A stretch of DNA of 64,000 nucleotides from Maribacter caenipelagi (GTDB lineage Bacteria; Bacteroidota; Bacteroidia; Flavobacteriales; Flavobacteriaceae), in contig NZ_SNZW01000015.1 in assembly GCF_004364175.1 (NCBI RefSeq), positions 1 to 64,000 on the forward strand. Direction: 5' to 3'. The notes beneath the pieces were generated by a model. It was not told the origin of the DNA and did not search any database. It was given only the letters and a program-made list of their open reading frames with translations. The translations under genes and the position numbers were made by a program. Positions 1 through 64,000 of the stretch are shown here, in pieces. The first letter of the stretch is position 1, and the number at the start of each line of letters is the position of its first letter.

Positions 1-171
1 CAAGGCATAGCATCTGAATTTTGGTTTCAAATGCAACTTAAAAAGTGTAAACGATGTTTCTATAACTCTGTAAAGGATGTTTGTATATCGTACCAAATTA
101 GCTACAACGGTTGGGCTAAGCGTAGTGCGGAGGCAAGGAAACTTTTCGTTTCCGTCTGCACACTAAGCTAA
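1..171 (+). CDS. C-terminal end of an unidentified protein (partial at window edge)
   Basis: Frame 1 is open from the first base to a TAA at 169-171, so this is probably the tail of a gene that begins outside the window. The first residues contain ASEFWFQMQ. This faintly recalls the SpEFWLnLQ segment at the C-terminus of HigA-type XRE antitoxins, but the similarity is too short to name the gene. The last 20 or so codons run through the imperfect hairpin at 119-169, so the protein end is formed by repeat DNA, as happens when a cassette-like repeat lands behind a gene. It may equally be chance. Confidence 0.3.
   Translation, partial: QGIASEFWFQMQLKKCKRCFYNSVKDVCISYQISYNGWAKRSAEARKLFVSVCTLS
119..169. 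repeat. imperfect hairpin in cassette-like repeat
   Basis: The inner stem is GGAAAC (137-142) with GTTTCC (148-153). Outer arms contain GTGC/GCAC and AGCnTAG/CTAnGCT pairs, with unpaired bases between. The left arm is the end of a roughly 32-bp motif at 99-130 that recurs inverted at 271-300. The arrangement resembles the boundary of a gene cassette, but no canonical integron core GTTRRRY was identified. Confidence 0.45.
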
Positions 172-206
172 AGCTTATTGTTTAGTTTTATTTTTTCTTG
201 TCCAAA

Positions 207-227
207 GCTAAATCCATAAGATTTAGC
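207..227. repeat. perfect 7-bp stem hairpin
   Basis: GCTAAAT (207-213) and ATTTAGC (221-227) form a perfect stem around a 7-nt loop. It lies between the two inverted copies of the cassette-like motif, downstream of the minus-strand gene at 282-944. It could act as that gene's terminator or belong to the repeat; no clean T-run follows it. Confidence 0.4.
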
Positions 228-270
228 GACACAATAAATATACACAGACCTTTCGGTTTTGCCCTTAAGT

Positions 271-300
271 CCGCATTACGTTTAGCCATTGTTAGCATAC
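271..300 (-). repeat. cassette-like motif, inverted copy at the gene 3' end
   Basis: Read on the minus strand, this stretch (TATGCTAACAATGGC, then TAAACGTAATGCGG) aligns with the plus-strand stretch 99-130 (AGCTACAACGGTTGGGC, then TAAGCGTAGTGCGG). Its first half recurs once more at 961-975, on the other side of the gene. It supplies the last codons and the stop of the gene at 282-944. Confidence 0.45.
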
Positions 301-944
301 GTTTTTTTCTCCGCAATATGTTCAGCTATATCAGAAAGATGTCCAAAATTATAGTCCGCTATATTTTCAGGCGTTTTTATAACTTTAAGATAATCAATAT
401 CCATTGTAGTCGATTTTTCTCCAAGAATCGTGTCCAAAATTAGATAAGTTCCGTTAACGAAAATTTCTTCGTCAGATTCTTCGAAATCAGGATAGCAAAC
501 ATTTAGTCCAACTGATTCGGGATTCGATTTAGAGTTTAATGGAATGAAAATTATTTTTTCTGGGTCAAATTTTTTATCTCTATAGTCCAAACTAAATCCA
601 GTTCCCATTGCGGGTTTAAAAGCAATAACCTTCCAGTTTTTGAAATTTGGTGCTAGTTCTGTTAATTTCTCTACTGCTGGAAAATAATCTATATCACCTT
701 CTGCGGAAATTATTAGTTCCACTTTTTCATCGTCCTTATGTCCTCCAATTTCGAAGTAAACATTTTCATTGAACTTATGTATTTCAGTCAGAAATTCGTC
801 CAGTAAATTTTCTTTTTCCTCTCCGTCAATATCTGATAGAAACAAAAACCGATTTTGGCTTTTTTGAAACCAACTCCAGAACCTTTCCGCTTTTTCGTCC
901 TCAGTTAAGTTCTTCTTTTTTTTGAAAATGTTTTTGATATTCAA
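282..944 (-). CDS. orphan hypothetical protein, acidic, soluble
   Basis: This codes for 220 aa with no signal peptide or membrane segment. It opens with a basic stretch (about residues 4-15), then is acidic throughout, with a WSWFQKSQ segment near residue 25. It looks like a folded cytoplasmic protein of the kind found alone in flavobacterial cassette-like loci, and I do not recognise the family with confidence. The inverted repeat TTGTTAGCATAC lies at its 3' end (289-300) and GTATGCTAACAA at 961-972, so the whole coding sequence sits between matching repeat ends. This suggests it was acquired as a unit. Its stop codon lies inside the repeat. Confidence 0.6.
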   Translation of the reverse strand: MNIKNIFKKKKNLTEDEKAERFWSWFQKSQNRFLFLSDIDGEEKENLLDEFLTEIHKFNENVYFEIGGHKDDEKVELIISAEGDIDYFPAVEKLTELAPNFKNWKVIAFKPAMGTGFSLDYRDKKFDPEKIIFIPLNSKSNPESVGLNVCYPDFEESDEEIFVNGTYLILDTILGEKSTTMDIDYLKVIKTPENIADYNFGHLSDIAEHIAEKKTYANNG

Positions 945-960
945 TATGGTTTTTTTAAAT

Positions 961-982
961 GTATGCTAACAATTGTATAAGG
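961..982 (+). repeat. cassette-like repeat end, upstream of the orphan gene
   Basis: GTATGCTAACAATTG here is the inverted partner, with one mismatch at the end, of the repeat at 286-300. Together they bracket the gene at 282-944. A GTAAC follows but has no paired half, so it is not one of the operators found later. Confidence 0.45.
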
Positions 983-1022
983 TAACAAGTTACTTTACAT
1001 CTTTTATATCCCTACTAATATA

Positions 1023-1057
1023 ACACAAAAAAAACCATCACTTTTCAGTGATGGTTT
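1023..1057 (-). terminator. intrinsic terminator of tkt-fsa
   Basis: Stem AAACCATCACT (1032-1042), loop TTTC, stem AGTGATGGTTT (1047-1057): an 11-bp perfect hairpin. On the minus strand it is followed by a run of T (the plus-strand A-run from 1027). It lies 29 bp beyond the stop of the gene at 1086-1739. Confidence 0.85.
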
Positions 1058-1085
1058 CTATATTAAATAGGCTAAATCTTACGAC

Positions 1086-1739
1086 TTAGTTTCCTTTTTT
1101 GTAATCAGCTAAAAACTTCTCTAAACCGCTATCCGTTAATGGGTGCTTCAATAGTCCAACAATTGAACTTAAACCACCAGTCATAACATCAGCACCAATT
1201 TTAGCACAGTCGATAATATGCATTACGTGACGTACAGATGCTGCTAATATTTCTGTTTGGTAACCGTAGTTATCATAGATTAAACGAATATCAGCAATTA
1301 AGCCTAAACCATCTGTAGAGATATCATCTAAACGACCTATGAAAGGCGATACATATGTTGCACCCGCTTTAGCAGCCAATAATGCTTGACCAGAAGAAAA
1401 TACCAACGTACAGTTTGTTCTATACCCTTTATCTGAGAAATATTTAATTGCTTTTACACCTTCTTTGATCATAGGCACTTTAATTACAATCTGTGGGCTT
1501 ATTTTAACCAACTTCTCGCCTTCTGCGATCATACCTTCGTAATCTGTAGAAATAACCTCAGCACTAACATCACCGTCAACTACATCACATATTTTCTTGT
1601 AATGCGCCAAAATGTTGTCTGCACCAGTAATTCCTTCTTTTGCCATTAAAGACGGGTTAGTTGTAACACCATCTAAAATACCCATATCTTGAGCTTCTTT
1701 GATTTCGTCTAAATTCGCTGTATCTATAAAAAATTTCAT
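1086..1739 (-). CDS. fsa: transaldolase-like fructose-6-phosphate aldolase
   Basis: The protein is 217 aa, the usual length of the short transaldolase/FSA subfamily and much shorter than classical transaldolase TalB. It is a single TIM barrel. Visible signatures are FIDTANL at the N-terminus, TTNPS at 26-30 and the Schiff-base lysine K87 in VIKVPM. It acts in the cytoplasm in the non-oxidative pentose phosphate pathway, or cleaves fructose-6-phosphate; sequence alone does not separate the two activities. It lies 56 bp downstream of transketolase on the same strand and ends at a strong terminator, so the two are probably one operon. Confidence 0.9.
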
Positions 1740-1795
1740 CTTTTTCTAATTTTAAATTTATTATGAATGTCTTTTGGGCACCCCCTAAAGATCGT

Positions 1796-3826
1796 TTACT
1801 TTAAAAAATCTACTACTTGTTGGTATACTTGATCACCGGTGAATCCGAATTTTTCATCAAGTACCGTTGCTGGTGCCGAATAACCGAAATGCTCTAAACC
1901 GAACACTTTACCGTTTGGTCCTGCTAAGCCTTCTAAGTTTACTGGTAAACCTGCCGTAAGTCCGAAAACTGGTTTGTTTGGCGGAATCACTGCTTCTTGG
2001 TAAGCCTCTGACTGTTGTCTAAATATACCTTCTGATGGTATAGAAGCGATGTTCACTTTTAAACCTTCTTTTTCTTCTAATAATTTTGTTGCCGCTACCA
2101 ATGTGGCAACTTCAGAACCATTAGCGATCAAGATTACATCTGGATCGGCTACTTCTTGTACCAAGTAACCACCTTTTTCTGCTCCTAATGCTTCTTCATA
2201 ACGGTTACCGCTCTTCGCAGGAAGATCTTTTATCCCTTGACGAGATAAAATAAGTCCCGTAGGTGTTTTTTGGTTTTCCATTGCCATTTTCCAAGCTACA
2301 TTTGTTTCTTGAGAATCTGCCGGACGCAATGCTACGAAACTTTGCTCGTGGCTATGGTTCTTTAATTTCTCTAACAAACGTATTTGAGCTTCTTGCTCAA
2401 TTGGTTGGTGTGTTGGTCCGTCCTCACCTACTCTAAAGGCATCATGTGTCCAAACAAACTTTACGGGTAATTCTTGAATACAGCTTAAACGAATAGCTGG
2501 CTTCATATAATCTGAGAATACAAAGAATGTTGCCACTACTGCCATTACCCCGCCGTGTAGCGCAATACCGTTTGCCATAGTCGCCATTGTTAATTCTGCA
2601 ACCCCAGCCTGTAAAAATGCCCCAGAAAAATCACCTTTCTTTAAAACGCTAGTTTTCTTTAAAAAACCGTCTGTTTTATCACTGTTAGATAAATCTGCAG
2701 ACGATACGATCATATTCTCTACATTCTGCGCCAAATACGCTAAAACGTTAGATGAAGCTGCACGTGTTGCCTGACCTTCTTTCTGTGCTATAGAACTAAA
2801 GTCTAGGTTTGGCAGTTTACCTTCTAAGAAACCGTCTAATTTTGCAGACAGCTCAGCATTTTCTGAACGCCATGCATCAATCTCTCTTTTCTTAGCTTGT
2901 GCTTCGTCTTTCTTTTTATTGATAATACCTTCGTAGTACTCTTCTACTTTTGAATAAATGTCAAAAGGGTTAGCTACATCGGCACCTAAGTTCAATAAAG
3001 TCTTTTCATAATCTGCACCTGTATCGCCAATTGGCTTACCGTGTAGTTCTGTATACCCTTCGTACGGAGTACCATCTGCAGTTACACAACCTTTACCCAT
3101 AATCGTTTCACCGATTATTAAAGTTGGCTTTTCTGTTTCTGCATTGGCATCTGTTAATGCTTTTCTAATTTGATCATGATCATGACCATCAATAGTAACG
3201 ACTTTCCATCCCCATGCTTCATATTTCTTAGCAGTATCTTCTGAAGTTACCTCATCTGTTTTAGATGATAATTGAACATCGTTAGAATCGTAGAACATGA
3301 TAAAATTGCTCAAACCTAAGTGACCTGCAATTCTACCTGCACCTTGTGAAATTTCTTCTTGAACACCACCATCAGAAATAAAACCATAAATTTTATGGTT
3401 CATCCAATCTCCAAAACGTGCCTTCAAAAAGTTGGCCGCAACTGCAGCACCAACACCCATTGTATGACCTTGACCTAATGGTCCAGATGTATTTTCAATT
3501 CCTCTAGCAACATCTACCTCTGGGTGGCCCGGAGTTACCGATCCCCATTGTCTAAAATTAGAAACATCATCTTTAGAGTAATTACCCAATAGGTAATACT
3601 GAGCGTACATTAAAGTAGATAAGTGCCCAGCATCCATGAAAAAACGATCACGAAACGGCCACTTCATATCAGAAGGATCGTAATTGAAAAATTCAGAATA
3701 TAAAATGTGCATGTAGTCTGCTCCTCCCATTGGCCCACCTGGGTGTCCAGAGTTTGCCTTTTCTACCATCGCTACAGCTAGTGCCCTTATATTGTCGGCT
3801 GCTAATTGATCTAGTTCGTTGTTCAT
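1796..3826 (-). CDS. tkt: transketolase
   Basis: This 676-aa protein is a full-length, ThDP-dependent transketolase. It moves two-carbon units between sugar phosphates in the non-oxidative pentose phosphate pathway. SGHPGGPMG (26-34) and TSGPLGQG (113-120) are present. The ThDP/metal motif is SDGG at 151-154, where most transketolases have GDG. The pyrimidine and C-terminal domains follow (VGEDGPTHQPIEQ in the second half). It heads a two-gene unit with fsa. A -7-like box is seen upstream on the minus strand at 3885-3892. Confidence 0.96.
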   Translation of the reverse strand: MNNELDQLAADNIRALAVAMVEKANSGHPGGPMGGADYMHILYSEFFNYDPSDMKWPFRDRFFMDAGHLSTLMYAQYYLLGNYSKDDVSNFRQWGSVTPGHPEVDVARGIENTSGPLGQGHTMGVGAAVAANFLKARFGDWMNHKIYGFISDGGVQEEISQGAGRIAGHLGLSNFIMFYDSNDVQLSSKTDEVTSEDTAKKYEAWGWKVVTIDGHDHDQIRKALTDANAETEKPTLIIGETIMGKGCVTADGTPYEGYTELHGKPIGDTGADYEKTLLNLGADVANPFDIYSKVEEYYEGIINKKKDEAQAKKREIDAWRSENAELSAKLDGFLEGKLPNLDFSSIAQKEGQATRAASSNVLAYLAQNVENMIVSSADLSNSDKTDGFLKKTSVLKKGDFSGAFLQAGVAELTMATMANGIALHGGVMAVVATFFVFSDYMKPAIRLSCIQELPVKFVWTHDAFRVGEDGPTHQPIEQEAQIRLLEKLKNHSHEQSFVALRPADSQETNVAWKMAMENQKTPTGLILSRQGIKDLPAKSGNRYEEALGAEKGGYLVQEVADPDVILIANGSEVATLVAATKLLEEKEGLKVNIASIPSEGIFRQQSEAYQEAVIPPNKPVFGLTAGLPVNLEGLAGPNGKVFGLEHFGYSAPATVLDEKFGFTGDQVYQQVVDFLK

Positions 3827-3884
3827 TATATTATTAGATTATTTTTCAGGTTCGTGTTTATTTTAATATCTACTAAAATCTCCA

Positions 3885-3892
3885 CAAAGATA
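3885..3892 (-). promoter_or_regulatory. candidate -7 box of tkt-fsa
   Basis: On the minus strand this reads TATCTTTG, a perfect match to the Bacteroidota TAnnTTTG box, 59 bp upstream of the tkt start. No convincing TTTG -33 element was found at the expected distance, so this is a candidate only. In the rest of the 403-bp gap (3827-4229) I see no further gene, and no clear promoter for the esterase. Confidence 0.4.
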
Positions 3893-4229
3893 CTTTATAT
3901 AAGGCGCTAATTAAAATATTTCGACCAACATAATTCTATAGAATTCAAGTCATAAGCCCTCATTCTCCACTAGTTTCGCATTTATATTGTTGCGAAAGGG
4001 TTTTCGAAAACTTTCCATGAAACATTTTTTGACTCAATACAGCTTTAATTACTAGAAGTTAGTTACTTACAACCTACATTTGCACGCGCTGTTCAATTTA
4101 CCGACAAATCGATTTTAATATGTTGATTAGTAAAACCATTGTTTCAGCAGTACTATAACCTATGATATGTAACGTTTTAGTGTTATTCTGTTTACTTCGA
4201 ATGTACCTCTAAAGACTACAATTTCGCAT

Positions 4230-5185
4230 ATGACCTCAAGAACAACTTTGTATATTTTCAAGTACTTCATCATATTGCTTTGTTTCATTTCTATTGTAAG
4301 CCCCGTGTTAGCTCAAAGTTCAAACTCCAAATCGGATGCCGTGCAAATGAAAACCTATAATTACGCCGATACGCTACAACTCGATTTATATAGTATTCCG
4401 TCCAATGACATGGTACTAAAACCAACAGTCGTGTTAATGCATGGTGGTGGATTTACAGCGGGACAACGTAATGGTGGTGATGAAAAAGGACTAAGCACAT
4501 ACCTGGCAACCAAAGGGTTTAATGTGGCCTCTATAAATTATAGGCTTTCAAGAAAGGGAATAGGCTTTCTAGAAAGGGGAAATCTTTTGGCTGCGATTGC
4601 CCAACTTCTATAAAAATCGATACTTACGTTGAAGCGGTTGCAGATCTTTCCAAGGCTATTAATTACTTAACGAAAGATTCATTGCCCTTTAAAGCTGATC
4701 CTAAAAAAATATTTTTGATCGGTAGTAGTGCCGGTGCCGAGACTGTTTTGAACTTTCAATTTATGCGATACGATTATCGTTTTAAAAGACTGCCCTACCC
4801 TAATGCTCACGTTGCCGGAGTAGTAAGTCTGTCTGGTGCTGTGTTAGATGAAAATTATATTGATGCTACAAATAAAACTCCGTTATTATTTTTTCATGGA
4901 ACTAAAGATTCTGTTGTTCCCTATGATACGAATCCGCATAGATTTTGTAGTTCTAAGGATGTTGGCTATTTACAAATTAACGGACCCAAAGCTATTGCCG
5001 AACGCCTTTCTAAAATCGATGGCTATTATAAAGTTTTTTACAATGCCGAAGGTGAACACGAATGGGCGTCTCTCGGATTTAAATTTCCTGATTTGATACA
5101 TCAATTTTTAACGGACGTTTTACATGGTGATGCTACTATGAAAGAATTTGAATCGATTACATCTCCCATAGATAGTAAGCAATAG
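4230..5185 (+). pseudogene. secreted alpha/beta-hydrolase (esterase), frameshifted by a 20-bp tandem duplication
   Basis: The N-terminal piece (4230-4613) has a signal peptide ending near VLAQ and the oxyanion motif MHGGGFTAG. The C-terminal piece, open to 5185, has the nucleophile motif IGSSAGAE, HGTKD and a final GEHEW, i.e. Ser-Asp-His of a BD-FAE/carboxylesterase-like enzyme. They are in different frames. Positions 4541-4560 and 4561-4580 are a 20-bp tandem repeat with two mismatches; removing one copy restores one frame (INYRLSRKGKSFGCDCP) and a protein of about 311 aa. The gene is therefore probably inactivated, by a recent event since both halves are otherwise intact. A sequencing or assembly error is possible but a 20-bp duplication makes it unlikely. 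Confidence 0.85.
4541..4580 (+). repeat. 20-bp tandem duplication in the esterase gene
   Basis: Copy 1 (4541-4560) and copy 2 (4561-4580) share 18 of 20 bases. The unit length is not a multiple of three, so the second copy shifts the reading frame and leads to a stop at 4611-4613. Confidence 0.9.
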
Positions 5186-5187
5186 CA

Positions 5188-5877
5188 CTACGCTACATTT
5201 ACCCCGAACAAATGACCTATCAATGCAGTGATCACCATAGCTACGGTTCCCCAAAAGCTAATTCTTAAAACGGCTAACCAAATATTAGAACCACCTGCTT
5301 TGGCTGCAACGGCTCCCAAAACAGCCAAAAACACCACGGCAAAAGCATATTGTACATACTCCATTTGCTCCAAGGGCCCAAAATAAGCGACCAGTACAGG
5401 TAGTAATCCGCCGAAAACAAAAGCTCCGCCAGACGATAATGCCGCTAATAAAGGGTTGGCTTGTGTAATATCATTAATGCCCAACTCATCCCTAGCATGT
5501 GCACCCAAGGCATCATGGGCGGTTAATTGCTTAGCTACCTGCAATGCCAAATTAGGATCTAAGCCTCGATCTTCATAAATTTGAGCTAGTTCTTTCAGCT
5601 CTTCCTCTGGCATTTCTTCTAGCTCTTTCATTTCTCGAGCTAGATCTGCTTTTTCTAAATCTTCTTGCGAACTTACAGATACATATTCACCTGCCGCCAT
5701 AGACAAGGCACCTGCTACCAAACCGGCAACACCTGCTAAAATTACAGGCTCTCTAGTTGTGCTTGCTGCAGCGACACCAATGACCAAACTAGCTGTAGAC
5801 AGAATACCATCATTAGCGCCAAGTACTGCCGCTCTTAACCAATTACTTCGCGTACCATAATGTTTTTCGTTTTGCAT
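5188..5877 (-). CDS. VIT1/CCC1 family metal (Fe2+/Mn2+) transporter
   Basis: This 229-aa membrane protein has the VIT/CCC1 pattern: an N-terminal helix starting LRAAVLGANDGILS, a second helix ending AAGEYVSVSSQED, a cytoplasmic charged region rich in Glu (about 75-125, MKELEEMPEEE) that would bind metal, then three helices to the C-terminus. Family members move Fe2+ or Mn2+ out of the cytoplasm or into a store. It lies 29 bp downstream of rpiA, probably cotranscribed. It converges with the esterase, only 2 bp away. Which metal it moves cannot be told from sequence. Confidence 0.88.
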   Translation of the reverse strand: MQNEKHYGTRSNWLRAAVLGANDGILSTASLVIGVAAASTTREPVILAGVAGLVAGALSMAAGEYVSVSSQEDLEKADLAREMKELEEMPEEELKELAQIYEDRGLDPNLALQVAKQLTAHDALGAHARDELGINDITQANPLLAALSSGGAFVFGGLLPVLVAYFGPLEQMEYVQYAFAVVFLAVLGAVAAKAGGSNIWLAVLRISFWGTVAMVITALIGHLFGVNVA

Positions 5878-5906
5878 AATTTTGATGGTTTTACTGCAGA
5901 TAATTA

Positions 5907-6584
5907 CTATCGCTTCTTTACTATAGCCTTCTCCCCATTACCAATAATAACCAAATTGGTTGTGGTCAAAAACAGTCCGGTCTCTACAATGCCGGGTATT
6001 GTTTTTAATTGTTGCTCCAAATCGGTCAGTTTTATATCCGTATCCCAAATATCAATATCAACAATATCGTTATTCTCATCGGTCTTATAATCCGCATCAT
6101 CTTTCTTTCGTTGTACCGGACTCAGCCCCATACCTCTCAATTCTTCAATGATCAATTGCGTAGCAAACGGAATTGTTTCTATTGGCAACTTAAACTTACC
6201 CAGTTTAGCAACACTCTTAGAAGAATCTGCAATTATAATATTCAAAACAGAATTATGGGCAACGATTTTTTCACGCAGTAATGCCCCACCCCCGCCTTTG
6301 ATCAATTGAAAATCTTCATCTACCTCATCGGCACCATCAATAGTAACATCCAATCTTTTTGCTTCAGCCAAGGTGATTACATTAATACCTAATTTGGTTG
6401 CGAGTTTCTCAGTTTCATTAGAAGTAGCCACGGCTTTAATATCCATTCCGTTTTGTACCATTTCACCAATTGCTTCTATCATAAAAAATGCTGTAGAACC
6501 TGTTCCTAGTCCAACTGTCATTCCTGACTTAACATATTTTACCGCTTCTAATGCTGCTACTTTTTTCTCGTTTACCGCGTTCAC
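5907..6584 (-). CDS. rpiA: ribose-5-phosphate isomerase A
   Basis: At 225 aa it has the usual RpiA length. It carries the phosphate-binding GLGTGSTA (25-32), the catalytic DGADEVD (83-89) and KGGGGALLREK (96-106). It interconverts ribose-5-phosphate and ribulose-5-phosphate in the cytoplasm. With fsa and tkt it puts three non-oxidative pentose-phosphate genes within 6 kb, separated only by the broken esterase and the metal transporter. The start at MNAVNEKK fits homologues. Confidence 0.95.
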   Translation of the reverse strand: MNAVNEKKVAALEAVKYVKSGMTVGLGTGSTAFFMIEAIGEMVQNGMDIKAVATSNETEKLATKLGINVITLAEAKRLDVTIDGADEVDEDFQLIKGGGGALLREKIVAHNSVLNIIIADSSKSVAKLGKFKLPIETIPFATQLIIEELRGMGLSPVQRKKDDADYKTDENNDIVDIDIWDTDIKLTDLEQQLKTIPGIVETGLFLTTTNLVIIGNGEKAIVKKR

Positions 6585-6715
6585 TTTTTTTGGTTGTATT
6601 ATGGTTATTTGGCACTAAAGATATTTAGAATTAATCGATAGCATTACCCTAAGTATAAAGTAATATTCAAAATTTTGTGATAAATCCTTTTTAAAATACC
6701 CTAACAAGAAAGGTT

Positions 6716-7588
6716 TTAACTGCTGATACTGATGTTTTCCTCACTTAATTGTAAAGATAAAAGTGGCACATGACAACAAAATGTAGACCTGCCTACAATA
6801 TAATCATGACATAAGTTTCTTAAATAACTATTTGTATTATTAGACATAACAAGTAGTTGGCAATTAGCTTGATCAATGTAGCTTTTTAAAGTGGATGTTA
6901 AAGAACCTTCAGTATCTAATTTGTAGAAATCATGATAAATAGACCCCATCTTTTCTGCTATAATCTCATGATTTATCTGATGTAATTCTTTCAGCTGAGG
7001 CGTAGCATTTTGTATGCATGCAATTTGTACCGTGCTATTAAAGTACCGTGCCAAGTTTACCACAGGGTTTAATTCATTGCCCTTTAATAAATGATTGTAT
7101 TCTGATATTACCGAAATGGAATGTAAATTTTCAAAAGCCGCCCATGGCGGTATTACCATTACAGGACATGTATAGACATGGTTTAATATTCTTACCGTAT
7201 TTCTACCTAAGAAAATAGATTCATTATCTGCACCTCCACTGGCACTCATGATAATAAAATCAATGTGCTTAACTTCTACCACCTCTTTAACTTCATCAAT
7301 TAACATTGAAAAGCTAGAGATAGATGTATACCTATGTAGCGGATTTTTATACTCCTTTTTTATACGATTTATCGTTTTTCTCAACCCTTTTTCTGAAGCC
7401 GTCTGAGCTGAGCAGCCCCTGATGGTATCTGGCACATTACCCGCCATTAAGCGATTACTGTGTATTTCTGGTATGTAGGCATTTAAAAAGTATAATATAC
7501 ATTCAGAATCTGCAAACAATAGCAAGGCATACTGTATAGCATTCCATGCAGCGGGTGAAAAATCTGTCGGTATTAGTATATTTTTCAT
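6716..7588 (-). CDS. universal stress protein, tandem Usp domains
   Basis: The 290-aa protein begins MKNILIPTDFSPAAWNAIQYAL, the classical Usp start, and has two Usp-type halves (about 1-150 and 151-290). The first half keeps IIMSASG followed by a GRNTVRIL segment like the ATP-binding Gx2Gx9G region; the second half is more degenerate. It acts in the cytoplasm as a stress-response protein of unclear biochemical role. Its promoter carries an Fnr-type palindrome (7642-7655), and the neighbouring gene codes for an Fnr-like protein, so it is probably made when oxygen is low. Confidence 0.85.
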   Translation of the reverse strand: MKNILIPTDFSPAAWNAIQYALLLFADSECILYFLNAYIPEIHSNRLMAGNVPDTIRGCSAQTASEKGLRKTINRIKKEYKNPLHRYTSISSFSMLIDEVKEVVEVKHIDFIIMSASGGADNESIFLGRNTVRILNHVYTCPVMVIPPWAAFENLHSISVISEYNHLLKGNELNPVVNLARYFNSTVQIACIQNATPQLKELHQINHEIIAEKMGSIYHDFYKLDTEGSLTSTLKSYIDQANCQLLVMSNNTNSYLRNLCHDYIVGRSTFCCHVPLLSLQLSEENISISS

Positions 7589-7611
7589 AGATGAGACTCA
7601 TCATTTGATGA

Positions 7612-7655
7612 TAAATTTAGTATCGCTTCAGAACTGAAACAATGACATTTGTCAG
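7612..7655 (-). promoter_or_regulatory. Fnr-type operator and promoter of usp
   Basis: TGACATTTGTCA (7643-7654) is a near-perfect palindrome. On the minus strand a -7-like box TAAATTTA (7619 to 7612) starts exactly 36 nt from the 5' edge of the 14-bp operator frame. This is the same spacing seen at the other Fnr-type sites in this window. It points towards the usp gene starting at 7588. Confidence 0.65.
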
Positions 7656-7668
7656 AACCAGAAATTAT

Positions 7669-8358
7669 TTAAAATCCGTCTGCTAGTTCTTGTAACGTTT
7701 CTTCTTCAACTATACCTATTTTTTTGCCTTCGGTTTTAATAAGTCCTTTTTTCTTAAACTCAGAAATCATGCGAATTAGAGACTCGGTAGCGGCACCTAC
7801 AATATTTGCATAATCATCTCTACTAAGTGTTAATGATAAAAACCCTTCCTCATCATCTCCATAGTTTTTCTTTAAATAAACAAATGCCTCAGCTAAACGC
7901 TGTTTCACTGTTTTTTGAGACATGTTTACAATAACATCATCTGCCTCTTTTAAATCATGCGCCATATGGCGTAATACCTCCAAAGAAAAGTAAGGATTTG
8001 AATTTAAGGTATTTGTAATGATTTCTTTAGGTATAAAACAAACTTCCATATCATTTATGGCCGTAGCACTTAAATTGGTAAAATCTTCAGCAATGACAGA
8101 GCGTTGCCCCATAATCTCACCTCTATTGGTCAATTTTACAATCTGCTCTTTACCGTTGCTACTTAATTTAGATAATTTAGAAACACCTTCTCGTACACAA
8201 AACACACCATCAAGCTTCTGCCCCTCTATAAATAAAGCTTCTCCCCTTTTTATCTTTTTTGAGATTTTAGAGTCGGATACTTTTTTTAATTCGTCTTTAT
8301 TTAACGCACGGAGTGAATTAAACTGTCGTATTATACAATTCTCACATCTATTTTCCAT
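7669..8358 (-). CDS. Crp/Fnr-family regulator, Fnr-like, next to cbb3 genes
   Basis: This 229-aa protein has a cyclic-nucleotide-like sensor domain (about 20-140), a dimer helix and a C-terminal winged HTH (about 178-215, SRDDYANIVGAATESLIRM). Cys5 and Cys8 form a CxxC at the N-terminus, with Cys54 and Cys107 further on. Classical Fnr needs four Cys for its 4Fe-4S cluster, and four are present here but with different spacing, so oxygen sensing is plausible, not proven. It shares a divergent promoter with ccoI. TGAy-N4-rTCA palindromes also precede ccoS-ccoNO, usp and hemN, which are typical Fnr targets. It is likely autoregulated. Confidence 0.85.
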   Translation of the reverse strand: MENRCENCIIRQFNSLRALNKDELKKVSDSKISKKIKRGEALFIEGQKLDGVFCVREGVSKLSKLSSNGKEQIVKLTNRGEIMGQRSVIAEDFTNLSATAINDMEVCFIPKEIITNTLNSNPYFSLEVLRHMAHDLKEADDVIVNMSQKTVKQRLAEAFVYLKKNYGDDEEGFLSLTLSRDDYANIVGAATESLIRMISEFKKKGLIKTEGKKIGIVEEETLQELADGF

Positions 8359-8380
8359 GGTTTTGAAATTTTATATGATG

Positions 8381-8454
8381 CAAAACTAAACAAGCCGATA
8401 ATTGTAATAACTGATATATATCATATATTAAAAAGTGTTTCATTCTAAACTTTG
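8381..8454. promoter_or_regulatory. divergent Fnr-type promoter between fnr-like gene and ccoI
   Basis: The palindrome TGATATATATCA (8412-8423) is central. On the minus strand a perfect -7 box TAGTTTTG (8388 to 8381) starts 36 nt from the edge of the 14-bp operator frame (8411-8424). On the plus strand AAACTTTG (8447-8454) starts 36 nt from the other edge. One dimer site thus appears to serve both genes with equal geometry. Confidence 0.7.
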
Positions 8455-8476
8455 CATACTATATTAGTTTATAAAT

Positions 8477-10873
8477 ATGCAGACAAAAAAATGTTTTCAT
8501 TGCGGAGATTCATGTGAAAGGCAGCTTATAACATTTGACGAAAAGTCATTCTGTTGTACTGGTTGCAAGACCGTTTACGAAATTTTTTCTTCAAACGATC
8601 TGTCTCATTACTATGAGTTACAAGCAGCAGCTGGTTCTACACCTAAAGCTATTGAAGGGAAATATGATTTTCTAGATAATGAAGAAATCATATCTAAACT
8701 AACCGAATTCAATGATGGCAACATACAAATCATAAATCTATACATACCAACTATTCACTGTAGTTCATGTATTTGGATTTTAGAGAATTTGAACAAGCTG
8801 AATAAGAATGTTACGAATTCTCAAGTTGATTTTCCTAAGAAAACCATTAGGGTTACTTTTAAAATTGAGGATTTCAGCTTAAAAAACTTAGTCTTGCTTT
8901 TGGCAAAAATTGGATATGAACCTTATATTTCACTAGAAGATTTTGAGGGAAAAAAGAAAGTTTCTGACCGAAGCCTTATTTATAAACTTGGGGTTGGCGG
9001 CTTTGCTTTTGGCAATGTGATGTTTTTATCTTTTCCTGAATATTTTGACTTAAATTCAAGTGCCGCTTCTGGTGGTGAATATTGGCTGAACAAATACCAA
9101 GACTTATTTAGATGGATGATGTTCATCTTCTCTTTACCTGTTGTCTTCTATGCAGGGTGGGATTATTTCGTATCTGCATTTAAAGGACTGCGAGCTAAGC
9201 TTTTAAATATTGATGTGCCCATTGCGCTTGGTATACTCGTACTATTTCTAAGAAGTACTTATGATATTGCCTTTAATTTAGGTAGCGGATTTTTTGATTC
9301 CCTCACCGGTCTCGTATTCTTTCTACTACTGGGCAAATTCTTTCAACAAAAAACCTATGGCTTTTTATCGTTTGAGCGCGATTACAAATCATACTTTCCT
9401 ATAGCAATTACGAGATTGAGCCTAAAGGGAAAAGAGGAAACCGTGCCTGTTCAAGAAATTGAAAAGGGAGATAGAATTTTGATTAGAAACGAAGAGATGA
9501 TTCCCGTTGACGGTACATTGGTGTACGGTAATGCACAAATAGATTATAGTTTTGTATCAGGTGAATCTGAACCTGTCGCAAAAGATATTGGAGAACAAGT
9601 ATTTGCCGGCGGAAAACAACTGAATGGTGTTATTGAAATGATCGCCTTAAAATCGGTCTCTCAAAGTTACTTGACCCAATTATGGGGCAATGCTGTATTT
9701 AAGACAGATAAGGTTACTGCTTTTCAAAACCTTACCGATAGCATTGGTAAACGTTTTACTATTGCCGTACTTTCAATTGCATTTATTGCTACCGCTTTTT
9801 GGCTTTACTATGACCCGTCTAAAGCAATGAACGTATTTACAGCTATTCTGATCATCGCCTGTCCTTGTGCCATAGCTTTAGCTTCACCATTTACCTTAGG
9901 GAATATGCTGCGCATTTTCGGCAAAAAGAAATTTTATATTAAAGACACACAAACTATTGAGCGTTTGGCTAAAATTGATACCGCCATTTTCGATAAAACC
10001 GGTACTATCACTACAACACAAAAAAGTACGGCGCATTATGAAGGTATGCCATTGACTTCTGAAGAAGAGTCTATCTTAAAAAATACTATTAGAGCTTCTA
10101 ACCACCCTTTAAGCAGATCTTTATATGATCTACTTAAAGAGCAGAATATCATCACCTTAGACGAGTACGAAGAGCATATAGGAAAAGGCTTGGAAAGCTC
10201 TAAAGATGATATAAATATGAAAATTGGTTCTGCCAATTTTGTAGGTAAGACCAAGAAAGATAATCTATTGGATACTTCTATTTATATAAGCTCCAACAAC
10301 GCTTATAAAGGCAGATACGTTTTTCAAAATCAATATCGTGACGGACTCTCAACAGTGTTTCAAAACATGTCGGAGACGCTTAATCTGGCGATACTTTCTG
10401 GTGATAATGAAGGGGAAAAAGAACGATTAGAGGCATTACTGCCAAAATTGACTCCGCTGTACTTCAATCAAAAACCCGAAACGAAACTGGAGTTCATAAA
10501 ATCGTTGCAAGATCAAGGTAAAAAAGTATTGATGGTAGGCGACGGATTAAACGATGCAGGTGCACTTGCTCAAAGTAACGTAGGTATTGCCATTTCCGAA
10601 AACATCAATGTCTTCTCCCCAGCTTGCGATGCCATCTTAGATGCCTCTAAATTTAAGCAACTCTACAGCTATATCTTAGCATCTAAAAAAGCCATGCGTA
10701 TTATTAAAATGAGTTTTATATTATCATTACTTTATAATTGTGTAGGACTCTATTTTGCTATTTCTGGTCAGTTAGAACCGGTGATAGCAGCAATTCTAAT
10801 GCCCTTAAGCTCTATAAGCATCGTTATTTTCACTACTGTAATGACAAACCTCATTGGTAGAAAGCTATCTTAA
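8477..10873 (+). CDS. ccoI: CcoI/FixI-type copper P-type ATPase for cbb3 oxidase assembly
   Basis: The protein has 798 aa. An N-terminal Cys-rich module (CFHCGDSC, FCCTGC, residues 6-30) is followed by an HMA domain with CSSC (95-98), membrane helices, the CPC transport motif (462-464), the phosphorylation motif DKTGT (from D506), an HPLSRSL nucleotide motif and GDGLNDAGAL. This is the FixI/CcoI form of the P1B Cu-ATPases, which export copper across the inner membrane for the CuB centre of cbb3 oxidase. It leads the cco gene series, and the Fnr-type divergent promoter sits upstream. A 10-bp hairpin follows the gene. Confidence 0.95.
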   Translation: MQTKKCFHCGDSCERQLITFDEKSFCCTGCKTVYEIFSSNDLSHYYELQAAAGSTPKAIEGKYDFLDNEEIISKLTEFNDGNIQIINLYIPTIHCSSCIWILENLNKLNKNVTNSQVDFPKKTIRVTFKIEDFSLKNLVLLLAKIGYEPYISLEDFEGKKKVSDRSLIYKLGVGGFAFGNVMFLSFPEYFDLNSSAASGGEYWLNKYQDLFRWMMFIFSLPVVFYAGWDYFVSAFKGLRAKLLNIDVPIALGILVLFLRSTYDIAFNLGSGFFDSLTGLVFFLLLGKFFQQKTYGFLSFERDYKSYFPIAITRLSLKGKEETVPVQEIEKGDRILIRNEEMIPVDGTLVYGNAQIDYSFVSGESEPVAKDIGEQVFAGGKQLNGVIEMIALKSVSQSYLTQLWGNAVFKTDKVTAFQNLTDSIGKRFTIAVLSIAFIATAFWLYYDPSKAMNVFTAILIIACPCAIALASPFTLGNMLRIFGKKKFYIKDTQTIERLAKIDTAIFDKTGTITTTQKSTAHYEGMPLTSEEESILKNTIRASNHPLSRSLYDLLKEQNIITLDEYEEHIGKGLESSKDDINMKIGSANFVGKTKKDNLLDTSIYISSNNAYKGRYVFQNQYRDGLSTVFQNMSETLNLAILSGDNEGEKERLEALLPKLTPLYFNQKPETKLEFIKSLQDQGKKVLMVGDGLNDAGALAQSNVGIAISENINVFSPACDAILDASKFKQLYSYILASKKAMRIIKMSFILSLLYNCVGLYFAISGQLEPVIAAILMPLSSISIVIFTTVMTNLIGRKLS

Positions 10874-10900
10874 AACTCGACAATAAAAATAATTTTTAAA

Positions 10901-10935
10901 CAGAACATTCGCTTTTTATCGACTTGAATGTTCTG
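10901..10935 (+). terminator. hairpin after ccoI
   Basis: CAGAACATTC (10901-10910) pairs perfectly with GAATGTTCTG (10926-10935) over a 15-nt loop. No strong T-run follows, so it may be a weak terminator or an mRNA end protector. It separates ccoI from the ccoS promoter. Confidence 0.45.
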
Positions 10936-11104
10936 GAAATGATGAAGTTGCTCAGCTATACTTCTTGCACTCTTTTTTACAAAGAATCTATTAGAAATAT
11001 TGTTCAAAACTCTCCCTAAAGCTAATAAAATAAATACATCACCATTGCCATATCAATTCATTAAATGTCAAAATTTTTACCTTTTTTAAGAAAATTTTTA
11101 AAGT

Positions 11105-11148
11105 ATGACAATTGTCATTTTCTAAGGTTTGCAACCCACTTATTTTTA
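11105..11148 (+). promoter_or_regulatory. Fnr-type operator and promoter of ccoS-ccoNOQP
   Basis: ATGACAATTGTCAT (11105-11118) is a perfect 14-bp palindrome. A -7-like box TATTTTTA (11141-11148) begins exactly 36 nt after the palindrome start. The ccoS start codon is 20 bp further on. Confidence 0.75.
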
Positions 11149-11167
11149 CACCATAATTCAGGTAGGT

Positions 11168-11377
11168 ATGAGTGTTATTTATATTTTATTGGCGATAAGC
11201 CTTGTGGTGGCAATTATCTTTTTTGTCGCCTTTATTGTATCTGTCAAACAAGGACAATACGATGATTCTTACACTCCTTCCGTTCGAATGCTTTTTGAAG
11301 ATGAATTGGTCAAGCCTAAAAAAACCAGCACCAAAGAGTTTAAACAAGAGAAAATCCAACTAAATAAACAAGTATAA
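11168..11377 (+). CDS. ccoS: cbb3 oxidase assembly protein CcoS
   Basis: I chose the ATG at 11168 (MSVIYILLAISL), giving 69 aa, because it places the single membrane helix at the N-terminus as in CcoS. An upstream in-frame ATG at 11129 would overlap the promoter. CcoS is a small inner-membrane protein needed for cofactor insertion into cbb3 oxidase. The helix (about 3-25) is followed by a KQGQYDD segment and a charged tail. It is 2 bp from ccoNO. Confidence 0.9.
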   Translation: MSVIYILLAISLVVAIIFFVAFIVSVKQGQYDDSYTPSVRMLFEDELVKPKKTSTKEFKQEKIQLNKQV

Positions 11378-11379
11378 TT

Positions 11380-13578
11380 ATGGAAGTACAGCAGTTTTAT
11401 TACGATAACAAAATCGTGAAAAATTTCCTTTATGCAACCATGTTCTGGGGTATCGTGGGTATGTCTGTAGGCTTATTGTTAGCCTTCATGTTCATGTTCC
11501 CTAACGTAACCGATGGCATATCATGGTTAAGTTTTGGTCGCTTACGCCCGTTGCACACCAACGCGGTAATTTTTGCATTCGTAGGTAATGCTATCTATGC
11601 GGGAGTATATTACTCCACACAACGCCTGTTAAAGGCACGTATGTACAGCGATTTTCTTAGTAAGTTTAACTTTTGGGGTTGGCAGCTAATCATCGTTGCA
11701 GCAGCAATTACCTTACCGTTAGGCTATACTAGCTCTAAAGAATATGCCGAACTTGAATGGCCTATAGATTTAGCTATTGCTGTTGTATGGGTTGCATTTG
11801 GTGTAAACCTTATTGGTACCATGATTAAAAGAAGACAACGTCACCTATATGTGGCCATCTGGTTTTATCTGGCGACTTTTGTTACGGTAGCAGTTCTTCA
11901 TATTTTCAATAGTTTAGAATTACCTGTAAGTGCATTTAAAAGTTACTCGGTATACGCCGGTGTACAAGATGCATTGGTGCAATGGTGGTACGGTCATAAT
12001 GCGGTTGCATTTTTCTTGACTACTCCGTTCTTAGGGCTTATGTACTATTTTGTACCCAAAGCAGCGAACAGACCGGTATACTCGTATAGATTATCTATTG
12101 TTCACTTCTGGTCGTTGATTTTTATATATATCTGGGCAGGACCTCACCATTTATTATATTCTGCATTGCCAGATTGGGCACAGAATTTAGGAGTTGCCTT
12201 CTCAATTATGCTTTTAGCTCCATCTTGGGGCGGTATGATCAACGGACTTCTAACACTTCGTGGGGCTTGGGATAAAGTACGTACCGATCCTGTTTTAAAA
12301 TTTATGGTAGTTGCAATTACCGGTTATGGTATGGCAACTTTTGAAGGACCAATGCTTTCTCTTAAAAACGTAAACGCAATTGCCCACTTTAGTGATTGGA
12401 TTATTGCGCACGTTCACGTTGGGGCATTAGCTTGGAACGGATTCTTAACCTTTGGTATGATCTACTACTTGGTACCTAAAATGACCAAGAACAAATTATT
12501 CTCTATTGGGTTAGCAAATTTCCACTTCTGGATCGGCACTTTAGGTATTATACTTTATACTTTACCAATGTACGTTGCTGGTTTCACTCAAGCTTTAATG
12601 TGGAAAGATTTTAATCCAGATGGTACTTTGGTTTACGGTAACTTCCTAGAAACCGTAAATGAGATTATGCCAATGTATTGGATGCGTGCCATTGGTGGCA
12701 GCCTTTATATTGTTGGTGCATGTGTAATGATTTATAATGTAGTTCGCACCATTAAATCTGGTAGTACTATAGAAGATGAATTAGCAGAAGCAGCTGCACT
12801 TACTACAGTTTCTAAACGTAGAACCGCAGGTGAAACTTTTCATACTTGGTTAGAGCGTAAGCCTATTCAATTGACAATTTTAGCTACTGTAGCTATCTTA
12901 ATCGGTGGTATTATACAAATTGTACCAACTATATTGGTGAAATCTAACATCCCAACTATTACCAGTGTTAAACCATATACACCTTTAGAATTAGAAGGTC
13001 GTGATCTATACATACGTGAAGGATGTGTTAGCTGTCACTCACAAATGGTTCGTCCGTTTAGAAGTGAGGTTGAACGTTATGGTGAATATGCCAAAGCAGG
13101 TGAATTCGTTTACGATCACCCATTCCTTTGGGGTAGCAAGCGTACTGGTCCAGATTTATTAAGAGTTGGTGGTAAATACTCTGACAACTGGCACTTAAAT
13201 CATATGTACGATCCTCAAAGTACATCTTCTGGTTCTATAATGCCTTCATATTCTTGGCTTGTTCGCGATGAGCATGACCGCAGTAATATTCAAACGAAAA
13301 TGGAAGCAATGGTAACCCTAGGTGTTCCTTACACCGAAGATGACATTGCAAATGCATACGAATTAATGGATGCTCAGGCAGAGAAGATCGAGAAGAATTT
13401 ATATAGTGATCCCGATTTTGCAAACTCTTATGAGGCAGATAAAAAATATGCCGCTGAAAATGGAGAAGAATTCATAGAAATGAGAGACCGTGAAATTGTA
13501 TCTATGATTGCTTACCTACAACGTTTAGGCACAGACATTAAGATCAAAGAAACTGGTGAATTATTATCTGATAAATAA
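11380..13578 (+). CDS. ccoNO: cbb3 cytochrome c oxidase, fused subunits I and II (CcoNO)
   Basis: This 732-aa protein joins CcoN (about 1-500, many helices, His ligands for the haem b/b3-CuB centre in WYGHNAVAF, AGPHHLLY and HVHVGALAW) to CcoO. The CcoO part starts after a helix near 505 and has one c-type haem site CVSCH (549-553) followed by QMVRPF. The fusion is normal in Bacteroidota, whereas proteobacteria have two genes. It is the catalytic core of a high-affinity, proton-pumping terminal oxidase in the inner membrane. It is followed by ccoQ and ccoP and driven by the Fnr-type promoter in front of ccoS. Confidence 0.97.
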   Translation: MEVQQFYYDNKIVKNFLYATMFWGIVGMSVGLLLAFMFMFPNVTDGISWLSFGRLRPLHTNAVIFAFVGNAIYAGVYYSTQRLLKARMYSDFLSKFNFWGWQLIIVAAAITLPLGYTSSKEYAELEWPIDLAIAVVWVAFGVNLIGTMIKRRQRHLYVAIWFYLATFVTVAVLHIFNSLELPVSAFKSYSVYAGVQDALVQWWYGHNAVAFFLTTPFLGLMYYFVPKAANRPVYSYRLSIVHFWSLIFIYIWAGPHHLLYSALPDWAQNLGVAFSIMLLAPSWGGMINGLLTLRGAWDKVRTDPVLKFMVVAITGYGMATFEGPMLSLKNVNAIAHFSDWIIAHVHVGALAWNGFLTFGMIYYLVPKMTKNKLFSIGLANFHFWIGTLGIILYTLPMYVAGFTQALMWKDFNPDGTLVYGNFLETVNEIMPMYWMRAIGGSLYIVGACVMIYNVVRTIKSGSTIEDELAEAAALTTVSKRRTAGETFHTWLERKPIQLTILATVAILIGGIIQIVPTILVKSNIPTITSVKPYTPLELEGRDLYIREGCVSCHSQMVRPFRSEVERYGEYAKAGEFVYDHPFLWGSKRTGPDLLRVGGKYSDNWHLNHMYDPQSTSSGSIMPSYSWLVRDEHDRSNIQTKMEAMVTLGVPYTEDDIANAYELMDAQAEKIEKNLYSDPDFANSYEADKKYAAENGEEFIEMRDREIVSMIAYLQRLGTDIKIKETGELLSDK

Positions 13579-13590
13579 AACTAAAAAATC

Positions 13591-13782
13591 ATGTTCAAAT
13601 TTGTAAAAGGTTACATGGAAACTATAGAGGGCGTAGCAACCTACCCCATGATATCATTACTAATCTTCTTTGTGTTTTTCACATTATTATTTTGGTGGGT
13701 AATTACAGCCTCAAAATCATACATCAAAGAAGTTAGCGAATTGCCCTTAGAAGAAGATAACCAACTAAACAACCAATTATGA
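13591..13782 (+). CDS. ccoQ: CcoQ-like small membrane subunit
   Basis: The 63-aa protein has one membrane helix (about 19-40, MISLLIFFVFFTLLFWWVI) and an acidic tail. Position between ccoNO and ccoP, size and topology identify it as CcoQ, which stabilises the cbb3 complex. Its TGA stop overlaps the ATG of ccoP by 4 bp, suggesting coupled translation. Confidence 0.85.
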   Translation: MFKFVKGYMETIEGVATYPMISLLIFFVFFTLLFWWVITASKSYIKEVSELPLEEDNQLNNQL

Positions 13783-14735
13783 AAAACAATACAGCCTGGT
13801 GGTTAAGAATAACAGTAGCCTTTTTCTTGGTCATTGTACTTATGGAAATTTATATCGATAGTGGTGATCAACCGGCGTTTTTGGTCTACCCTACAATGAT
13901 GTTTGGCTTTATGGCACTCATTTTATTGCTTTTAATAGCGATTGCCTTTATTGTACAAGCTATTGAAAATGTACTCTATAATACACTCGACGAAGAAGCT
14001 AAGGTGCGCTATCTAGCTGCCAAAGAAGATAAATGGGAATGGACTTGGGGCAAGAAAATGTACAACAAAATGTTGGGCAGTAAGCCTATGGAAGCTGAGG
14101 GTGAAATCATCCTTGACCACAACTATGACGGTATTCGTGAGCTAGATAACAATTTACCACCATGGTGGGTATACTTGTTCTATGCTTCTATCGTATTTGG
14201 CGTGGTCTACCTACTACGTTTTCATGTATTTAACGACTACGACCAAAAATTAGAATACGAACAAGAAGTTGCTGCTGCACAGTTAGAAATTGAAGCATAC
14301 AAGAAAACAGCTAAAGGTCTTGTTGATGCCAATACGGTTGAACTGTTGACCGATGCATCAGACATTAATGCCGGTAAAGGTATTTTTGAAAGTAACTGTG
14401 TTGCTTGCCATATGGCAGATGGTGGTGGAGGTATCGGACCTAACCTTACGGATCAAAACTGGATTCTTGGCGGTGGTATCAAGAACGTTTTCAATACCAT
14501 TTCTGAAGGTGGTCGTGACGGTAAAGGTATGATTGCTTGGAAACAAAACTTAAAACCCTTAGAAATGGCTCAAGTAGCTAGTTATGTGCTAAGTTTTCAA
14601 GGAACAACACCTGCCAACCCAAAAGATGCCGAGGGTGATATTTGGGTAGACCCAAATGCGCCGGCACAAGAAACGCCAGCAGAGCAAACAGTACCAACAA
14701 TAGAAATAGATTCTGCATCGGTTACCATGAACTAA
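13779..14735 (+). CDS. ccoP: cbb3 oxidase subunit III (CcoP), one-haem form
   Basis: The 318-aa protein has two membrane helices near the N-terminus, a third hydrophobic segment at about 127-147 (PPWWVYLFYASIVFGVVY) and a periplasmic cytochrome c domain with a single CVACH (207-211). The methionine ligand is probably in GMIAWK. Proteobacterial CcoP has two haems, and only one CxxCH is present here. The FixP N-terminal domain with the DHNYDGIRELDNNLPPWW pattern is clear. It passes electrons to the CcoNO core. The tail after about 285 is low-complexity, rich in Pro, Glu and Thr. Confidence 0.95.
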   Translation: MKNNTAWWLRITVAFFLVIVLMEIYIDSGDQPAFLVYPTMMFGFMALILLLLIAIAFIVQAIENVLYNTLDEEAKVRYLAAKEDKWEWTWGKKMYNKMLGSKPMEAEGEIILDHNYDGIRELDNNLPPWWVYLFYASIVFGVVYLLRFHVFNDYDQKLEYEQEVAAAQLEIEAYKKTAKGLVDANTVELLTDASDINAGKGIFESNCVACHMADGGGGIGPNLTDQNWILGGGIKNVFNTISEGGRDGKGMIAWKQNLKPLEMAQVASYVLSFQGTTPANPKDAEGDIWVDPNAPAQETPAEQTVPTIEIDSASVTMN

Positions 14736-14782
14736 GTAAAGTGAGAGGTTAAAATCTCTCAAAGCCTATAAAGAGAGATAAA

Positions 14783-16201
14783 ATGTCACAAGATCAAGAT
14801 AATTTTAGAGATTCCATCGGCACCATTAAGGAAGATGGTAAACGAGCTTGGGTATTTCCTAAAAAGCCAAGTGGCAAGCTTTACGAGTATCGTAAATATG
14901 TAAGTTATGTACTGCTTACTTTCTTGATCGCTTCTCCTTTTGTTAAAATAAACGGTAATCAGTTCTTGATGTTCAATGTGTTGGAAAGACGTTTCAATAT
15001 ATTCGGATTTCCTTTTTACCCTCAAGATTTTCACCTCTTTGTAATCTCAATGATTATCGGGGTAGTATTTATCGCCCTTTTTACAGTTGCTTTCGGACGT
15101 ATTTTCTGCGGATGGATGTGCCCGCAAACCATTTTTATGGAAATGGTTTTTCGTAGAATAGAGTATTGGATAGATGGTGATCGTGGAGCTCAAATGCGAT
15201 TGGACAGACAAGAATGGAATGCTGAAAAGATTAGAAAACGGGCTTTAAAATGGTTTATCTTTTTTATTATTTCGTTCATTATCGCCAATGTTTTTCTTGC
15301 GTACTTAATTGGAAGTGACCGTTTAATTCAATACATCACCGACGGTCCAGCTCAGCATATAAGTACTATGATATCGCTTCTTATTTTTACAGGTGTATTC
15401 TATTTTGTTTTTGCATGGTTTAGAGAGCAAGTTTGTATCATTGCCTGCCCTTATGGTCGTATGCAAGGGGTTTTACTTGATAATAAATCTATCGTAGTTG
15501 CCTATGATTACGAAAGAGGTGAAGCTGAAAACGGAAGGAAGAAGTGGCGTAAGAATGAGGACCGTGAAGCATTAGGTAATGGTGATTGTATTGATTGTAA
15601 CCAGTGTGTGAATGTCTGCCCAACGGGAATTGATATTAGAAACGGAACGCAGCTAGAATGTGTAAACTGTACTGCATGTATTGATGAGTGTGACACTATT
15701 ATGGAAAAAGTGAATCTACCTAAAGGCTTGATTCGCTACGCAAGTGAAGATGAGATTACCAAAAAAGAAAAATTCAAATTTACTCCCCGCCTAAAAGGGT
15801 ATACCGCTGTACTGGTAATATTAACGGGTGTTCTTGTAGGCATGATGTTTTTGAGAAATGACTTGGAGGCAAATATTTTAAGATTACCTGGTCAATTATA
15901 TGAACACAAAGAAGGGAATATTATTAGTAATGTGTACACCTATAAATTATTGAACAAAACGACCAAAGCTGTAGAAGATGTTCATTTTGAATTGATTTCA
16001 CCTAAAGGAGAGATTATACTAGTACGTCATGAGAATTTTGATGTTGCCCCAGAAGCGTTGGCAGAAGGGACCTTGTTCATTGAAATCAACCAATCTGCTT
16101 TAAGTGGTGATAAGAACAATCTTAAAATTGGGGTGTATAGCAATGACAAATTAATAGAGACCACTACGGCTCGCTTTTTGGCACCACGTAGTTATAAATA
16201 A
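14783..16201 (+). CDS. ccoG: CcoG, cbb3 oxidase accessory iron-sulfur membrane protein
   Basis: The 472-aa protein has several membrane helices, the motif GRIFCGWMCPQT, two ferredoxin clusters (CIDCNQCVNVCP and CVNCTACIDECD) and a C-terminal Ig-like domain. This is the CcoG/RdxA architecture. CcoG is reported to reduce copper for delivery to the cbb3 oxidase. It lies 47 bp after ccoP, with a small GAGAG/CTCTC hairpin (14743-14760) between them. Confidence 0.95.
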   Translation: MSQDQDNFRDSIGTIKEDGKRAWVFPKKPSGKLYEYRKYVSYVLLTFLIASPFVKINGNQFLMFNVLERRFNIFGFPFYPQDFHLFVISMIIGVVFIALFTVAFGRIFCGWMCPQTIFMEMVFRRIEYWIDGDRGAQMRLDRQEWNAEKIRKRALKWFIFFIISFIIANVFLAYLIGSDRLIQYITDGPAQHISTMISLLIFTGVFYFVFAWFREQVCIIACPYGRMQGVLLDNKSIVVAYDYERGEAENGRKKWRKNEDREALGNGDCIDCNQCVNVCPTGIDIRNGTQLECVNCTACIDECDTIMEKVNLPKGLIRYASEDEITKKEKFKFTPRLKGYTAVLVILTGVLVGMMFLRNDLEANILRLPGQLYEHKEGNIISNVYTYKLLNKTTKAVEDVHFELISPKGEIILVRHENFDVAPEALAEGTLFIEINQSALSGDKNNLKIGVYSNDKLIETTTARFLAPRSYK

Positions 16202-16215
16202 ATAAACATAGTAAC

Positions 16216-16662
16216 ATGAAAATTAATTGGGGTACCGGTATTGTAATAGCCATAGTTTCATTCATTTGTTTTATTATGTTTTTCGTCTTTAAAATGACTA
16301 CAAGTCATGATGCTAATCATGATTTAGTTACCGAAGAGTATTACAAGGCCGAGCTGGGCTATCAAAAAGAAATAGATGCCGAAAAAAATGCAAATAATGC
16401 ATCTTCACAAATAGAAATAAAAAAATCTACAGAGGGTTTACTCGTAATTTTCCCTAGTGGATATGATGATACCAATGTAAAAGGTATAGTGTCCCTATAC
16501 AGACCATCCAACAAGAATTTGGATTTTAATTTGCCCATTAGTTTATCCAATTCACATTTGCTCATACCTGACAATCAATTGTTGGATGGTCGCTGGGACA
16601 TTAAAATAACCTGGGAACACGAAGGAAAAGAGTTTCTTCATAAAGAAAGTATTATCTTTTAA
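16216..16662 (+). CDS. ccoH: FixH/CcoH cbb3 assembly protein
   Basis: The 148-aa protein has one N-terminal membrane helix (about 7-28) and a periplasmic domain with the HDLVTEEYYKAELGYQKEID segment typical of the FixH family. FixH/CcoH assists assembly or stability of cbb3 oxidase. It follows ccoG by 14 bp and precedes the TauE/SafE-like gene by 2 bp. Confidence 0.92.
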   Translation: MKINWGTGIVIAIVSFICFIMFFVFKMTTSHDANHDLVTEEYYKAELGYQKEIDAEKNANNASSQIEIKKSTEGLLVIFPSGYDDTNVKGIVSLYRPSNKNLDFNLPISLSNSHLLIPDNQLLDGRWDIKITWEHEGKEFLHKESIIF

Positions 16663-16664
16663 AT

Positions 16665-17369
16665 ATGCTACTATCTGCCCTCATTTTAGGTCTTATGGGA
16701 AGTTTGCACTGCGTTGGTATGTGCGGACCCATTGCCTTTATGCTTCCAGTAGATCAATCAAATAATTACAAGAAATTCGGACAGATTTTTATTTATCACT
16801 TTGGTCGTTTAATGGCTTATGGAATCATAGGTCTAATATTCGGACTATTAGGTAAAGGGCTTTCTATTTTCGGAATACAACAAAAATTATCTATAGGTAT
16901 TGGTATCTTAATGATCATAATTGTTCTAATTCCGTATAAAACTTTCAACAAATACAATCTCTCTAAACCCATCTATAAAATCATCTCAAAAGTCAAGAAC
17001 CAACTGGGTAAAGAACTAAAGAAAAAGTCGCCCGATACGTTTTTAACAATCGGATTCTTAAACGGATTTTTACCCTGCGGACTAGTATATATGGCACTTT
17101 TTGGATCTATAGCTATGGGCGATGCTTTACAAGGTAGTCTATATATGATGCTTTTCGGCGTGGGTACGTTACCCCTAATGACCGCTGCCATATATTTCAG
17201 TAATTTACTAAAAGGCGGTATACGTCAAAAAGTACAAAAGGCAATTCCGGTATTTATAGTTATTATAGGTGTGCTTTTTATACTTCGAGGTCTTGGTTTA
17301 GGCATTCCCTACGTATCGCCTGCCCCTGTTAACCAATTAGCTTCAAGTGCAATAGAGTGTCATAACTAA
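16665..17369 (+). CDS. TauE/SafE-like (DsbD-related) membrane protein of the cco locus
   Basis: The 234-aa protein has about six membrane helices and conserved Cys in SLHCVGMCGP (16-25) and FLPCGLVYM. This is the short UreH/DsbD-like branch of the sulfite exporter TauE/SafE clan that regularly ends cco operons, where a role in copper or thiol handling for oxidase assembly is suspected. The CxxxC and PCG motifs favour metal or electron handling over sulfite export. It is 2 bp from ccoH. Confidence 0.85.
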   Translation: MLLSALILGLMGSLHCVGMCGPIAFMLPVDQSNNYKKFGQIFIYHFGRLMAYGIIGLIFGLLGKGLSIFGIQQKLSIGIGILMIIIVLIPYKTFNKYNLSKPIYKIISKVKNQLGKELKKKSPDTFLTIGFLNGFLPCGLVYMALFGSIAMGDALQGSLYMMLFGVGTLPLMTAAIYFSNLLKGGIRQKVQKAIPVFIVIIGVLFILRGLGLGIPYVSPAPVNQLASSAIECHN

Positions 17370-17394
17370 TGGCTTTGGCCTAATTAAACATCAT

Positions 17395-17886
17395 ATGAAA
17401 CCATTACCAAACGAAATAGTTCTTCGCCCTAGGTTTCAAATGAATGTGGAACAATCTAAAGAAGCTGTTCTATCTAAATTTGAAATTGCTGCACAATCCC
17501 CTTTTTTGGTCAAAAGATTAGATGAGCATATCTTCATCAAATTCAATAAAGAAGAACATCACTTTTGGTCACCACAGTTACATTTAGAGATAGACGAGGT
17601 AGATAAATTCAATTGCCGCCTACATGGAGTTTTTGGACCTAACCCTACCCTATGGACATTCTTTATGTTCATACACTTTGTAATTGCAACACTTTTTATA
17701 GTTATAGGTATATGGGCATATTCAAGTGCATCTTTAGGGAAAGACTACCATATTCAAATAGGTATCATGATTATGCTAATAGCACTATGGTTCGTTTTAT
17801 ATTTTGCCGGTAGAAGTGGTAAGAAAAAAGGGAAGCCCCAAATGCACCAATTACATGATTTTATGAAGAATGTTCTTACAACATAA
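17395..17886 (+). CDS. hypothetical two-helix membrane protein
   Basis: The 163-aa protein has a soluble N-terminal half with repeated Phe/His residues (EEHHFWSPQLHLEI), two membrane helices (about 86-110 and 117-138) and a basic C-terminal tail. I recognise no family. It follows the cco operon by 25 bp on the same strand and may be read from it, but it is not a known cbb3 component. Confidence 0.7.
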   Translation: MKPLPNEIVLRPRFQMNVEQSKEAVLSKFEIAAQSPFLVKRLDEHIFIKFNKEEHHFWSPQLHLEIDEVDKFNCRLHGVFGPNPTLWTFFMFIHFVIATLFIVIGIWAYSSASLGKDYHIQIGIMIMLIALWFVLYFAGRSGKKKGKPQMHQLHDFMKNVLTT

Positions 17887-17948
17887 ATTTTATTTTTTTT
17901 AAAGTCCTCACTATATTTAAAATCACAGAACAACCAACGAATAAACGA

Positions 17949-19403
17949 ATGAAACATATATTACTTTTAGTTATAACACTAACATTTTTTAGTGTAGAAA
18001 CTACTATTGCCCAACATAAAAGTGAAGAACCAAAAGGTGTTGATAATGTCGCCTATAAATGGGGGAAAATGGCATTGGATGCTACGGCTTCAGATACAGA
18101 AAAATTTAAACCAAGACCAACGATTACTTCTCGTTATTTAGGATTGATATTCACCTCCATTTTTGATGCATGGTCTAGGTACGACGAAAATGCTATTCCC
18201 GTTTACTTAAAAGCTATTGATAGAAGGCCTATAGACGAACAAACGCTATCTAACAAAGAAATTGCCATTAGCTACGCCGCTTTTGGCGCTATGAAAGAAT
18301 ACTACTATTCTGATACAGAAATGTTTAGAAAATTCATGATGGAATTAGGTTTAGACCCCAATAATACTTCTATGGACCCAACGACTCCTGAAGGTATAGG
18401 AAATTTAGCCGCTATGGCAACAATAGAAGCTAGAAAAAATGATGGAAGCAACCAATATGGTGATATTGCAGGCTCTGACGGAAAACCATATTTTGATTAT
18501 ACCAACTACAGTCCCGTAAATACTGCAGATGAAAGCACCGATATTAATCGTTGGCAACCTAAATACTTTTCTGATGGAAATGGCGGTCAATACGCGCCAG
18601 GTTGTCTTACGCCTTACTGGCAAAAAGTAACACCGATAACCATGATATCGGCTGACCAGTTTAGACCAGGACCGCCACCTATGTACGGTTCTGAGCAATT
18701 GAAGAAAGAAGTAAAAGAAGTAGTTGATCTGCAAGCCAACCTTTCTGATGAAGATAAGGCATTGGTTGAATTCATGCGTGACGGACCACAATCTGTACAA
18801 CAAGCAGGACATTGGTTAAAGTTTGCCCAAGATGTTTCTCGCCGTGATAACCACAACCTAGATCAAGATGTAAAAATGTATTTCTTAACCGAAATAACCG
18901 CTATGGATGCCTTTATTGCTTCTTGGGATTCTAAAATGTTCTATGATTATGCCAGACCATATGCACTAGTTCATGAATATTATAAAGATAAAACTATTAA
19001 AGCTTGGGGCGGACCTGGTAAAGGCGTAATTGAAATGAAAGGACAAGAATGGAGACCTTATTCACCGGATATCTTTTTATGTCCGCCATTTCCTAGCTAC
19101 ACTTCAGGGCATAGTACCATTAGTGGTGGTTGTGCAGAAGTATTGCGTTTGTTTACAGGCGATGAATACTTTGGTGAATCGGTAGAATTAATGCCTGGCA
19201 CATTAACTGAAATTGATTCTGCTTTCTATGGAAAACCTGTAACTATAACTTTTCCTACATTTACAGAATCAGCAAATATGGCTGGTATGTCTAGAGTTAT
19301 GGGTGGTTATCACATTCAAGCTGATAATGTTGCCGGACTGCAATTAGGCAGAGATGTGGCTGCACAAGCATGGGAATTTTACAATGAGCATTTAGGCAAC
19401 TAA
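17949..19403 (+). CDS. secreted vanadium-haloperoxidase / PAP2-like protein
   Basis: The 484-aa protein has a signal peptide (1-22, ending TTIAQ) and the acid-phosphatase/vanadium-haloperoxidase fold. The C-terminal half contains KMFYDYARPYA (first Lys/Arg region), then PSYTSGHST with the catalytic His near 387, then a late Arg-His segment (RVMGGYHIQADN). Such enzymes bind vanadate or phosphate and either oxidise halides with H2O2 or hydrolyse phosphates; sequence inspection does not settle which. It probably acts in the periplasm. It is followed by a bidirectional terminator. Confidence 0.85.
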   Translation: MKHILLLVITLTFFSVETTIAQHKSEEPKGVDNVAYKWGKMALDATASDTEKFKPRPTITSRYLGLIFTSIFDAWSRYDENAIPVYLKAIDRRPIDEQTLSNKEIAISYAAFGAMKEYYYSDTEMFRKFMMELGLDPNNTSMDPTTPEGIGNLAAMATIEARKNDGSNQYGDIAGSDGKPYFDYTNYSPVNTADESTDINRWQPKYFSDGNGGQYAPGCLTPYWQKVTPITMISADQFRPGPPPMYGSEQLKKEVKEVVDLQANLSDEDKALVEFMRDGPQSVQQAGHWLKFAQDVSRRDNHNLDQDVKMYFLTEITAMDAFIASWDSKMFYDYARPYALVHEYYKDKTIKAWGGPGKGVIEMKGQEWRPYSPDIFLCPPFPSYTSGHSTISGGCAEVLRLFTGDEYFGESVELMPGTLTEIDSAFYGKPVTITFPTFTESANMAGMSRVMGGYHIQADNVAGLQLGRDVAAQAWEFYNEHLGN

Positions 19404-19438
19404 AAATTCTTTACTTTTTAGATATCTGAAAAACAAAT

Positions 19439-19464
19439 AAACCCAAGGCTTTCACCTTGGGTTT
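19439..19464. terminator. bidirectional terminator
   Basis: AAACCCAAGG (19439-19448), loop CTTTCA, CCTTGGGTTT (19455-19464): a perfect 10-bp stem between the convergent haloperoxidase and usp genes. Confidence 0.8.
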
Positions 19465-19491
19465 ATTCTTGTTTATAGAAAAAGTTAGTAT

Positions 19492-20313
19492 TTATATTTT
19501 AAAGGTAATTACCGGTATTTGAGAATGGTTTACGACATCTTCGCCAATGCTTCCATTAAACAAATGCGAAATACCTTTACGACCGTGTGTTGGCATCGCT
19601 ATGGCATCTGCCAATATGGTATTGCCATAATTTAGTATTCCTTGTTCTACGCTATAATCATTGTAAATCTCAACTTGCTGTGCAGAATTAGCTTTGTTTA
19701 AAAACTTATTTATTTTTTGATAGGCATCTCTATTGCTCATAAATTCATCGTTTGGCGTGTTAATAAAAACAACTTCCATGTTAGCATCTAACATCGCTGC
19801 AAACTCCTTAGCTTTTTGAAAAGCTGGTAAATTATCATCGTTAAAATCGCATGCGAACACAAAACGATCTAAACTTAAATTGGTTATCTCTCCCTTTATT
19901 ACTAAAACTGGTACAGTAGCGTTACGAACCACTTTTTCTGCATTAGATCCAATAAACATTTCTTCCAATCCGCTTGCTCCATTAGAACCCATTACTATTA
20001 AGTCTGCGTCATGCTCTTTTGCTATGGCATCTAGCTCACTGAATACTTTATAATGCTTAATTACCGGAGTTACCGAAACACCTTCTAAATAAGGCTTTTC
20101 TAAGAACTCTTTTAAATTCTTTTCTGCCAATTTCACTAAGAAAACCGTTTGTTCAATGTACATACCATCAGGCGATGAAAGTATTGCTTGATTTAGTTCT
20201 AACATATGAACTACCAATAGTTCTACTTTATGTTTTTTAGCCAAGTCTGCAGCTGCCTTAAGTGCTTGTTCTGACTGTTTTGAAAAATCTGTAAGTACGA
20301 TTATTTTTTTCAT
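19492..20313 (-). CDS. universal stress protein, tandem Usp domains
   Basis: The 273-aa protein starts MKKIIVLTDFSKQSEQAL. The first domain keeps the nucleotide-binding pattern GSNGASGLEEMFIGSNAEKV (G-x2-G-x9-G(S)). The second domain is present but shorter and ends in MPTHGRKGISHLFNGSIGED, again the Usp signature. It is a cytoplasmic stress protein, 49 bp downstream of hemN on the same strand, so it is likely cotranscribed from the Fnr-type hemN promoter. Confidence 0.88.
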   Translation of the reverse strand: MKKIIVLTDFSKQSEQALKAAADLAKKHKVELLVVHMLELNQAILSSPDGMYIEQTVFLVKLAEKNLKEFLEKPYLEGVSVTPVIKHYKVFSELDAIAKEHDADLIVMGSNGASGLEEMFIGSNAEKVVRNATVPVLVIKGEITNLSLDRFVFACDFNDDNLPAFQKAKEFAAMLDANMEVVFINTPNDEFMSNRDAYQKINKFLNKANSAQQVEIYNDYSVEQGILNYGNTILADAIAMPTHGRKGISHLFNGSIGEDVVNHSQIPVITFKI

Positions 20314-20362
20314 GGAAATTTTATTTAGCTATTATTAAGATAAGGAACTTCTTTTTTTAATA

Positions 20363-21724
20363 TTAAACAGTCATTGAAAAAAGTTTGGTGTCAGGTGACT
20401 TCTTTTGCAATGGCAAATCAAAAGCCATACACACATTTCTAACGAACGGTCTACCCTTTTCATTAATTCGAAGACTACCTTCGGTTATGGTCACTAAACC
20501 ATCTTCCTCCATTTCTTTTAACCTATTTAGTATACTATCTATTTGTGGTAGATGCAATTTAAAGTCGCTCCAAGATGTTTTAAACTGGCACATTAAATTT
20601 AAGATATGTCTTCTTATAATTTGATCTTCTTCTGATAAAATATGTCCTCTATAAAGCGGAATAATATCATTTTCCACAAGGTTCTGATATTCTTCAACAT
20701 TTTTTACATTCTGTGCAAAACCGTACCAGCTATCACTTATACTTGAAGCCCCTAACCCAATCATTAAATGGGTATTAGAGCTGGTATAGCCCATAAAATT
20801 TCTATGCAAATCTCCATTCTGCATAGCTTTGAGCAATCTGTCACTCTCTAAGGCAAAGTGATCCATTCCTATTTCATGATACCCATAATTCAAGAGCAAC
20901 TCTTTACCTACTTCATACTGAGTTCTTTTTTCATCACCTGCAGGTAAATCTGCGTCATTATAACCGCGTTGACCATTACCGGCCAACCATGGCACATGTG
21001 CATAGCTGTAAAAGGCAATACGGTCTGGTTTTAATTCTTTGGTCTTTTCTATCGTATTAATGACATGTTCTAGCTTCTGGTGAGGTAGACCGAATATGAT
21101 ATCGTGACTTACAGAATTATACCCAATTTCACGAGCCCACTTGGTTACATTTTTTACATTTTCAAAAGGCTGAATTCTATTAATTGCCTTCTGTACCGTT
21201 TCATTATAATCTTGCACACCAAAGCTTACTCTTCTAAAACCAACATCGTATAATGCTTGTAAATGTTCTTTGGTCGTATTGTTGGGGTGCCCTTCAAAAC
21301 TGAACTCGGCATCATTGGCCTTATCGGCTTTTCTTAGAATACCATCAATTAAATACTTTAAGTGTTCTGGAGTAAAAAATGTTGGTGTACCCCCACCTAA
21401 GTGTAGCTCTTTTATAATTGGTTTTTCATCAAATATTGCGCTATATAATTTCCATTCTTTTAAAACAGATTTTATATATGGCATCTCTAAATCGTGTCGT
21501 TTTGTTATACGCTTATGACATCCGCAGAAAGTGCACATACTCTCACAAAAAGGTAAGTGTATATACAAACTTATACCCGATACAGAGTTGCTAACGTGAA
21601 AACTCTTTTTTACCGATGCTTCCCATTTTTTTCCTGAAAAGGTGTCAATATCCCAAAAAGGAACTGTGGGGTAACTAGTATACCTAGGTCCTGGTACATT
21701 ATACTTTTGAACAAGCGAACACAT
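20363..21724 (-). CDS. hemN: oxygen-independent coproporphyrinogen III oxidase
   Basis: The 453-aa radical-SAM enzyme has PGPRYTSYPT near the start, the cluster motif CESMCTFCGC (60-69; Cys60, 64, 67) and GGGTPTFF. It converts coproporphyrinogen III to protoporphyrinogen IX without oxygen, in the cytoplasm, to supply haem for the cbb3 oxidase and other cytochromes here. An Fnr-type operator lies upstream (21773-21786), which fits the usual anaerobic control of hemN. Confidence 0.95.
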   Translation of the reverse strand: MCSLVQKYNVPGPRYTSYPTVPFWDIDTFSGKKWEASVKKSFHVSNSVSGISLYIHLPFCESMCTFCGCHKRITKRHDLEMPYIKSVLKEWKLYSAIFDEKPIIKELHLGGGTPTFFTPEHLKYLIDGILRKADKANDAEFSFEGHPNNTTKEHLQALYDVGFRRVSFGVQDYNETVQKAINRIQPFENVKNVTKWAREIGYNSVSHDIIFGLPHQKLEHVINTIEKTKELKPDRIAFYSYAHVPWLAGNGQRGYNDADLPAGDEKRTQYEVGKELLLNYGYHEIGMDHFALESDRLLKAMQNGDLHRNFMGYTSSNTHLMIGLGASSISDSWYGFAQNVKNVEEYQNLVENDIIPLYRGHILSEEDQIIRRHILNLMCQFKTSWSDFKLHLPQIDSILNRLKEMEEDGLVTITEGSLRINEKGRPFVRNVCMAFDLPLQKKSPDTKLFSMTV

Positions 21725-21742
21725 AAATTTTTAATTTGATAA

Positions 21743-21786
21743 CAAACATACATGACTATGCCAGCATATAATATGATTTTTATCAG
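21743..21786 (-). promoter_or_regulatory. Fnr-type operator and promoter of hemN
   Basis: TGATTTTTATCA (21774-21785) is the palindrome. On the minus strand a perfect -7 box TATGTTTG (21750 to 21743) starts exactly 36 nt from the edge of the 14-bp operator frame. The hemN start codon is 19 bp on. Confidence 0.75.
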
Positions 21787-21849
21787 GTTAAAAATCATTG
21801 AAAAAAAATATCTTTCTTCATAAATTAAAGGACTTTGGTAATCTGTTAT

Positions 21850-21893
21850 GTAACCTATGTTACCTTTTAAATAATCAGAATCGAATAATTTTG
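21850..21893 (+). promoter_or_regulatory. GTAAC-N4-GTTAC operator and promoter of DUF983-crp
   Basis: GTAACCTATGTTAC (21850-21863) and -7 box TAATTTTG (21886-21893), starts 36 nt apart. It precedes the two-gene unit that contains the sulfur-island Crp/Fnr regulator, so it suggests autoregulation. Confidence 0.8.
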
Positions 21894-21910
21894 TATTTAA
21901 ATTCAGAAGT

Positions 21911-22300
21911 ATGCTACCTAAAGGTTCTAAGTTGTACAGTATTATATTTTTAAAATGCCCTAGATGTCATAAAGGCGAATTTTTTGAAGCCAACCCTTAT
22001 AAATTAAGTAACTTTAATAAGGTCAAAGAACGTTGCCCAAAGTGCGATTTAAAATATAGTATTGAACCTAGTTTTTATACGGGATCAATGTACGTTTCTT
22101 ACGGCGTAGGTATAGCCGTGGCAGTTGCTGCGTATGTATTAACATTACTATTCGGGCTTCAACTGTCCATAGGTACTTTGTTTGTTGTTATCGTAACTTC
22201 GCTAGTGTTAACAATGCCATGGATAGCTGCCGTATCAAAATCTATTTGGGCGAATATTTTTTTTAAATTTGATAAAGAAATAGCACAAAAAATTAATTAG
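21911..22300 (+). CDS. DUF983 family zinc-ribbon membrane protein
   Basis: The 129-aa protein has two CxxC pairs (CPRCHKGEFF and CPKCDLKY, residues about 17-20 and 42-45) that look like a zinc ribbon, then two membrane helices (about 58-75 and 80-100). This matches DUF983, of unknown function. It is the first gene of the crp unit, 6 bp before the regulator, under the GTAAC-type promoter. Its role in sulfur metabolism is unknown. Confidence 0.88.
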   Translation: MLPKGSKLYSIIFLKCPRCHKGEFFEANPYKLSNFNKVKERCPKCDLKYSIEPSFYTGSMYVSYGVGIAVAVAAYVLTLLFGLQLSIGTLFVVIVTSLVLTMPWIAAVSKSIWANIFFKFDKEIAQKIN

Positions 22301-22306
22301 CCAAGA

Positions 22307-22939
22307 ATGATTCAAGACTTAAAGGAAGAATACGGAAATATCTTCGAAGAAGAGCTCATTAATGAAATCGTACAGGTAGGTACTTTTAAAGAAGTACCCG
22401 AGGGTTATAAATTCATGGAGATAGGCGACTACATTAGAGGTATGCCATTATTGATATCTGGAGTCATTAAAATTTTAAGAGAAGATGAAGATGGCGATGA
22501 GTTATTACTGTACTATCTAGAAAAAGGTGATACCTGCTCTATGACCATGGCATGTTGTATGGGCGACAAAAAAAGTGAGATCAGGGCCATAGCCGAAACA
22601 GATGCCAAACTTATTATGGTACCTATTCAGAAAATGGAAGAATGGACCGGTAAATATAAATCTTGGAGAAATTTCGTTTTCAATAGTTATCATGTTAGGC
22701 TAAATGAGCTTTTAAGCACTTTAGATAATATCGCTTTTCAAAAGATGGATGAACGCCTAATTGGCTATCTAAAGGAAAAAGCAAGGGTAACTAAAGACAA
22801 TATAATTCATAGTACCCATCAAGATATTGCCTACGACCTGCATAGTTCTAGAGTCGTAATTTCTAGGCTTTTAAAGAAGCTTGAAGAAATGGGCAAAATT
22901 AAACTTCACCGCAATTATTTAGAATTATTAGATTTATAA
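22307..22939 (+). CDS. Crp/Fnr-family regulator of the sulfur island (candidate)
   Basis: The 210-aa protein has a cNMP-like beta-barrel (about 20-115), a dimer helix and a C-terminal HTH (about 168-203, HQDIAYDLHSSRVVISRLLK), the form that binds palindromes like GTAAC-N4-GTTAC. It has no N-terminal Fnr cysteines. Instead Cys77, Cys83 and Cys84 cluster in TCSMTMACCMG in the sensor domain. This suggests a thiol-based sensor, perhaps of persulfide, but that is inference. It lies inside the island, its own operon carries the palindrome, and all 13 palindromes seen are within 30 kb of it. It is the obvious candidate for the binding protein. Confidence 0.85.
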   Translation: MIQDLKEEYGNIFEEELINEIVQVGTFKEVPEGYKFMEIGDYIRGMPLLISGVIKILREDEDGDELLLYYLEKGDTCSMTMACCMGDKKSEIRAIAETDAKLIMVPIQKMEEWTGKYKSWRNFVFNSYHVRLNELLSTLDNIAFQKMDERLIGYLKEKARVTKDNIIHSTHQDIAYDLHSSRVVISRLLKKLEEMGKIKLHRNYLELLDL

Positions 22940-22946
22940 TACCTCT

Positions 22947-22990
22947 GTAACCAATGTTACTGCGAAGGTTTCCACACCGTTCTACTTTTG
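22947..22990 (+). promoter_or_regulatory. GTAAC-N4-GTTAC operator and promoter of the TauE/SafE gene
   Basis: GTAACCAATGTTAC (22947-22960) and TACTTTTG (22983-22990), starts 36 nt apart. The operator begins 7 bp after the crp stop codon. Confidence 0.8.
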
Positions 22991-23008
22991 TGATATCAAA
23001 TACATCAC

Positions 23009-23809
23009 ATGGAAATTTTGCAAATTCTTGGTTATATCAGTGCCTTAGTTATCGGTATTTCATTAGGTCTTATTGGAGGCGGTGGTTCTATATTGGCCGT
23101 ACCTGTTTTAGCCTACCTGTTTTCAATTAATGAAAAAGCTGCAACCGCGTACTCCCTCTTTGTTGTTGGTGCAAGTGCATTGGTCGGTGGTTGGCAACAG
23201 CATCTAAAAGGTTACGTAGATTGGCGTACTGCCATTGTTTTTGGTATACCTGCAATTATTGGTGTTACACTGGTTAGACATTATGTGGTACCTGCAATGC
23301 CCGATGTATTATTTCAAGTTGAACACTTTCAATTTACACGTAGAATGGCAATGTTCGGTCTGTTCGCTGTTTTAATGATACCCGCTGCATATGCTATGCT
23401 TAAAAAAGAAAAAAGTGTTATTAAAGGCGGAAATGTTTCTTATAATTATCCATTAATTTTAATAGAAGGATTATTAGTTGGTAGCATCACCGGATTAATT
23501 GGCGCTGGTGGCGGATTTTTGATTATTCCCGCTTTGGTCATATTGGCGAATGTTGATATGAAAGTTGCCGTGGGTACCTCTTTAATCATAATTGCCATTA
23601 AATCTTTAATGGGTTTCTTTTTAGGCGATGCGATGACCATGGTCATTGATTGGAAGTTTCTTGCCATTTTCACATCACTATCTTTTGTGGGTATTTTTAT
23701 TGGTAGTTACCTCAGCAACTTCATAGATGGTAAAAAGCTCAAGAAAGGTTTCGGCTATTTTATTCTTGTTATGGCTGCCTTTATTTTCTATATGGAATTC
23801 TTCAAATAA
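23009..23809 (+). CDS. TauE/SafE family sulfite/organosulfur exporter-like permease
   Basis: The 266-aa protein has about eight membrane helices and two Gly-rich repeats (GLIGGGGSILAVP near 20 and GLIGAGGGFLIIP in the second half), the internal duplication of TauE/SafE permeases. Members export sulfite, sulfonates or related anions. Its place directly behind the regulator and ahead of two persulfide dioxygenases suggests it exports the sulfite those enzymes make. Confidence 0.9.
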   Translation: MEILQILGYISALVIGISLGLIGGGGSILAVPVLAYLFSINEKAATAYSLFVVGASALVGGWQQHLKGYVDWRTAIVFGIPAIIGVTLVRHYVVPAMPDVLFQVEHFQFTRRMAMFGLFAVLMIPAAYAMLKKEKSVIKGGNVSYNYPLILIEGLLVGSITGLIGAGGGFLIIPALVILANVDMKVAVGTSLIIIAIKSLMGFFLGDAMTMVIDWKFLAIFTSLSFVGIFIGSYLSNFIDGKKLKKGFGYFILVMAAFIFYMEFFK

Positions 23810-23821
23810 AATTTCGCTTGT

Positions 23822-23865
23822 GTAACTAATGTCACTGTACACGTTTCAAAGAGGGGCTAATTTTA
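23822..23865 (+). promoter_or_regulatory. GTAAC-type operator and promoter of the first persulfide dioxygenase
   Basis: GTAACTAATGTCAC (23822-23835) has one mismatch in the right arm. TAATTTTA (23858-23865) lies at the 36-nt position. Because the operator overlaps the upstream alternative start at 23829, the ATG at 23892 is the more likely start. Confidence 0.75.
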
Positions 23866-23891
23866 TGTTATTAATCAAAACATACAACAAC

Positions 23892-25307
23892 ATGAAAGTA
23901 GAACAAATTTATACCGGATGTTTGGCACATGCAGCCTATTATATAGAAAGTAATGGCGTAGCTGCGGTTTTTGACCCGTTACGAGAAGTACAACCTTATA
24001 TAGATCGTGCTGAAAAAGATAACGCAAAAATTAAGTACGTTTTTGAAACTCATTTTCATGCCGACTTTGTAAGTGGTCATTTAGACTTACAGAAAAAAGT
24101 GGGAGCTGAAATAGTATTTGGTCCTGGGGCAAAACCTGCTTATAAAGCAACTACGGCTAAAGACAATCAAATATTTGAAGTAGGCGATTATAAGGTAAAA
24201 GTAATTCATACTCCAGGACATACGATGGAGAGTACCACCTACCTTTTAATTGATGAGAAAGACCAGGAACATGGTATTATTACTGGAGATACCCTATTTA
24301 TTGGCGATGTAGGTAGACCTGATCTTGCACAACATGTAGTTGCAGATTTAACCGAAGAAAAACTTGCCGGACATTTGTTCGATTCTCTTCGTAATAAAAT
24401 TATGCCTTTAAGCGATGATCTGATCGTTTATCCAAATCATGGCGCAGGTTCTGCCTGTGGTAAAATGATGAGCAAAGAAACTACAGATACCTTAGGGCAT
24501 CAAAAGAAAGTAAACTATGCGTTAAGACCAGATATGACCAAAGAGGAGTTCATCAAAGAACTATTGACAGGTCTGACCACTCCTCCAGGGTATTTCCCTA
24601 AAAATGTTTTAATGAACATTCAAGGCTACGAAAGTTTAGACAAGATTATGAACCGTGCCTCTACCCCATACACTCCTGAAGCTTTTGAGGCTGTTGCCAA
24701 TGAAACTGGCGCTTTAGTTTTAGATACTAGAAATGCCGAAGATTTTGCTAAAGGGTTTATTCCTAATAGTATCAACATTGGTTTAGAAGGTAGTTTTGCA
24801 CAATGGGTAGGAGAAATGATACCAGATATTAAACAAGAAATTTTATTGGTAACCTATCAAGACAAACAAGAAGAGGCTATTACCCGCTTGGCAAGAGTTG
24901 GTTATGATCATACCGTAGGTTTTTTAGATGGTGGTTTTGATACATGGAAGAATTCAGGAAAAGATTTTGAAACAATAGAAAGAATAGATGCACCCTATTT
25001 AGAAGCTGCATATTCTAAAGATAAACCCTTGATCATCGATGTTAGAAAAAAGAGCGAGTTTGATTCTGAACATGTAATAGACGCCATAAACGTTCCATTA
25101 AATGAAATTAACCAGCATTTAGCTCAATTTCCAAAAGACAAACCTTTTGTTTTACATTGTGCAGGTGGTTACAGAAGTATGATCGCCGCTTCTATTTTAA
25201 AGCAAAGAGGATGGAAGGACTTTACAGATGTCAGAGGCGGATTTGAGGTTATTTCAAAAACGAATCTTCCTAAAACGGAATATGTTTGCCCTTCTACCCT
25301 ATTATAG
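23892..25307 (+). CDS. persulfide dioxygenase-rhodanese fusion, copy 1
   Basis: From the ATG at 23892 (MKVEQIYTGC, matching copy 2) the protein has 471 aa. An ETHE1-like metallo-beta-lactamase domain (about 1-240) carries THFHADF (His54, His56, Asp58), HTPGHT and GDVGRPD. Two rhodanese domains follow. The first (about 270-360) has no Cys in its active loop and is probably structural. The second has HCAGGYRS with Cys423. Such fusions oxidise glutathione or protein persulfide to sulfite and move sulfane sulfur to acceptors. It is preceded by a GTAAC-type site and followed by a terminator, with a close paralogue next door. Confidence 0.92.
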   Translation: MKVEQIYTGCLAHAAYYIESNGVAAVFDPLREVQPYIDRAEKDNAKIKYVFETHFHADFVSGHLDLQKKVGAEIVFGPGAKPAYKATTAKDNQIFEVGDYKVKVIHTPGHTMESTTYLLIDEKDQEHGIITGDTLFIGDVGRPDLAQHVVADLTEEKLAGHLFDSLRNKIMPLSDDLIVYPNHGAGSACGKMMSKETTDTLGHQKKVNYALRPDMTKEEFIKELLTGLTTPPGYFPKNVLMNIQGYESLDKIMNRASTPYTPEAFEAVANETGALVLDTRNAEDFAKGFIPNSINIGLEGSFAQWVGEMIPDIKQEILLVTYQDKQEEAITRLARVGYDHTVGFLDGGFDTWKNSGKDFETIERIDAPYLEAAYSKDKPLIIDVRKKSEFDSEHVIDAINVPLNEINQHLAQFPKDKPFVLHCAGGYRSMIAASILKQRGWKDFTDVRGGFEVISKTNLPKTEYVCPSTLL

Positions 25308-25328
25308 AATTTTAATATTCAAATTATT

Positions 25329-25358
25329 AAAAAGCCTTGTTATACAGCAAGGCTTTTT
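25329..25358 (+). terminator. intrinsic terminator after persulfide dioxygenase copy 1
   Basis: AAAAAGCCTTG (25329-25339), 8-nt loop, CAAGGCTTTTT (25348-25358): a perfect 11-bp stem ending in T5. Confidence 0.9.
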
Positions 25359-25470
25359 CATTTCTAATAGTAAATAATTTTCGTGGAAAGCCCCGTGGCA
25401 TTGAATTGAAAACATAATTATTATTTCAATGTAAGCGTCTGAGCATTTAAATTTCGATTATCGACTAAAT

Positions 25471-25514
25471 GTAACCTATGTTACTGTGCAGTACCTTTTA
25501 CAAGTGTAATTTTG
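25471..25514 (+). promoter_or_regulatory. GTAAC-N4-GTTAC operator and promoter of persulfide dioxygenase copy 2
   Basis: GTAACCTATGTTAC (25471-25484) and TAATTTTG (25507-25514), starts 36 nt apart. Confidence 0.85.
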
Positions 25515-25536
25515 AGCCAATAATAAATATTAACTT

Positions 25537-26946
25537 ATGAAAGTAGAACAAATATATACTGGTTGTCTTGCGCAAGGTGCTTACTACATTGAAAGCAATG
25601 GAGAAGTCGCCATTATTGATCCTCTACGAGAAGTACAGCCTTACATAAAAAAAGCTGCGGCAGATAATGCTAAAATCAAATATATTTTTGAAACTCATTT
25701 TCATGCCGATTTTGTTAGTGGTCATGTAACCTTGGCCAAAGAAACTGGTGCTGATATCATATACGGACCTAATGCGAATCCGTCTTTCGAAGCTATTATT
25801 GCTAAAGATAATCAAGAGTTCAAATTAGGTGATATTACCATCACTGCTTTACATACACCTGGTCATACGATGGAAAGTACCACCTATTTATTAAGAGATG
25901 CTTCAGGTAAAGACTATGCTGTTTTTAGTGGCGACACTTTATTTTTAGGTGATGTCGGCAGACCTGATCTTGCTCAGAAAATGGGCGAATTAACAGAGCG
26001 TGACCTTGCCGGATTTTTATTTGACAGTCTACGTGAAAAAATTATGCCTTTAGCAGATGACGTTATCGTTTACCCTGCTCATGGTGCCGGTTCTGCATGT
26101 GGTAAGAATATGATGAAAGAAACGGTAGATACCTTGGGCAACCAAAAGAAAATGAATTATGCCTTACGTTCAGATATGACGAAAGAAGAATTTATTGATG
26201 AAGTAATCGATGGCTTACTACCACCGCCTCAATATTTTCCCTTAAACGTAAAGCTCAATAAAGAAGGTTACGAAGATATAAAAGAGGTATTGGTACGTGG
26301 CACAAGAGCACTATCTTCAAAGGCTTTTGAAGCAGCCGCAAATGAAACGGGCGCGATAGTTTTAGATGTTCGTCATCAAGACGATTTTGCCAAAGGCCAT
26401 ATTCCACGATCCATTTTTATAGGCCTCGATGGTAGTTTTGCCCCATGGGTAGGTGCTTTAATTGCAGATGTAAAACAACCTATTTTATTGGTAACCCCAA
26501 TTGGAATGGAAGAAGAAGCGGTAACTCGATTATCAAGAGTTGGTTTTGATGGTACGCTAGGATATTTAAAAGGCGGTTTCGATGCTTGGAAAAAAGCTGC
26601 AATGGAATATGATACCGTTAGTCAGGTTGATGCAGATGAGCTTAAGAAAGTTATTGAAACCGATCATGTACCTGTATTCGATGTTCGTAAAGAATCTGAA
26701 TACCTTTCTGAACATATAATTGATGCCAAAAACACACCCCTAGATTTCTTAAATGATCATTTAGCCGAGTTCCCAAACAAAAAATCATTCTACGTGCATT
26801 GCGCAGGTGGTTACAGAAGTATGATTGCATCATCTATTTTAAAAAGTAGAGGTATTCATAATCTAATAGATGTAAAAGGCGGATTTAAAGATATTAAAGA
26901 AGCTGGTATACCGGTTACTGAATTTGTTTGTCCTACTACATTATAA
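25537..26946 (+). CDS. persulfide dioxygenase-rhodanese fusion, copy 2
   Basis: The 469-aa protein is a close paralogue of the preceding gene along its whole length, sharing the start MKVEQIYTGCLA and most motifs (THFHADFVSGH, GDVGRPDLAQ). It has the same plan: a dioxygenase domain, a first rhodanese domain lacking the active Cys, and a last one with HCAGGYRS (Cys422). The tandem copies have separate GTAAC-type promoters, so each is controlled on its own. This suggests a duplication that included the regulatory region. Confidence 0.92.
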   Translation: MKVEQIYTGCLAQGAYYIESNGEVAIIDPLREVQPYIKKAAADNAKIKYIFETHFHADFVSGHVTLAKETGADIIYGPNANPSFEAIIAKDNQEFKLGDITITALHTPGHTMESTTYLLRDASGKDYAVFSGDTLFLGDVGRPDLAQKMGELTERDLAGFLFDSLREKIMPLADDVIVYPAHGAGSACGKNMMKETVDTLGNQKKMNYALRSDMTKEEFIDEVIDGLLPPPQYFPLNVKLNKEGYEDIKEVLVRGTRALSSKAFEAAANETGAIVLDVRHQDDFAKGHIPRSIFIGLDGSFAPWVGALIADVKQPILLVTPIGMEEEAVTRLSRVGFDGTLGYLKGGFDAWKKAAMEYDTVSQVDADELKKVIETDHVPVFDVRKESEYLSEHIIDAKNTPLDFLNDHLAEFPNKKSFYVHCAGGYRSMIASSILKSRGIHNLIDVKGGFKDIKEAGIPVTEFVCPTTL

Positions 26947-26972
26947 GTTTTTTTATTGATTGGTTATTGAAG

Positions 26973-26999
26973 GAAACGGTCATACACCACTACCGTTTC
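26973..26999 (+). terminator. terminator-like hairpin before the rhodanese gene
   Basis: GAAACGGT (26973-26980) pairs with ACCGTTTC (26992-26999) over 11 nt, followed by TTTCTATT. The rhodanese downstream has no GTAAC-type site of its own, so read-through is possible. Confidence 0.6.
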
Positions 27000-27035
27000 T
27001 TTCTATTATTGAATATTAATTTTAAATAAAATATT

Positions 27036-27380
27036 ATGTCATTTTTAAGTACACTCTTTGGTAAAAAAGAAGAAACCGCAGGTAATATTACTATACTGAA
27101 CAAGAATGAATATGCCTCGCAAATCGTAACTAACAATATCAAACCAATTGATGTAAGAACACCGTCAGAATATAATGGCGGTCACATTAAAAACGCTATA
27201 AACGTTGATTTTTTTAACGGTGGGAACTTTAACGCTTACTTTGAAAAAGTAAATAAAGAAAAACCGGTATATGTATATTGTAGATCAGGTGCAAGAAGCC
27301 AAAAAGCAGCTCGTAAACTATTAAAAATGGGCTTTACACAAGTATATGATCTTAAAGGAGGGTATACTTCTTGGAATTAA
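27036..27380 (+). CDS. single-domain rhodanese sulfurtransferase
   Basis: The 114-aa protein is one rhodanese domain with PIDVRTPSEYNGGHIKNAINVD and the active loop CRSGARS (Cys82). It lacks a signal peptide and is cytoplasmic. It would shuttle sulfane sulfur between persulfide carriers. Position behind the two dioxygenases suggests it feeds or relieves them. Confidence 0.92.
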   Translation: MSFLSTLFGKKEETAGNITILNKNEYASQIVTNNIKPIDVRTPSEYNGGHIKNAINVDFFNGGNFNAYFEKVNKEKPVYVYCRSGARSQKAARKLLKMGFTQVYDLKGGYTSWN

Positions 27381-27383
27381 AAT

Positions 27384-27413
27384 CAAAAGCTATCTTTTAA
27401 TAGGTAGCTTTTG
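27384..27413 (+). terminator. hairpin after the rhodanese gene
   Basis: CAAAAGCTA (27384-27392) pairs with TAGCTTTTG (27405-27413), a 9-bp stem followed by a G/T-rich stretch. Confidence 0.65.
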
Positions 27414-27477
27414 GTAGGTTTATCTAGTTATGATGGTTTATTTCAAAGCCAATCAATATATTTTAAATTCCATACTT

Positions 27478-28107
27478 ATGAAAAATATCTTTTTAATGTT
27501 AACGATTATTTTTGCAATTGGTTGTAAAGATTCTCCAAAGGTTAAGCAAGAAGTTCTAGAAAATACCGACAGTACCTCTTTGTCTGAAATAGATACTAAA
27601 ATAAACGATAGCCTACTTTTAGAAAAAGGTAAAATGTATGCCCAAACTACCCAAAAAGTTTTAGGTAAGAATCTTATGCTCAACATTCAAAAAAATGGTC
27701 CATTAGGTGCTGTAGCGTTTTGTAATGAAAAGGCATATCCTCTAACAGATAGTATGGCTATTGTTCATCATGCTAAAATAAAAAGGGTAAGCGATAAGCC
27801 AAGAAATCAAAATAATAAAGCAAGTAAAAAAGAGCTTGAATATATTGAGTTTTTTAAATCAAAAATTAATAACAACGAGTCTTACGAACCTATACTAACG
27901 AATGAGAATGGAGTAACTAATTTCTATTCCCCTATTGTAACCAATACCATGTGCCTAAACTGCCATGGTGTGCCAGAAACAAATATCGACCCAAAGGTTA
28001 CACAACTTTTGATCGATAAATACCCCTATGACGAGGCTATTGGCTATAAAGAAAACGAGGTAAGAGGTATTTGGAGTATACGTTTTAAAGACGAACAAAA
28101 TAAATAA
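27478..28107 (+). CDS. DUF3365 haem-binding lipoprotein
   Basis: I place the start at the ATG 27478, not 27430, because it gives a lipoprotein signal (MKNIFLMLTIIFAIGCKDS, lipobox Cys at 19) and a 209-aa protein. A DUF3365 (Tll0287-like) domain follows with NEKAYPLTD, a SDKPRNQNN segment and a c-type haem motif CLNCH (159-163). It is therefore a one-haem lipoprotein, probably periplasmic or facing the cell surface. Family members are suspected haem sensors or redox proteins. Role here unknown. Confidence 0.85.
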   Translation: MKNIFLMLTIIFAIGCKDSPKVKQEVLENTDSTSLSEIDTKINDSLLLEKGKMYAQTTQKVLGKNLMLNIQKNGPLGAVAFCNEKAYPLTDSMAIVHHAKIKRVSDKPRNQNNKASKKELEYIEFFKSKINNNESYEPILTNENGVTNFYSPIVTNTMCLNCHGVPETNIDPKVTQLLIDKYPYDEAIGYKENEVRGIWSIRFKDEQNK

Positions 28108-28110
28108 AAT

Positions 28111-28380
28111 ATGACATCAGTAATTCCTATTCAAAATTTAAAATGTGGCGGCTGTGCCAAAACAATTATTTCCAAATTAGAAGAGATACCTACCATAACT
28201 AATGTATCGGTATCGGTCGAGTCATCATCAGTTTCTTTTGATGCTTTAAAGCAAGAAGGTATTGCTAGTGCAAAAATTAAATTAAAGGCCATTGGTTACC
28301 CAAGTCTCGATGAAGAAAATTCAGTGCTATCTAAAGCTAAGTCTTTTGTAAGTTGTGCAACAGGCAAACTATCTGACTAA
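28111..28380 (+). CDS. heavy-metal-associated (HMA) domain protein
   Basis: The 89-aa cytoplasmic protein has the HMA metal-binding motif KCGGCAKT (Cys12, Cys15) and the beta-alpha-beta pattern of CopZ-like copper chaperones. It begins 3 bp after the haem lipoprotein gene. A Cys near the C-terminus (VSCATG) is extra. Why it stands in a sulfur cluster is unclear; copper is bound tightly by sulfide, so the two stresses may be linked. Confidence 0.88.
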   Translation: MTSVIPIQNLKCGGCAKTIISKLEEIPTITNVSVSVESSSVSFDALKQEGIASAKIKLKAIGYPSLDEENSVLSKAKSFVSCATGKLSD

Positions 28381-28392
28381 TTTTAAGAATAT

Positions 28393-28430
28393 AAAGAAGA
28401 AGTAATTATGCATTGTATTACTTCTTCTTT
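28393..28430. terminator. bidirectional terminator overlapping a stop codon
   Basis: AAAGAAGAAGTAAT (28393-28406) and ATTACTTCTTCTTT (28417-28430) form a perfect 14-bp stem with a 10-nt loop. The right arm contains the stop and last Lys codons of the minus-strand gene, so coding and terminator share sequence. Confidence 0.85.
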
Positions 28431-29293
28431 GTTTTAAACCCATGAGTAATCTGCCCTAAAAAATCTTGTGGCATATTCTCATCTCCTGGGTAACCTAATC
28501 TTACATCACCACTATCTTCTGGTATGTAATTGGTCTTAAATAGATAATCCCACAGACTTAAACTAATTCCGAAATTTACACCGTATGTTCCTTCTGGCAA
28601 ATCATAGGCATGATGGTACAAATGCATTACCGGGTTGTTTAAAATATACTTCAAAGGCCCCCAGGTAATTTTTATGTTAGAATGGTTTAGATGCCCTATT
28701 GCTATGGCAACAAAATGTACGATGTAGGCTTGTTCTGGCTCAAAACCTCCTAAAATCATTACGCCGAAGGTCTTCAACGGTTTATACAAAATATTCTCCA
28801 TCCAATGATAACGTAAATGCGCTGCAAAGCCCATTTCTTTTACACTATGGTGTACTTTATGAAAATTCCAAAGAAAGGCGTATTTGTGTAATAATGTATG
28901 TGTAAACCATTGCACAAAATCTAATACGATGAAAAATAATAACAGTTGACCCCACATTGGCCAACCAGATATATCTATAATAGCCAAACTATTTGCTTTT
29001 ATACCAATATCAATAAAAAACACTTGTAGTAATTTATAAATACCACTTATGGCAATGGCAAATAGAAAGAAATTGAAGAACATGTAAAAGCCGTCTAACC
29101 AAAAGTCTTTTCTAAATACCCCTTGTTGTCTTCTCCAAGGAAAAACAATTTCCAAGAACCAAACTATAAGCGATATAGAAATTAAGCCCCAAAAGTAATT
29201 TAAATACCAGGGCACTTGAAAAATGATTGATTTCCATGTCCAACTTAATGTGCCTGTTATCGCATTTAAAAACGCATCTATATATGCTTCCAT
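28418..29293 (-). CDS. sterol desaturase / fatty acid hydroxylase family membrane enzyme
   Basis: The 291-aa integral membrane protein has four or more helices and the di-iron His clusters of the family: HTLLH (132-136), HKVHHS (145-150) and HLYHH (224-228). Members hydroxylate or desaturate lipids or carotenoids using O2. The substrate cannot be told. It shares the symmetric GTAAC-type promoter (29311-29384) with a DUF2892 gene on the other strand, so a lipid-modifying enzyme seems to belong to the sulfur regulon. Confidence 0.88.
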   Translation of the reverse strand: MEAYIDAFLNAITGTLSWTWKSIIFQVPWYLNYFWGLISISLIVWFLEIVFPWRRQQGVFRKDFWLDGFYMFFNFFLFAIAISGIYKLLQVFFIDIGIKANSLAIIDISGWPMWGQLLLFFIVLDFVQWFTHTLLHKYAFLWNFHKVHHSVKEMGFAAHLRYHWMENILYKPLKTFGVMILGGFEPEQAYIVHFVAIAIGHLNHSNIKITWGPLKYILNNPVMHLYHHAYDLPEGTYGVNFGISLSLWDYLFKTNYIPEDSGDVRLGYPGDENMPQDFLGQITHGFKTKKK

Positions 29294-29310
29294 TCCTGTA
29301 ACGCTTTTTG

Positions 29311-29384
29311 CAAAAATAATGTAATAATTATGGCCTTGCTGTAACTAAAGTTACATTAAAAACCACGGTTGTCCATTAGTTTTG
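29311..29384. promoter_or_regulatory. divergent GTAAC-N4-GTTAC promoter
   Basis: GTAACTAAAGTTAC (29341-29354) is central. Minus strand: TATTTTTG (29318 to 29311) for the desaturase gene. Plus strand: TAGTTTTG (29377-29384) for the DUF2892 gene. Both are full TAnnTTTG boxes exactly 36 nt from the matching edge of the palindrome. Confidence 0.85.
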
Positions 29385-29519
29385 AGCTGACCAATGTCAT
29401 ATGTCACTTTCTTAGTTTATAGTACTTTGGCAAAGTATAAGATGTATCAAGTACAATAACTATTGATTATGTCTACTATATAGTGTCAACATTACAAATA
29501 ACATTTAAAAATTAGTATC

Positions 29520-29723
29520 ATGAAAAAGAATATGGGAACCACAGATAAATTCATAAGATTCATAATTGCCGCAGCACTTTTGATTGCATTTTTTACAGGT
29601 GCAGTTACTGGAATTTTAGGTTATGTGGCATTAGCAATAGCAGCCATTTTCATCTTAACTTCATTTGTTAGTTTTTGCCCTCTATATACTTTATTCGGCG
29701 CTAATACGTGTAAAATAAAATAG
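29520..29723 (+). CDS. DUF2892 (YgaP-type) small membrane protein
   Basis: The 67-aa protein opens MKKNMGTTDKFIRFIIAAAL and has two membrane helices separated by GYVALAIAAI, then SFCPLYTLFGANTC with two Cys. This is the DUF2892 fold, the same unit that forms the membrane part of rhodanese YgaP. Family members often lie in sulfur-metabolism loci. It is transcribed from the divergent GTAAC-type promoter, 136 bp downstream of its -7 box. Confidence 0.85.
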   Translation: MKKNMGTTDKFIRFIIAAALLIAFFTGAVTGILGYVALAIAAIFILTSFVSFCPLYTLFGANTCKIK

Positions 29724-29791
29724 TAAGGCTAACATACCATACTTTTTATTAACGAATACATCGACATGAATTATAACCTTCATGACTCTAT

Positions 29792-29835
29792 GTAACATTT
29801 GTTACATTATATTTATTTTGCATCATTTATATTTA
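29792..29835 (+). promoter_or_regulatory. GTAAC-N4-GTTAC operator and promoter of SQR 1
   Basis: GTAACATTTGTTAC (29792-29805) and TATATTTA (29828-29835, last base A instead of G), starts 36 nt apart. Confidence 0.78.
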
Positions 29836-29860
29836 TCATATTCATAAAAATAATAGCAAA

Positions 29861-31171
29861 ATGAAATCACATCATCAGGTATTGATTATTGGGGGAGGTA
29901 CTGCAGGTATCATGGTAGCAGCCCAACTTCTTACCCAAAAGAGAGCAAAAGACGTTGCAATTATCGAACCCGCAGATACTCATTATTACCAACCTGCATG
30001 GACCCTGGTAGGTGCTGGTACATATGACTTTGACAAAACGGCTCGACCAATGTCATCGGTTATACCTAAAAATGCTACTTGGATAAAAGATAAGGCTACT
30101 GGTTTCGACCCCGAAAACAATATCGTACACACAGCATCTAAAGGAGATATCACGTACGATTATTTAGTAGTTGCACCAGGTCTTGCATATGATTTCAGTT
30201 TAGTACCTGGCTTAGGCAAAGCTATAGATAAAGGTGTTGTATGCAGTAATTATACAAACCCTAAACATACTTGGGATGTTATTAAAAATTTCAAAGGCGG
30301 TACCGCACTTTTTACGCAACCAACAACCCCTATTAAATGTGGTGGAGCACCCCAAAAAATAATGTACTTGGCAGAAAGTCATTTTAGAAAAAGTGGAATC
30401 CGTAAAAAAACCGATGTCATTTTCGCTACTGGTGGTACTGTTATTTTTGGTGTAAAGAAAATAGCCAAAACCTTAATGGAGGTAGTTGACCGAAAGGATA
30501 TTAACCTTAGGTTTCATCACAAACTTGTGGCTGTTGATGGTGATAAACAAATTGCCTGGTATGAAATGGGTCAAGAAATTACCGCTGGTGGTTGTGTGGT
30601 TATCTCTAGCAACAAGGTCGATGACTTAAAATTAGACGAAAAATTTCAATATAATTATAAGGACGTAAAAGTTAGCGTTGATGGCAACCGTTATGGAATT
30701 CATTATGATATGATGCATACCGCTCCACCTTCTGTAGCTCCTAAATTTGTAAAGGATTCAACATTAGTTAACGCTGCGGGTTGGTTGGATGTTAACCATC
30801 AAACTATGCAACATAATAGCTATGCCAATATTTTTGGCTTAGGAGATGTCGCTGCCTTACCTACTGCTAAAACAGGAGCCGCAATCCGTAAACAGGTGCC
30901 TATCGTAGTTGACAACTTAAACCTTTTAATTAATAGTCATAAAATGGGAACTAAATCTTATAACGGATATTCTTCTTGCCCATTGGTAACGGACTATGGA
31001 AAAATGGTGTTAGCGGAATTTGATTATGACAATAATTTTACTCCGGATCCTAAATTGAAAAGAATGCTCATAAGCGATTCTTCTAAAGAACATTGGAGAT
31101 TATGGATGCTTAAAAAATATGGTCTACCCTACTTATATTGGAATAAAATGATGAAAGGTAAAGATGTTTAA
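29861..31171 (+). CDS. sqr: sulfide:quinone oxidoreductase, type II (SQOR-like)
   Basis: The 436-aa flavoprotein starts with the FAD motif GGGTAG (11-16). The redox cysteines of the human-SQOR-like type appear to be Cys160 in PIKCGGAPQK and Cys373 in SSCPLVTDYG; Cys128 is extra. It oxidises H2S to a persulfide and passes the electrons to quinone at the membrane. In SQOR-type systems the persulfide goes to a low-molecular thiol and then to a persulfide dioxygenase and rhodanese, all of which are encoded nearby. It has its own GTAAC-type promoter and terminator. Confidence 0.92.
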   Translation: MKSHHQVLIIGGGTAGIMVAAQLLTQKRAKDVAIIEPADTHYYQPAWTLVGAGTYDFDKTARPMSSVIPKNATWIKDKATGFDPENNIVHTASKGDITYDYLVVAPGLAYDFSLVPGLGKAIDKGVVCSNYTNPKHTWDVIKNFKGGTALFTQPTTPIKCGGAPQKIMYLAESHFRKSGIRKKTDVIFATGGTVIFGVKKIAKTLMEVVDRKDINLRFHHKLVAVDGDKQIAWYEMGQEITAGGCVVISSNKVDDLKLDEKFQYNYKDVKVSVDGNRYGIHYDMMHTAPPSVAPKFVKDSTLVNAAGWLDVNHQTMQHNSYANIFGLGDVAALPTAKTGAAIRKQVPIVVDNLNLLINSHKMGTKSYNGYSSCPLVTDYGKMVLAEFDYDNNFTPDPKLKRMLISDSSKEHWRLWMLKKYGLPYLYWNKMMKGKDV

Positions 31172-31180
31172 GACAAAGAA

Positions 31181-31204
31181 AAATCCCTATTGTAATAGGG
31201 ATTT
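31181..31204. terminator. bidirectional terminator after SQR 1
   Basis: AAATCCCTAT (31181-31190), loop TGTA, ATAGGGATTT (31195-31204), followed on the plus strand by more T. Convergent with the porin gene. Confidence 0.88.
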
Positions 31205-31214
31205 TTTTATGCTA

Positions 31215-32549
31215 TTAAAAGTTATAGTTAATAATTAAATCTAAGTGAAACATATTTACCTTGTTAAAGATGAAATTAGGGTTATCAGGTATATCTCCAT
31301 TCCCAATTTTAGAGGTAAGCAATAGCTCTGGTCGTAGATTTTTAAGTTTCTTCATTTTAAAGAAAATATCTAAATTAATATGGGTGTAATTTGGCATTGC
31401 ATATTTATTGAAAGTAGCATTGGTTACATCTGGTTTCCAATGCTTTCCAATACTTATGATTGACATAAGATTTAGATCTTTTGAAAGGGTAAGGTCTTTT
31501 TTATAATTGAATACTAAAGCATGATTATCAGCTGAACCTTCGCTACGTTCTCGCTTTTGAAAACTGAATAAATCTTCTCTACCCCATTCTCTTGGCGATA
31601 GAAATTGACCGTTCGGTAAAATTCTATTATAACTTAAAGAAATTAGCCCTGCTTCACTTTTATACGACATTTTCAATCCTAAAACATCTGCAGTGTTTTG
31701 ATTAAAATAACGAAGAGAATCAATTCTATTACCGCCATTGCCCACTTTATTTTGATGTAGCCACTCCCCTTCTATTTGTACAGACTCAGATAACCTATAA
31801 GAGGGTTTAATGTAGAACGAATTGTATATATTGTCTACAAATTGATTCCATATATTCAATTTTAAGTCTTGTGTTATTTTAAAATTTGCATTCGCCATTA
31901 TAACATAATCAGATGCTGTATTATTGGTATATTGAGAAGCATCCCCATTTTTATTTCTACCCACAGGGTATGTTCCAATGCTCTCCCCAATACCATAAAA
32001 CTTTCCTGTTGACCTCGGCGCTATTTCATTTAATACACCCAATTGAAATTTTGACTTCTCCGAATTAAAATTGTACCATAAACCTTGTACTAAAGTAGGT
32101 ATCATTCTTCCGTCTTCAGGGTTAATCAGTGGTGTATTTATCTTGATTCTACCCAGGGTTAAAGAATGTTGTTTTAAATGATATTTCGCATACAATTCCC
32201 CTAATAAAAATACCGCATCGTTTTCTAGATCCAACCTATCAAACAATCCTTCTTCATATCTACTAATTCTTCCCGTTATCGCATCTGGCATAGTTAAATC
32301 TTGTAGCCCTAAATTCGTAGAATTATATAATGCTGCACCTACTTCTAAGTTTTCTAAAAGATTATACTGGTATTTTAATTTACCTCCTGTTGCTAAAGCA
32401 TTAAAGTCTTTTAATTCCCCTTTATTAGAAGTCATCATATAATATGTTCGCCATTGACCAGAAAAAGCTCCCCTTTTCTGAGTAACTACAGAATCTTGGG
32501 AAATCGAAAAAATAGGCAAACAAAAAATGAACAGATATAGTAATCGCAT
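31215..32549 (-). CDS. OprD-like outer-membrane porin
   Basis: The 444-aa protein has a signal peptide (about 1-18), alternating beta-strand pattern throughout and a C-terminal strand ending in Phe (DLIINYNF), the usual outer-membrane barrel signature. It starts 5 bp after the TsdA-like cytochrome gene and is probably translated from the same transcript. It likely lets a small solute through the outer membrane; thiosulfate or tetrathionate would fit the neighbour, but this is inference. Confidence 0.8.
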   Translation of the reverse strand: MRLLYLFIFCLPIFSISQDSVVTQKRGAFSGQWRTYYMMTSNKGELKDFNALATGGKLKYQYNLLENLEVGAALYNSTNLGLQDLTMPDAITGRISRYEEGLFDRLDLENDAVFLLGELYAKYHLKQHSLTLGRIKINTPLINPEDGRMIPTLVQGLWYNFNSEKSKFQLGVLNEIAPRSTGKFYGIGESIGTYPVGRNKNGDASQYTNNTASDYVIMANANFKITQDLKLNIWNQFVDNIYNSFYIKPSYRLSESVQIEGEWLHQNKVGNGGNRIDSLRYFNQNTADVLGLKMSYKSEAGLISLSYNRILPNGQFLSPREWGREDLFSFQKRERSEGSADNHALVFNYKKDLTLSKDLNLMSIISIGKHWKPDVTNATFNKYAMPNYTHINLDIFFKMKKLKNLRPELLLTSKIGNGDIPDNPNFIFNKVNMFHLDLIINYNF

Positions 32550-32554
32550 GTAGG

Positions 32555-33592
32555 TTATTTCGTTTTGGTAATTCCGTATTTCTCTTTATAGAAATCCATT
32601 ATTGGTGGAAAAGGTCCGTATTTATGCTGCTCGGGCGTAAAATCATCTACCCAAGGTCCGTACGGCGTAGATACCGGTTTTAGCTTTTTATCTGGATAAT
32701 CGTTTTCGGTATTTAATTTATGTGGTCTGGTAAAACTGTTGATATATCCTGCAACATGATATGCTTCTTCATCCGTAAGTTTAGGGTTGTCCCAAGTGGC
32801 CTGCAAGTAAGGCATGTTACTTTTTATAAACTCTGCCGATGTTATCACCCTGTTCATACCTGCACCATCATTATAACTATCTGGACCCCATAATGGCGGA
32901 TACGTATAGCTTTTACCATCGACCGCATTAAGAACGCCAGCTCCATTTTCTCCATGACAAATAATGCATTCCTTTTGGTATACCTGTTTCCCTATTTCCA
33001 AGTTCACCGCAACAGTAGGAATCTTAATTTTTGGATATCCCTTGAATTCAGCTTTCCTCTCTTTGGGCAATCCTTCACTGAGCCAATCCATATAGGCAAC
33101 AATAGCCACAAGTTTATCTGAACCTGGCGGAAGCATTCTACCATTCATGCTACGCTCCATACAGCCATTAATACGATCTTCAATAGTGCCTATTTTATTG
33201 CCACGGCCTGCAAATTGAGGAAATCGCTCCAAAACACCTACCCAAGAACCAGAACCTGCCTGTGCTCCCTTTTGTAAATGACAGTTTGCACACGCTAAAT
33301 TGTTTCCGCTAAATCTATCTTCAGCATTCTCTGCATTAGGGCCCATATACTTTGAGGTCTCAGCAATTAAATAATACCCTTCCTTAACCTTCTTGGGCAT
33401 ATTTGGCAACTCTGTTAAAGCATCTTTAGGTTTCCAATCGTTAGTAGAAACCGTAACTTCAGTTTCATTGAATATTTTCTCTTTAGAACTTGGTTCATAA
33501 GTCATTAACCATATAAATACAATGCCTACCAAAATAAAGACTATTACAAATAGCTTAAAGAGTTGTTTTGCCAATACCCGTACTTCATTCAT
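32555..33592 (-). CDS. TsdA-like di-haem thiosulfate dehydrogenase
   Basis: The 345-aa protein has an N-terminal membrane anchor (about 12-30) and two class I cytochrome c domains with CANCH (101-105) and CIICH (209-213). The first domain has the TsdA pattern RINGCMERSMNG and RMLPPGSDK, followed by YMDWLSEGLP. TsdA enzymes join two thiosulfates into tetrathionate, or the reverse, in the periplasm. It leads a two-gene unit with the porin and has a GTAAC-type operator 61 bp upstream. Confidence 0.9.
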   Translation of the reverse strand: MNEVRVLAKQLFKLFVIVFILVGIVFIWLMTYEPSSKEKIFNETEVTVSTNDWKPKDALTELPNMPKKVKEGYYLIAETSKYMGPNAENAEDRFSGNNLACANCHLQKGAQAGSGSWVGVLERFPQFAGRGNKIGTIEDRINGCMERSMNGRMLPPGSDKLVAIVAYMDWLSEGLPKERKAEFKGYPKIKIPTVAVNLEIGKQVYQKECIICHGENGAGVLNAVDGKSYTYPPLWGPDSYNDGAGMNRVITSAEFIKSNMPYLQATWDNPKLTDEEAYHVAGYINSFTRPHKLNTENDYPDKKLKPVSTPYGPWVDDFTPEQHKYGPFPPIMDFYKEKYGITKTK

Positions 33593-33622
33593 AGAAATAT
33601 AATGTTAGGCTAATTTAAATAA

Positions 33623-33696
33623 CGAATCTATAATTTAACCTTCATTATGGAAGTAACCAAGGTTACAGTTACGTTAAAAACTTTAATTTACTTTTA
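33623..33696. promoter_or_regulatory. divergent GTAAC-N4-GTTAC promoter for tsdA-like and dsrE-like units
   Basis: GTAACCAAGGTTAC (33653-33666). Minus strand: TAGATTCG (33630 to 33623, one mismatch) towards the TsdA-like gene. Plus strand: TACTTTTA (33689-33696, one mismatch) towards the DsrE gene. Both start 36 nt from the matching palindrome edge. Confidence 0.75.
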
Positions 33697-33778
33697 TTCC
33701 TTTTAAAAATAACGGACATTAGAGAGAAATAACAACTAAATTTAAACCAAGACTACCTATTTTAAATTCTACGAATAC

Positions 33779-34306
33779 ATGAAAAAAGCACTTCTAATTG
33801 CAACAGTACTTATGGGAATACAAACAATAAATGCCCAAGATTGGACCACACCTATCATTGATGGCTATGGAAAAATAAAGGAATTTGAGGATGTTGCTAT
33901 TAAGGCAGACCCTACAAAAGAATATAATCTTGTATTTGACCTTAAAGATGACCGTGAGTTGGATGGCATTAACGTAGGCTATTTTAAAATTGCCAGGATG
34001 ATAAATATGCTAGGTGCAGGTGGTGTATCTGCCGATAACGTAAACATAATAGCCGCCGTGCATGGTGGTGCCACTTTTACTGCTTTAAATGATGCCAAAT
34101 ATCAAGAAAAATTTGAAAAAGAAAACCCCGATGCAGCCGTTATTAAATTATTAAAGGACTACGGAGTAAAATTCTATGTTTGTGCACAAGCAACGGCAGC
34201 AAGAGGTATTGGAGCTGAAGATCTAAACCCAAATACCGAATTAGGTTTATCTGCTATGATGGTTCTTGCCAATTATCAAATGGACGGGTATACTTTTATG
34301 CCATAA
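33779..34306 (+). CDS. secreted DsrE/DsrF-like sulfur-relay protein
   Basis: The 175-aa protein has a signal peptide (about 1-19, ending TINAQ) and a DsrE-like domain. The VNIIAAVHGGATF stretch and the conserved Cys135 in KFYVCAQAT are those of the family, where the Cys can carry sulfur as persulfide. Unlike cytoplasmic DsrE proteins it is exported to the periplasm. It starts from the divergent GTAAC-type promoter that also serves the TsdA-like enzyme, so it may carry sulfane sulfur outside the cytoplasm. Confidence 0.85.
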   Translation: MKKALLIATVLMGIQTINAQDWTTPIIDGYGKIKEFEDVAIKADPTKEYNLVFDLKDDRELDGINVGYFKIARMINMLGAGGVSADNVNIIAAVHGGATFTALNDAKYQEKFEKENPDAAVIKLLKDYGVKFYVCAQATAARGIGAEDLNPNTELGLSAMMVLANYQMDGYTFMP

Positions 34307-34316
34307 ATAATTACCC

Positions 34317-34910
34317 ATGAAAGACTTTTGGAACGAGCGTTACAACGAAGAAAGCTATGCTTACGGAAACTCACCAAATGAATTCTTTAAACAACAGCTA
34401 GATAAATTAAAAGTAGGTTCTATTTTACTGCCTGCCGAAGGTGAAGGCAGAAATGCCGTTTATGCACTTTCTAAAGGATGGAAAGTATTGGCTTTCGACT
34501 TTAGCGAATCTGCTAAAATCAAAGCTCAAGAACTTGCATTAAAAAATGGCTTTAATATTGAATATCAAATAATTGACGCTCTTAAATTTAAAAGTTCTAA
34601 AAAGTTTGATGTAATCGCCTTCTGTTATGCACATTTTCCTGCAGCTATTAGAAAGAAAGCAAACCAACATCTTTTAAAATCATTAAAACCCAACGGACAT
34701 ATCATTTTTGAGGCATTCTCTAAAAATCAACTTGGAAAATCTTCTGGTGGACCTAAAAATACAGACATGCTCTATGCTATTGATGAAGTTGAAGATGAGT
34801 TTAATGAAATTAATTTTGAGATTTTAGAAGAGGCAGAAATAGAATTGAACGAAGGACTATACCATATTGGCAATGCTTCGGTTATTCGCTTTACAGGTAC
34901 TAAAATATAA
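34317..34910 (+). CDS. class I SAM-dependent methyltransferase
   Basis: The 197-aa cytoplasmic protein has the SAM motif ILLPAEGEGRNAVYAL and an acidic motif II near VLAFDFSESAK, as in the TehB/thiopurine-like group. It starts 10 bp after the dsrE-like gene and shares its promoter. A thiol or sulfide S-methyltransferase would fit a sulfide-detoxification unit, but nothing in the sequence fixes the substrate; tellurite or other acceptors are possible. Confidence 0.85.
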   Translation: MKDFWNERYNEESYAYGNSPNEFFKQQLDKLKVGSILLPAEGEGRNAVYALSKGWKVLAFDFSESAKIKAQELALKNGFNIEYQIIDALKFKSSKKFDVIAFCYAHFPAAIRKKANQHLLKSLKPNGHIIFEAFSKNQLGKSSGGPKNTDMLYAIDEVEDEFNEINFEILEEAEIELNEGLYHIGNASVIRFTGTKI

Positions 34911-34935
34911 AAAGGACCAAATTTGGTCCCTTTTT
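34909..34935. terminator. bidirectional terminator
   Basis: AAAAGGACCAAA pairs with TTTGGTCCCTTTTT around 34921/34922, with one bulged C. T-runs flank both sides. Convergent with the TonB-receptor gene. Confidence 0.8.
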
Positions 34936-34948
34936 ATATCTCCATTTA

Positions 34949-37246
34949 TTAAAATTCATATTGAACAAAAACCGATAGATTTCTACCAGGGTCATTGATG
35001 GGTTCCGTTCCAAATTCTGCCTGATTGTTAAATGCGAAATTGAGGTGATTACTATACGTTTTATCGAAAACATTTAATGCCGCAATGCCTAAGGTTAGGT
35101 TCTTCATTGGTATTACACCCAAACGTAAATCCATTATTTCATAACCTGGTGTAACCTGCTCACCAAAAGAATATGCAATATTATCTTGCTCGGTAGTAAG
35201 CCTATATTCAGCATTTAACCAAAATTTTTCTTTTTCATAGCCCAATTTAAATCTTGTAACTAAAGGTGGTACCAAAGGTAATGACTCATTTAAATCATTA
35301 TTCTTAGCATATACATAAGCAAGTTCGGTTGTGAAGTTGAAATTAGTACAGAAGTCTACACCTGCCACAATTTCAAAACCTGTCTTGTATGCATCATCTA
35401 AATTTCTAAAAACCTTTGCATTAGATGGTTGGTTCATTGGCATGAATTTTCTTATTTGCGTTTCGTCTATTACAGCAACTATATAATTTTCGTAAAGCGA
35501 GTAATAGAAAGAAGTACTATACCTAAACATATCTGAAGTGTTTTCTGAAATAGGCATCTTTCCTTTAAAACCTACCTCAAACTGATTATTTACTTCTGCC
35601 TCTAAATTAGGATTACCAACATATTCATACGCGTCTTGACCTACGCTGAAATGATTAATAAAACGTTCTATCATATTTGCTGATCTAACACCACGACCAT
35701 ACGCCACTTCCATAATAAATTGTGGAGAATACACATATTTAATTGAAGCTGTACCACTAAAATTATGTTCTGTTCTGTTATCTAAATCAGTGTATAAAGC
35801 GGCAAAATCAGCTTCTGGATCTTTTGCTTCAGATGTAACATTGTCATAACGTACACCCGCAGTTAACATTGCTTTTTCTGTTAAGGGGTATTTACCTTCT
35901 GCAAATAATCCAATATCATTTATATATGAATCTTGCCACACCTTATCTTCAAATGTTAAGGGTGTGTCTAAAACTCCCATAGCATTTCTTTTCACTAATC
36001 GTGTTCTATTGCCATCTCGTGCAATATGCAAAACATCAATACCTGTAAATAGGGCTAGATTGTCTGTTGGTTTTAATTTTAATTCTACTTTACCACCTGC
36101 CGTAGTAGCGTCAATTGCAGAAATGGCAGATGTCATCATAAAGGTTGGCCTATTGTAATTAGTCATTATATGATCTACATAGCTGTAATAAATTTTAGAA
36201 TCTATGCTTTCAACAAGACCTGGCATACTCCCTAATTTATAATCTAAAGAGAGAACACTACTATTATCCTCTTCGGTGTCCATAGGTAAACCTGCGTGCA
36301 AAACATCGCGCCCGAAAGATTGTCGCCAATGTGCTTGTAGCCGTTGGTTTTCAGTAAAATTAACTCCAGCTTTAATTCCATAGTCCAAACTTCTAAATGA
36401 AGATGGAATTTCTATACCATCACCATCTTCATAATTACCAAAATCACGAATACCTACGTTAGCAGCTATATCATATTTCTCAGTTGCTTGTTGCAATCTG
36501 GCCATTGATACCAAAGAATTCCCATTACTTTCATAGCCGCCACTTAAACTACCGTGTAAGCCATAATCTTCAACAATTGGTTTTTGTGTTACCATATTGA
36601 CGATACCGCCAAAAGTGGCACCATATCTTACCGTATAAGGTCCTTTTATAATCTCTATTTTTTCAATTTCTTCCGGAATAACATGGGTCGTAATAGGGTC
36701 CATACGATTTGGACAGGCGTGCATTGCTTTAGTACCACCATCAAACTGCACATTTAACTGTTCATATTGCGTTGCTCTAAAACTAGGGTCAATTGCATAA
36801 TTACCTCTTTTAATTAACGAAAATCCATTAACATCATTAAACAAATCTGCTACATTTCTAGGCTGTACAATTTTCTTAACATAATCATTGGTCTCTATTG
36901 TAAGTACTGGGTCAATTTTCATATTCCCTGTCACCAACACTCCATTTATGGCAATGGGGGCTTCTTGTAAAGCAATCAGTATGTGTTCATCAACAAGCGA
37001 TACCTGTCGTTGTACTGTTCTATACCCTACGTGAGAGATGGTCAACACCACATTTTCTTCAACATTTTTCAAAACAAAATCACCATCTAAATTAGTATAT
37101 GTTGCTGATCCGTTATTAGTCAAAATGTGAGCACCGTTAAGTGGCTCTTGGTTACTTGCCGATATTATTTTTCCTGTTAAATTTTGTGCATGTATTAAGG
37201 GCACCGATATGAATACCGTTAGCACCCAAAGATATTTTATAATCAT
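34949..37246 (-). CDS. TonB-dependent receptor, OprC/NosA-like
   Basis: The 765-aa outer-membrane protein has a signal peptide (1-20), a carboxypeptidase-regulatory-like domain (about 24-105, NLTGKIISASNQEPLNGAH), a plug (about 120-230) and a barrel ending in F (SVFVQYEF). The plug motif HACPNRMDPITTH resembles the CPNxMDP segment of OprC/NosA-type copper receptors, so copper uptake is a candidate role. It is the second gene of a unit with the small Cys protein at 37330-37707, under a GTAAC-type promoter. Confidence 0.85.
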   Translation of the reverse strand: MIIKYLWVLTVFISVPLIHAQNLTGKIISASNQEPLNGAHILTNNGSATYTNLDGDFVLKNVEENVVLTISHVGYRTVQRQVSLVDEHILIALQEAPIAINGVLVTGNMKIDPVLTIETNDYVKKIVQPRNVADLFNDVNGFSLIKRGNYAIDPSFRATQYEQLNVQFDGGTKAMHACPNRMDPITTHVIPEEIEKIEIIKGPYTVRYGATFGGIVNMVTQKPIVEDYGLHGSLSGGYESNGNSLVSMARLQQATEKYDIAANVGIRDFGNYEDGDGIEIPSSFRSLDYGIKAGVNFTENQRLQAHWRQSFGRDVLHAGLPMDTEEDNSSVLSLDYKLGSMPGLVESIDSKIYYSYVDHIMTNYNRPTFMMTSAISAIDATTAGGKVELKLKPTDNLALFTGIDVLHIARDGNRTRLVKRNAMGVLDTPLTFEDKVWQDSYINDIGLFAEGKYPLTEKAMLTAGVRYDNVTSEAKDPEADFAALYTDLDNRTEHNFSGTASIKYVYSPQFIMEVAYGRGVRSANMIERFINHFSVGQDAYEYVGNPNLEAEVNNQFEVGFKGKMPISENTSDMFRYSTSFYYSLYENYIVAVIDETQIRKFMPMNQPSNAKVFRNLDDAYKTGFEIVAGVDFCTNFNFTTELAYVYAKNNDLNESLPLVPPLVTRFKLGYEKEKFWLNAEYRLTTEQDNIAYSFGEQVTPGYEIMDLRLGVIPMKNLTLGIAALNVFDKTYSNHLNFAFNNQAEFGTEPINDPGRNLSVFVQYEF

Positions 37247-37277
37247 CTTTAAAATTTTTAATTAATTGAAATACAGA

Positions 37278-37303
37278 CCAATACCTTAAAGTTTAGGTAT
37301 TGG
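37278..37303 (-). promoter_or_regulatory. intercistronic hairpin before the TonB receptor
   Basis: CCAATACCT (37278-37286) pairs with AGGTATTGG (37295-37303), extended by AAA/TTT with one bulge. It lies in the 83-bp gap between the small Cys gene and the receptor. It could be an attenuator or an mRNA processing or stability element. Confidence 0.45.
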
Positions 37304-37329
37304 ATGAATTAAAACGGAAATAAAAATTT

Positions 37330-37707
37330 CTAAAATCTCGGAGGATGTATTATACGTGCCAAAAAATGGAAGTCATAAAATATACTATACCATAAGTTAT
37401 GCGACTCTTTAATAGTTTGTTGCACAAACTTAAATGTAGTCAACGTACCAATAAACAATATGGTTTCGTTTTTTAAGAAGTCTAAATTAATTGGAGTTTT
37501 CTCGTTATCAGCTTCTTTTGACAACATTTGTGACAAGGCACATTTACCATCACATTTTAATTCTGGTCTCTCTTTATTCTCACAGAAACGTTCTACAAAA
37601 TCATCTGTAAATAAAGCATAATACCCTATGACTGTAGCAGTCTTAAAACTACTGCCCAAAGAAATAAGTATAAACAAATATGATATGATAAAGCTTGACA
37701 ACTTCAT
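37330..37707 (-). CDS. small Cys-rich exported/membrane protein, possible copper partner of the receptor
   Basis: The 125-aa protein has an N-terminal hydrophobic segment and, at 42-56, three Cys in FCENKERPELKCDGKC (Cys42, 52, 56), a pattern suited to metal binding. A second hydrophobic part and HFLARIIHPPRF close the protein. I do not recognise a named family. It is first in the unit with the OprC-like receptor and sits 35 bp from a GTAAC-type operator. Confidence 0.75.
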   Translation of the reverse strand: MKLSSFIISYLFILISLGSSFKTATVIGYYALFTDDFVERFCENKERPELKCDGKCALSQMLSKEADNEKTPINLDFLKNETILFIGTLTTFKFVQQTIKESHNLWYSIFYDFHFLARIIHPPRF

Positions 37708-37711
37708 ACTG

Positions 37712-37755
37712 CAAAATTAAATGCCCTAACTGGTTTAAAATGTGACTAAAGTCAC
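37712..37755 (-). promoter_or_regulatory. GTAAC-type operator and promoter of the Cys protein / TonB receptor unit
   Basis: GTGACTAAAGTCAC (37742-37755), a symmetric variant with GTGAC arms. On the minus strand TAATTTTG (37719 to 37712) starts 36 nt from the edge. Confidence 0.8.
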
Positions 37756-37858
37756 ATAACTAATTTAATCTTGACATTACTGAATACTATTTTCCAAAGC
37801 TATACTTTAAGGTTATAACTCGCTTCTTTTCGTAAAAAAATGTTAAAAATTAAGGTGT

Positions 37859-37902
37859 GTAACCAGGGTTACATTGTAAACCTTTTTCATAATTTAATTT
37901 TA
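37859..37902 (+). promoter_or_regulatory. GTAAC-N4-GTTAC operator and promoter of the peroxiredoxin
   Basis: GTAACCAGGGTTAC (37859-37872) and TAATTTTA (37895-37902), starts 36 nt apart. Confidence 0.8.
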
Positions 37903-37935
37903 TCAAAAATTATAAAACTATAAATATTACTTATT

Positions 37936-38601
37936 ATGAATAACGAAAATCTTTTATCCGAAAAAACAATTTCAATGCCTAGAATTGGCGATACAGCTCC
38001 TGATTTTACAGCAGTTACTACTAAAGGTAAAATTAAAATGTCTGATTTTGCAAAAGACAAATGGATTGTAATGTTTTCACATCCTGCTGATTTCACCCCT
38101 GTATGTACTACAGAAATGAGCGGATTCGCATCACGAAAAAGTGAATTTGACGAATTAAACACTGAACTATTAGGCTTAAGTATTGACAGTGTACATGCTC
38201 ACTTAGGATGGGTACAGAATGTAAGGGAAAATACCGGAATTTACTTTGACTTTCCTATTATTGCAGATCTTGACATGAAGGTTTCAAAGGCTTATGGAAT
38301 GCTACAACCTAATGAGAGCGAGACAGCTGCTGTGAGAGCAGTATTCTTTATTGATCCAAAGAAAAAAATACGTTTAGTAATGTACTATCCTTTAAATGTT
38401 GGTAGAAACATGGATGAAATATTACGTGCTTTAGATGCGCTACAAACGTCTGACAAACATAAAGTTGCGATGCCGTTAGATTGGAAAAGAGGCGATAAAG
38501 TTATTGTTTCCCCTCCAAAAACACTAGACGAGCTTAATGCTAGATTAGAAGACGATACTTTAGAAAAAGTAGATTGGTACCTTGCCAAAAAATCTATTTA
38601 A
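37936..38601 (+). CDS. 1-Cys peroxiredoxin (Prx6 type)
   Basis: The 221-aa protein has the peroxidatic motif HPADFTPVCTTE (Cys57) and no other Cys, so it is of the 1-Cys type. The long C-terminal domain with PLDWKRGDKVIVSPP fits Prx6. It reduces peroxides and possibly persulfides in the cytoplasm. A GTAAC-type promoter puts it in the sulfur regulon. Confidence 0.93.
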   Translation: MNNENLLSEKTISMPRIGDTAPDFTAVTTKGKIKMSDFAKDKWIVMFSHPADFTPVCTTEMSGFASRKSEFDELNTELLGLSIDSVHAHLGWVQNVRENTGIYFDFPIIADLDMKVSKAYGMLQPNESETAAVRAVFFIDPKKKIRLVMYYPLNVGRNMDEILRALDALQTSDKHKVAMPLDWKRGDKVIVSPPKTLDELNARLEDDTLEKVDWYLAKKSI

Positions 38602-38608
38602 CTTTATA

Positions 38609-38641
38609 ACATCGGTTCTATTAAGAGTATAGAACCGATGT
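38609..38641 (+). terminator. intrinsic terminator after peroxiredoxin
   Basis: ACATCGGTTCTAT (38609-38621), 7-nt loop, ATAGAACCGATGT (38629-38641), then ATTTTTAAT. A perfect 13-bp stem. The next gene has no GTAAC-type site, so some read-through may be needed to express it. Confidence 0.85.
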
Positions 38642-38666
38642 ATTTTTAATCATAAAACCTTTAGTT

Positions 38667-40007
38667 ATGATCATTAAACAATTTGAAGATAAACCTTTAG
38701 CTCATTATTCTTACGCCATTTTAAGCGAAAATAAAATAGCACTTGTTGATCCGTCTAGAGACCCTTTACCCTATTATAAATTTGCCGAGGAAAACAAAGC
38801 TAAAATTGTCGCAATATTTGAAACGCACCCTCATGCCGATTTCGTTAGTGGACATTTACAGATTCATAAAGAAACCGATGCTGTTATTTATGTGAGTAAG
38901 TTAGTTGTTGCCGATTATCCTCATGTAACATTTGATGACGGCGATGAATTAAATATGAACAATGTAACCTTCACTGCTATAAACACCCCTGGACATTCAC
39001 CAGATGGTATTACCATCGTTGCAAAAGATAAAAATTCTAAACAAGCAATATTTACAGGTGATACTTTGTTTATTGGTGATGTTGGCAGACCAGATTTAAG
39101 GGAAAAAGCTGGTAATATGAAAGCTAAACGCGAGCAATTGGCAAAAGATATGTACCATACAATGCAAAACAAATTTAATCATCTCTCAGATGACACTTTA
39201 GTTTACCCTGCACATGGTGCAGGTTCTTTATGTGGTAAGAATATGAGTAGTGATTCATCTAGTACGCTAGGAAATGAACGTATTGGCAATTGGGCTTTTA
39301 AAAACTTGACCGAAGAAGAATTTGTAGCGCATATTCTAAAAGACCAACCTTTTATTCCTTCTTATTTTGGATTTGACGTTGATATTAATAAAAATGGTGC
39401 GGTAAAATTTGAAAGTAGTATCGCAGATATACCCTTTCATATGCATTCTTCAAAAGTTGAAGAGGATATTTTAATCATAGATACACGAGACCAAGAAGTA
39501 TTTAAAAATAATCATCTGCCTAATGCGATCAATATTATGGCAAGAAACAATGATGATAAAATTGAAACTTGGTTAGGTTCTATCGTTGAACCTAAAGAAC
39601 CATTTTATCTGGTTATTTCTAGCATTAGTAAAAGACAAGAAATAATAGCTCGTATCGCTAAAATTGGGTATGAAAGTCAAATAAAGGGTATAATAACTAT
39701 GCCATTTATTGACTTAGAACATTCTGATGAATTTGTTTATACTGATTTTGATAAGAATAAGGCAAATTATACCATTGTAGATATTAGGAATAAAAGTGAA
39801 TTCAACGAAACAAAGTTCTTTGATGATGCTATCAATATACCTCTAAACCAATTACGAGATCATATAAATGAAATACCTACAGATAAACCAATTGTAGTTC
39901 ATTGTGCCGGTGGTTATAGAAGTGCTGCAGGATCCAGTATAGTTTCTAAGGAAATCGAGAACGCTAAAGTGTACGATTTAGGCGAAAAAATCAATAATTA
40001 CAAGTAA
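38667..40007 (+). CDS. persulfide dioxygenase-rhodanese fusion, divergent copy 3
   Basis: The 446-aa protein has the same plan as the tandem pair at 23.9-26.9 kb but is clearly more divergent, starting MIIKQFEDKPLAHYSYAI. The dioxygenase motifs are THPHADF, NTPGHSPDG and GDVGRPDLRE. The middle rhodanese lacks an active-loop Cys; the last has HCAGGYRS (Cys413). Its substrate carrier may differ from that of copies 1 and 2. It follows the peroxiredoxin gene. Confidence 0.9.
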   Translation: MIIKQFEDKPLAHYSYAILSENKIALVDPSRDPLPYYKFAEENKAKIVAIFETHPHADFVSGHLQIHKETDAVIYVSKLVVADYPHVTFDDGDELNMNNVTFTAINTPGHSPDGITIVAKDKNSKQAIFTGDTLFIGDVGRPDLREKAGNMKAKREQLAKDMYHTMQNKFNHLSDDTLVYPAHGAGSLCGKNMSSDSSSTLGNERIGNWAFKNLTEEEFVAHILKDQPFIPSYFGFDVDINKNGAVKFESSIADIPFHMHSSKVEEDILIIDTRDQEVFKNNHLPNAINIMARNNDDKIETWLGSIVEPKEPFYLVISSISKRQEIIARIAKIGYESQIKGIITMPFIDLEHSDEFVYTDFDKNKANYTIVDIRNKSEFNETKFFDDAINIPLNQLRDHINEIPTDKPIVVHCAGGYRSAAGSSIVSKEIENAKVYDLGEKINNYK

Positions 40008-40076
40008 ACTAGAAAACAAAAAATAAAATGCTTTCAACCTTAAATTCAATTTAGATAACACGAACATTATTCATCT

Positions 40077-40113
40077 AAAATCCCTATAATTAATTTTATG
40101 TTTTAGGGATTTT
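40077..40113 (+). terminator. terminator-like hairpin after copy 3
   Basis: AAAATCCCTA (40077-40086) pairs with TAGGGATTTT (40104-40113), 17-nt loop, followed by TTT. Confidence 0.75.
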
Positions 40114-40163
40114 TTAAAGGCAAATTCAATGAATATGCTCTATTAAAACTATATTTTTTATTT

Positions 40164-40207
40164 GTAACCAATGTTACCCATCAATTAGTAGAAATTAAAT
40201 AATTTCG
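40164..40207 (+). promoter_or_regulatory. GTAAC-N4-GTTAC operator and promoter of cydAB
   Basis: GTAACCAATGTTAC (40164-40177) and TAATTTCG (40200-40207, one mismatch), starts 36 nt apart. Confidence 0.78.
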
Positions 40208-40223
40208 TAAAAACCCACCTGTT

Positions 40224-41579
40224 ATGGATGTTGAAATTCTAGCCCGTATACAATTCGCCTTTACCATTGCTTTCCACTATATATACCCGCCTTTAAGTAT
40301 AGGAATTGGGTTAATCATGATGATTATGGAAGGTCTATATTTAAAAACAGGAAATAAACAATATGAAATTTTAACTCGTTTTTGGTTAAAAATATTCGCC
40401 ATAACCTTCGGAATTGGTGTAGCTACGGGAATTATAATGGAATTTGAATTTGGCACAAATTGGGCTGTTTATTCTCGCTATGTTGGTGATATATTCGGAA
40501 GTGCCCTAGCAGCTGAAGGCCTATTTGCATTTGGTTTAGAAAGTACCTTTTTAGGAATATTACTTTTTGGCTGGAATCGTGTTTCCCCAAAAGTTCATTT
40601 CTTTTCTACCATCATGGTTTTCTTTGGCTCTATGTTCTCGGCCGTATGGATAGTAGTAGCAAATAGCTGGCAGCAAACGCCCGCCGGATACCATATTGTC
40701 GGAGAAGGCTTTAATGCAAGAGCAGAAGTAACCGATTTTTGGGCAATGGTATTCAACCCTTCTAGTGTTGATAGAATTATACATGTTTGGCAAGGTGCGT
40801 TTCTAGCAGGAACTTTCTTGGTACTTAGCGTTCATGCATACTATTTATTAAAAAATAGATATGTAGATATTTCTATTAAAGCATTTAAAATATCTCTCGC
40901 GGTAGCAACTATAGTTTCGTTAACGCAGTTATTATCGGGGCATAGTTCTGCAGACGGTGTTGCCGTAAACCAACCTGCCAAGCTCGCAGCTATGGAAGGT
41001 CATTATGAGAAATCTGCACCTGCAGATATGTATTTATTTGGTTGGGTCAATAATGAAACACAAGAAGTGACAGGAATTAAAATACCAAAAGGACTGTCTT
41101 TTCTTGTACATCAAGATTTCGAAGAACCTATAACGGGGCTAAATGCCTTCCCTGAAGATGAAAGACCCGGACAGGTAAATGCTGTTTTTCAATTTTACCA
41201 TATCATGGTATCAATAGGGATATTTTTGATCTGTTTAACCTTATACGCAAGTTATCTTTGGTGGCGTGGAACTTTGTTCGAAAAGAAATGGCTCTTAAAG
41301 ATTTTTGCATTCTCCGTACTGTTACCCCAAATTGCCAATCAAGTAGGCTGGTTTGCGGCAGAAATGGGAAGACAACCATGGATCGTTTATGGTCATTTAA
41401 GAACTGATGAAGGCTTTTCACAAGAAGTTTCATCCAATCAGATCTTATTTTCACTAATAATGTTCTTAGTGGTCTACACCGTACTTTTTCTTTTGTTTAT
41501 TTATTCAGTAAATAAAAAGATAAAACATGGGCCATATGACGAAGCTGAGAATCCAGATGAATTTTTAAAATACGTTTAA
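40224..41579 (+). CDS. cydA: cytochrome bd oxidase subunit I
   Basis: The 451-aa protein has the CydA pattern: ARIQFAFTIAFHYIYPPLSIG with the haem His at 18, GEGFNARAEVTDFWAM, the Q-loop with a short insertion, and GWFAAEMGRQPWIVYG with the haem b595 region. The terminal oxidase takes electrons from quinol. Cytochrome bd is known to be much less inhibited by sulfide than haem-copper oxidases, which fits its place in the sulfur regulon next to SQR. Confidence 0.95.
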   Translation: MDVEILARIQFAFTIAFHYIYPPLSIGIGLIMMIMEGLYLKTGNKQYEILTRFWLKIFAITFGIGVATGIIMEFEFGTNWAVYSRYVGDIFGSALAAEGLFAFGLESTFLGILLFGWNRVSPKVHFFSTIMVFFGSMFSAVWIVVANSWQQTPAGYHIVGEGFNARAEVTDFWAMVFNPSSVDRIIHVWQGAFLAGTFLVLSVHAYYLLKNRYVDISIKAFKISLAVATIVSLTQLLSGHSSADGVAVNQPAKLAAMEGHYEKSAPADMYLFGWVNNETQEVTGIKIPKGLSFLVHQDFEEPITGLNAFPEDERPGQVNAVFQFYHIMVSIGIFLICLTLYASYLWWRGTLFEKKWLLKIFAFSVLLPQIANQVGWFAAEMGRQPWIVYGHLRTDEGFSQEVSSNQILFSLIMFLVVYTVLFLLFIYSVNKKIKHGPYDEAENPDEFLKYV

Positions 41580-41588
41580 TTGACAAAT

Positions 41589-42626
41589 ATGGAAACATTC
41601 TTAGGTATTGACTATCCAACGCTTTGGTATTTAGTTGTAGGCTTATTATTTTCTGGTTACGCTATTCTAGAAGGCTTTGACTATGGCGCAGGTGCATGGC
41701 ATTTGTTTTTCAAAAAAGATTTGAGCAGACGTATTGCAATTAATGCCATTGGTCCTATTTGGGATGCAAATCAAGTTTGGCTCATAATTGGTGGTGGGGC
41801 GCTATTTGCTGGTTTTCCTGTTATGTATGCAACGATGTTATCGGCTATGTACATTCCGTTCATGATATTTTTAATGTTGCTTGTTCTACGTTCTTCAGCT
41901 ATAAAATTCAGAAGTTCTGAAGATATGAAATGGTGGCGCAATACTTGGGATATTATCTACTTCGCATCTAATACCTTAATCGCATTTTTATTAGGCGTTG
42001 TTCTTGGCAACATTTTACAAGGATTTGAACTACATGAAAATTTTAGTTACAAAGGTGGTGTTATCTTTGATTTTCTTAGCCCCTATGCAATTATGACCGG
42101 CTTTACAACGCTCTCTTTATTTATGACCCAAGGAGCTATATTCTTATTATTGAAAACAGAAGGTAGACTACATGCGCGATTGACTTTTTTATTAAAAAAA
42201 GGAATGATCTTTTTTATCATCAGTTTTGGGGTTACCTCAATGTATACTCTTGTATTTATTCCTGGAGTTACTGATAGTTTCAAAGAGCAACCTATATTTT
42301 TTGCGTTACCGATATTAGCATTTCTTGCTGTTGCAAACGTGCCCCGTTTGGTATCCAAGAAAAAGTATTTTCAAGCTATCGTTTTTTCTTCCTTAACCAT
42401 GGCTTTTTTGTTAATGCTTGTTGCATTTCAGCTCTATCCAGTTTTATTATTTTCAACTATAGACCCTAGTTATAGTGTTACTATCTATAATGCCGCATCT
42501 TCTCAAAAATCTTTAGGTATAATGTTAACTATGGTGGTAATAGGTGCGCCTCTTTTAGCAGGATATCTTATTTTTCTATACAAAACATTTAACGGGAAAG
42601 TAAAATTAGATGATACTAGCTATTAA
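41589..42626 (+). CDS. cydB: cytochrome bd oxidase subunit II
   Basis: I use the ATG at 41589 (METFLGIDYPTLWY; 345 aa); an in-frame TTG lies at 41580, one base after the cydA stop. It has the CydB pattern (ILEGFDYGAGAWHLF, NAIGPIWDANQVWLI) and eight or nine helices. It forms the bd oxidase with CydA. No terminator was identified, but a perfect AT palindrome covers the stop region (42620-42637). Confidence 0.95.
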   Translation: METFLGIDYPTLWYLVVGLLFSGYAILEGFDYGAGAWHLFFKKDLSRRIAINAIGPIWDANQVWLIIGGGALFAGFPVMYATMLSAMYIPFMIFLMLLVLRSSAIKFRSSEDMKWWRNTWDIIYFASNTLIAFLLGVVLGNILQGFELHENFSYKGGVIFDFLSPYAIMTGFTTLSLFMTQGAIFLLLKTEGRLHARLTFLLKKGMIFFIISFGVTSMYTLVFIPGVTDSFKEQPIFFALPILAFLAVANVPRLVSKKKYFQAIVFSSLTMAFLLMLVAFQLYPVLLFSTIDPSYSVTIYNAASSQKSLGIMLTMVVIGAPLLAGYLIFLYKTFNGKVKLDDTSY

Positions 42627-42732
42627 AATTTTAATAGGCACTTAAATCTATGTAATTAATAAATTACTATTTCTTCAAATTCAACCCTTGGCTATTAGAA
42701 ATTGTAAAGTAATTTATCTTTCCAGAGAAGAA

Positions 42733-42858
42733 CTATCGTCTATTCTTCTTTATCCTTTTTTTGCTCATTTTGTAAATAAGCCACACAAAACCTACAACAA
42801 AATGAAGTAGTATAATACCGGCAACTATGTAGATTATGGTATTAGAATTTCCCCTCAT
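42733..42858 (-). CDS. small one-helix membrane protein (41 aa)
   Basis: This short reading frame is on the opposite strand to cydAB. ATG is at 42856-42858. The peptide begins MRGNSNTIIYIVAGIILLHF, has one strong membrane helix (about 7-29) and ends in a basic tail (KMSKKRIKKNRR) that should stay in the cytoplasm. Composition and topology look genuine, but no family is recognised. It may be a CydX-like oxidase helper by position only; its strand argues against cotranscription. Confidence 0.5.
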   Translation of the reverse strand: MRGNSNTIIYIVAGIILLHFVVGFVWLIYKMSKKRIKKNRR

Positions 42859-43134
42859 AATTTATGTATTTATAAACCTTGGGTAAAACTATAAATACCT
42901 CCCAAAATAAAATATGATATCAATCAACTAACCCATATTTATTTACTAATAAAGCATTATAACTACCCAAAATAAAACAAACATATTATACATAATATCA
43001 GCTCTTGCAAAAATTATTAGCTATTTACTAAAAGTACTCTTACATCTAGTGCAATAAGCCTTTTTATGTAACAAAAGTTGCTGTAAGACTTACTTAAAAA
43101 AAAGATCTTAGCTTATAATTTAAAGCTCAATATA
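42859..43134. other. intergenic stretch before SQR 2
   Basis: An AT-rich stretch with no coding signal. It contains the degenerate GTAAC-type site at 43068-43081. Otherwise I see nothing in it. Confidence 0.6.
43068..43081 (+). promoter_or_regulatory. degenerate GTAAC-type operator upstream of SQR 2
   Basis: GTAACAAAAGTTGC has one mismatch in the right arm and lies 53 bp before the SQR 2 start. No TAnnTTTG box is found at the 36-nt position, so this is the exception to the pattern and may be weak or inactive. Confidence 0.5.
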
Positions 43135-44589
43135 ATGTCGAAAATAGTAATATTAGGTGCTGGTATTTCAGGTCATGTAGCTGCATCTCATCTTCGCAGA
43201 AAATTGTCAAAACAACATGAGGTTTTGGTTGTTTCTCCAAATAGTAATTACCAATGGATACCTTCTAATATTTGGGTAGGTATAGGTCGTATGAAATCTG
43301 AAGAAATACTATTTCCTTTGGCTCCACTATACAAGAAAAAAAATATTGGTTATAAGCAGGCTCTCGTCACTACCTTTCACCCAGAGGGTAATACTGAATC
43401 AACAAAACCATATGTAAATATCAAATACGTTAATGGCGAATTAAAAGGTAAGACAGAAAAAGTAACTTATGACTATCTTATTAATGCCACAGGACCCAAA
43501 TTAGCTTTTGATATGACCCAAGGTCTAAACCCTGGTACCAACAAAGCTTATTCGGTTTGTACCTATAGCCATGCCGAACATGCATGGCATGCCTTGAACG
43601 ACTTGATTCAGCAAATGAAACAGGGCAAAAAAGCCAAAATTTTAATTGGAACCGGACACGCAAAATCTACTTGCCAAGGTGCAGCTTTCGAGTACATTTT
43701 AAATGTTGAGCAAGAGTTAAGAAGACATAACGTACGTGATAAGGCTGAAGTCATTTGGATCGCCAACGAATATAAATTAGGTGATTTTGGTATGGATGGT
43801 ATGCTTCTTAGTTACGGCAATAATATTATGAAGTCTAGCGAAATGGTAGAGATGGTTTTTGAAGACCGTGGTATAAAATGGATAATTGGTGCCGGCGTTA
43901 ATAAAATTGAAGATGGCATTGCACATTATGAAACGTTAGATGGTGAGTATAAATCTGAAACGTACGATTTTGCCATGTTAATACCTGCGTTCTCTGGGCA
44001 TGGTTTCAAAGCCTTTGATAAAAACAATACAGAAATTACAGAAAAGCTCTTTAAAGGTTTCATGCTTGTTGATGCAGATTACACACCTAAACCCTATGAA
44101 GAATGGAGTGTTCAAGACTGGCCCGAAACCTATCAAAATCCTTCATACAAAAACATATTTGCGCCCGGTATAGCCTTTGCACCACCGCATGCAATTTCAA
44201 AACCAAGAGTAAATAAAAATGGAACAGCTATATCTCCTGCCCCACCTCGTACAGGAATGCCATCTGGTATAACAGCAAAATTAGTGGCAGATAATATTAT
44301 TGATATCATTAATGGTAAAAAAGATGTACACCATAAAGGTTCTTTAGGTAATATGGGTGCTGCTTGTATTGCATCTGCTGGTTATGGCATGACAAAAGGA
44401 AGTGGTGTTAGTATAACCACCTACCCTATTGTGCCAGATTACAACAAGTATCCTGATACCCAGGGAAGACAATTAGGCAAGACTTTTGGAGAAATCGGTT
44501 TAGCGGGTCACTGGTTGAAATTGGCACTTCATTATGCATTCATCTATAAAGCAAAAATGAAACCTTTTTGGTGGCTAATACCTGAATAA
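43135..44589 (+). CDS. second sulfide:quinone oxidoreductase-like flavoprotein
   Basis: The 484-aa protein begins with the FAD motif ILGAGISG and has Cys142 (SVCTYSHAEHAW), Cys180 (STCQGAAFEY) and Cys411 (AACIASAGYGMT), placed like the redox cysteines of SQR/FccB flavoproteins. It is longer than SQR 1 and of another SQR type. Sulfide oxidation with quinone as acceptor is the likely role, at the membrane through the hydrophobic C-terminus (HYAFIYKAKMKPFWWLIPE). A 46-aa partner gene follows. Confidence 0.85.
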   Translation: MSKIVILGAGISGHVAASHLRRKLSKQHEVLVVSPNSNYQWIPSNIWVGIGRMKSEEILFPLAPLYKKKNIGYKQALVTTFHPEGNTESTKPYVNIKYVNGELKGKTEKVTYDYLINATGPKLAFDMTQGLNPGTNKAYSVCTYSHAEHAWHALNDLIQQMKQGKKAKILIGTGHAKSTCQGAAFEYILNVEQELRRHNVRDKAEVIWIANEYKLGDFGMDGMLLSYGNNIMKSSEMVEMVFEDRGIKWIIGAGVNKIEDGIAHYETLDGEYKSETYDFAMLIPAFSGHGFKAFDKNNTEITEKLFKGFMLVDADYTPKPYEEWSVQDWPETYQNPSYKNIFAPGIAFAPPHAISKPRVNKNGTAISPAPPRTGMPSGITAKLVADNIIDIINGKKDVHHKGSLGNMGAACIASAGYGMTKGSGVSITTYPIVPDYNKYPDTQGRQLGKTFGEIGLAGHWLKLALHYAFIYKAKMKPFWWLIPE

Positions 44590-44642
44590 TTTCAGGTTTT
44601 TCATCTTTAATACTTGATAGAATAATACTTAAAATCTAAAAA

Positions 44643-44783
44643 ATGACACAAAGAATATCGAAATCTAAGCGCTTTTATATGATGAACCCAATAGTTCAAT
44701 TTTTTAAGTTCATCTGGTTGAGCATAAAAATAATGCTAGTTGTTGCCGGTGGTCATGGTGGTACCAGAAAGGTAAATAATTAA
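44643..44783 (+). CDS. 46-aa conserved partner of SQR 2
   Basis: The ATG at 44643 opens a 46-aa peptide: MTQRISKSKRFYMMNPIVQF, then a hydrophobic amphipathic segment (FKFIWLSIKIMLVVA) and a Gly-His-Gly motif VAGGHGGTR. It starts 53 bp after SQR 2. I recall similar small proteins after SQR genes in other Bacteroidota, but this needs a search. A membrane-bound helper of SQR is a reasonable guess. Confidence 0.65.
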   Translation: MTQRISKSKRFYMMNPIVQFFKFIWLSIKIMLVVAGGHGGTRKVNN

Positions 44784-45734
44784 TAAATAAAAAACACTCT
44801 TCTAAACCACTATAAGATAGTCAGCGGTGTTAATGCCGTTTAAACATAGTATTCTGAAATCGGCCGCCTAAATGGTACTTTCTCTATAACTTTTAACCCC
44901 CTCAAAATCAAAGAAGAGATCAAGACCAGTTAATATAAATGGATGGTGATATACTTCAAATTTAATTTTAAGATTCATTAACACTAAATGATGGCTGTCT
45001 TCCAAACTCGTACGGGTCACATACAACTAGAAATGGGTATTGCTATTGTCTTCAAGACAGAGTATATAGAAATATTAATGCTGTAAAGTTTAAAAAAATA
45101 CGAAGGCGAACAAAATAATTAAAAAAGGCGCTAAAAATCCTTCTGTAAAAAAGAAGAATGGCAAAAGTTCTCTAAATAGCAATGTAAAGGGTCTTTGTCA
45201 TCTCAGTTAGACTAAAGACCCTTATTATTATTTAATCAGTAATAGTCATGACAACAAGATTTTTACTTAATGTATTTATTTCTAAAAGAAGTGTTGTTTT
45301 ACAAAACAATCAATAGTCAAAAAAGAAAAATCTTTTAATGATTAGTTCTATGTTTTAATGGATGTCAGTTACGTTAGAGTAGCAGTTTTTTTTTGCGAAG
45401 TTGCGATTCAATAATAGCATCTTATATATTCCTTTCTATATGCAGCTTTGATACGTCTGGGTTTAAGGTGGATGCCTCAACATCTCACCTTCTAGGTTCT
45501 GATTAAAGGGCATAGAGTATATGATTCGCCGTGGGTAGTAAAATACACTTCGACATTGGCAAGGTCTTATTATACGATAATTATCACCGACCTAAAGTAA
45601 AAACTTGATAAAAACCAAGGTTGCATGATGGTCGTCATTTACAGCCAAAGAACACCCCTATATATTTGTTTCTCAAGGAATAATTGGCAAAGATGAATAT
45701 TCTGTTGGCTCCCAAGGGCTTTAACCGTTCATCG
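44784..45734. other. 1-kb intergenic region with decayed coding traces
   Basis: No intact gene is present. Short stretches look like degenerate coding DNA: about 45531-45608 reads VGSKIHFDIGKVLLYDNY in one frame, and 45629-45724 reads HPYIFVSQGIIGKDEYSVG in another. This could be a decayed gene cut by frameshifts and stops. The family is not recognised. Confidence 0.45.
45187..45223. terminator. hairpin in the 1-kb gap
   Basis: AAGGGTCTTT (45187-45196) pairs with AAAGACCCTT (45214-45223) over 17 nt, followed by ATTATTATT. It may terminate transcripts from SQR 2. Confidence 0.6.
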
Positions 45735-45778
45735 GTAACATTTGTTACTGTGTAACATATTTTACCACACTAATTTTG
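45735..45778 (+). promoter_or_regulatory. GTAAC-N4-GTTAC operator and promoter of the RND operon
   Basis: GTAACATTTGTTAC (45735-45748) and TAATTTTG (45771-45778), starts 36 nt apart, 10 bp before the TolC-like start. Confidence 0.85.
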
Positions 45779-45788
45779 CCTTAAATAA

Positions 45789-47102
45789 ATGAATACCATG
45801 AAATATAAATTAGTATTGATAGTGTTGTTCGTCTTTTATTCTGGCCTATCACAAGAAGTAAAATCTATTACGAAAGATGAAGTACTTACTAAAGTAAAAG
45901 AAAATAATAACACACTGAAAATGGCACAGCAAGATGTATTGTCCGCCAAGGGTGATTTCAATCAGACCAATGCTATTTTATTACCCAATATTAGCGTCTC
46001 CCATACAGGTATAGCTACCACCAACCCATTAATGGCATTTGGGTCTAAACTGAACCAAGAAATTTTAACTGCTGCAGATTTTAACCCAGATTTGTTAAAC
46101 GACCCAAGCCAAATAGAAGATTATGCCACTCGTGTAGAAGTGCAACAACCACTAATAAATTTCGATGGTATTTATCAAAGAAAAGCTGCAAAAGCTAAAC
46201 TGACAGCCACTGAACTGCAGTCTGATAGAACAGAAGACTACCTAGCTCTTGAAGTTGAAAAAGCTTATATGCAATTACAGCTAGCATACAAAACGGTAAC
46301 GGTTTTAGAGAAAGCCCAAGAAACTGCTTTAGAAAATAAACGTATTGCCGACAATAGTTATAAGCAAGGTTATTTACAAAAATCTGATGTCCTTTCAGTA
46401 GAAGTCAGAGTTACAGAAATTAACAACCAGTTACAATATGCTAAGAGTAATGTTCTTAATGCCAGTAACTATTTATCGGTATTAATGAATACCGATGAAA
46501 GTGAAATTTTAATACCTTCTGATTCACTTTCCATTACCACGTTTAATACTACAACTACCGTAGACTTATCTGAAAACAGAAAAGATATATTGGCTATGAA
46601 TTCTGCTACCGAAGCATACAGACAAATGCATAAAGCAGACCAAATGGCTTTCTTACCTCGCTTAAATGCTTTCGGTACTTATGAGCTACATGACGATGAT
46701 ATTTTTCAAGGGCAGGCTCAAGGGTATTTATTTGGTGCAGAATTAAAATGGAATCTTTTTGAAGGTAGTAAGCGTTTTGGAAAATCTCAAAAAAGCAAGG
46801 CTGAATATGACAAATCTAAACTACAATTAGAGCAGTATAAGTCTGAAAGTCAATTAGAACTCAATAAGGCTAAAAGAGGTTTTAAAGATGCTAAAAATAA
46901 ATTAAAGCTTACAAAACTGGCACTAGAACAATCTGAAGAATCATTGCGTATACGCACCAACAGGTTCAAACAGGGTTTAGAAAAAACTACAGATTTGCTA
47001 ATGTCCGAAACGCAATATTCTCAAAAGCAATTAGAATATTACGCAACAATTTTTCAACATAATTACGCCTTGGCGTATGTACAGTTTTTAACAAAAGAAT
47101 AA
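45789..47102 (+). CDS. TolC-family outer-membrane efflux protein
   Basis: The 437-aa protein has a signal peptide (about 1-21, ending YSGLSQ) and two repeats of long helices with the TolC/OEP pattern (KAYMQLQLAYKTV, NSYKQGYLQKSDVL, TNRFKQGLEKTTDLL). It forms the outer-membrane channel of the tripartite pump whose adaptor and permease follow. An alternative ATG lies three codons downstream. It is directly behind a GTAAC-type promoter, so the pump belongs to the sulfur regulon. Confidence 0.93.
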   Translation: MNTMKYKLVLIVLFVFYSGLSQEVKSITKDEVLTKVKENNNTLKMAQQDVLSAKGDFNQTNAILLPNISVSHTGIATTNPLMAFGSKLNQEILTAADFNPDLLNDPSQIEDYATRVEVQQPLINFDGIYQRKAAKAKLTATELQSDRTEDYLALEVEKAYMQLQLAYKTVTVLEKAQETALENKRIADNSYKQGYLQKSDVLSVEVRVTEINNQLQYAKSNVLNASNYLSVLMNTDESEILIPSDSLSITTFNTTTTVDLSENRKDILAMNSATEAYRQMHKADQMAFLPRLNAFGTYELHDDDIFQGQAQGYLFGAELKWNLFEGSKRFGKSQKSKAEYDKSKLQLEQYKSESQLELNKAKRGFKDAKNKLKLTKLALEQSEESLRIRTNRFKQGLEKTTDLLMSETQYSQKQLEYYATIFQHNYALAYVQFLTKE

Positions 47103-47134
47103 AATTCTACAATCACTAAATACCATTCTTAAAG

Positions 47135-48217
47135 ATGAAAAATAAAAAATATATAATCACAGCTATTTTAGGCGCAACAATCTTGCTCACTAGTTGTGGC
47201 AGCGATGATAAAAAAGCAGTAGTTGATAATTCACCTGCTATTGCCGTTCAAACAAAAACAGTTTCCGAAGATAGTAGTAGACCTTTTTTAACTGTAAGCG
47301 GTAAAATTGAAGCTGCCAAGAGTGCAAATATTAGCACTAGAATGATGGGATACGTAGATAAAATATACGTTGGTGTTGGTGATAAGGTCAATAAAGGTCA
47401 ATTATTAATGAGCGTCAACAATGCAGATGTTTCTGCACAATTAGCACAAGTTAATGCAAGTATTACCGAAGCTGAAGCTGCTTACACCAATGCTGAAAAA
47501 GACTTTAACCGGTTCACTGCATTATTTCAACAAAATAGTGCCTCACAGAAAGAGCTAGATGATATTACCGCCAATTATAATATGGCAAAAGCCAGGTTAG
47601 AATCGGCAAAACAGATGAAAAACGGTGTCAACGCTCAAATGGGTTATGCAAATATTCGTGCTCCCTTTAGCGGTGTAGTAACCAATAAATTCATTAATGC
47701 AGGTGATATGGCTAACCCAGGTATGCCTTTAATGGAAGTAGAATCTCCTGGTACCTACCAAGTACTTGCTATGGTGCCCGAATCTGAAATTCTTGCTGTT
47801 AAAAATGATACTGAAGTTAGCGTACAAATCAAAGTATTGAATAAAAATATAAAAGGAAAAGTAGCCGAAGTAAGTACATCATCAAAAAATACAGGTGGTC
47901 AATATTTGGTTAAGGTAATTTTAGATAAAACAGATGTACAAATACTATCTGGTATGTACGCAACCGTACAATTTCCTATTACAAGAAAAACAACAAGTTC
48001 TGCTATAATGATTCCTGAAGAAGCTATTGTTACTAAAGGTCAGTTATCTGGAGTTTACACCGTAAGCCAAAGTAATACTGCCTTATTACGCTGGTTACGA
48101 CTAGGGAGAACTTTTGGTGATCAAATTGAAGTATTATCGGGACTTTCAGCAGATGAGCAATACATTGTTTCTGCGGAAGGAAAATTATTTAACGGAGCAA
48201 AAATCTCCAATCAATAA
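47135..48217 (+). CDS. RND efflux periplasmic adaptor (lipoprotein)
   Basis: The 360-aa protein has a lipobox (ILLTSCGS), a biotinyl-lipoyl-like domain split by an alpha-hairpin (about 90-170) and beta-barrel regions (FNAGD-like FINAGDMANPGMPL). It links the permease to the TolC channel. It starts 32 bp after the TolC gene. A 124-bp spacer with hairpins separates it from the permease. Confidence 0.93.
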   Translation: MKNKKYIITAILGATILLTSCGSDDKKAVVDNSPAIAVQTKTVSEDSSRPFLTVSGKIEAAKSANISTRMMGYVDKIYVGVGDKVNKGQLLMSVNNADVSAQLAQVNASITEAEAAYTNAEKDFNRFTALFQQNSASQKELDDITANYNMAKARLESAKQMKNGVNAQMGYANIRAPFSGVVTNKFINAGDMANPGMPLMEVESPGTYQVLAMVPESEILAVKNDTEVSVQIKVLNKNIKGKVAEVSTSSKNTGGQYLVKVILDKTDVQILSGMYATVQFPITRKTTSSAIMIPEEAIVTKGQLSGVYTVSQSNTALLRWLRLGRTFGDQIEVLSGLSADEQYIVSAEGKLFNGAKISNQ

Positions 48218-48249
48218 ACGAGTCTGGGTTAGGGATTGAAGCGGTTACC

Positions 48250-48318
48250 CCACAGGCACTTTTTGTGCCGAGGAGTATGAGCGTAAAGCCCGACCACCTG
48301 CTAACCGGCAGGTGGTAA
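48250..48318. repeat. REP-like double-hairpin element
   Basis: Two perfect hairpins: GGCAC-TTTTT-GTGCC (48255-48269) and CCACCTGC-TAACCG-GCAGGTGG (48294-48315). The element is clearly more GC-rich than its surroundings, which is the look of a REP-like mobile repeat. It sits between adaptor and permease genes of one operon and may affect mRNA or stoichiometry. Confidence 0.6.
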
Positions 48319-48341
48319 CACACAAATAAAATATAGAAATA

Positions 48342-51300
48342 ATGAAGGAAGGTTTAGCAGGTAAAATTGCCAAATTATTTATAGGCAGTAAGTTAACGGT
48401 ACTTTTAATGATCGTATTCATGGTCATTGGGGTGTACAGTTCGTTTTTGATTCCAAGGGAAGAAGAACCACAGATAGATGTGCCTATGGCAGACATTTTT
48501 GTAGGTTACCCAGGTGCAAGTCCTGCTGAAGTAGAATCGCGGGTCATCAAACCTTTAGAGAAGTTAATTTCTAACATTAAAGGCGTTGAATATGTGTATT
48601 CTACATCAATGAAAGAACAAGGTATGGTCATCGTACAATTTTATGTAGGCGAAGATATTGAGCGTTCTTTTGTGAAGTTATACAATGAAATCAACAAGCA
48701 TATGGATATTATGCCGCAGGGCGTAACCTTCCCTTTGGTGAAAACCCGTGCTATTGATGATGTACCTATGTTGGGTCTTACCTTATGGAGCGAAAACTAT
48801 GATGGTTACCAGTTAAGCCAAATGGCACAAGAACTGGAAAATGAGATTAAAAAGGTCAACGATGTTGCTATTACCCATAAAATAGGAAATCAAGACCGTC
48901 AATTACGTGTTGTCTTAGATAAAGATAAATTGGCCGCTAGCGGATTGGATTTCTTATCAGTTTCTGAGATGATTAAGGCTAATAATGCCCAATTGAGTTC
49001 TGGTAGTTTTGATAAAAATGATACGGAGTTCTTAGTAAATACAGGAAATTTTTTAGCCTCTGTTACCGATGTTGAAAATCTTGTTGTCGGTGTTCAACAA
49101 AATCAGCCCATTTATTTAAAGCAAATTGCAAATATTATCGACGGACCAGAAATTCCTCAAAGTTATGTTTCCTTGGGATTTGGACAGGCAAGTGATAAAG
49201 TAGCAGATTACAAATCTGAATACCCTGCAGTGACTATCTCTGTAGCAAAAAGAAAAGGTGCCGATGCAATGAAAATTGCCGACATCGTTATTGAAAAAGT
49301 TGATCATTTACGTACCACCTTAATTCCTGATGATGTACATGTAGAAATCACTCGAAATTATGGTGAAACGGCTTCTCATAAAGTGTCTGAACTTTTATTA
49401 CACTTAATTGGTTCTATTATAGCGGTAACGCTTGTAGTAATGCTAGCTATGGGCTGGCGTGGTGGCTTGGTGGTCTTCTTATCTGTACCCATAACTTTTG
49501 CCTTAACATTGTTGAGCTACTATATGCTTGACTACACCTTGAACAGAATTACCCTTTTTGCTTTGGTATTCGTTACTGGTATTGTGGTAGATGATTCCAT
49601 TATTATAGCCGAGAATATGCACCGGCATTTTAAAATGAAACGCCTACCATTTAAACAGGCGGCACTTTATGCCATTAATGAAGTAGGTAACCCAACTATT
49701 TTAGCAACGTTTACCGTAATTGCATCTGTATTACCCATGGCGTTCGTATCTGGACTTATGGGACCATATATGGCACCTATGCCTATTGGGGCTTCTATTG
49801 CAATGATCCTTTCACTTTTTGTTGCATTGACCATTACACCATATTTAGGCTATATTTTCTTAAGAGAAAAAGACAAAAAAGGAGAAGCTGAGAAAGAGCA
49901 GAAACCTTTAGAAAACACCTATATCTACAAGGTGTACAACAGATTTGAACGTCCGCTTATTGAGAACAAGAGTAAACGCTGGTTGTTTTTAGGTTTGACT
50001 TTTCTTTTATTAATGGGGTCAATGGTATTGTTCTTTACTAAATCTGTTGCTGTGAAAATGCTACCATTTGATAACAAAAACGAGTTTCAAGTGGTCATTG
50101 ATATGCCAGAAGGCACAACACTTGAGCGCACAGGTGTAGTTGCTCAAGAAATTGCTCAATATTTATCTACCAGACCAGAGGTTGTAAATTATCAGAACTA
50201 TGTAGGTACCTCTGCCCCTATAACCTTTAACGGTTTGGTACGTCATTACGATTTACGTGGCGGTAGTAATATGGCCGATATTCAAGTAAACCTTGTGGAT
50301 AAAGGTGAACGCTCTGCCCAAAGTCATGATATTGCAAGTTTACTGCGGCCAGATATTCAAAAAATAGCGGCAAAGTATAACGCTAATGTTAAATTGGTAG
50401 AAGTTCCGCCAGGACCTCCTGTACTTTCTACAATTGTAGCAGAAGTATATGGACCTGATTATGAGGAACAGATTAAAATTGCGAATAGTGTACAAGATAT
50501 CTTGAAAAACACTGATGATGTAGTTGATATCGATTGGCTTGTAGAGGCTGACCAAACCGAATATAAATTCGAAATCAATAAAGAAAAAGCAATGCTTTAC
50601 GGTGTGGCACCACAGCAGATCGCCTATACCATGAATATGGCTTTATCAAATAGAGCAATTACAAATTTATATGATGAAAACGCAATTGACCAAGTTGGTT
50701 TGGTACTGGCATTAGATGAAAAAGAAAAGTCGACTATTACAGATATTTCACAATTGAAGGTTACCTCTAAGCAGGGAAACATGGTGCCTATTGCCGATTT
50801 AGTAGATATTAAAGAAACTATAAGCGCAAAGAGCATATACCGTAAGAACCAAAAGCGTGTAGTATATGTAATGGCAGATATGGCAGGTGAATTAGAGAGT
50901 CCGGCCTACGCCATATTAGGCATGGAAGAAAAGTTGAAAGAAATTGCTTTGCCTAAAGGATATCAAATTACTGAGATGTATTTAGGTCAGCCTGATTTCG
51001 AAGATGACTATACCGTTAAATGGGATGGTGAATGGCAAATAACGCTTGAAGTTTTCCGAGATTTAGGAATTGCCTTTCTTGGTGCCATTATCTTGATTTA
51101 TATATTGATAGTTGGCTGGTTTCAAAATTTTAAAGCTCCAATTGTAATGATGGTAGCCATACCATTATCATTGATCGGTATTGTTTTAGGTCACTGGATT
51201 ATGGGTGCATTCTTTACCGCAACCTCTTTTATTGGTATGATCGCGCTTGCAGGTATTATGGTACGAAATTCAGTATTGTTGATAGATTTCATTAATCTAC

Positions 51301-51563
51301 GTTTGGCTGAAGGTGTACCAATTAAACAAGCTGCCATTGAAGCTGGTGCGGTACGTACAACCCCTATTCTGTTAACTGCAGGCACTGTAGTAATTGGAGC
51401 CTTCGTTATCTTATTCGACCCCATTTTTCAAGGTCTGGCTATCTCTTTAATGGGCGGTACTATTGTATCTACTGTGCTTACTTTACTGGTTGTTCCATTG
51501 GTTTATTATATGATAGAAAAGAAAAATTATCCAGAAACTGAAAGTTATGAGATAACTGAATAA
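48342..51563 (+). CDS. RND-family efflux permease
   Basis: The 1073-aa inner-membrane protein has the RND layout: a helix at the N-terminus, a large periplasmic loop, six helices with the proton-relay pair in GIVVDDSIIIAENMHR, a second loop and helices. It resembles the HAE-type of AcrB-like pumps, driven by the proton gradient. The substrate is unknown. The GTAAC-type promoter at 45.7 kb suggests export of a sulfur compound or of a metal, but this is inference. Confidence 0.94.
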   Translation: MKEGLAGKIAKLFIGSKLTVLLMIVFMVIGVYSSFLIPREEEPQIDVPMADIFVGYPGASPAEVESRVIKPLEKLISNIKGVEYVYSTSMKEQGMVIVQFYVGEDIERSFVKLYNEINKHMDIMPQGVTFPLVKTRAIDDVPMLGLTLWSENYDGYQLSQMAQELENEIKKVNDVAITHKIGNQDRQLRVVLDKDKLAASGLDFLSVSEMIKANNAQLSSGSFDKNDTEFLVNTGNFLASVTDVENLVVGVQQNQPIYLKQIANIIDGPEIPQSYVSLGFGQASDKVADYKSEYPAVTISVAKRKGADAMKIADIVIEKVDHLRTTLIPDDVHVEITRNYGETASHKVSELLLHLIGSIIAVTLVVMLAMGWRGGLVVFLSVPITFALTLLSYYMLDYTLNRITLFALVFVTGIVVDDSIIIAENMHRHFKMKRLPFKQAALYAINEVGNPTILATFTVIASVLPMAFVSGLMGPYMAPMPIGASIAMILSLFVALTITPYLGYIFLREKDKKGEAEKEQKPLENTYIYKVYNRFERPLIENKSKRWLFLGLTFLLLMGSMVLFFTKSVAVKMLPFDNKNEFQVVIDMPEGTTLERTGVVAQEIAQYLSTRPEVVNYQNYVGTSAPITFNGLVRHYDLRGGSNMADIQVNLVDKGERSAQSHDIASLLRPDIQKIAAKYNANVKLVEVPPGPPVLSTIVAEVYGPDYEEQIKIANSVQDILKNTDDVVDIDWLVEADQTEYKFEINKEKAMLYGVAPQQIAYTMNMALSNRAITNLYDENAIDQVGLVLALDEKEKSTITDISQLKVTSKQGNMVPIADLVDIKETISAKSIYRKNQKRVVYVMADMAGELESPAYAILGMEEKLKEIALPKGYQITEMYLGQPDFEDDYTVKWDGEWQITLEVFRDLGIAFLGAIILIYILIVGWFQNFKAPIVMMVAIPLSLIGIVLGHWIMGAFFTATSFIGMIALAGIMVRNSVLLIDFINLRLAEGVPIKQAAIEAGAVRTTPILLTAGTVVIGAFVILFDPIFQGLAISLMGGTIVSTVLTLLVVPLVYYMIEKKNYPETESYEITE

Positions 51564-51576
51564 ATACTGCTATAAT

Positions 51577-51601
51577 CAACAGTACTATTTTGGTGCTGTT
51601 G
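51577..51601 (+). terminator. hairpin after the RND permease
   Basis: CAACAGTAC (51577-51585) pairs with GTGCTGTTG (51593-51601) with one G-T pair. A weak terminator candidate. Confidence 0.5.
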
Positions 51602-51633
51602 AAAATTATTAATCTCAATTAAAAAAAACAAAC

Positions 51634-51819
51634 ATGTTAAATACATACTTTAGAGTTATCGTAGGTACAATGGTTTTACTGAGCGTTGTACTAACAGCAT
51701 ATGTAAATTTAAACTGGCTCTGGCTTACAGTATTCATAGGTGTAAATCTCATACAGTCGGCTTTTACGAAATGGTGCTTATTAGAAACTATTCTTCAAAA
51801 ACTAGGCGTGAAAAAATAA
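51634..51819 (+). CDS. DUF2892 (YgaP-type) small membrane protein
   Basis: The 61-aa protein has two membrane helices (MVLLSVVLTAYVNLNWLWL and FIGVNLIQSAF) and KWCLLETILQKLG, the classical DUF2892 end with one Cys. It lies between the pump operon and the YeeE pair. Family members are frequent in sulfur loci, and this is the second one in the window. No GTAAC-type site directly precedes it. Confidence 0.85.
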   Translation: MLNTYFRVIVGTMVLLSVVLTAYVNLNWLWLTVFIGVNLIQSAFTKWCLLETILQKLGVKK

Positions 51820-51846
51820 TAGATTTACCGTTAATTAAAATCTTAT

Positions 51847-51860
51847 GTAACAAAAGTTAC
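51847..51860 (+). promoter_or_regulatory. GTAAC-N4-GTTAC operator upstream of the YeeE pair
   Basis: GTAACAAAAGTTAC is perfect. The -7 position 36 nt on (51883-51890) reads TTCCTTTA, a poor box. The gene begins 58 bp after the operator. Confidence 0.7.
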
Positions 51861-51918
51861 TTAAGATTCATTTTCTTTGCACTTCCTTTAGCAGTTTTGA
51901 AAATAAATTAACGATATA

Positions 51919-52479
51919 ATGAATCTAATTTACGATCCCTGGCCATGGTATGTAGCCGGACCTTTAATTGCACTTACCATGTTTGTACTACTTTATATAG
52001 GTAAGCAATTCGGTATGTCATCCAACCTTAGAACTATGTGCTCTATTGGTGGTGGTGCAAAATATGCTGATTTTTTCAAATTCGATTGGAAGTCTCAACG
52101 TTGGAACCTTGTTGTTGTAGCAGGTGCTGTTATAGGCGGATTCATAGCTTCTGAATTCATGTCTAACAATACCGTAAAGATAAATCCCGATGTTGCCCAA
52201 CAGCTTTCAACGGACTACGGAATTGAAAGTGCCGGCGAGGCTTATTTGCCTCCAGAACTTTTTGCAACTGAAAACCTTTCAGATCCTTTTGTTTTGGCCG
52301 TGTTGATTTTAGGCGGATTCATGGTTGGCTTTGGTGCCCGTTATGCAGGTGGCTGTACCAGCGGACATGCGATATCCGGACTAAGTAATTTACAACTGCC
52401 TTCTTTAATTGCCGTGATCGGTTTCTTTATTGGCGGCTTGGTTATGATTCACCTTTTATTCCCCCTAATTTTTAGTTAG
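51919..52479 (+). CDS. YeeE/YedE family transporter, first half
   Basis: The 186-aa protein has four or so helices and the thiosulfate-transporter-like Cys motif ARYAGGCTSGHAISG (Cys146). YeeE/YedE proteins (TsuA type) carry thiosulfate or related sulfur across the inner membrane, the substrate binding near conserved Cys. The family often comes as one long or two short genes; the second half follows 1 bp away. Confidence 0.9.
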   Translation: MNLIYDPWPWYVAGPLIALTMFVLLYIGKQFGMSSNLRTMCSIGGGAKYADFFKFDWKSQRWNLVVVAGAVIGGFIASEFMSNNTVKINPDVAQQLSTDYGIESAGEAYLPPELFATENLSDPFVLAVLILGGFMVGFGARYAGGCTSGHAISGLSNLQLPSLIAVIGFFIGGLVMIHLLFPLIFS

Positions 52480-52480
52480 T

Positions 52481-52894
52481 ATGAAATATTTAAGTTATTT
52501 GACCATAGGTATATTTTTCGGTATTATCATGTACAAATCAGAAGCTGCATCATGGTTTCGAATTTATGAGATGTTCCAATTTGGATCTTTTCACATGTAC
52601 GGAATCATTGGCTCTGCTCTTGTTTTAGGGGTAATTGGTGTTCAGGTTATAAAAAAATATAACATCAAAGCCATTGGTGGAAAAGAAATGAACTTGCACC
52701 CAAAAAGAAAAGGTGTTACCAATTATTTGATAGGCGGAATCATTTTTGGTTTAGGATGGGCTTTGGCAGGTGCGTGCCCAGGACCTATGTATGTACTTGC
52801 CGGAGCTGGCTACCTATCCATCTTAATCGTTATTGCCAGTGCTATTTTAGGCACTTTCGTATATGGCGTTTTAAAAGATAAACTACCACATTAA
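52481..52894 (+). CDS. YeeE/YedE family transporter, second half
   Basis: The 137-aa protein has three or four helices and the second conserved motif GWALAGACPGPMYVL (Cys99). Together with the preceding gene it should make one YeeE/YedE unit, importing thiosulfate or exporting a sulfur species. It is the last plus-strand gene of the sulfur island and converges with the next operon at 9 bp. Confidence 0.9.
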   Translation: MKYLSYLTIGIFFGIIMYKSEAASWFRIYEMFQFGSFHMYGIIGSALVLGVIGVQVIKKYNIKAIGGKEMNLHPKRKGVTNYLIGGIIFGLGWALAGACPGPMYVLAGAGYLSILIVIASAILGTFVYGVLKDKLPH

Positions 52895-52902
52895 TAACCG
52901 TT

Positions 52903-54657
52903 TTAATTTTCGGCGGATAATTTTGGTGATAGCCATAACCACCCTGCCCCTAATAAAAACAGTAAATAGAATAGAATAAGAGAAATAGGACGGTTAACCA
53001 TAACCGTCCTATTTTCTTTAGGATCATTACCAAATTGTTTTTTGTTCGCAGCTATTTTTATGGAAGCACTTAAAGATTGCCAACTGTTGGCATCATACAC
53101 ATAATAAGAAAATGATGTAGTGCTATCACCCTCCACTGCTAAAGTATTCCATCCTTTTTTCTTCGGATATGTCGTTGCCGAATATTTAAAAGGTACCGTT
53201 GAATTCTGAAGCAAAGGAACACAATTACCTTCATTATTTACCACCGACAGTTCTTCTAAATTTGTCCGTAATTCAAAATTAAAAGGCTCACCTTCTTTGG
53301 GAAATTCAGTTTGTGATTCCCAATCGACCGCTTGTTCTTTTTGCTTTACAATTTTATCTAAAATTTGGGTCCATATTTTCGCATATGCTTGCTCTTCTCC
53401 TTTTAAAAGCAACTGATAACTATTTAGCAATGTTGTACTTGCAACTCTACCTAAGCCCAATTGTTTGTAATAGGATAAATTACCAGATTCATGAGCATTG
53501 ATAGGATGTACAGCAAATGCATCATTGAAGCGAAATGGATATTTTTCCACGGTTATGTTAGCATTCGGCAATTGAAATACATTTCTACCATCTCTTTTAA
53601 AACTAAAATAAGAAGTTTTAGCCCCTAAATTAAAAAGCTTCTCACTTGGCTGTATAAACAATCCCAATCCGTTTTCACGAATGCTATTTTCAAAGTTGCT
53701 CTTGACGGATTTTCCAAAATTAAAATAGGTTTCCGTATCTACTATTAACGCATCATATTGCTTTAAAGATTCCAATGAAAATTGATATATCGGTGATGCC
53801 TTCGTGTTAAAATATTCAAATTTATACTTGCCTTTGGTGAGCTGACTACGCACAGTTACTTTGTAGCCCTCATCAGCCAAAAAGTTCTTTAGATATTTTG
53901 TTTCGAACGTAGGGAAAGTGTTTAAAATCAAGATACGCACCGGTTCCTTTTCTTTAATAGTTATGGGTATTGGGTTGGTCTCAATCCTATTTCCTAAACT
54001 ATCTTTTTCCGCTAATTGATATACAAAATTACCACTGACCTTGGGCACGGCTTTCAATGAAAAATCAAGTATAGAAGCATCACTAAACTGAAGAGAATCC
54101 AGCCCATTTCCTCTCGAGTCTTGCAGTACCAAGAAAGAACTTTTTTTGGGTTGGTCGTATTTGCCCTCCATAATCAGGTCTTCACCTAAATTCAACTGCT
54201 GGGTGAATTTTAACCTTGTAATTCCCGATGGTACTTCATTAGGCAAATAGGTTGTTGGGATACTATCCAACTTATAAAAATCAAATTCTTCCAGACCATT
54301 TCCAATAACCAATACACTAGTTAAGGAATCTAAACTCGCACGAATCGATTTCTTAGGATTATATTCCAGTATTTCCAAGCCTTTATAAACTCGCTCTAAG
54401 CTGTCCTGTTCCTCTTTTGCAAATCCACTAGTTAAAAGAAGTCCTTGTTGGTGCTGCATTTCCACCTCTTTCGTAGGCTCTAATACAATACACATTAAAG
54501 CAAGCACAGTTACGAATGCAACGACACTATTTAATAAAAATCTGCCACTGCTTCTTGTATTCCATTCCTTGAAAACGAAAGCTAAAAATACCAATAGACT
54601 ACCCAAAATAACGGGTATCAACAATTCTTGCTGCAAAAATGAGAAACCATCAATCAT
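52903..54657 (-). CDS. membrane protein of the MoxR/Bat cluster, BatA-like
   Basis: The 584-aa protein has two N-terminal helices (about 12-30, 42-60), a long extracytoplasmic part and one C-terminal helix (about 560-578, SLILFYLLFLLGAGWLWLS). The last residues of its gene finish the MoxR-DUF58-BatA-DUF4175 unit, and its start overlaps the DUF4175 gene by 8 bp. The overall shape (two helices, large domain, C-terminal helix) matches the glutamine-amidotransferase-like/VWA-type proteins of such loci, but no catalytic motif was seen. Confidence 0.75.
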   Translation of the reverse strand: MIDGFSFLQQELLIPVILGSLLVFLAFVFKEWNTRSSGRFLLNSVVAFVTVLALMCIVLEPTKEVEMQHQQGLLLTSGFAKEEQDSLERVYKGLEILEYNPKKSIRASLDSLTSVLVIGNGLEEFDFYKLDSIPTTYLPNEVPSGITRLKFTQQLNLGEDLIMEGKYDQPKKSSFLVLQDSRGNGLDSLQFSDASILDFSLKAVPKVSGNFVYQLAEKDSLGNRIETNPIPITIKEKEPVRILILNTFPTFETKYLKNFLADEGYKVTVRSQLTKGKYKFEYFNTKASPIYQFSLESLKQYDALIVDTETYFNFGKSVKSNFENSIRENGLGLFIQPSEKLFNLGAKTSYFSFKRDGRNVFQLPNANITVEKYPFRFNDAFAVHPINAHESGNLSYYKQLGLGRVASTTLLNSYQLLLKGEEQAYAKIWTQILDKIVKQKEQAVDWESQTEFPKEGEPFNFELRTNLEELSVVNNEGNCVPLLQNSTVPFKYSATTYPKKKGWNTLAVEGDSTTSFSYYVYDANSWQSLSASIKIAANKKQFGNDPKENRTVMVNRPISLILFYLLFLLGAGWLWLSPKLSAEN

Positions 54658-56884
54658 ACACTTCCAATTGTTTTAGAAATAGTGAATTGATTTTGTCTAC
54701 ATACATTTTTTTCGCACCGGGTTTTTGTGGTGAATCCGGTAAAGCCAATAACAAGCCTTTTTGCACAAACCGATAATTCTCGAGGGTTCTCCCTGTATTG
54801 TTCTCAATACTTTTTAACCCTTGTAACACCTGTAAATGCTTACCAGGATTGTCTATTGCCAATTGTGCCAGCTCATTGCCTGCAGCAGTAAAAAGGGCGG
54901 TATCATTCTCTTTGTAATCGCTTTCTTTATGCACCAATTGTTCAAGTCTTCTAACTGCTTCTTCGATGGCTTCAAAAGGTTGTTCTGCCTCTTTAGACTC
55001 GTTCTTATTGTAATTTTTAATATCCTTTATTTCACCGGTTAACCTACTATCTTCTTTTATAGGTGGTGGATCAAAACCTATGCGATGTACATAAATACGG
55101 GCACTATTTTTTATTTCTTGTATAAATTTTAAAGCATCATACTGAAATGGCAAGGACTTTTCGGGCTCATATAACCTTAAATACAGTTCGGCATCCCACA
55201 TAATGCTTAATGCCTTTCGCAGTTTTGTTTTTAGTGATTCTTCAAACAAGGTAGATTCTTCTGGATCATCATGATTATGAAGGTAATCGTGCAACGGATC
55301 TTCAGGTTCTGAATCGTTTTCATTTTCGTGCTCATGTTGTTCTACCAAATTATGCTCGTTATCACCATCATGGTCGTGCATAAATTCTTTTAACATACTT
55401 TCTTGATCTTCAGCATGATCATGGTCTTCACCTTCTTCATGACTTTCGATCTCGGCAGGTGCTTCCTCCATCTCAGATTCATCGCCCATGAACTGACCAT
55501 ATTTTAAACGCAACGCTTTTTGGTCAAACCCGAGTTCATTACTTCTCGACTTAAATTCTTGAATTGAAATGGTGGGTTTATCCTTTATTAATTTCTCCGT
55601 GTCTATAATCAGTTGTCGCTGACTTCTAAAATAATCTGGCATTTGGTCTACGCCTAAAGTTCCTTCCACACCAAATTGCTCGCCAACGGTATCTTTTATT
55701 ACCGCAAAATAAGTTTCGCTACGTGCTACATTTCGTTTGGGCTGTTTTTCATCAAACGCTTCTATATAAAAATACAGCTCGTCGCCCATTTCCATTTTTA
55801 AGGCATCTAAATCCAATGATTTTGTTGCTCGCATTGATTTCGTTCCTTTTGAAATGGTTTCCTTAAAACTTAATTTCTCTTCCCTAAATTTTACAGACTC
55901 TCCCGTTCCTTTACTTACCGTAGCGATGATGTAGCTTTCATCAATTCCAAAATCATCGGTAATTGCACTTTGTAGTTCGACAACCTTTTTGTCTGAAAAA
56001 TCAAAATACGTGTACTGCACCAACCCAAGAATCTCTATTTCAGGCGGATTATCAGGTATCGCTTCCAACGAGAATAAATCGGACGTAAACGCCGTTCCTT
56101 CTTCATTTTTAAATTTAAAGCTGTAAAAACCCGAAGTTGTTAATGGTAATTGAATTTGGTACCCTAAGCCGACTTTCCGTAAAGGCTTTAATTCTCCCAT
56201 TATATCCAATACCGGGTCATTGACCGGATGATCAAAGTGAAGTTTCCATTGTACTGTTGAACCTTTTACCGCCTTAATATTGGGATCTGTTGTAGTTGTA
56301 CCGCCCAATCTGGTATAAGAGGGATAAAGCACTTTAATTTCTTGTGTTTCTATTTTTGGAACTAGGCTTTTTCCTTTTAAACTATCTGTCGCTATAAATT
56401 GAATTTGTTCTGAATTATTGGGATTATTCAATATTTGGTCAACCCCACTGAATACTTGTAACTTATCAATTACGAACCCAAGTATTATACAGCCTAACAA
56501 TACTAATAGCGCTTGTTTTATGGCGTTGGGAGGAGTCAACAAGCCTAACTTAACCGAAAGCTCTTGAGCAACTTTATAACGTTGTAATTTGGCTAGATTG
56601 GATAACGAATCTTCGGGTTGTAATAGGAGTCCACTACTAAAAGACGCTTCTGAAACATGTGCATCAACATATGTACTTGTGGAAAATAAGTTATGTTGCC
56701 AAGGCTTTTTTATCAGTATAAAAAGTAACAAACCAATGAGGAAAACAACTAAGCTAATCACTACATTTTTGGCAATAAAATAACAAAGCACCGCTAAGCC
56801 CAAGGCATACAATAGAACCTCAGCATATGACAACAACTGCCATCGCTTCTGAAATTTCATCAAGTGTATTTTGCCCTGCTCCAT
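54650..56884 (-). CDS. DUF4175-type membrane protein with a His-rich acidic segment
   Basis: The 744-aa protein has helices near 20-60 and 125-145, then a long extracytoplasmic part. Residues about 478-543 are extraordinarily rich in His, Asp and Glu (for example HEEGEDHDHAED, HDHDGDNEHN, HNHDDPEES), which looks like a metal-binding or flexible linker. DUF4175 proteins are part of MoxR/DUF58 loci, function unknown. The start codon overlaps the end of the BatA-like gene (1 bp). Confidence 0.78.
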   Translation of the reverse strand: MEQGKIHLMKFQKRWQLLSYAEVLLYALGLAVLCYFIAKNVVISLVVFLIGLLLFILIKKPWQHNLFSTSTYVDAHVSEASFSSGLLLQPEDSLSNLAKLQRYKVAQELSVKLGLLTPPNAIKQALLVLLGCIILGFVIDKLQVFSGVDQILNNPNNSEQIQFIATDSLKGKSLVPKIETQEIKVLYPSYTRLGGTTTTDPNIKAVKGSTVQWKLHFDHPVNDPVLDIMGELKPLRKVGLGYQIQLPLTTSGFYSFKFKNEEGTAFTSDLFSLEAIPDNPPEIEILGLVQYTYFDFSDKKVVELQSAITDDFGIDESYIIATVSKGTGESVKFREEKLSFKETISKGTKSMRATKSLDLDALKMEMGDELYFYIEAFDEKQPKRNVARSETYFAVIKDTVGEQFGVEGTLGVDQMPDYFRSQRQLIIDTEKLIKDKPTISIQEFKSRSNELGFDQKALRLKYGQFMGDESEMEEAPAEIESHEEGEDHDHAEDQESMLKEFMHDHDGDNEHNLVEQHEHENENDSEPEDPLHDYLHNHDDPEESTLFEESLKTKLRKALSIMWDAELYLRLYEPEKSLPFQYDALKFIQEIKNSARIYVHRIGFDPPPIKEDSRLTGEIKDIKNYNKNESKEAEQPFEAIEEAVRRLEQLVHKESDYKENDTALFTAAGNELAQLAIDNPGKHLQVLQGLKSIENNTGRTLENYRFVQKGLLLALPDSPQKPGAKKMYVDKINSLFLKQLEVYD

Positions 56885-58179
56885 TACTGTTTACGTTTAT
56901 ATGCCACAAAGCGTTCTACCAATAACAATACAAATAAGACCAACCATAAATACGGATTCACATTCCAGCTTGCCAATTGTTTTTGCTTCTCTTTACTGGG
57001 TGTAAAAGTGGTTTCCAATTCTGATGCCGTTACAGATCTATGATCTACTTCTTCCAATAGCCGTTCTACCTCGCTGTTTACATCTAAAACACCCAGCAAC
57101 TTCTCCGTTAACCGTTCTGATACTGCATTTTCTGAGTTGATATGTTTGGTCAAATAAAATCGACTATCATCTTCCCCAACAGTTATGATAGATTGCGCCA
57201 TTGCATCTTCTTTCCAAACAAAAAGCTTCTGATCAGTTTTTGGATAGTACTTATTACTCAACCAAATAACTACATCGGCTTCTTCTTTTATAAAATCTTC
57301 AATATCTGACTTCGTTTCCACCATAATTTCCCTATCCAAGTAAACAGAAAGTGCTTTTAAGGCTGCTTCTACATATGTTTTATCGGCTGTTAAACTATCA
57401 GAATAAACTATAGATACTTCGATTGGGTCTTGCGTAAACACTGGGACGGATTTACTAGCTCCATCCTTAGAAATCAAAAGACTATCGCCTTGCCCGTTTA
57501 GCGCATATTCATTTCCTAGCGTTATTAACTTATTACTGATTTTCGTTTCTTCAGAAGCGCTCCTTGCCGTATACAATTGTAATCCGTCATCCTTTTTATA
57601 AGCTAATAATGGTTGATCTTTTGATAAGGCGTAGTCGATTACTATCCAATTAATATGATGTTTGGTTTCTGGTCTTGCTCCTTTTAATCCGCTTGCCAAT
57701 CCGGTTGTAAAAACAACAATGCTATCGGTATGTAAACCATCCATTTCAGATGCTAATGCCCAATAGTCTTGTACATCATGTTCATTTATTGTTTGCTCTT
57801 CGTTTTCTATGAGTGGTAAACCATTTTTAAAAAGTCTTATTTCCTGACTTTCATCTAATTCATTAAAACGGGACGTAAAAGACAAGTGCTGCGCAAGTTT
57901 GGGTTCTACTATATAGGTGAGGGTTTTGTTACTCACTTTTGAATACCATTGTGGCTTTGCCAACAATACAACCAACAGCGAAATAATACCTATGCGCAAC
58001 AATAATAACCACCACTCATTCAATTGAATGCTACTAGATTGCTTCGATTTTGATTCTGATAACAATTGAACGCTACCAATTTTTATGGTCTTTGCCTCTT
58101 TCTTACTCCATAAATGAATTGCTATTGGAACCAAAAGTCCCAATAAAGCCCATAAATAAGAAGGATGTGCGAATGACAT
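56884..58179 (-). CDS. BatA-domain (aerotolerance-like) membrane protein
   Basis: The 431-aa protein begins with the BatA N-terminal pattern MSFAHPSYLWALLGLLVPIA and IHLWSKKEAKTIKIGSVQLL, a second helix (about 58-75) and ends in a helix (about 408-425, NPYLWLVLFVLLLVERFVAY). Proteins of this type hold a VWA-like or amidotransferase-like central domain. It is coupled to DUF58 and MoxR, a module thought to assemble or fold envelope complexes. Confidence 0.88.
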   Translation of the reverse strand: MSFAHPSYLWALLGLLVPIAIHLWSKKEAKTIKIGSVQLLSESKSKQSSSIQLNEWWLLLLRIGIISLLVVLLAKPQWYSKVSNKTLTYIVEPKLAQHLSFTSRFNELDESQEIRLFKNGLPLIENEEQTINEHDVQDYWALASEMDGLHTDSIVVFTTGLASGLKGARPETKHHINWIVIDYALSKDQPLLAYKKDDGLQLYTARSASEETKISNKLITLGNEYALNGQGDSLLISKDGASKSVPVFTQDPIEVSIVYSDSLTADKTYVEAALKALSVYLDREIMVETKSDIEDFIKEEADVVIWLSNKYYPKTDQKLFVWKEDAMAQSIITVGEDDSRFYLTKHINSENAVSERLTEKLLGVLDVNSEVERLLEEVDHRSVTASELETTFTPSKEKQKQLASWNVNPYLWLVLFVLLLVERFVAYKRKQ

Positions 58180-58180
58180 A

Positions 58181-59080
58181 TTAACCGAGTCTTTTTCGTT
58201 GTTTTAAAAATAGTTGAAGCGCTTCCCCTAATGGTGTATCCATTCTAAAAACATGGTGATCTATTCCGTTAGACAGCAATTCTTCCTTGATTTTTTTTAG
58301 CCTTATCTCCAGCGCATTTAAATAATCGGTTTTAGCCTGCTGCGTATCCACCTTTATTCTTGCGCCTGTTTCCCAATCTTCAAAGGTGATGTTGGATCTA
58401 TAACTAAAATCCATCTCCGCGGCACCCATAACTTGCAACACCACTACCTCATTTCTGGCAGATTTCAATCCTTTTATAAACTTTGAAATCTCCTCGCTGG
58501 TTTCATACATATCCGTCAGGAAAAAAATCAGTTCCTTCCCTCCTCTGTTGGGTATGCGTTTATTTGAAATATGGGTTTCGGGCCACTTGCCGGTATTTGA
58601 GAGATTGATGAGTTCTAGCAGCAATCTGTTATAATGCTTTTTATCTGCCTTGGGGTAAATACTGACCACATCACTTTCATTTAAAGCAAAAAGTCCAAGA
58701 GCGTCACCTTGCTTATGAGCCATGTATGCTAATGTAGCCACCAACACGCGTACAAAATCAACCTTCGATAAGTCTTTTTCTTTATGCAGCATTGAAGCAC
58801 TGGTATCGACAATGAACTTAATGGTTACCTGACTCTCAATTTCGGACTGTTTAATATAGTACCTGCCAGAACGCGCTAACATTTTCCAGTCTAACAAACG
58901 TAAATCGTCACCAGGTTCGTAACCTCTGTATTGACTAAACTCCATACCAGGACCCACACTGGCACTTCTATTTAAACCAGAGGTAAAACCCTCGACCACA
59001 ATTCTGGATATCAAGGAAAGTCCCTCAACCGTATTGATGACCTCTGGTTTTAATAAATCGTGATAATCCTGTTTTGCCAT
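58181..59080 (-). CDS. DUF58 protein
   Basis: The 299-aa cytoplasmic protein has the DUF58 core: GPGMEFSQYRGYEPGDDLR, then DWKMLARSGRYYIKQSE and a VWA-like domain starting FIVDTSASM (MIDAS-like DxSxS). DUF58 proteins act with MoxR ATPases. It follows moxR by 22 bp. Confidence 0.93.
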   Translation of the reverse strand: MAKQDYHDLLKPEVINTVEGLSLISRIVVEGFTSGLNRSASVGPGMEFSQYRGYEPGDDLRLLDWKMLARSGRYYIKQSEIESQVTIKFIVDTSASMLHKEKDLSKVDFVRVLVATLAYMAHKQGDALGLFALNESDVVSIYPKADKKHYNRLLLELINLSNTGKWPETHISNKRIPNRGGKELIFFLTDMYETSEEISKFIKGLKSARNEVVVLQVMGAAEMDFSYRSNITFEDWETGARIKVDTQQAKTDYLNALEIRLKKIKEELLSNGIDHHVFRMDTPLGEALQLFLKQRKRLG

Positions 59081-59102
59081 GTACTCGATAATGGAGCGTT
59101 GT

Positions 59103-60107
59103 TTACTTGCCTTTTATTTCAATAGCATTCAATAAATGTGTAGCCACTTTATCTGATGTTATGCCTTCTGCTTCTGCTCTAAAATTGACCAACACCCTAT
59201 GGCGAAGTACTGGCAATGCCACTGCTTTAATATCATTTAGAGTTACCGCTAACCTACCTTCTAACAATGCGTTAGCCTTTGCCGTTAAGATCATTGCTTG
59301 ACCTGCACGCGGTCCTGCCCCCCAGTCTACCCAGTCTTTCACATAAGAATCCGTAGTGGTTTCTGGACGTGTTGCCCGAATAATATCACTCACAAAACTA
59401 ATAAGGGCATCACTGATCGATACTTCACGTACCAATGCTTGCAACCGTACGATATCTTCGCCTGAAATAACTCTATTTAGCTTCTTTTTAAAGGTACCCG
59501 TTGTCGCTTTTAGGATGGCTTCTTCGTCCTTCTGCGTAGGATATCCAATTTTGATGTACAGTAAAAACCTGTCTTGCTGAGCTTCCGGCAGTACAAATGT
59601 ACCTGACTGTTCAATTGGGTTTTGTGTTGCTAGAATAAAGAACGGTTTATCTAGCGGATAGGTTTTATCTCCGTAGGTTACCTCAAACTCCTGCATAGCT
59701 TCCAGCAAGGCAGCCTGTGTTTTTGGTGGAGTACGGTTAATTTCATCCGCCAGGATAATATTGGAAAATATAGGTCCCTTGTTGAATTTGAAGAACTTTT
59801 TACCTGTAGTATGATCTTCCTCCAAAATTTCGGTACCGATAATATCCGAAGGCATTAGATCGGGCGTAAACTGTATTCTTTTAAACTTTAAATCGATTGC
59901 ATTTGCCAAAGTTCTGATCATTAAGGTTTTTGCCAAACCGGGAACCCCTTCTAACAAAGCATGACCACCGGCCAAAAACGTAATCAGTAACTGCGATACG
60001 GTTTCTTCTTGACCAATAATTACTTTTCCAATTTCCAGCTTTAGGGCGCTCAATTTACCGGAAAGCATTTCTACCTCATCTGCAATGCGTTGTAATTCTT
60101 TATCCAT
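59103..60107 (-). CDS. MoxR-family AAA+ ATPase
   Basis: The 334-aa ATPase has Walker A GVPGLAKT (54-61), Walker B ILADEINRTPPKTQAALLEA and ATQNPIEQSGTF with the sensor region. MoxR ATPases act as chaperone-like partners of VWA proteins, here the DUF58 and BatA-like proteins. It is cytoplasmic. Confidence 0.95.
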   Translation of the reverse strand: MDKELQRIADEVEMLSGKLSALKLEIGKVIIGQEETVSQLLITFLAGGHALLEGVPGLAKTLMIRTLANAIDLKFKRIQFTPDLMPSDIIGTEILEEDHTTGKKFFKFNKGPIFSNIILADEINRTPPKTQAALLEAMQEFEVTYGDKTYPLDKPFFILATQNPIEQSGTFVLPEAQQDRFLLYIKIGYPTQKDEEAILKATTGTFKKKLNRVISGEDIVRLQALVREVSISDALISFVSDIIRATRPETTTDSYVKDWVDWGAGPRAGQAMILTAKANALLEGRLAVTLNDIKAVALPVLRHRVLVNFRAEAEGITSDKVATHLLNAIEIKGK

Positions 60108-60119
60108 TCAAAAATGTGT

Positions 60120-60746
60120 TTATGAGGTTAGGGCATACATGACGATGTTGACCCCAAACCGTGTATTGTCTATTTTGTACCAACGTTTATTTCTAAAATC
60201 ATAATCCCACTCGCAACCGTAATCTTTGTTACTGTACAATACCCCTATTCTTCCATTGATGACAATTGCCTTTAAATAATCGTGCACCAGATCATCTCCC
60301 CAGCCGTTCAGCTCTTGTGACGTGGTCGGCGGACCGTCTTCAAAGTCAAAGAATATGGTATAGATTTCGTGGTCGTTGGGTATTTTTTTTAATGCGGACG
60401 GACCAAATATTTCTTCCATTTGCCGCTCGAAAGACTTGGCGAACAACCCGTCTATATCATGATTACAATCATCTGCGAAAACAAATCCTCCGTTGCGGAC
60501 ATATTTCTCAAAATTCTCTTGTTCCTTTTTGGTAAACTCCACCAATTTATGTCCTGAGATATAGCAAAACGGACTCTTAAAAATATCATCGCTGGCGAGG
60601 GTGATTATCTTTTCTTGGGTGTCAACTTTCAAGATTGTATACTCCACCAATGAATTTAACAAGTTGGATGGCATACGCTGATCCACATCCCAATCGCCGG
60701 ATTCATACTGTAATCTCGTAAAGAAAAATTCGTTGCTCAAGGGCAA
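60120..60746 (-). CDS. DUF4159 protein
   Basis: The 208-aa protein begins MPLSNEFFFTRLQYESGDWD and contains GGFVFADDCNHDIDG and GRIGVLYSNKDYGCEWDYDF, the DUF4159 pattern (glutamine-amidotransferase-like fold). It has no signal peptide, while many family members do. It is the first gene of the MoxR unit, 12 bp before moxR. Confidence 0.88.
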   Translation of the reverse strand: MPLSNEFFFTRLQYESGDWDVDQRMPSNLLNSLVEYTILKVDTQEKIITLASDDIFKSPFCYISGHKLVEFTKKEQENFEKYVRNGGFVFADDCNHDIDGLFAKSFERQMEEIFGPSALKKIPNDHEIYTIFFDFEDGPPTTSQELNGWGDDLVHDYLKAIVINGRIGVLYSNKDYGCEWDYDFRNKRWYKIDNTRFGVNIVMYALTS

Positions 60747-60778
60747 GTAATTAGTGTTTTTATTCCGCTTAAAAAAGA

Positions 60779-60815
60779 AAACTGGTTGTTGTGAAGTGTC
60801 ACAAACAACCAGTTT
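60779..60815 (-). terminator. terminator of tldD-pmbA
   Basis: AAACTGGTTGTT (60779-60790) pairs with AACAACCAGTTT (60804-60815), with an inner GTG/CAC. On the minus strand TTTCTTTTTT follows. It ends the TldD/PmbA transcript ahead of the DUF4159 gene. Confidence 0.85.
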
Positions 60816-60833
60816 CTAATGTATTATTATTGA

Positions 60834-62150
60834 TTAAACCGCATCTGAAAGACTGGTAAACGTAAAGTCGCGCACTTTCATATAGGGTATTAAATTACCA
60901 TTGATACGTACTTGTTTCCCAAGGGTTTCTAGATTGTTCAACATAATGATCGGACTCTCATTAAACCTGAAGTTTTTTACAGGATATTTAATTTCTCCGT
61001 TTTCTATGTAAAACGTTCCGTCCCTTGTTAGTCCCGTATATAATAAGGTCTGTGGATCCACACTACGTATGTACCACAAACGTGTTACTAGAATTCCTTT
61101 TTTAGTACTCTTGATCAAGTCTTCTAAACTTGCATCGCCACCGGTCATAATCGCATTCGATGGAAAAGGAACCGGATCAACACCTTTCTCCTTTGCCCAA
61201 AAACGATCATACGCCAAGTTTTTAACGACTCCGTTTTCAATCCAACTTGTCTTTTTTAAAGGTTGCCCTTGTCCGTTCCAAGTCGCTGTAGGTACTTCTG
61301 GATTCAACGGGTCAGAATAAATATTAACGCGTTCGTCAACTATTTTTTGACCTATTTTATTTTTACCATCTGCAGCAGACATAAAGCTTCTGCCTTCATC
61401 AGCTGAACGGGCATTCAAAGAACGGAACATATTACGTAACAAATCTGCCGATGCAGCTGGCTCTAATATTACCGTATACTTACCAGGCTCAATAGCTTTC
61501 GCTTCTCTAGAAAGTACTGCCTTGTCGATTGCCGTTTTTGCAGCTTCATCAGCATCGAACTTATCAACATCGTTAAAATCCCTTGATACCCAACCAGATC
61601 CTGTACCGTCATTGGTGCGCATGGTTACGGTAAAATCTACATCCGTAGATTTATTGTAAGCGAACAAACCCTTAGAATTGATCATTGCGCTAAACCCTGC
61701 CGAGTCATTTAAAAATCCTGCTGCAGTAACATCTTTTGCATCTGCAGGAACAATACTGCTACTTGCTACCTCAGCTCTGTATTCTGGAGTTATATTGGCG
61801 GTAGATTCACTAAACGTTATTGCCTCATCATACTCTTGCGGACCTAAAGGCTCCATAAACTCAGGATTCTCTGGAGATAATTGTGCAAGTTCTTCTGCTC
61901 TTCTCACTACTTTTTCAAGTGACGCATCATCAAACTCGTCTATAGTTGCCGTTCCTGATTTTTTACCAAAACTAGACTGTACCGCCAGACTTTGGTTAGA
62001 ACTGAATCCTGCCGTAGATACTGTATTACGTGCATACCTAATATTTCCGCTATTATAACCGCTTAGATTTATCTCGCAGGTATCGGCTTTGGAAAAGCTC
62101 AACGCCTTCTCCAATATTTTTTTTGCTTCTTCTTTTGTATAAATTGCCAT
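60834..62150 (-). CDS. pmbA: PmbA/TldE-type subunit of the TldD/E metalloprotease
   Basis: The 438-aa protein has the TldD/PmbA fold, with the long Gly/Asp-rich pattern ending PLKKTSWIENGVVKNLAYDR and VKNFRFNESPIIMLNN. It lacks the zinc motif, as TldE/PmbA normally does. It has no signal peptide. With TldD it should form the protease that trims peptides. It lies 25 bp after tldD. Confidence 0.9.
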   Translation of the reverse strand: MAIYTKEEAKKILEKALSFSKADTCEINLSGYNSGNIRYARNTVSTAGFSSNQSLAVQSSFGKKSGTATIDEFDDASLEKVVRRAEELAQLSPENPEFMEPLGPQEYDEAITFSESTANITPEYRAEVASSSIVPADAKDVTAAGFLNDSAGFSAMINSKGLFAYNKSTDVDFTVTMRTNDGTGSGWVSRDFNDVDKFDADEAAKTAIDKAVLSREAKAIEPGKYTVILEPAASADLLRNMFRSLNARSADEGRSFMSAADGKNKIGQKIVDERVNIYSDPLNPEVPTATWNGQGQPLKKTSWIENGVVKNLAYDRFWAKEKGVDPVPFPSNAIMTGGDASLEDLIKSTKKGILVTRLWYIRSVDPQTLLYTGLTRDGTFYIENGEIKYPVKNFRFNESPIIMLNNLETLGKQVRINGNLIPYMKVRDFTFTSLSDAV

Positions 62151-62175
62151 TGTTGTCCTTTTTTAGGTGAACCAA

Positions 62176-63816
62176 TTAAATGTTTCTACCAGTGTTAATT
62201 ACGTTTACATCATTGAACCTGGCAGTTGAACTACCATGGGATACAGCGCTTACCTGAGAAGGCTGCCCTTTACCATCGAAGAATGTACCGAATAAACGGT
62301 AATCATCTTTATCGCAAATCTTAACACATGAATTCCAAAACTCTTGAGTGTTGCTTTGGTAGGCTACGTCTTCTAACATACCTACTATTTCACCATTTTT
62401 GATTTCATAAAATACAGTACCACCAAATTGGAAATTGTAACGTTGCTGATCTATAGAGTACGATCCACGACCTGCTATGTAAATACCTTTTTCCACATCT
62501 TTAATCATTTCGGCAATTGAATACTTTTCCTTGCCCGGCTCTAATGATACGTTTGGCATACGTTGAAACTGAACATCGTCCCAACTTTGTGCATAGCAAC
62601 AACCGTGAGATTCCTCTTCTCCGATCATATGTGCTTGGTCACGTATGGCTTGGAAATTTGTCAATACTCCGTTTCGAACTAAATCCCATTTCTTAGCTTT
62701 CACTCCTTCATCATCATATCCAACAGCGCCTAAAGAACCAACTTGGGTCTTATCTGCAACAAGGTTTACAATATCGCTGCCATATTTAAAATTGCCCGAT
62801 TTCAATTTATCTAAAGAGGCGAAACTAGTACCGGCATAATTTGCTTCGTAACCTAATACTCGATCTAATTCTAATGGGTGACCCACAGATTCGTGAATAG
62901 TCAACCCAAGGTGATTTGGCTCTAAAACCAAATCATATTTACCGGCATCAACAGATTTTGCGGTTAATTTTTCTTTAGCTTGTTTTGCTGCCATAGTAGC
63001 ATCTTCTACCATATCGTAGCTATTTCTGTATAAGCGTAAACCTGCAGGACCTTCAAGTTTTTCAGATTCTAATCCGTCTAGATACTCATAGCCCATACCT
63101 ACGGGAGCACTCATATTTTCCCTAGTTTTAAAAGTACCTGCAGATTTATCAACTGCGGTAACTCTCAAAGTAGGCCATAAACGGTGAATGTCTTGATCTA
63201 TGTAAGAACCATCGGTCGATGCAAAGTATTTTTGCTCGTTAACCATAAATAAGGCGGAGTTCACAAAGTTTGCTCCATTATCCAAAGCGGCGGCATTTGC
63301 ACTTAATAATAGGTCTACCTTTTCTGAAACAGGAACTTCTTTAAAATCTTTTTTGATCGGTGTTTTCCAAGACACCTCTCCATATGCTTTAACAGGAGCT
63401 AACTTTACCGGTTCTTTTTGAATTTTAGAGTTTGCTTTTGCAATGGCAACTGCCTGCTCGGTAGCTTTTTTAATACCGTCTTCGGTAACGCTATTGGTAG
63501 AGGCAAAACCCCAGGTTCCATTAGCAATAACACGAATACCAATACCGAAAGATTCTGTATTTACTACATTCTGTACTTTATCTTCCCTAGTGAATACATA
63601 TTGGTTCAGATACCTACCAATTCTGGTATCTGCATATGTTGCTCCTAAAGATTTGGCAGTGTTCAATGCCACATCTGCCATTCTCTTTTTTACCAAGGTA
63701 TCCATACCAGGTTCTAGTAAAGCCTCTGTGGGGATGTCATTTCCTAGCAATAATGATGGCATCATTAGTGCTCCGGCACCCAACCCGGCGTACTGTACAA
63801 AATCTCTTCTTTTCAT
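62176..63816 (-). CDS. tldD: TldD zinc metalloprotease subunit with Tat-like signal
   Basis: The 546-aa protein has the zinc motif HESVGH (308-313) with LELDR following, and the C-terminal GQPSQVSAVSHGSS segment of TldD. Its N-terminus is MKRRDFVQYAGLGAGALMMP, an RR motif then a hydrophobic stretch: a probable twin-arginine signal. The E. coli enzyme is cytoplasmic, while this form may be exported. The partner PmbA has no such signal, which is puzzling. Confidence 0.9.
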   Translation of the reverse strand: MKRRDFVQYAGLGAGALMMPSLLLGNDIPTEALLEPGMDTLVKKRMADVALNTAKSLGATYADTRIGRYLNQYVFTREDKVQNVVNTESFGIGIRVIANGTWGFASTNSVTEDGIKKATEQAVAIAKANSKIQKEPVKLAPVKAYGEVSWKTPIKKDFKEVPVSEKVDLLLSANAAALDNGANFVNSALFMVNEQKYFASTDGSYIDQDIHRLWPTLRVTAVDKSAGTFKTRENMSAPVGMGYEYLDGLESEKLEGPAGLRLYRNSYDMVEDATMAAKQAKEKLTAKSVDAGKYDLVLEPNHLGLTIHESVGHPLELDRVLGYEANYAGTSFASLDKLKSGNFKYGSDIVNLVADKTQVGSLGAVGYDDEGVKAKKWDLVRNGVLTNFQAIRDQAHMIGEEESHGCCYAQSWDDVQFQRMPNVSLEPGKEKYSIAEMIKDVEKGIYIAGRGSYSIDQQRYNFQFGGTVFYEIKNGEIVGMLEDVAYQSNTQEFWNSCVKICDKDDYRLFGTFFDGKGQPSQVSAVSHGSSTARFNDVNVINTGRNI

Positions 63817-64000
63817 GTGTTAGTTTTAAATTGGTTCTTTATAATACCATATGAAACTCTAAAGAATAACATATATAGTGAGTTCTTACAATGTCCGATT
63901 TTCTAGAAAGTTGGTAGGTAATTTTCTGCCGTAAATTCTAGCTCCCTAAAAATAGACAGGCTTTTGAAACAATTATGTTAACCTTAACATAAAATATAAC

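Follow-up and report, generated by a model that had tools for sequence, protein, structure and literature searches.

Which protein reads the palindromes of the form GTAAC-N4-GTTAC that recur through a 30-kb island of sulfur genes in Maribacter caenipelagi, and does it switch the genes behind them on or off? Here we report an analysis of the 64-kb window (the whole stretch of DNA examined) and of related genomes, from which we conclude that the sites are very probably the operators of a sulfide/persulfide regulon, bound by the Crp/Fnr-family protein encoded at 22307-22939 and working by class II activation. Computed support covers the sites, their spacing, their conservation, the content of the targets and the co-occurrence of the regulator.

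The initial annotation had listed thirteen such palindromes. All thirteen coordinates are correct and ten of the sites match exactly, while those at 23822 and 43068 carry one mismatch each and that at 37742, GTGACTAAAGTCAC, carries two, its arms still being palindromic. The ten exact copies all lie within 21.8-51.9 kb, and no exact copy occurs elsewhere in the window, as had been claimed. Dinucleotide shuffling gave a mean of 0.06 exact palindromes (largest count 1 in 100 shuffles), and with up to one mismatch the window holds 20 matches against 1.78 expected. Eight of these 20 did not figure in the earlier list.

As we read the gene map, each of the 15 transcription units between 21.9 and 52.9 kb is headed by a site, where "almost every" unit had been proposed to be, and two sites are each shared by a divergent gene pair. 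The Bacteroidetes -7 box (TAnnTTTG) lies 22 bases past the site, with at most one mismatch, in 13 of the 15 window promoter directions, compared with 0-2 of 15 at any one of the remaining offsets tried (0 to 51). Among the best 80 of 582 ortholog loci together with the window, TAnnTTT stands at 22 nt in 176 of 279 directions and at any other single offset in 9 at most. This fixed 22-base spacing to the -7 box is new in this analysis. Palindromic operators of Crp/Fnr proteins are centred near -41.5 or -61.5 when they serve activation. Because the flavobacterial -7 box occupies positions -12..-5 (PMC9723704), the 22-nt spacing would put the site centre at -41.5, the first of these positions, which we infer to be that of a class II activator.

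Sites and genes described below are on the plus strand unless marked, and where no detail is given a site was placed by exact match and -7 box scan. An exact site (21850..21863) with the -7 box TAATTTTG at 22 nt opens the operon of a DUF983 protein (21911..22300; Pfam PF06170) and the Crp/Fnr-family regulator (22307..22939; 210 aa, with Cys77, Cys83 and Cys84 and the helix SSRVVISR), so that a Crp/Fnr gene with its own site does lie among the targets. The next site (22947..22960) precedes a gene of the TauE/SafE sulfite exporter family (23009..23809), and a one-mismatch site (23822..23835) precedes the first persulfide-dioxygenase-like MBL-rhodanese protein (23892..25307). Its start is most likely 23892 rather than 23829, because the ATG at 23829 falls within the site, ahead of the point at which transcription is inferred to begin; the N-terminus from 23892 also resembles that of the gene at 25537, a likeness used in the revision. 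That gene, a second persulfide-dioxygenase-like MBL-rhodanese protein (25537..26946), begins the operon behind the site at 25471..25484 and is followed by a single-domain rhodanese (27036..27380) and a Tll0287-like protein (27430..28107). A bidirectional site (29341..29354), with a -7 box at 22 nt on each strand, separates a fatty acid hydroxylase family gene (28418..29293, minus strand) from a 67-aa YgaP-like transmembrane protein (29520..29723; PF11127), a small gene overlooked earlier. Sulfide:quinone oxidoreductase (SQR) of the mitochondrial type (29861..31171; E 6e-104) has its own site at 29792..29805.

The second bidirectional site (33653..33666; -7 box scan) serves, on the plus strand, a DsrE-like protein (33779..34306) and a methyltransferase-domain protein (34317..34910; weak thiopurine/TehB similarity) and, on the minus strand, a TsdA-like cytochrome c (thiosulfate dehydrogenase; 32555..33592) and an OprD-like porin (31215..32549). 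The GTGAC-N4-GTCAC site (37742..37755, minus strand), with TAATTTTG as its minus-strand -7 box, precedes two minus-strand genes, for a 125-aa protein matched by no Pfam or NCBIfam family (37330..37707) and a TonB-dependent receptor (34949..37246). Behind the site at 37859..37872 comes the operon of a peroxiredoxin with a 1-Cys-type C-terminal domain (37936..38601), followed by the third MBL-rhodanese protein (38667..40007), and behind that at 40164..40177 come subunits I and II of cytochrome bd oxidase (40224..42626). A one-mismatch site (43068..43081), whose -7 box at 22 nt has two mismatches, stands before a second SQR-like flavoprotein (43135..44589); the site at 45735..45748 heads the operon of a tripartite RND efflux pump (TolC-like, HlyD-like and AcrB-like; 45789..51563), and a last exact site (51847..51860; -7 box with two mismatches) heads two YeeE/YedE (Sulf_transp) transporter genes (51919..52894), whose TsuA similarity is weak and below cut-off.

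The arrangement extends well beyond this genome. Ortholog loci were retrieved with patterns containing Cys77 or SRVV, and in the best 80 of 582, whose counts as related loci are not independent, an exact site occurs in 76. Around these 80 orthologs the palindrome appears in 230 copies, compared with 12 for the best other palindrome of the same composition, and 221 of the 230 stand at a gene start (a start called by the longest-ORF method no more than 130 bp ahead of the site or 250 bp beyond it), against 38 of 92 for permuted controls. Among 196 genomes of the order, palindrome and -7 box together occur at 65 places in 25 genomes (reversed control, 5); all 25 contain a regulator homolog (E 1e-30), and none of the 102 genomes without one, many of them very small, matches the composite. 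Thirty loci of these 65 places (32 sites, one of the loci in the organism's own genome) were inspected, and 27 of the 32 sites precede families of the window regulon, six of the 27 being weak rhodanese-domain matches (31-43 bits); within the SulP and molybdoenzyme clusters, the Pfam scan covered a single member of each. An island resembling that of the window was found in another order, and outside the order the sites are not clearly ahead of sulfur genes in 5 of 13 fetched genomes. That the sites form a regulon tied to sulfur genes, as first proposed, is supported by their position at gene starts, the fixed spacing and a conservation that runs across genera and into other orders.

In a motif scan of the whole genome, as the initial annotation had advised, 10 of the 15 exact palindromes in the 4.28-Mb genome lie inside the 30-kb island; the reversed control pattern has 12 matches genome-wide. 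C3:449013 is the sole one of the five outside exact sites with promoter geometry, and it precedes a Dps-like gene (named by eye). The other four, which overlap ORFs or their 5' ends and are without a -7 box at 22 nt, were set aside; one of the four ORFs is weak. Since the composite scan with up to two mismatches gave 18 genome matches against 17 for the reversed control, we claim no weaker regulon members outside the window.

The product of 22307-22939 is the best candidate for the regulator of the sites. It joins a cNMP-binding domain (PF00027, 31.5 bits, cut-off 27.5) to a Crp-type helix-turn-helix (PF13545, 32.9 bits, cut-off 27), as do members of the Crp/Fnr superfamily. Identity with cAMP-CRP was rejected (44.7 bits against an NCBIfam CRP equivalog cut-off of 266), as was an FNR oxygen sensor, the protein having no N-terminal Fe-S ligand cysteines. 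Position 183, which we take to be equivalent to Crp 181 by comparison with the Crp helix, is Val in 84 of 85 sequences and Glu in one. A dimer of this protein would bind the palindromes, centred at -41.5, and would activate, rather than repress, sigma-A promoters that have the -7 box and no -33 box. It would raise its own operon and, with it, two SQR-type flavoproteins, three persulfide-dioxygenase-like proteins, rhodanese, TsdA and DsrE; further predicted targets are the sulfur and sulfite transporters, peroxiredoxin, cytochrome bd and the RND pump.

The signal is a more tentative step in this model: sulfane sulfur (persulfide or polysulfide) may react with Cys77, Cys83 and Cys84. These are the sole cysteines of the protein and are invariant in 85 of 85 sequences, an invariance partly built in for the 80 loci where Cys77 or SRVV stood in the retrieval patterns, of which Cys83-84 were not part; they suggest sulfane-sulfur sensing. 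The same activator and regulon could instead answer to redox state, oxygen, thiosulfate, sulfite or a bound nucleotide, which is quite possible, if short of an even chance, given the cNMP-binding domain. In addition, 4 of the 26 members of the A1 alignment (the window plus 25 of 29 relative loci; L030, L034, L043 and L044 were left out for an internal stop or nearness to a contig end) lack one or both of Cys83-84 and retain Cys77. Against these points stand the mainly sulfur-related gene content across orders, the invariant cysteines and the lack of FNR-type cluster cysteines, which favour sulfane sulfur.

The arms and spacer had been read as those of a Crp/Fnr dimer site, and a Crp/Fnr regulon is supported; the motif itself, however, is that of HcpR2, a Crp/Fnr-family protein whose operator GTAACnnnnGTTAC was published in 2005 (Rodionov; PMC1274295), and the motif alone therefore cannot identify the regulator. 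Position 181 of HcpR2 proteins with this motif is Pro in most genomes, and their predicted regulons mostly hold just hcp (PMC1274295); here the equivalent residue is Val and the predicted regulon is a large one of sulfur genes. It is very unlikely that the protein is an HcpR2-type nitric-oxide or nitrosative-stress regulator with the sulfur genes as a lineage-specific extension of its regulon: no hcp (Prismane, PF03063) match was found at E 0.001 in this 99.99% complete genome, none of 30 hcp loci fetched from 118 genomes of the phylum (~1.5 kb each side) has an exact site, and the one Crp protein found beside hcp reaches 18 bits with the profile of the orthologs. A role in nitrosative stress would also be compatible with the presence of cytochrome bd and peroxiredoxin. 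HcpR2 membership was rejected on the helix residue, the absent hcp and the distance of the hcp-linked Crp protein. Three of the 30 hcp loci hold one-mismatch copies of the palindrome.

That some protein other than the 22307-22939 product, a Crp/Fnr paralog or otherwise, binds the sites is very unlikely, even in a genome with 13 cNMP-binding-domain matches (the regulator included), another of which lies within the window at 7669-8358. The recognition helix R-V-x-x-x-R is present in none of the nine paralogs aligned, the other three being longer multi-domain proteins, and sites cluster near the orthologs, within 6.5 kb in 73 of 79 Val183 loci compared with 0 of 16 loci of weaker homologs with SRE (Glu183), searched in 13 kb. 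These 16 were counted from 20 weaker-homolog loci, excluding L249 (TRE), L247 and L248 (ARVV), which have no site, and L252 (Val183), which has one. L247 and L248 are weak Val183 homologs without a site in 13 kb, and the Glu183 homologs L081 and L040/G014 still have sites nearby, which counts against the model because Glu183 should alter specificity. That the Crp/Fnr protein acts as a repressor, like the known sulfide regulators CstR, BigR and SqrR, is most improbable, since the predicted operator spans -48 to -35, in place of the -33 box and clear of the -7 box and the start.

Other systems share parts of the proposed activator's role. SqrR, BigR and YgaV (ArsR family) exert sulfide- or polysulfide-responsive control over sulfide or persulfide oxidation genes, and CstR (CsoR family, Staphylococcus) controls a sulfurtransferase operon and senses persulfide through a dithiol; the former differ in fold and in being repressors, and CstR is an all-helical repressor. 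FisR is a persulfide-responsive regulator. It is an activator of sqr-pdo genes and a sigma-54 enhancer-binding protein, unlike the class II activator at sigma-A promoters proposed here. The best PDB match, the Crp/Fnr structure 3dv8, has cysteines aligned with Cys77 and Cys83, whereas its position 181 is Glu and another DNA specificity is expected.

A narrow literature search found no published description of this regulon, an absence that is weakly supported, and no described regulator of flavobacterial sulfide genes; we know of no link of RND pumps or TonB receptors to sulfide. The chances seem about even that the protein represents a class of Crp/Fnr-fold sulfane-sulfur sensor, with Cys-X5-Cys-Cys in the effector domain, that activates rather than derepresses sulfide oxidation through one fixed promoter layout in several orders of the class, its regulon including the RND pump and TonB receptor.

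Among the heterotrophs of the sea, flavobacteria are an important group. There is current interest in how heterotrophs oxidize sulfide (PMC12345210). In a marine flavobacterium, as in relatives from other orders of its class, the genes for sulfide, persulfide and thiosulfate appear to be switched on together by one Crp/Fnr protein. The resulting model is simple, with one operator and three cysteines. The pattern of site and -7 box is specific enough that likely members of the regulon can be listed for genomes of the group, and it links the RND pump, the TonB receptor and the YgaP-like and Dps-like proteins to sulfide stress.

Exact GTAAC-N4-GTTAC palindromes number ten in the window, against 0.06 expected, and all lie within 21850-51860, the island to which the initial annotation had confined them; ten of its thirteen listed sites thus stand as written, and the other three are imperfect (1, 1 and 2 mismatches). 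Scanning the whole genome (4.28 Mb in 20 contigs; window, C4:1-64000) gave 15 exact sites, 10 of them within this 30 kb. Just one of the five outside, on another contig (C3:449013, locus L003), shares the site-to-box spacing set out below (its -7 box has one mismatch) and lies upstream of a Dps-like gene named by eye; a second fatty-acid-hydroxylase-like gene is divergent to the latter. The remaining four overlap ORFs or ORF 5' ends, one of these ORFs being weak.

Pfam, NCBIfam and PDB searches assigned to the island a DUF983 protein, a Crp/Fnr regulator (22307-22939), TauE, three MBL-rhodanese proteins (ETHE1 and BpPRF being among the PDB matches of the two compared with the PDB), a rhodanese, a Tll0287-like protein, a fatty acid hydroxylase family member, a mitochondrial-type sulfide:quinone oxidoreductase (SQR), a second SQR-like flavoprotein, an OprD-like porin, a TsdA-like thiosulfate dehydrogenase, DsrE, a methyltransferase, a TonB receptor with a 125-aa partner, a peroxiredoxin, cytochrome bd, an RND pump and a YeeE pair. 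These searches support the families named earlier, in a list that omitted a 67-aa YgaP-like transmembrane protein (29520-29723, PF11127) placed under the 29341 site's promoter on the plus strand. The TonB receptor and its partner (34949-37707) lie behind a site, an arrangement conserved in another order (locus L217, 6248-8801). Elsewhere in the window are a DUF6851/vanadium-chloroperoxidase-like/PAP2 domain protein (17949-19403) and a second Crp/Fnr-type protein (7669-8358), whose recognition helix differs and which has cysteines close to the N-terminus.

Assigning sites to the genes that they face gave 15 promoter directions, the sites at 29341 and 33653 serving divergent pairs. A -7 box (TAnnTTTG, at most one mismatch) starts exactly 22 bases past the site in 13 of the 15, the remaining offsets between 0 and 51 yielding 0-2 each; the two exceptions, 43068 and 51847, carry a -7 box with two mismatches. 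In 279 oriented segments (best 80 of 582 ortholog loci plus the window) TAnnTTT stands at offset 22 in 176 and at any other offset in at most 9. In flavobacteria the -7 box of sigma-A promoters occupies -12 to -5 (PMC9723704). The site therefore covers -48 to -35, with its centre at -41.5. This is the position of a class II activator, as for Crp and FNR, and the bases of a would-be -33 box are occupied by the site end and a common following T-G. The called ATG (23829) of the first persulfide dioxygenase falls inside the 23822 operator, whose geometry puts the transcription start 3' of the called gene start; the most likely true start of the gene is therefore 23892. Between site 45735 and the RND operon's -7 box there is a further copy of the site with one mismatch (45752-45765).

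Conservation in relatives, set beforehand as a test, was borne out by the best 80 of 582 ortholog loci (1.51 Mb; mutually related, so that counts are not independent events), which hold 230 exact palindromes, at least one in 76/80. Half-site permutations gave 12 at best (median of 60, 1), and nine other spacer lengths gave 0-4. Called gene starts account for 221 of the 230, with 1 intragenic and 8 elsewhere, as against 38, 46 and 8 for 92 permuted palindromes. Within these best 80 loci an exact site lies near the start of TauE (34/40), PDO2 (25537-26946 in the window; 37/47), DUF983 (14/20), SQR (13/17), peroxiredoxin (9/12), YeeE1 (18/28) and TolC-like genes (4/4). Lower rates for fatty acid hydroxylase (11/23), CydA (5/13), PDO1 (23892-25307 in the window; 7/24), rhodanese (11/49) and the regulator (17/84) may reflect positions within operons; the downstream operon members YeeE2 (0/26), CydB (0/10), HlyD (0/8) and AcrB-like (0/9) have none. 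Genes resembling no window gene have a site in 52/861, prominent among them a SulP permease cluster (8 loci, -7 box in 8/8) and a sulfite-oxidase-like molybdoenzyme cluster (9 loci, -7 box at the recorded site in 4/9).

A search blind to gene content, using palindrome plus -7 box, found 65 places in 25 of 196 genomes of the order (reversed control, 5). All 25 encode a regulator homolog (E 1e-30), and the 102 genomes without one, many of them very small, gave no match. The predicted link between motif and gene families held in relatives: 27 of 32 inspected sites (30 fetched loci) precede matches to window regulon genes, 6 of the 27 being weak rhodanese-domain matches (31-43 bits). SQR follows 3 of the 32, and a TolC-like gene follows 8, for which reason the RND pump looks like a core member; at locus L228 (genome G537, 6679-13920) an RND pump with a site is followed by a rhodanese and then a regulator homolog. 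The other five sites precede two SulP-like genes, one thioredoxin-like gene, Dps in the own genome (all named by eye) and one unassigned gene. Across the phylum 36/395 genomes matched (reversed control, 0 among the matches listed): 23 belong to the order itself, 12 to other orders of its class and 1 to a different class. All 13 outside the order were fetched, and regulon families stand at sites in 8 and not clearly in 5. One island, in G433, resembles the window's, with TauE, PDO-like genes, peroxiredoxin, rhodanese, Tll0287, CydAB, TonB and its 125-aa partner, SQR, the YeeE pair, OprD and the regulator. We consider the regulon and its activator geometry strongly supported.

That the 210-aa protein of 22307-22939 regulates these sites is well supported, if slightly less firmly. 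Its closest named relatives (six among the matches listed) are from Maribacter, at 92-99% identity, and it is the single match to its own sequence in the genome at E 0.001. The genome has 13 cNMP-domain matches, the regulator included; of the other twelve, the nine that were aligned (all but three longer multi-domain proteins) lack its recognition helix, SRVVISR. Across 85 sequences (window, best 80 of 582 loci and four of other orders) the positions matching Crp 180, 181 and 185 carry Arg, Val (84/85) and Arg, and the regulator's sole cysteines, 77, 83 and 84, are invariant (85/85); the retrieval patterns held Cys77 or SRVV, so Cys83-84 alone are free of that bias. In a 26-member alignment assembled without patterns Cys77 is invariant and Cys83-84 are incomplete in 4/26. 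Loci with Val183 (aligned to Crp 181) have an exact site within 6.5 kb in 73/79, and weaker homologs with Glu183 in 0/16 within 13 kb. A simple residue-183 rule is broken by L081 and L040 (genome G014), which have Glu183 yet sites nearby, and by the weak homologs L247 and L248, with Val183 and no sites found.

The HcpR2 motif of Rodionov et al. (PMC1274295) is the same palindrome, but the HcpR2 proteins with it have Pro at 181, where the window regulator has Val, and follow hcp, which was not found in the genome. Thirty fetched hcp loci (~1.5 kb each side) hold no exact site, three having one-mismatch copies, and in the one with an adjoining Crp protein that protein is distant from the regulator family (18 bits). 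HcpR2 membership is therefore judged unlikely: the operator type is shared, and the other defining features of HcpR2 are not. Persulfide regulators already known include SqrR, BigR, CstR and FisR; in the available text of a 2022 review (PMC9774590) "Fnr" is absent and "Crp" appears in reference titles alone, and a limited literature search found no description of this regulon.

We propose that sulfane sulfur most likely modifies the regulator's cysteines and so activates the dimer, which most likely occupies the -41.5 position and brings RNA polymerase to promoters that lack a -33 box; that the signal is sulfane sulfur we infer, on balance, as somewhat probable. SQR would then oxidise sulfide, PDO and rhodanese persulfide, and TsdA thiosulfate, while transport of sulfite and of thiosulfate or other sulfur compounds would fall to TauE and YeeE. 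Cytochrome bd, which in E. coli is sulfide-tolerant, would sustain respiration, and the product set would also guard against peroxide.
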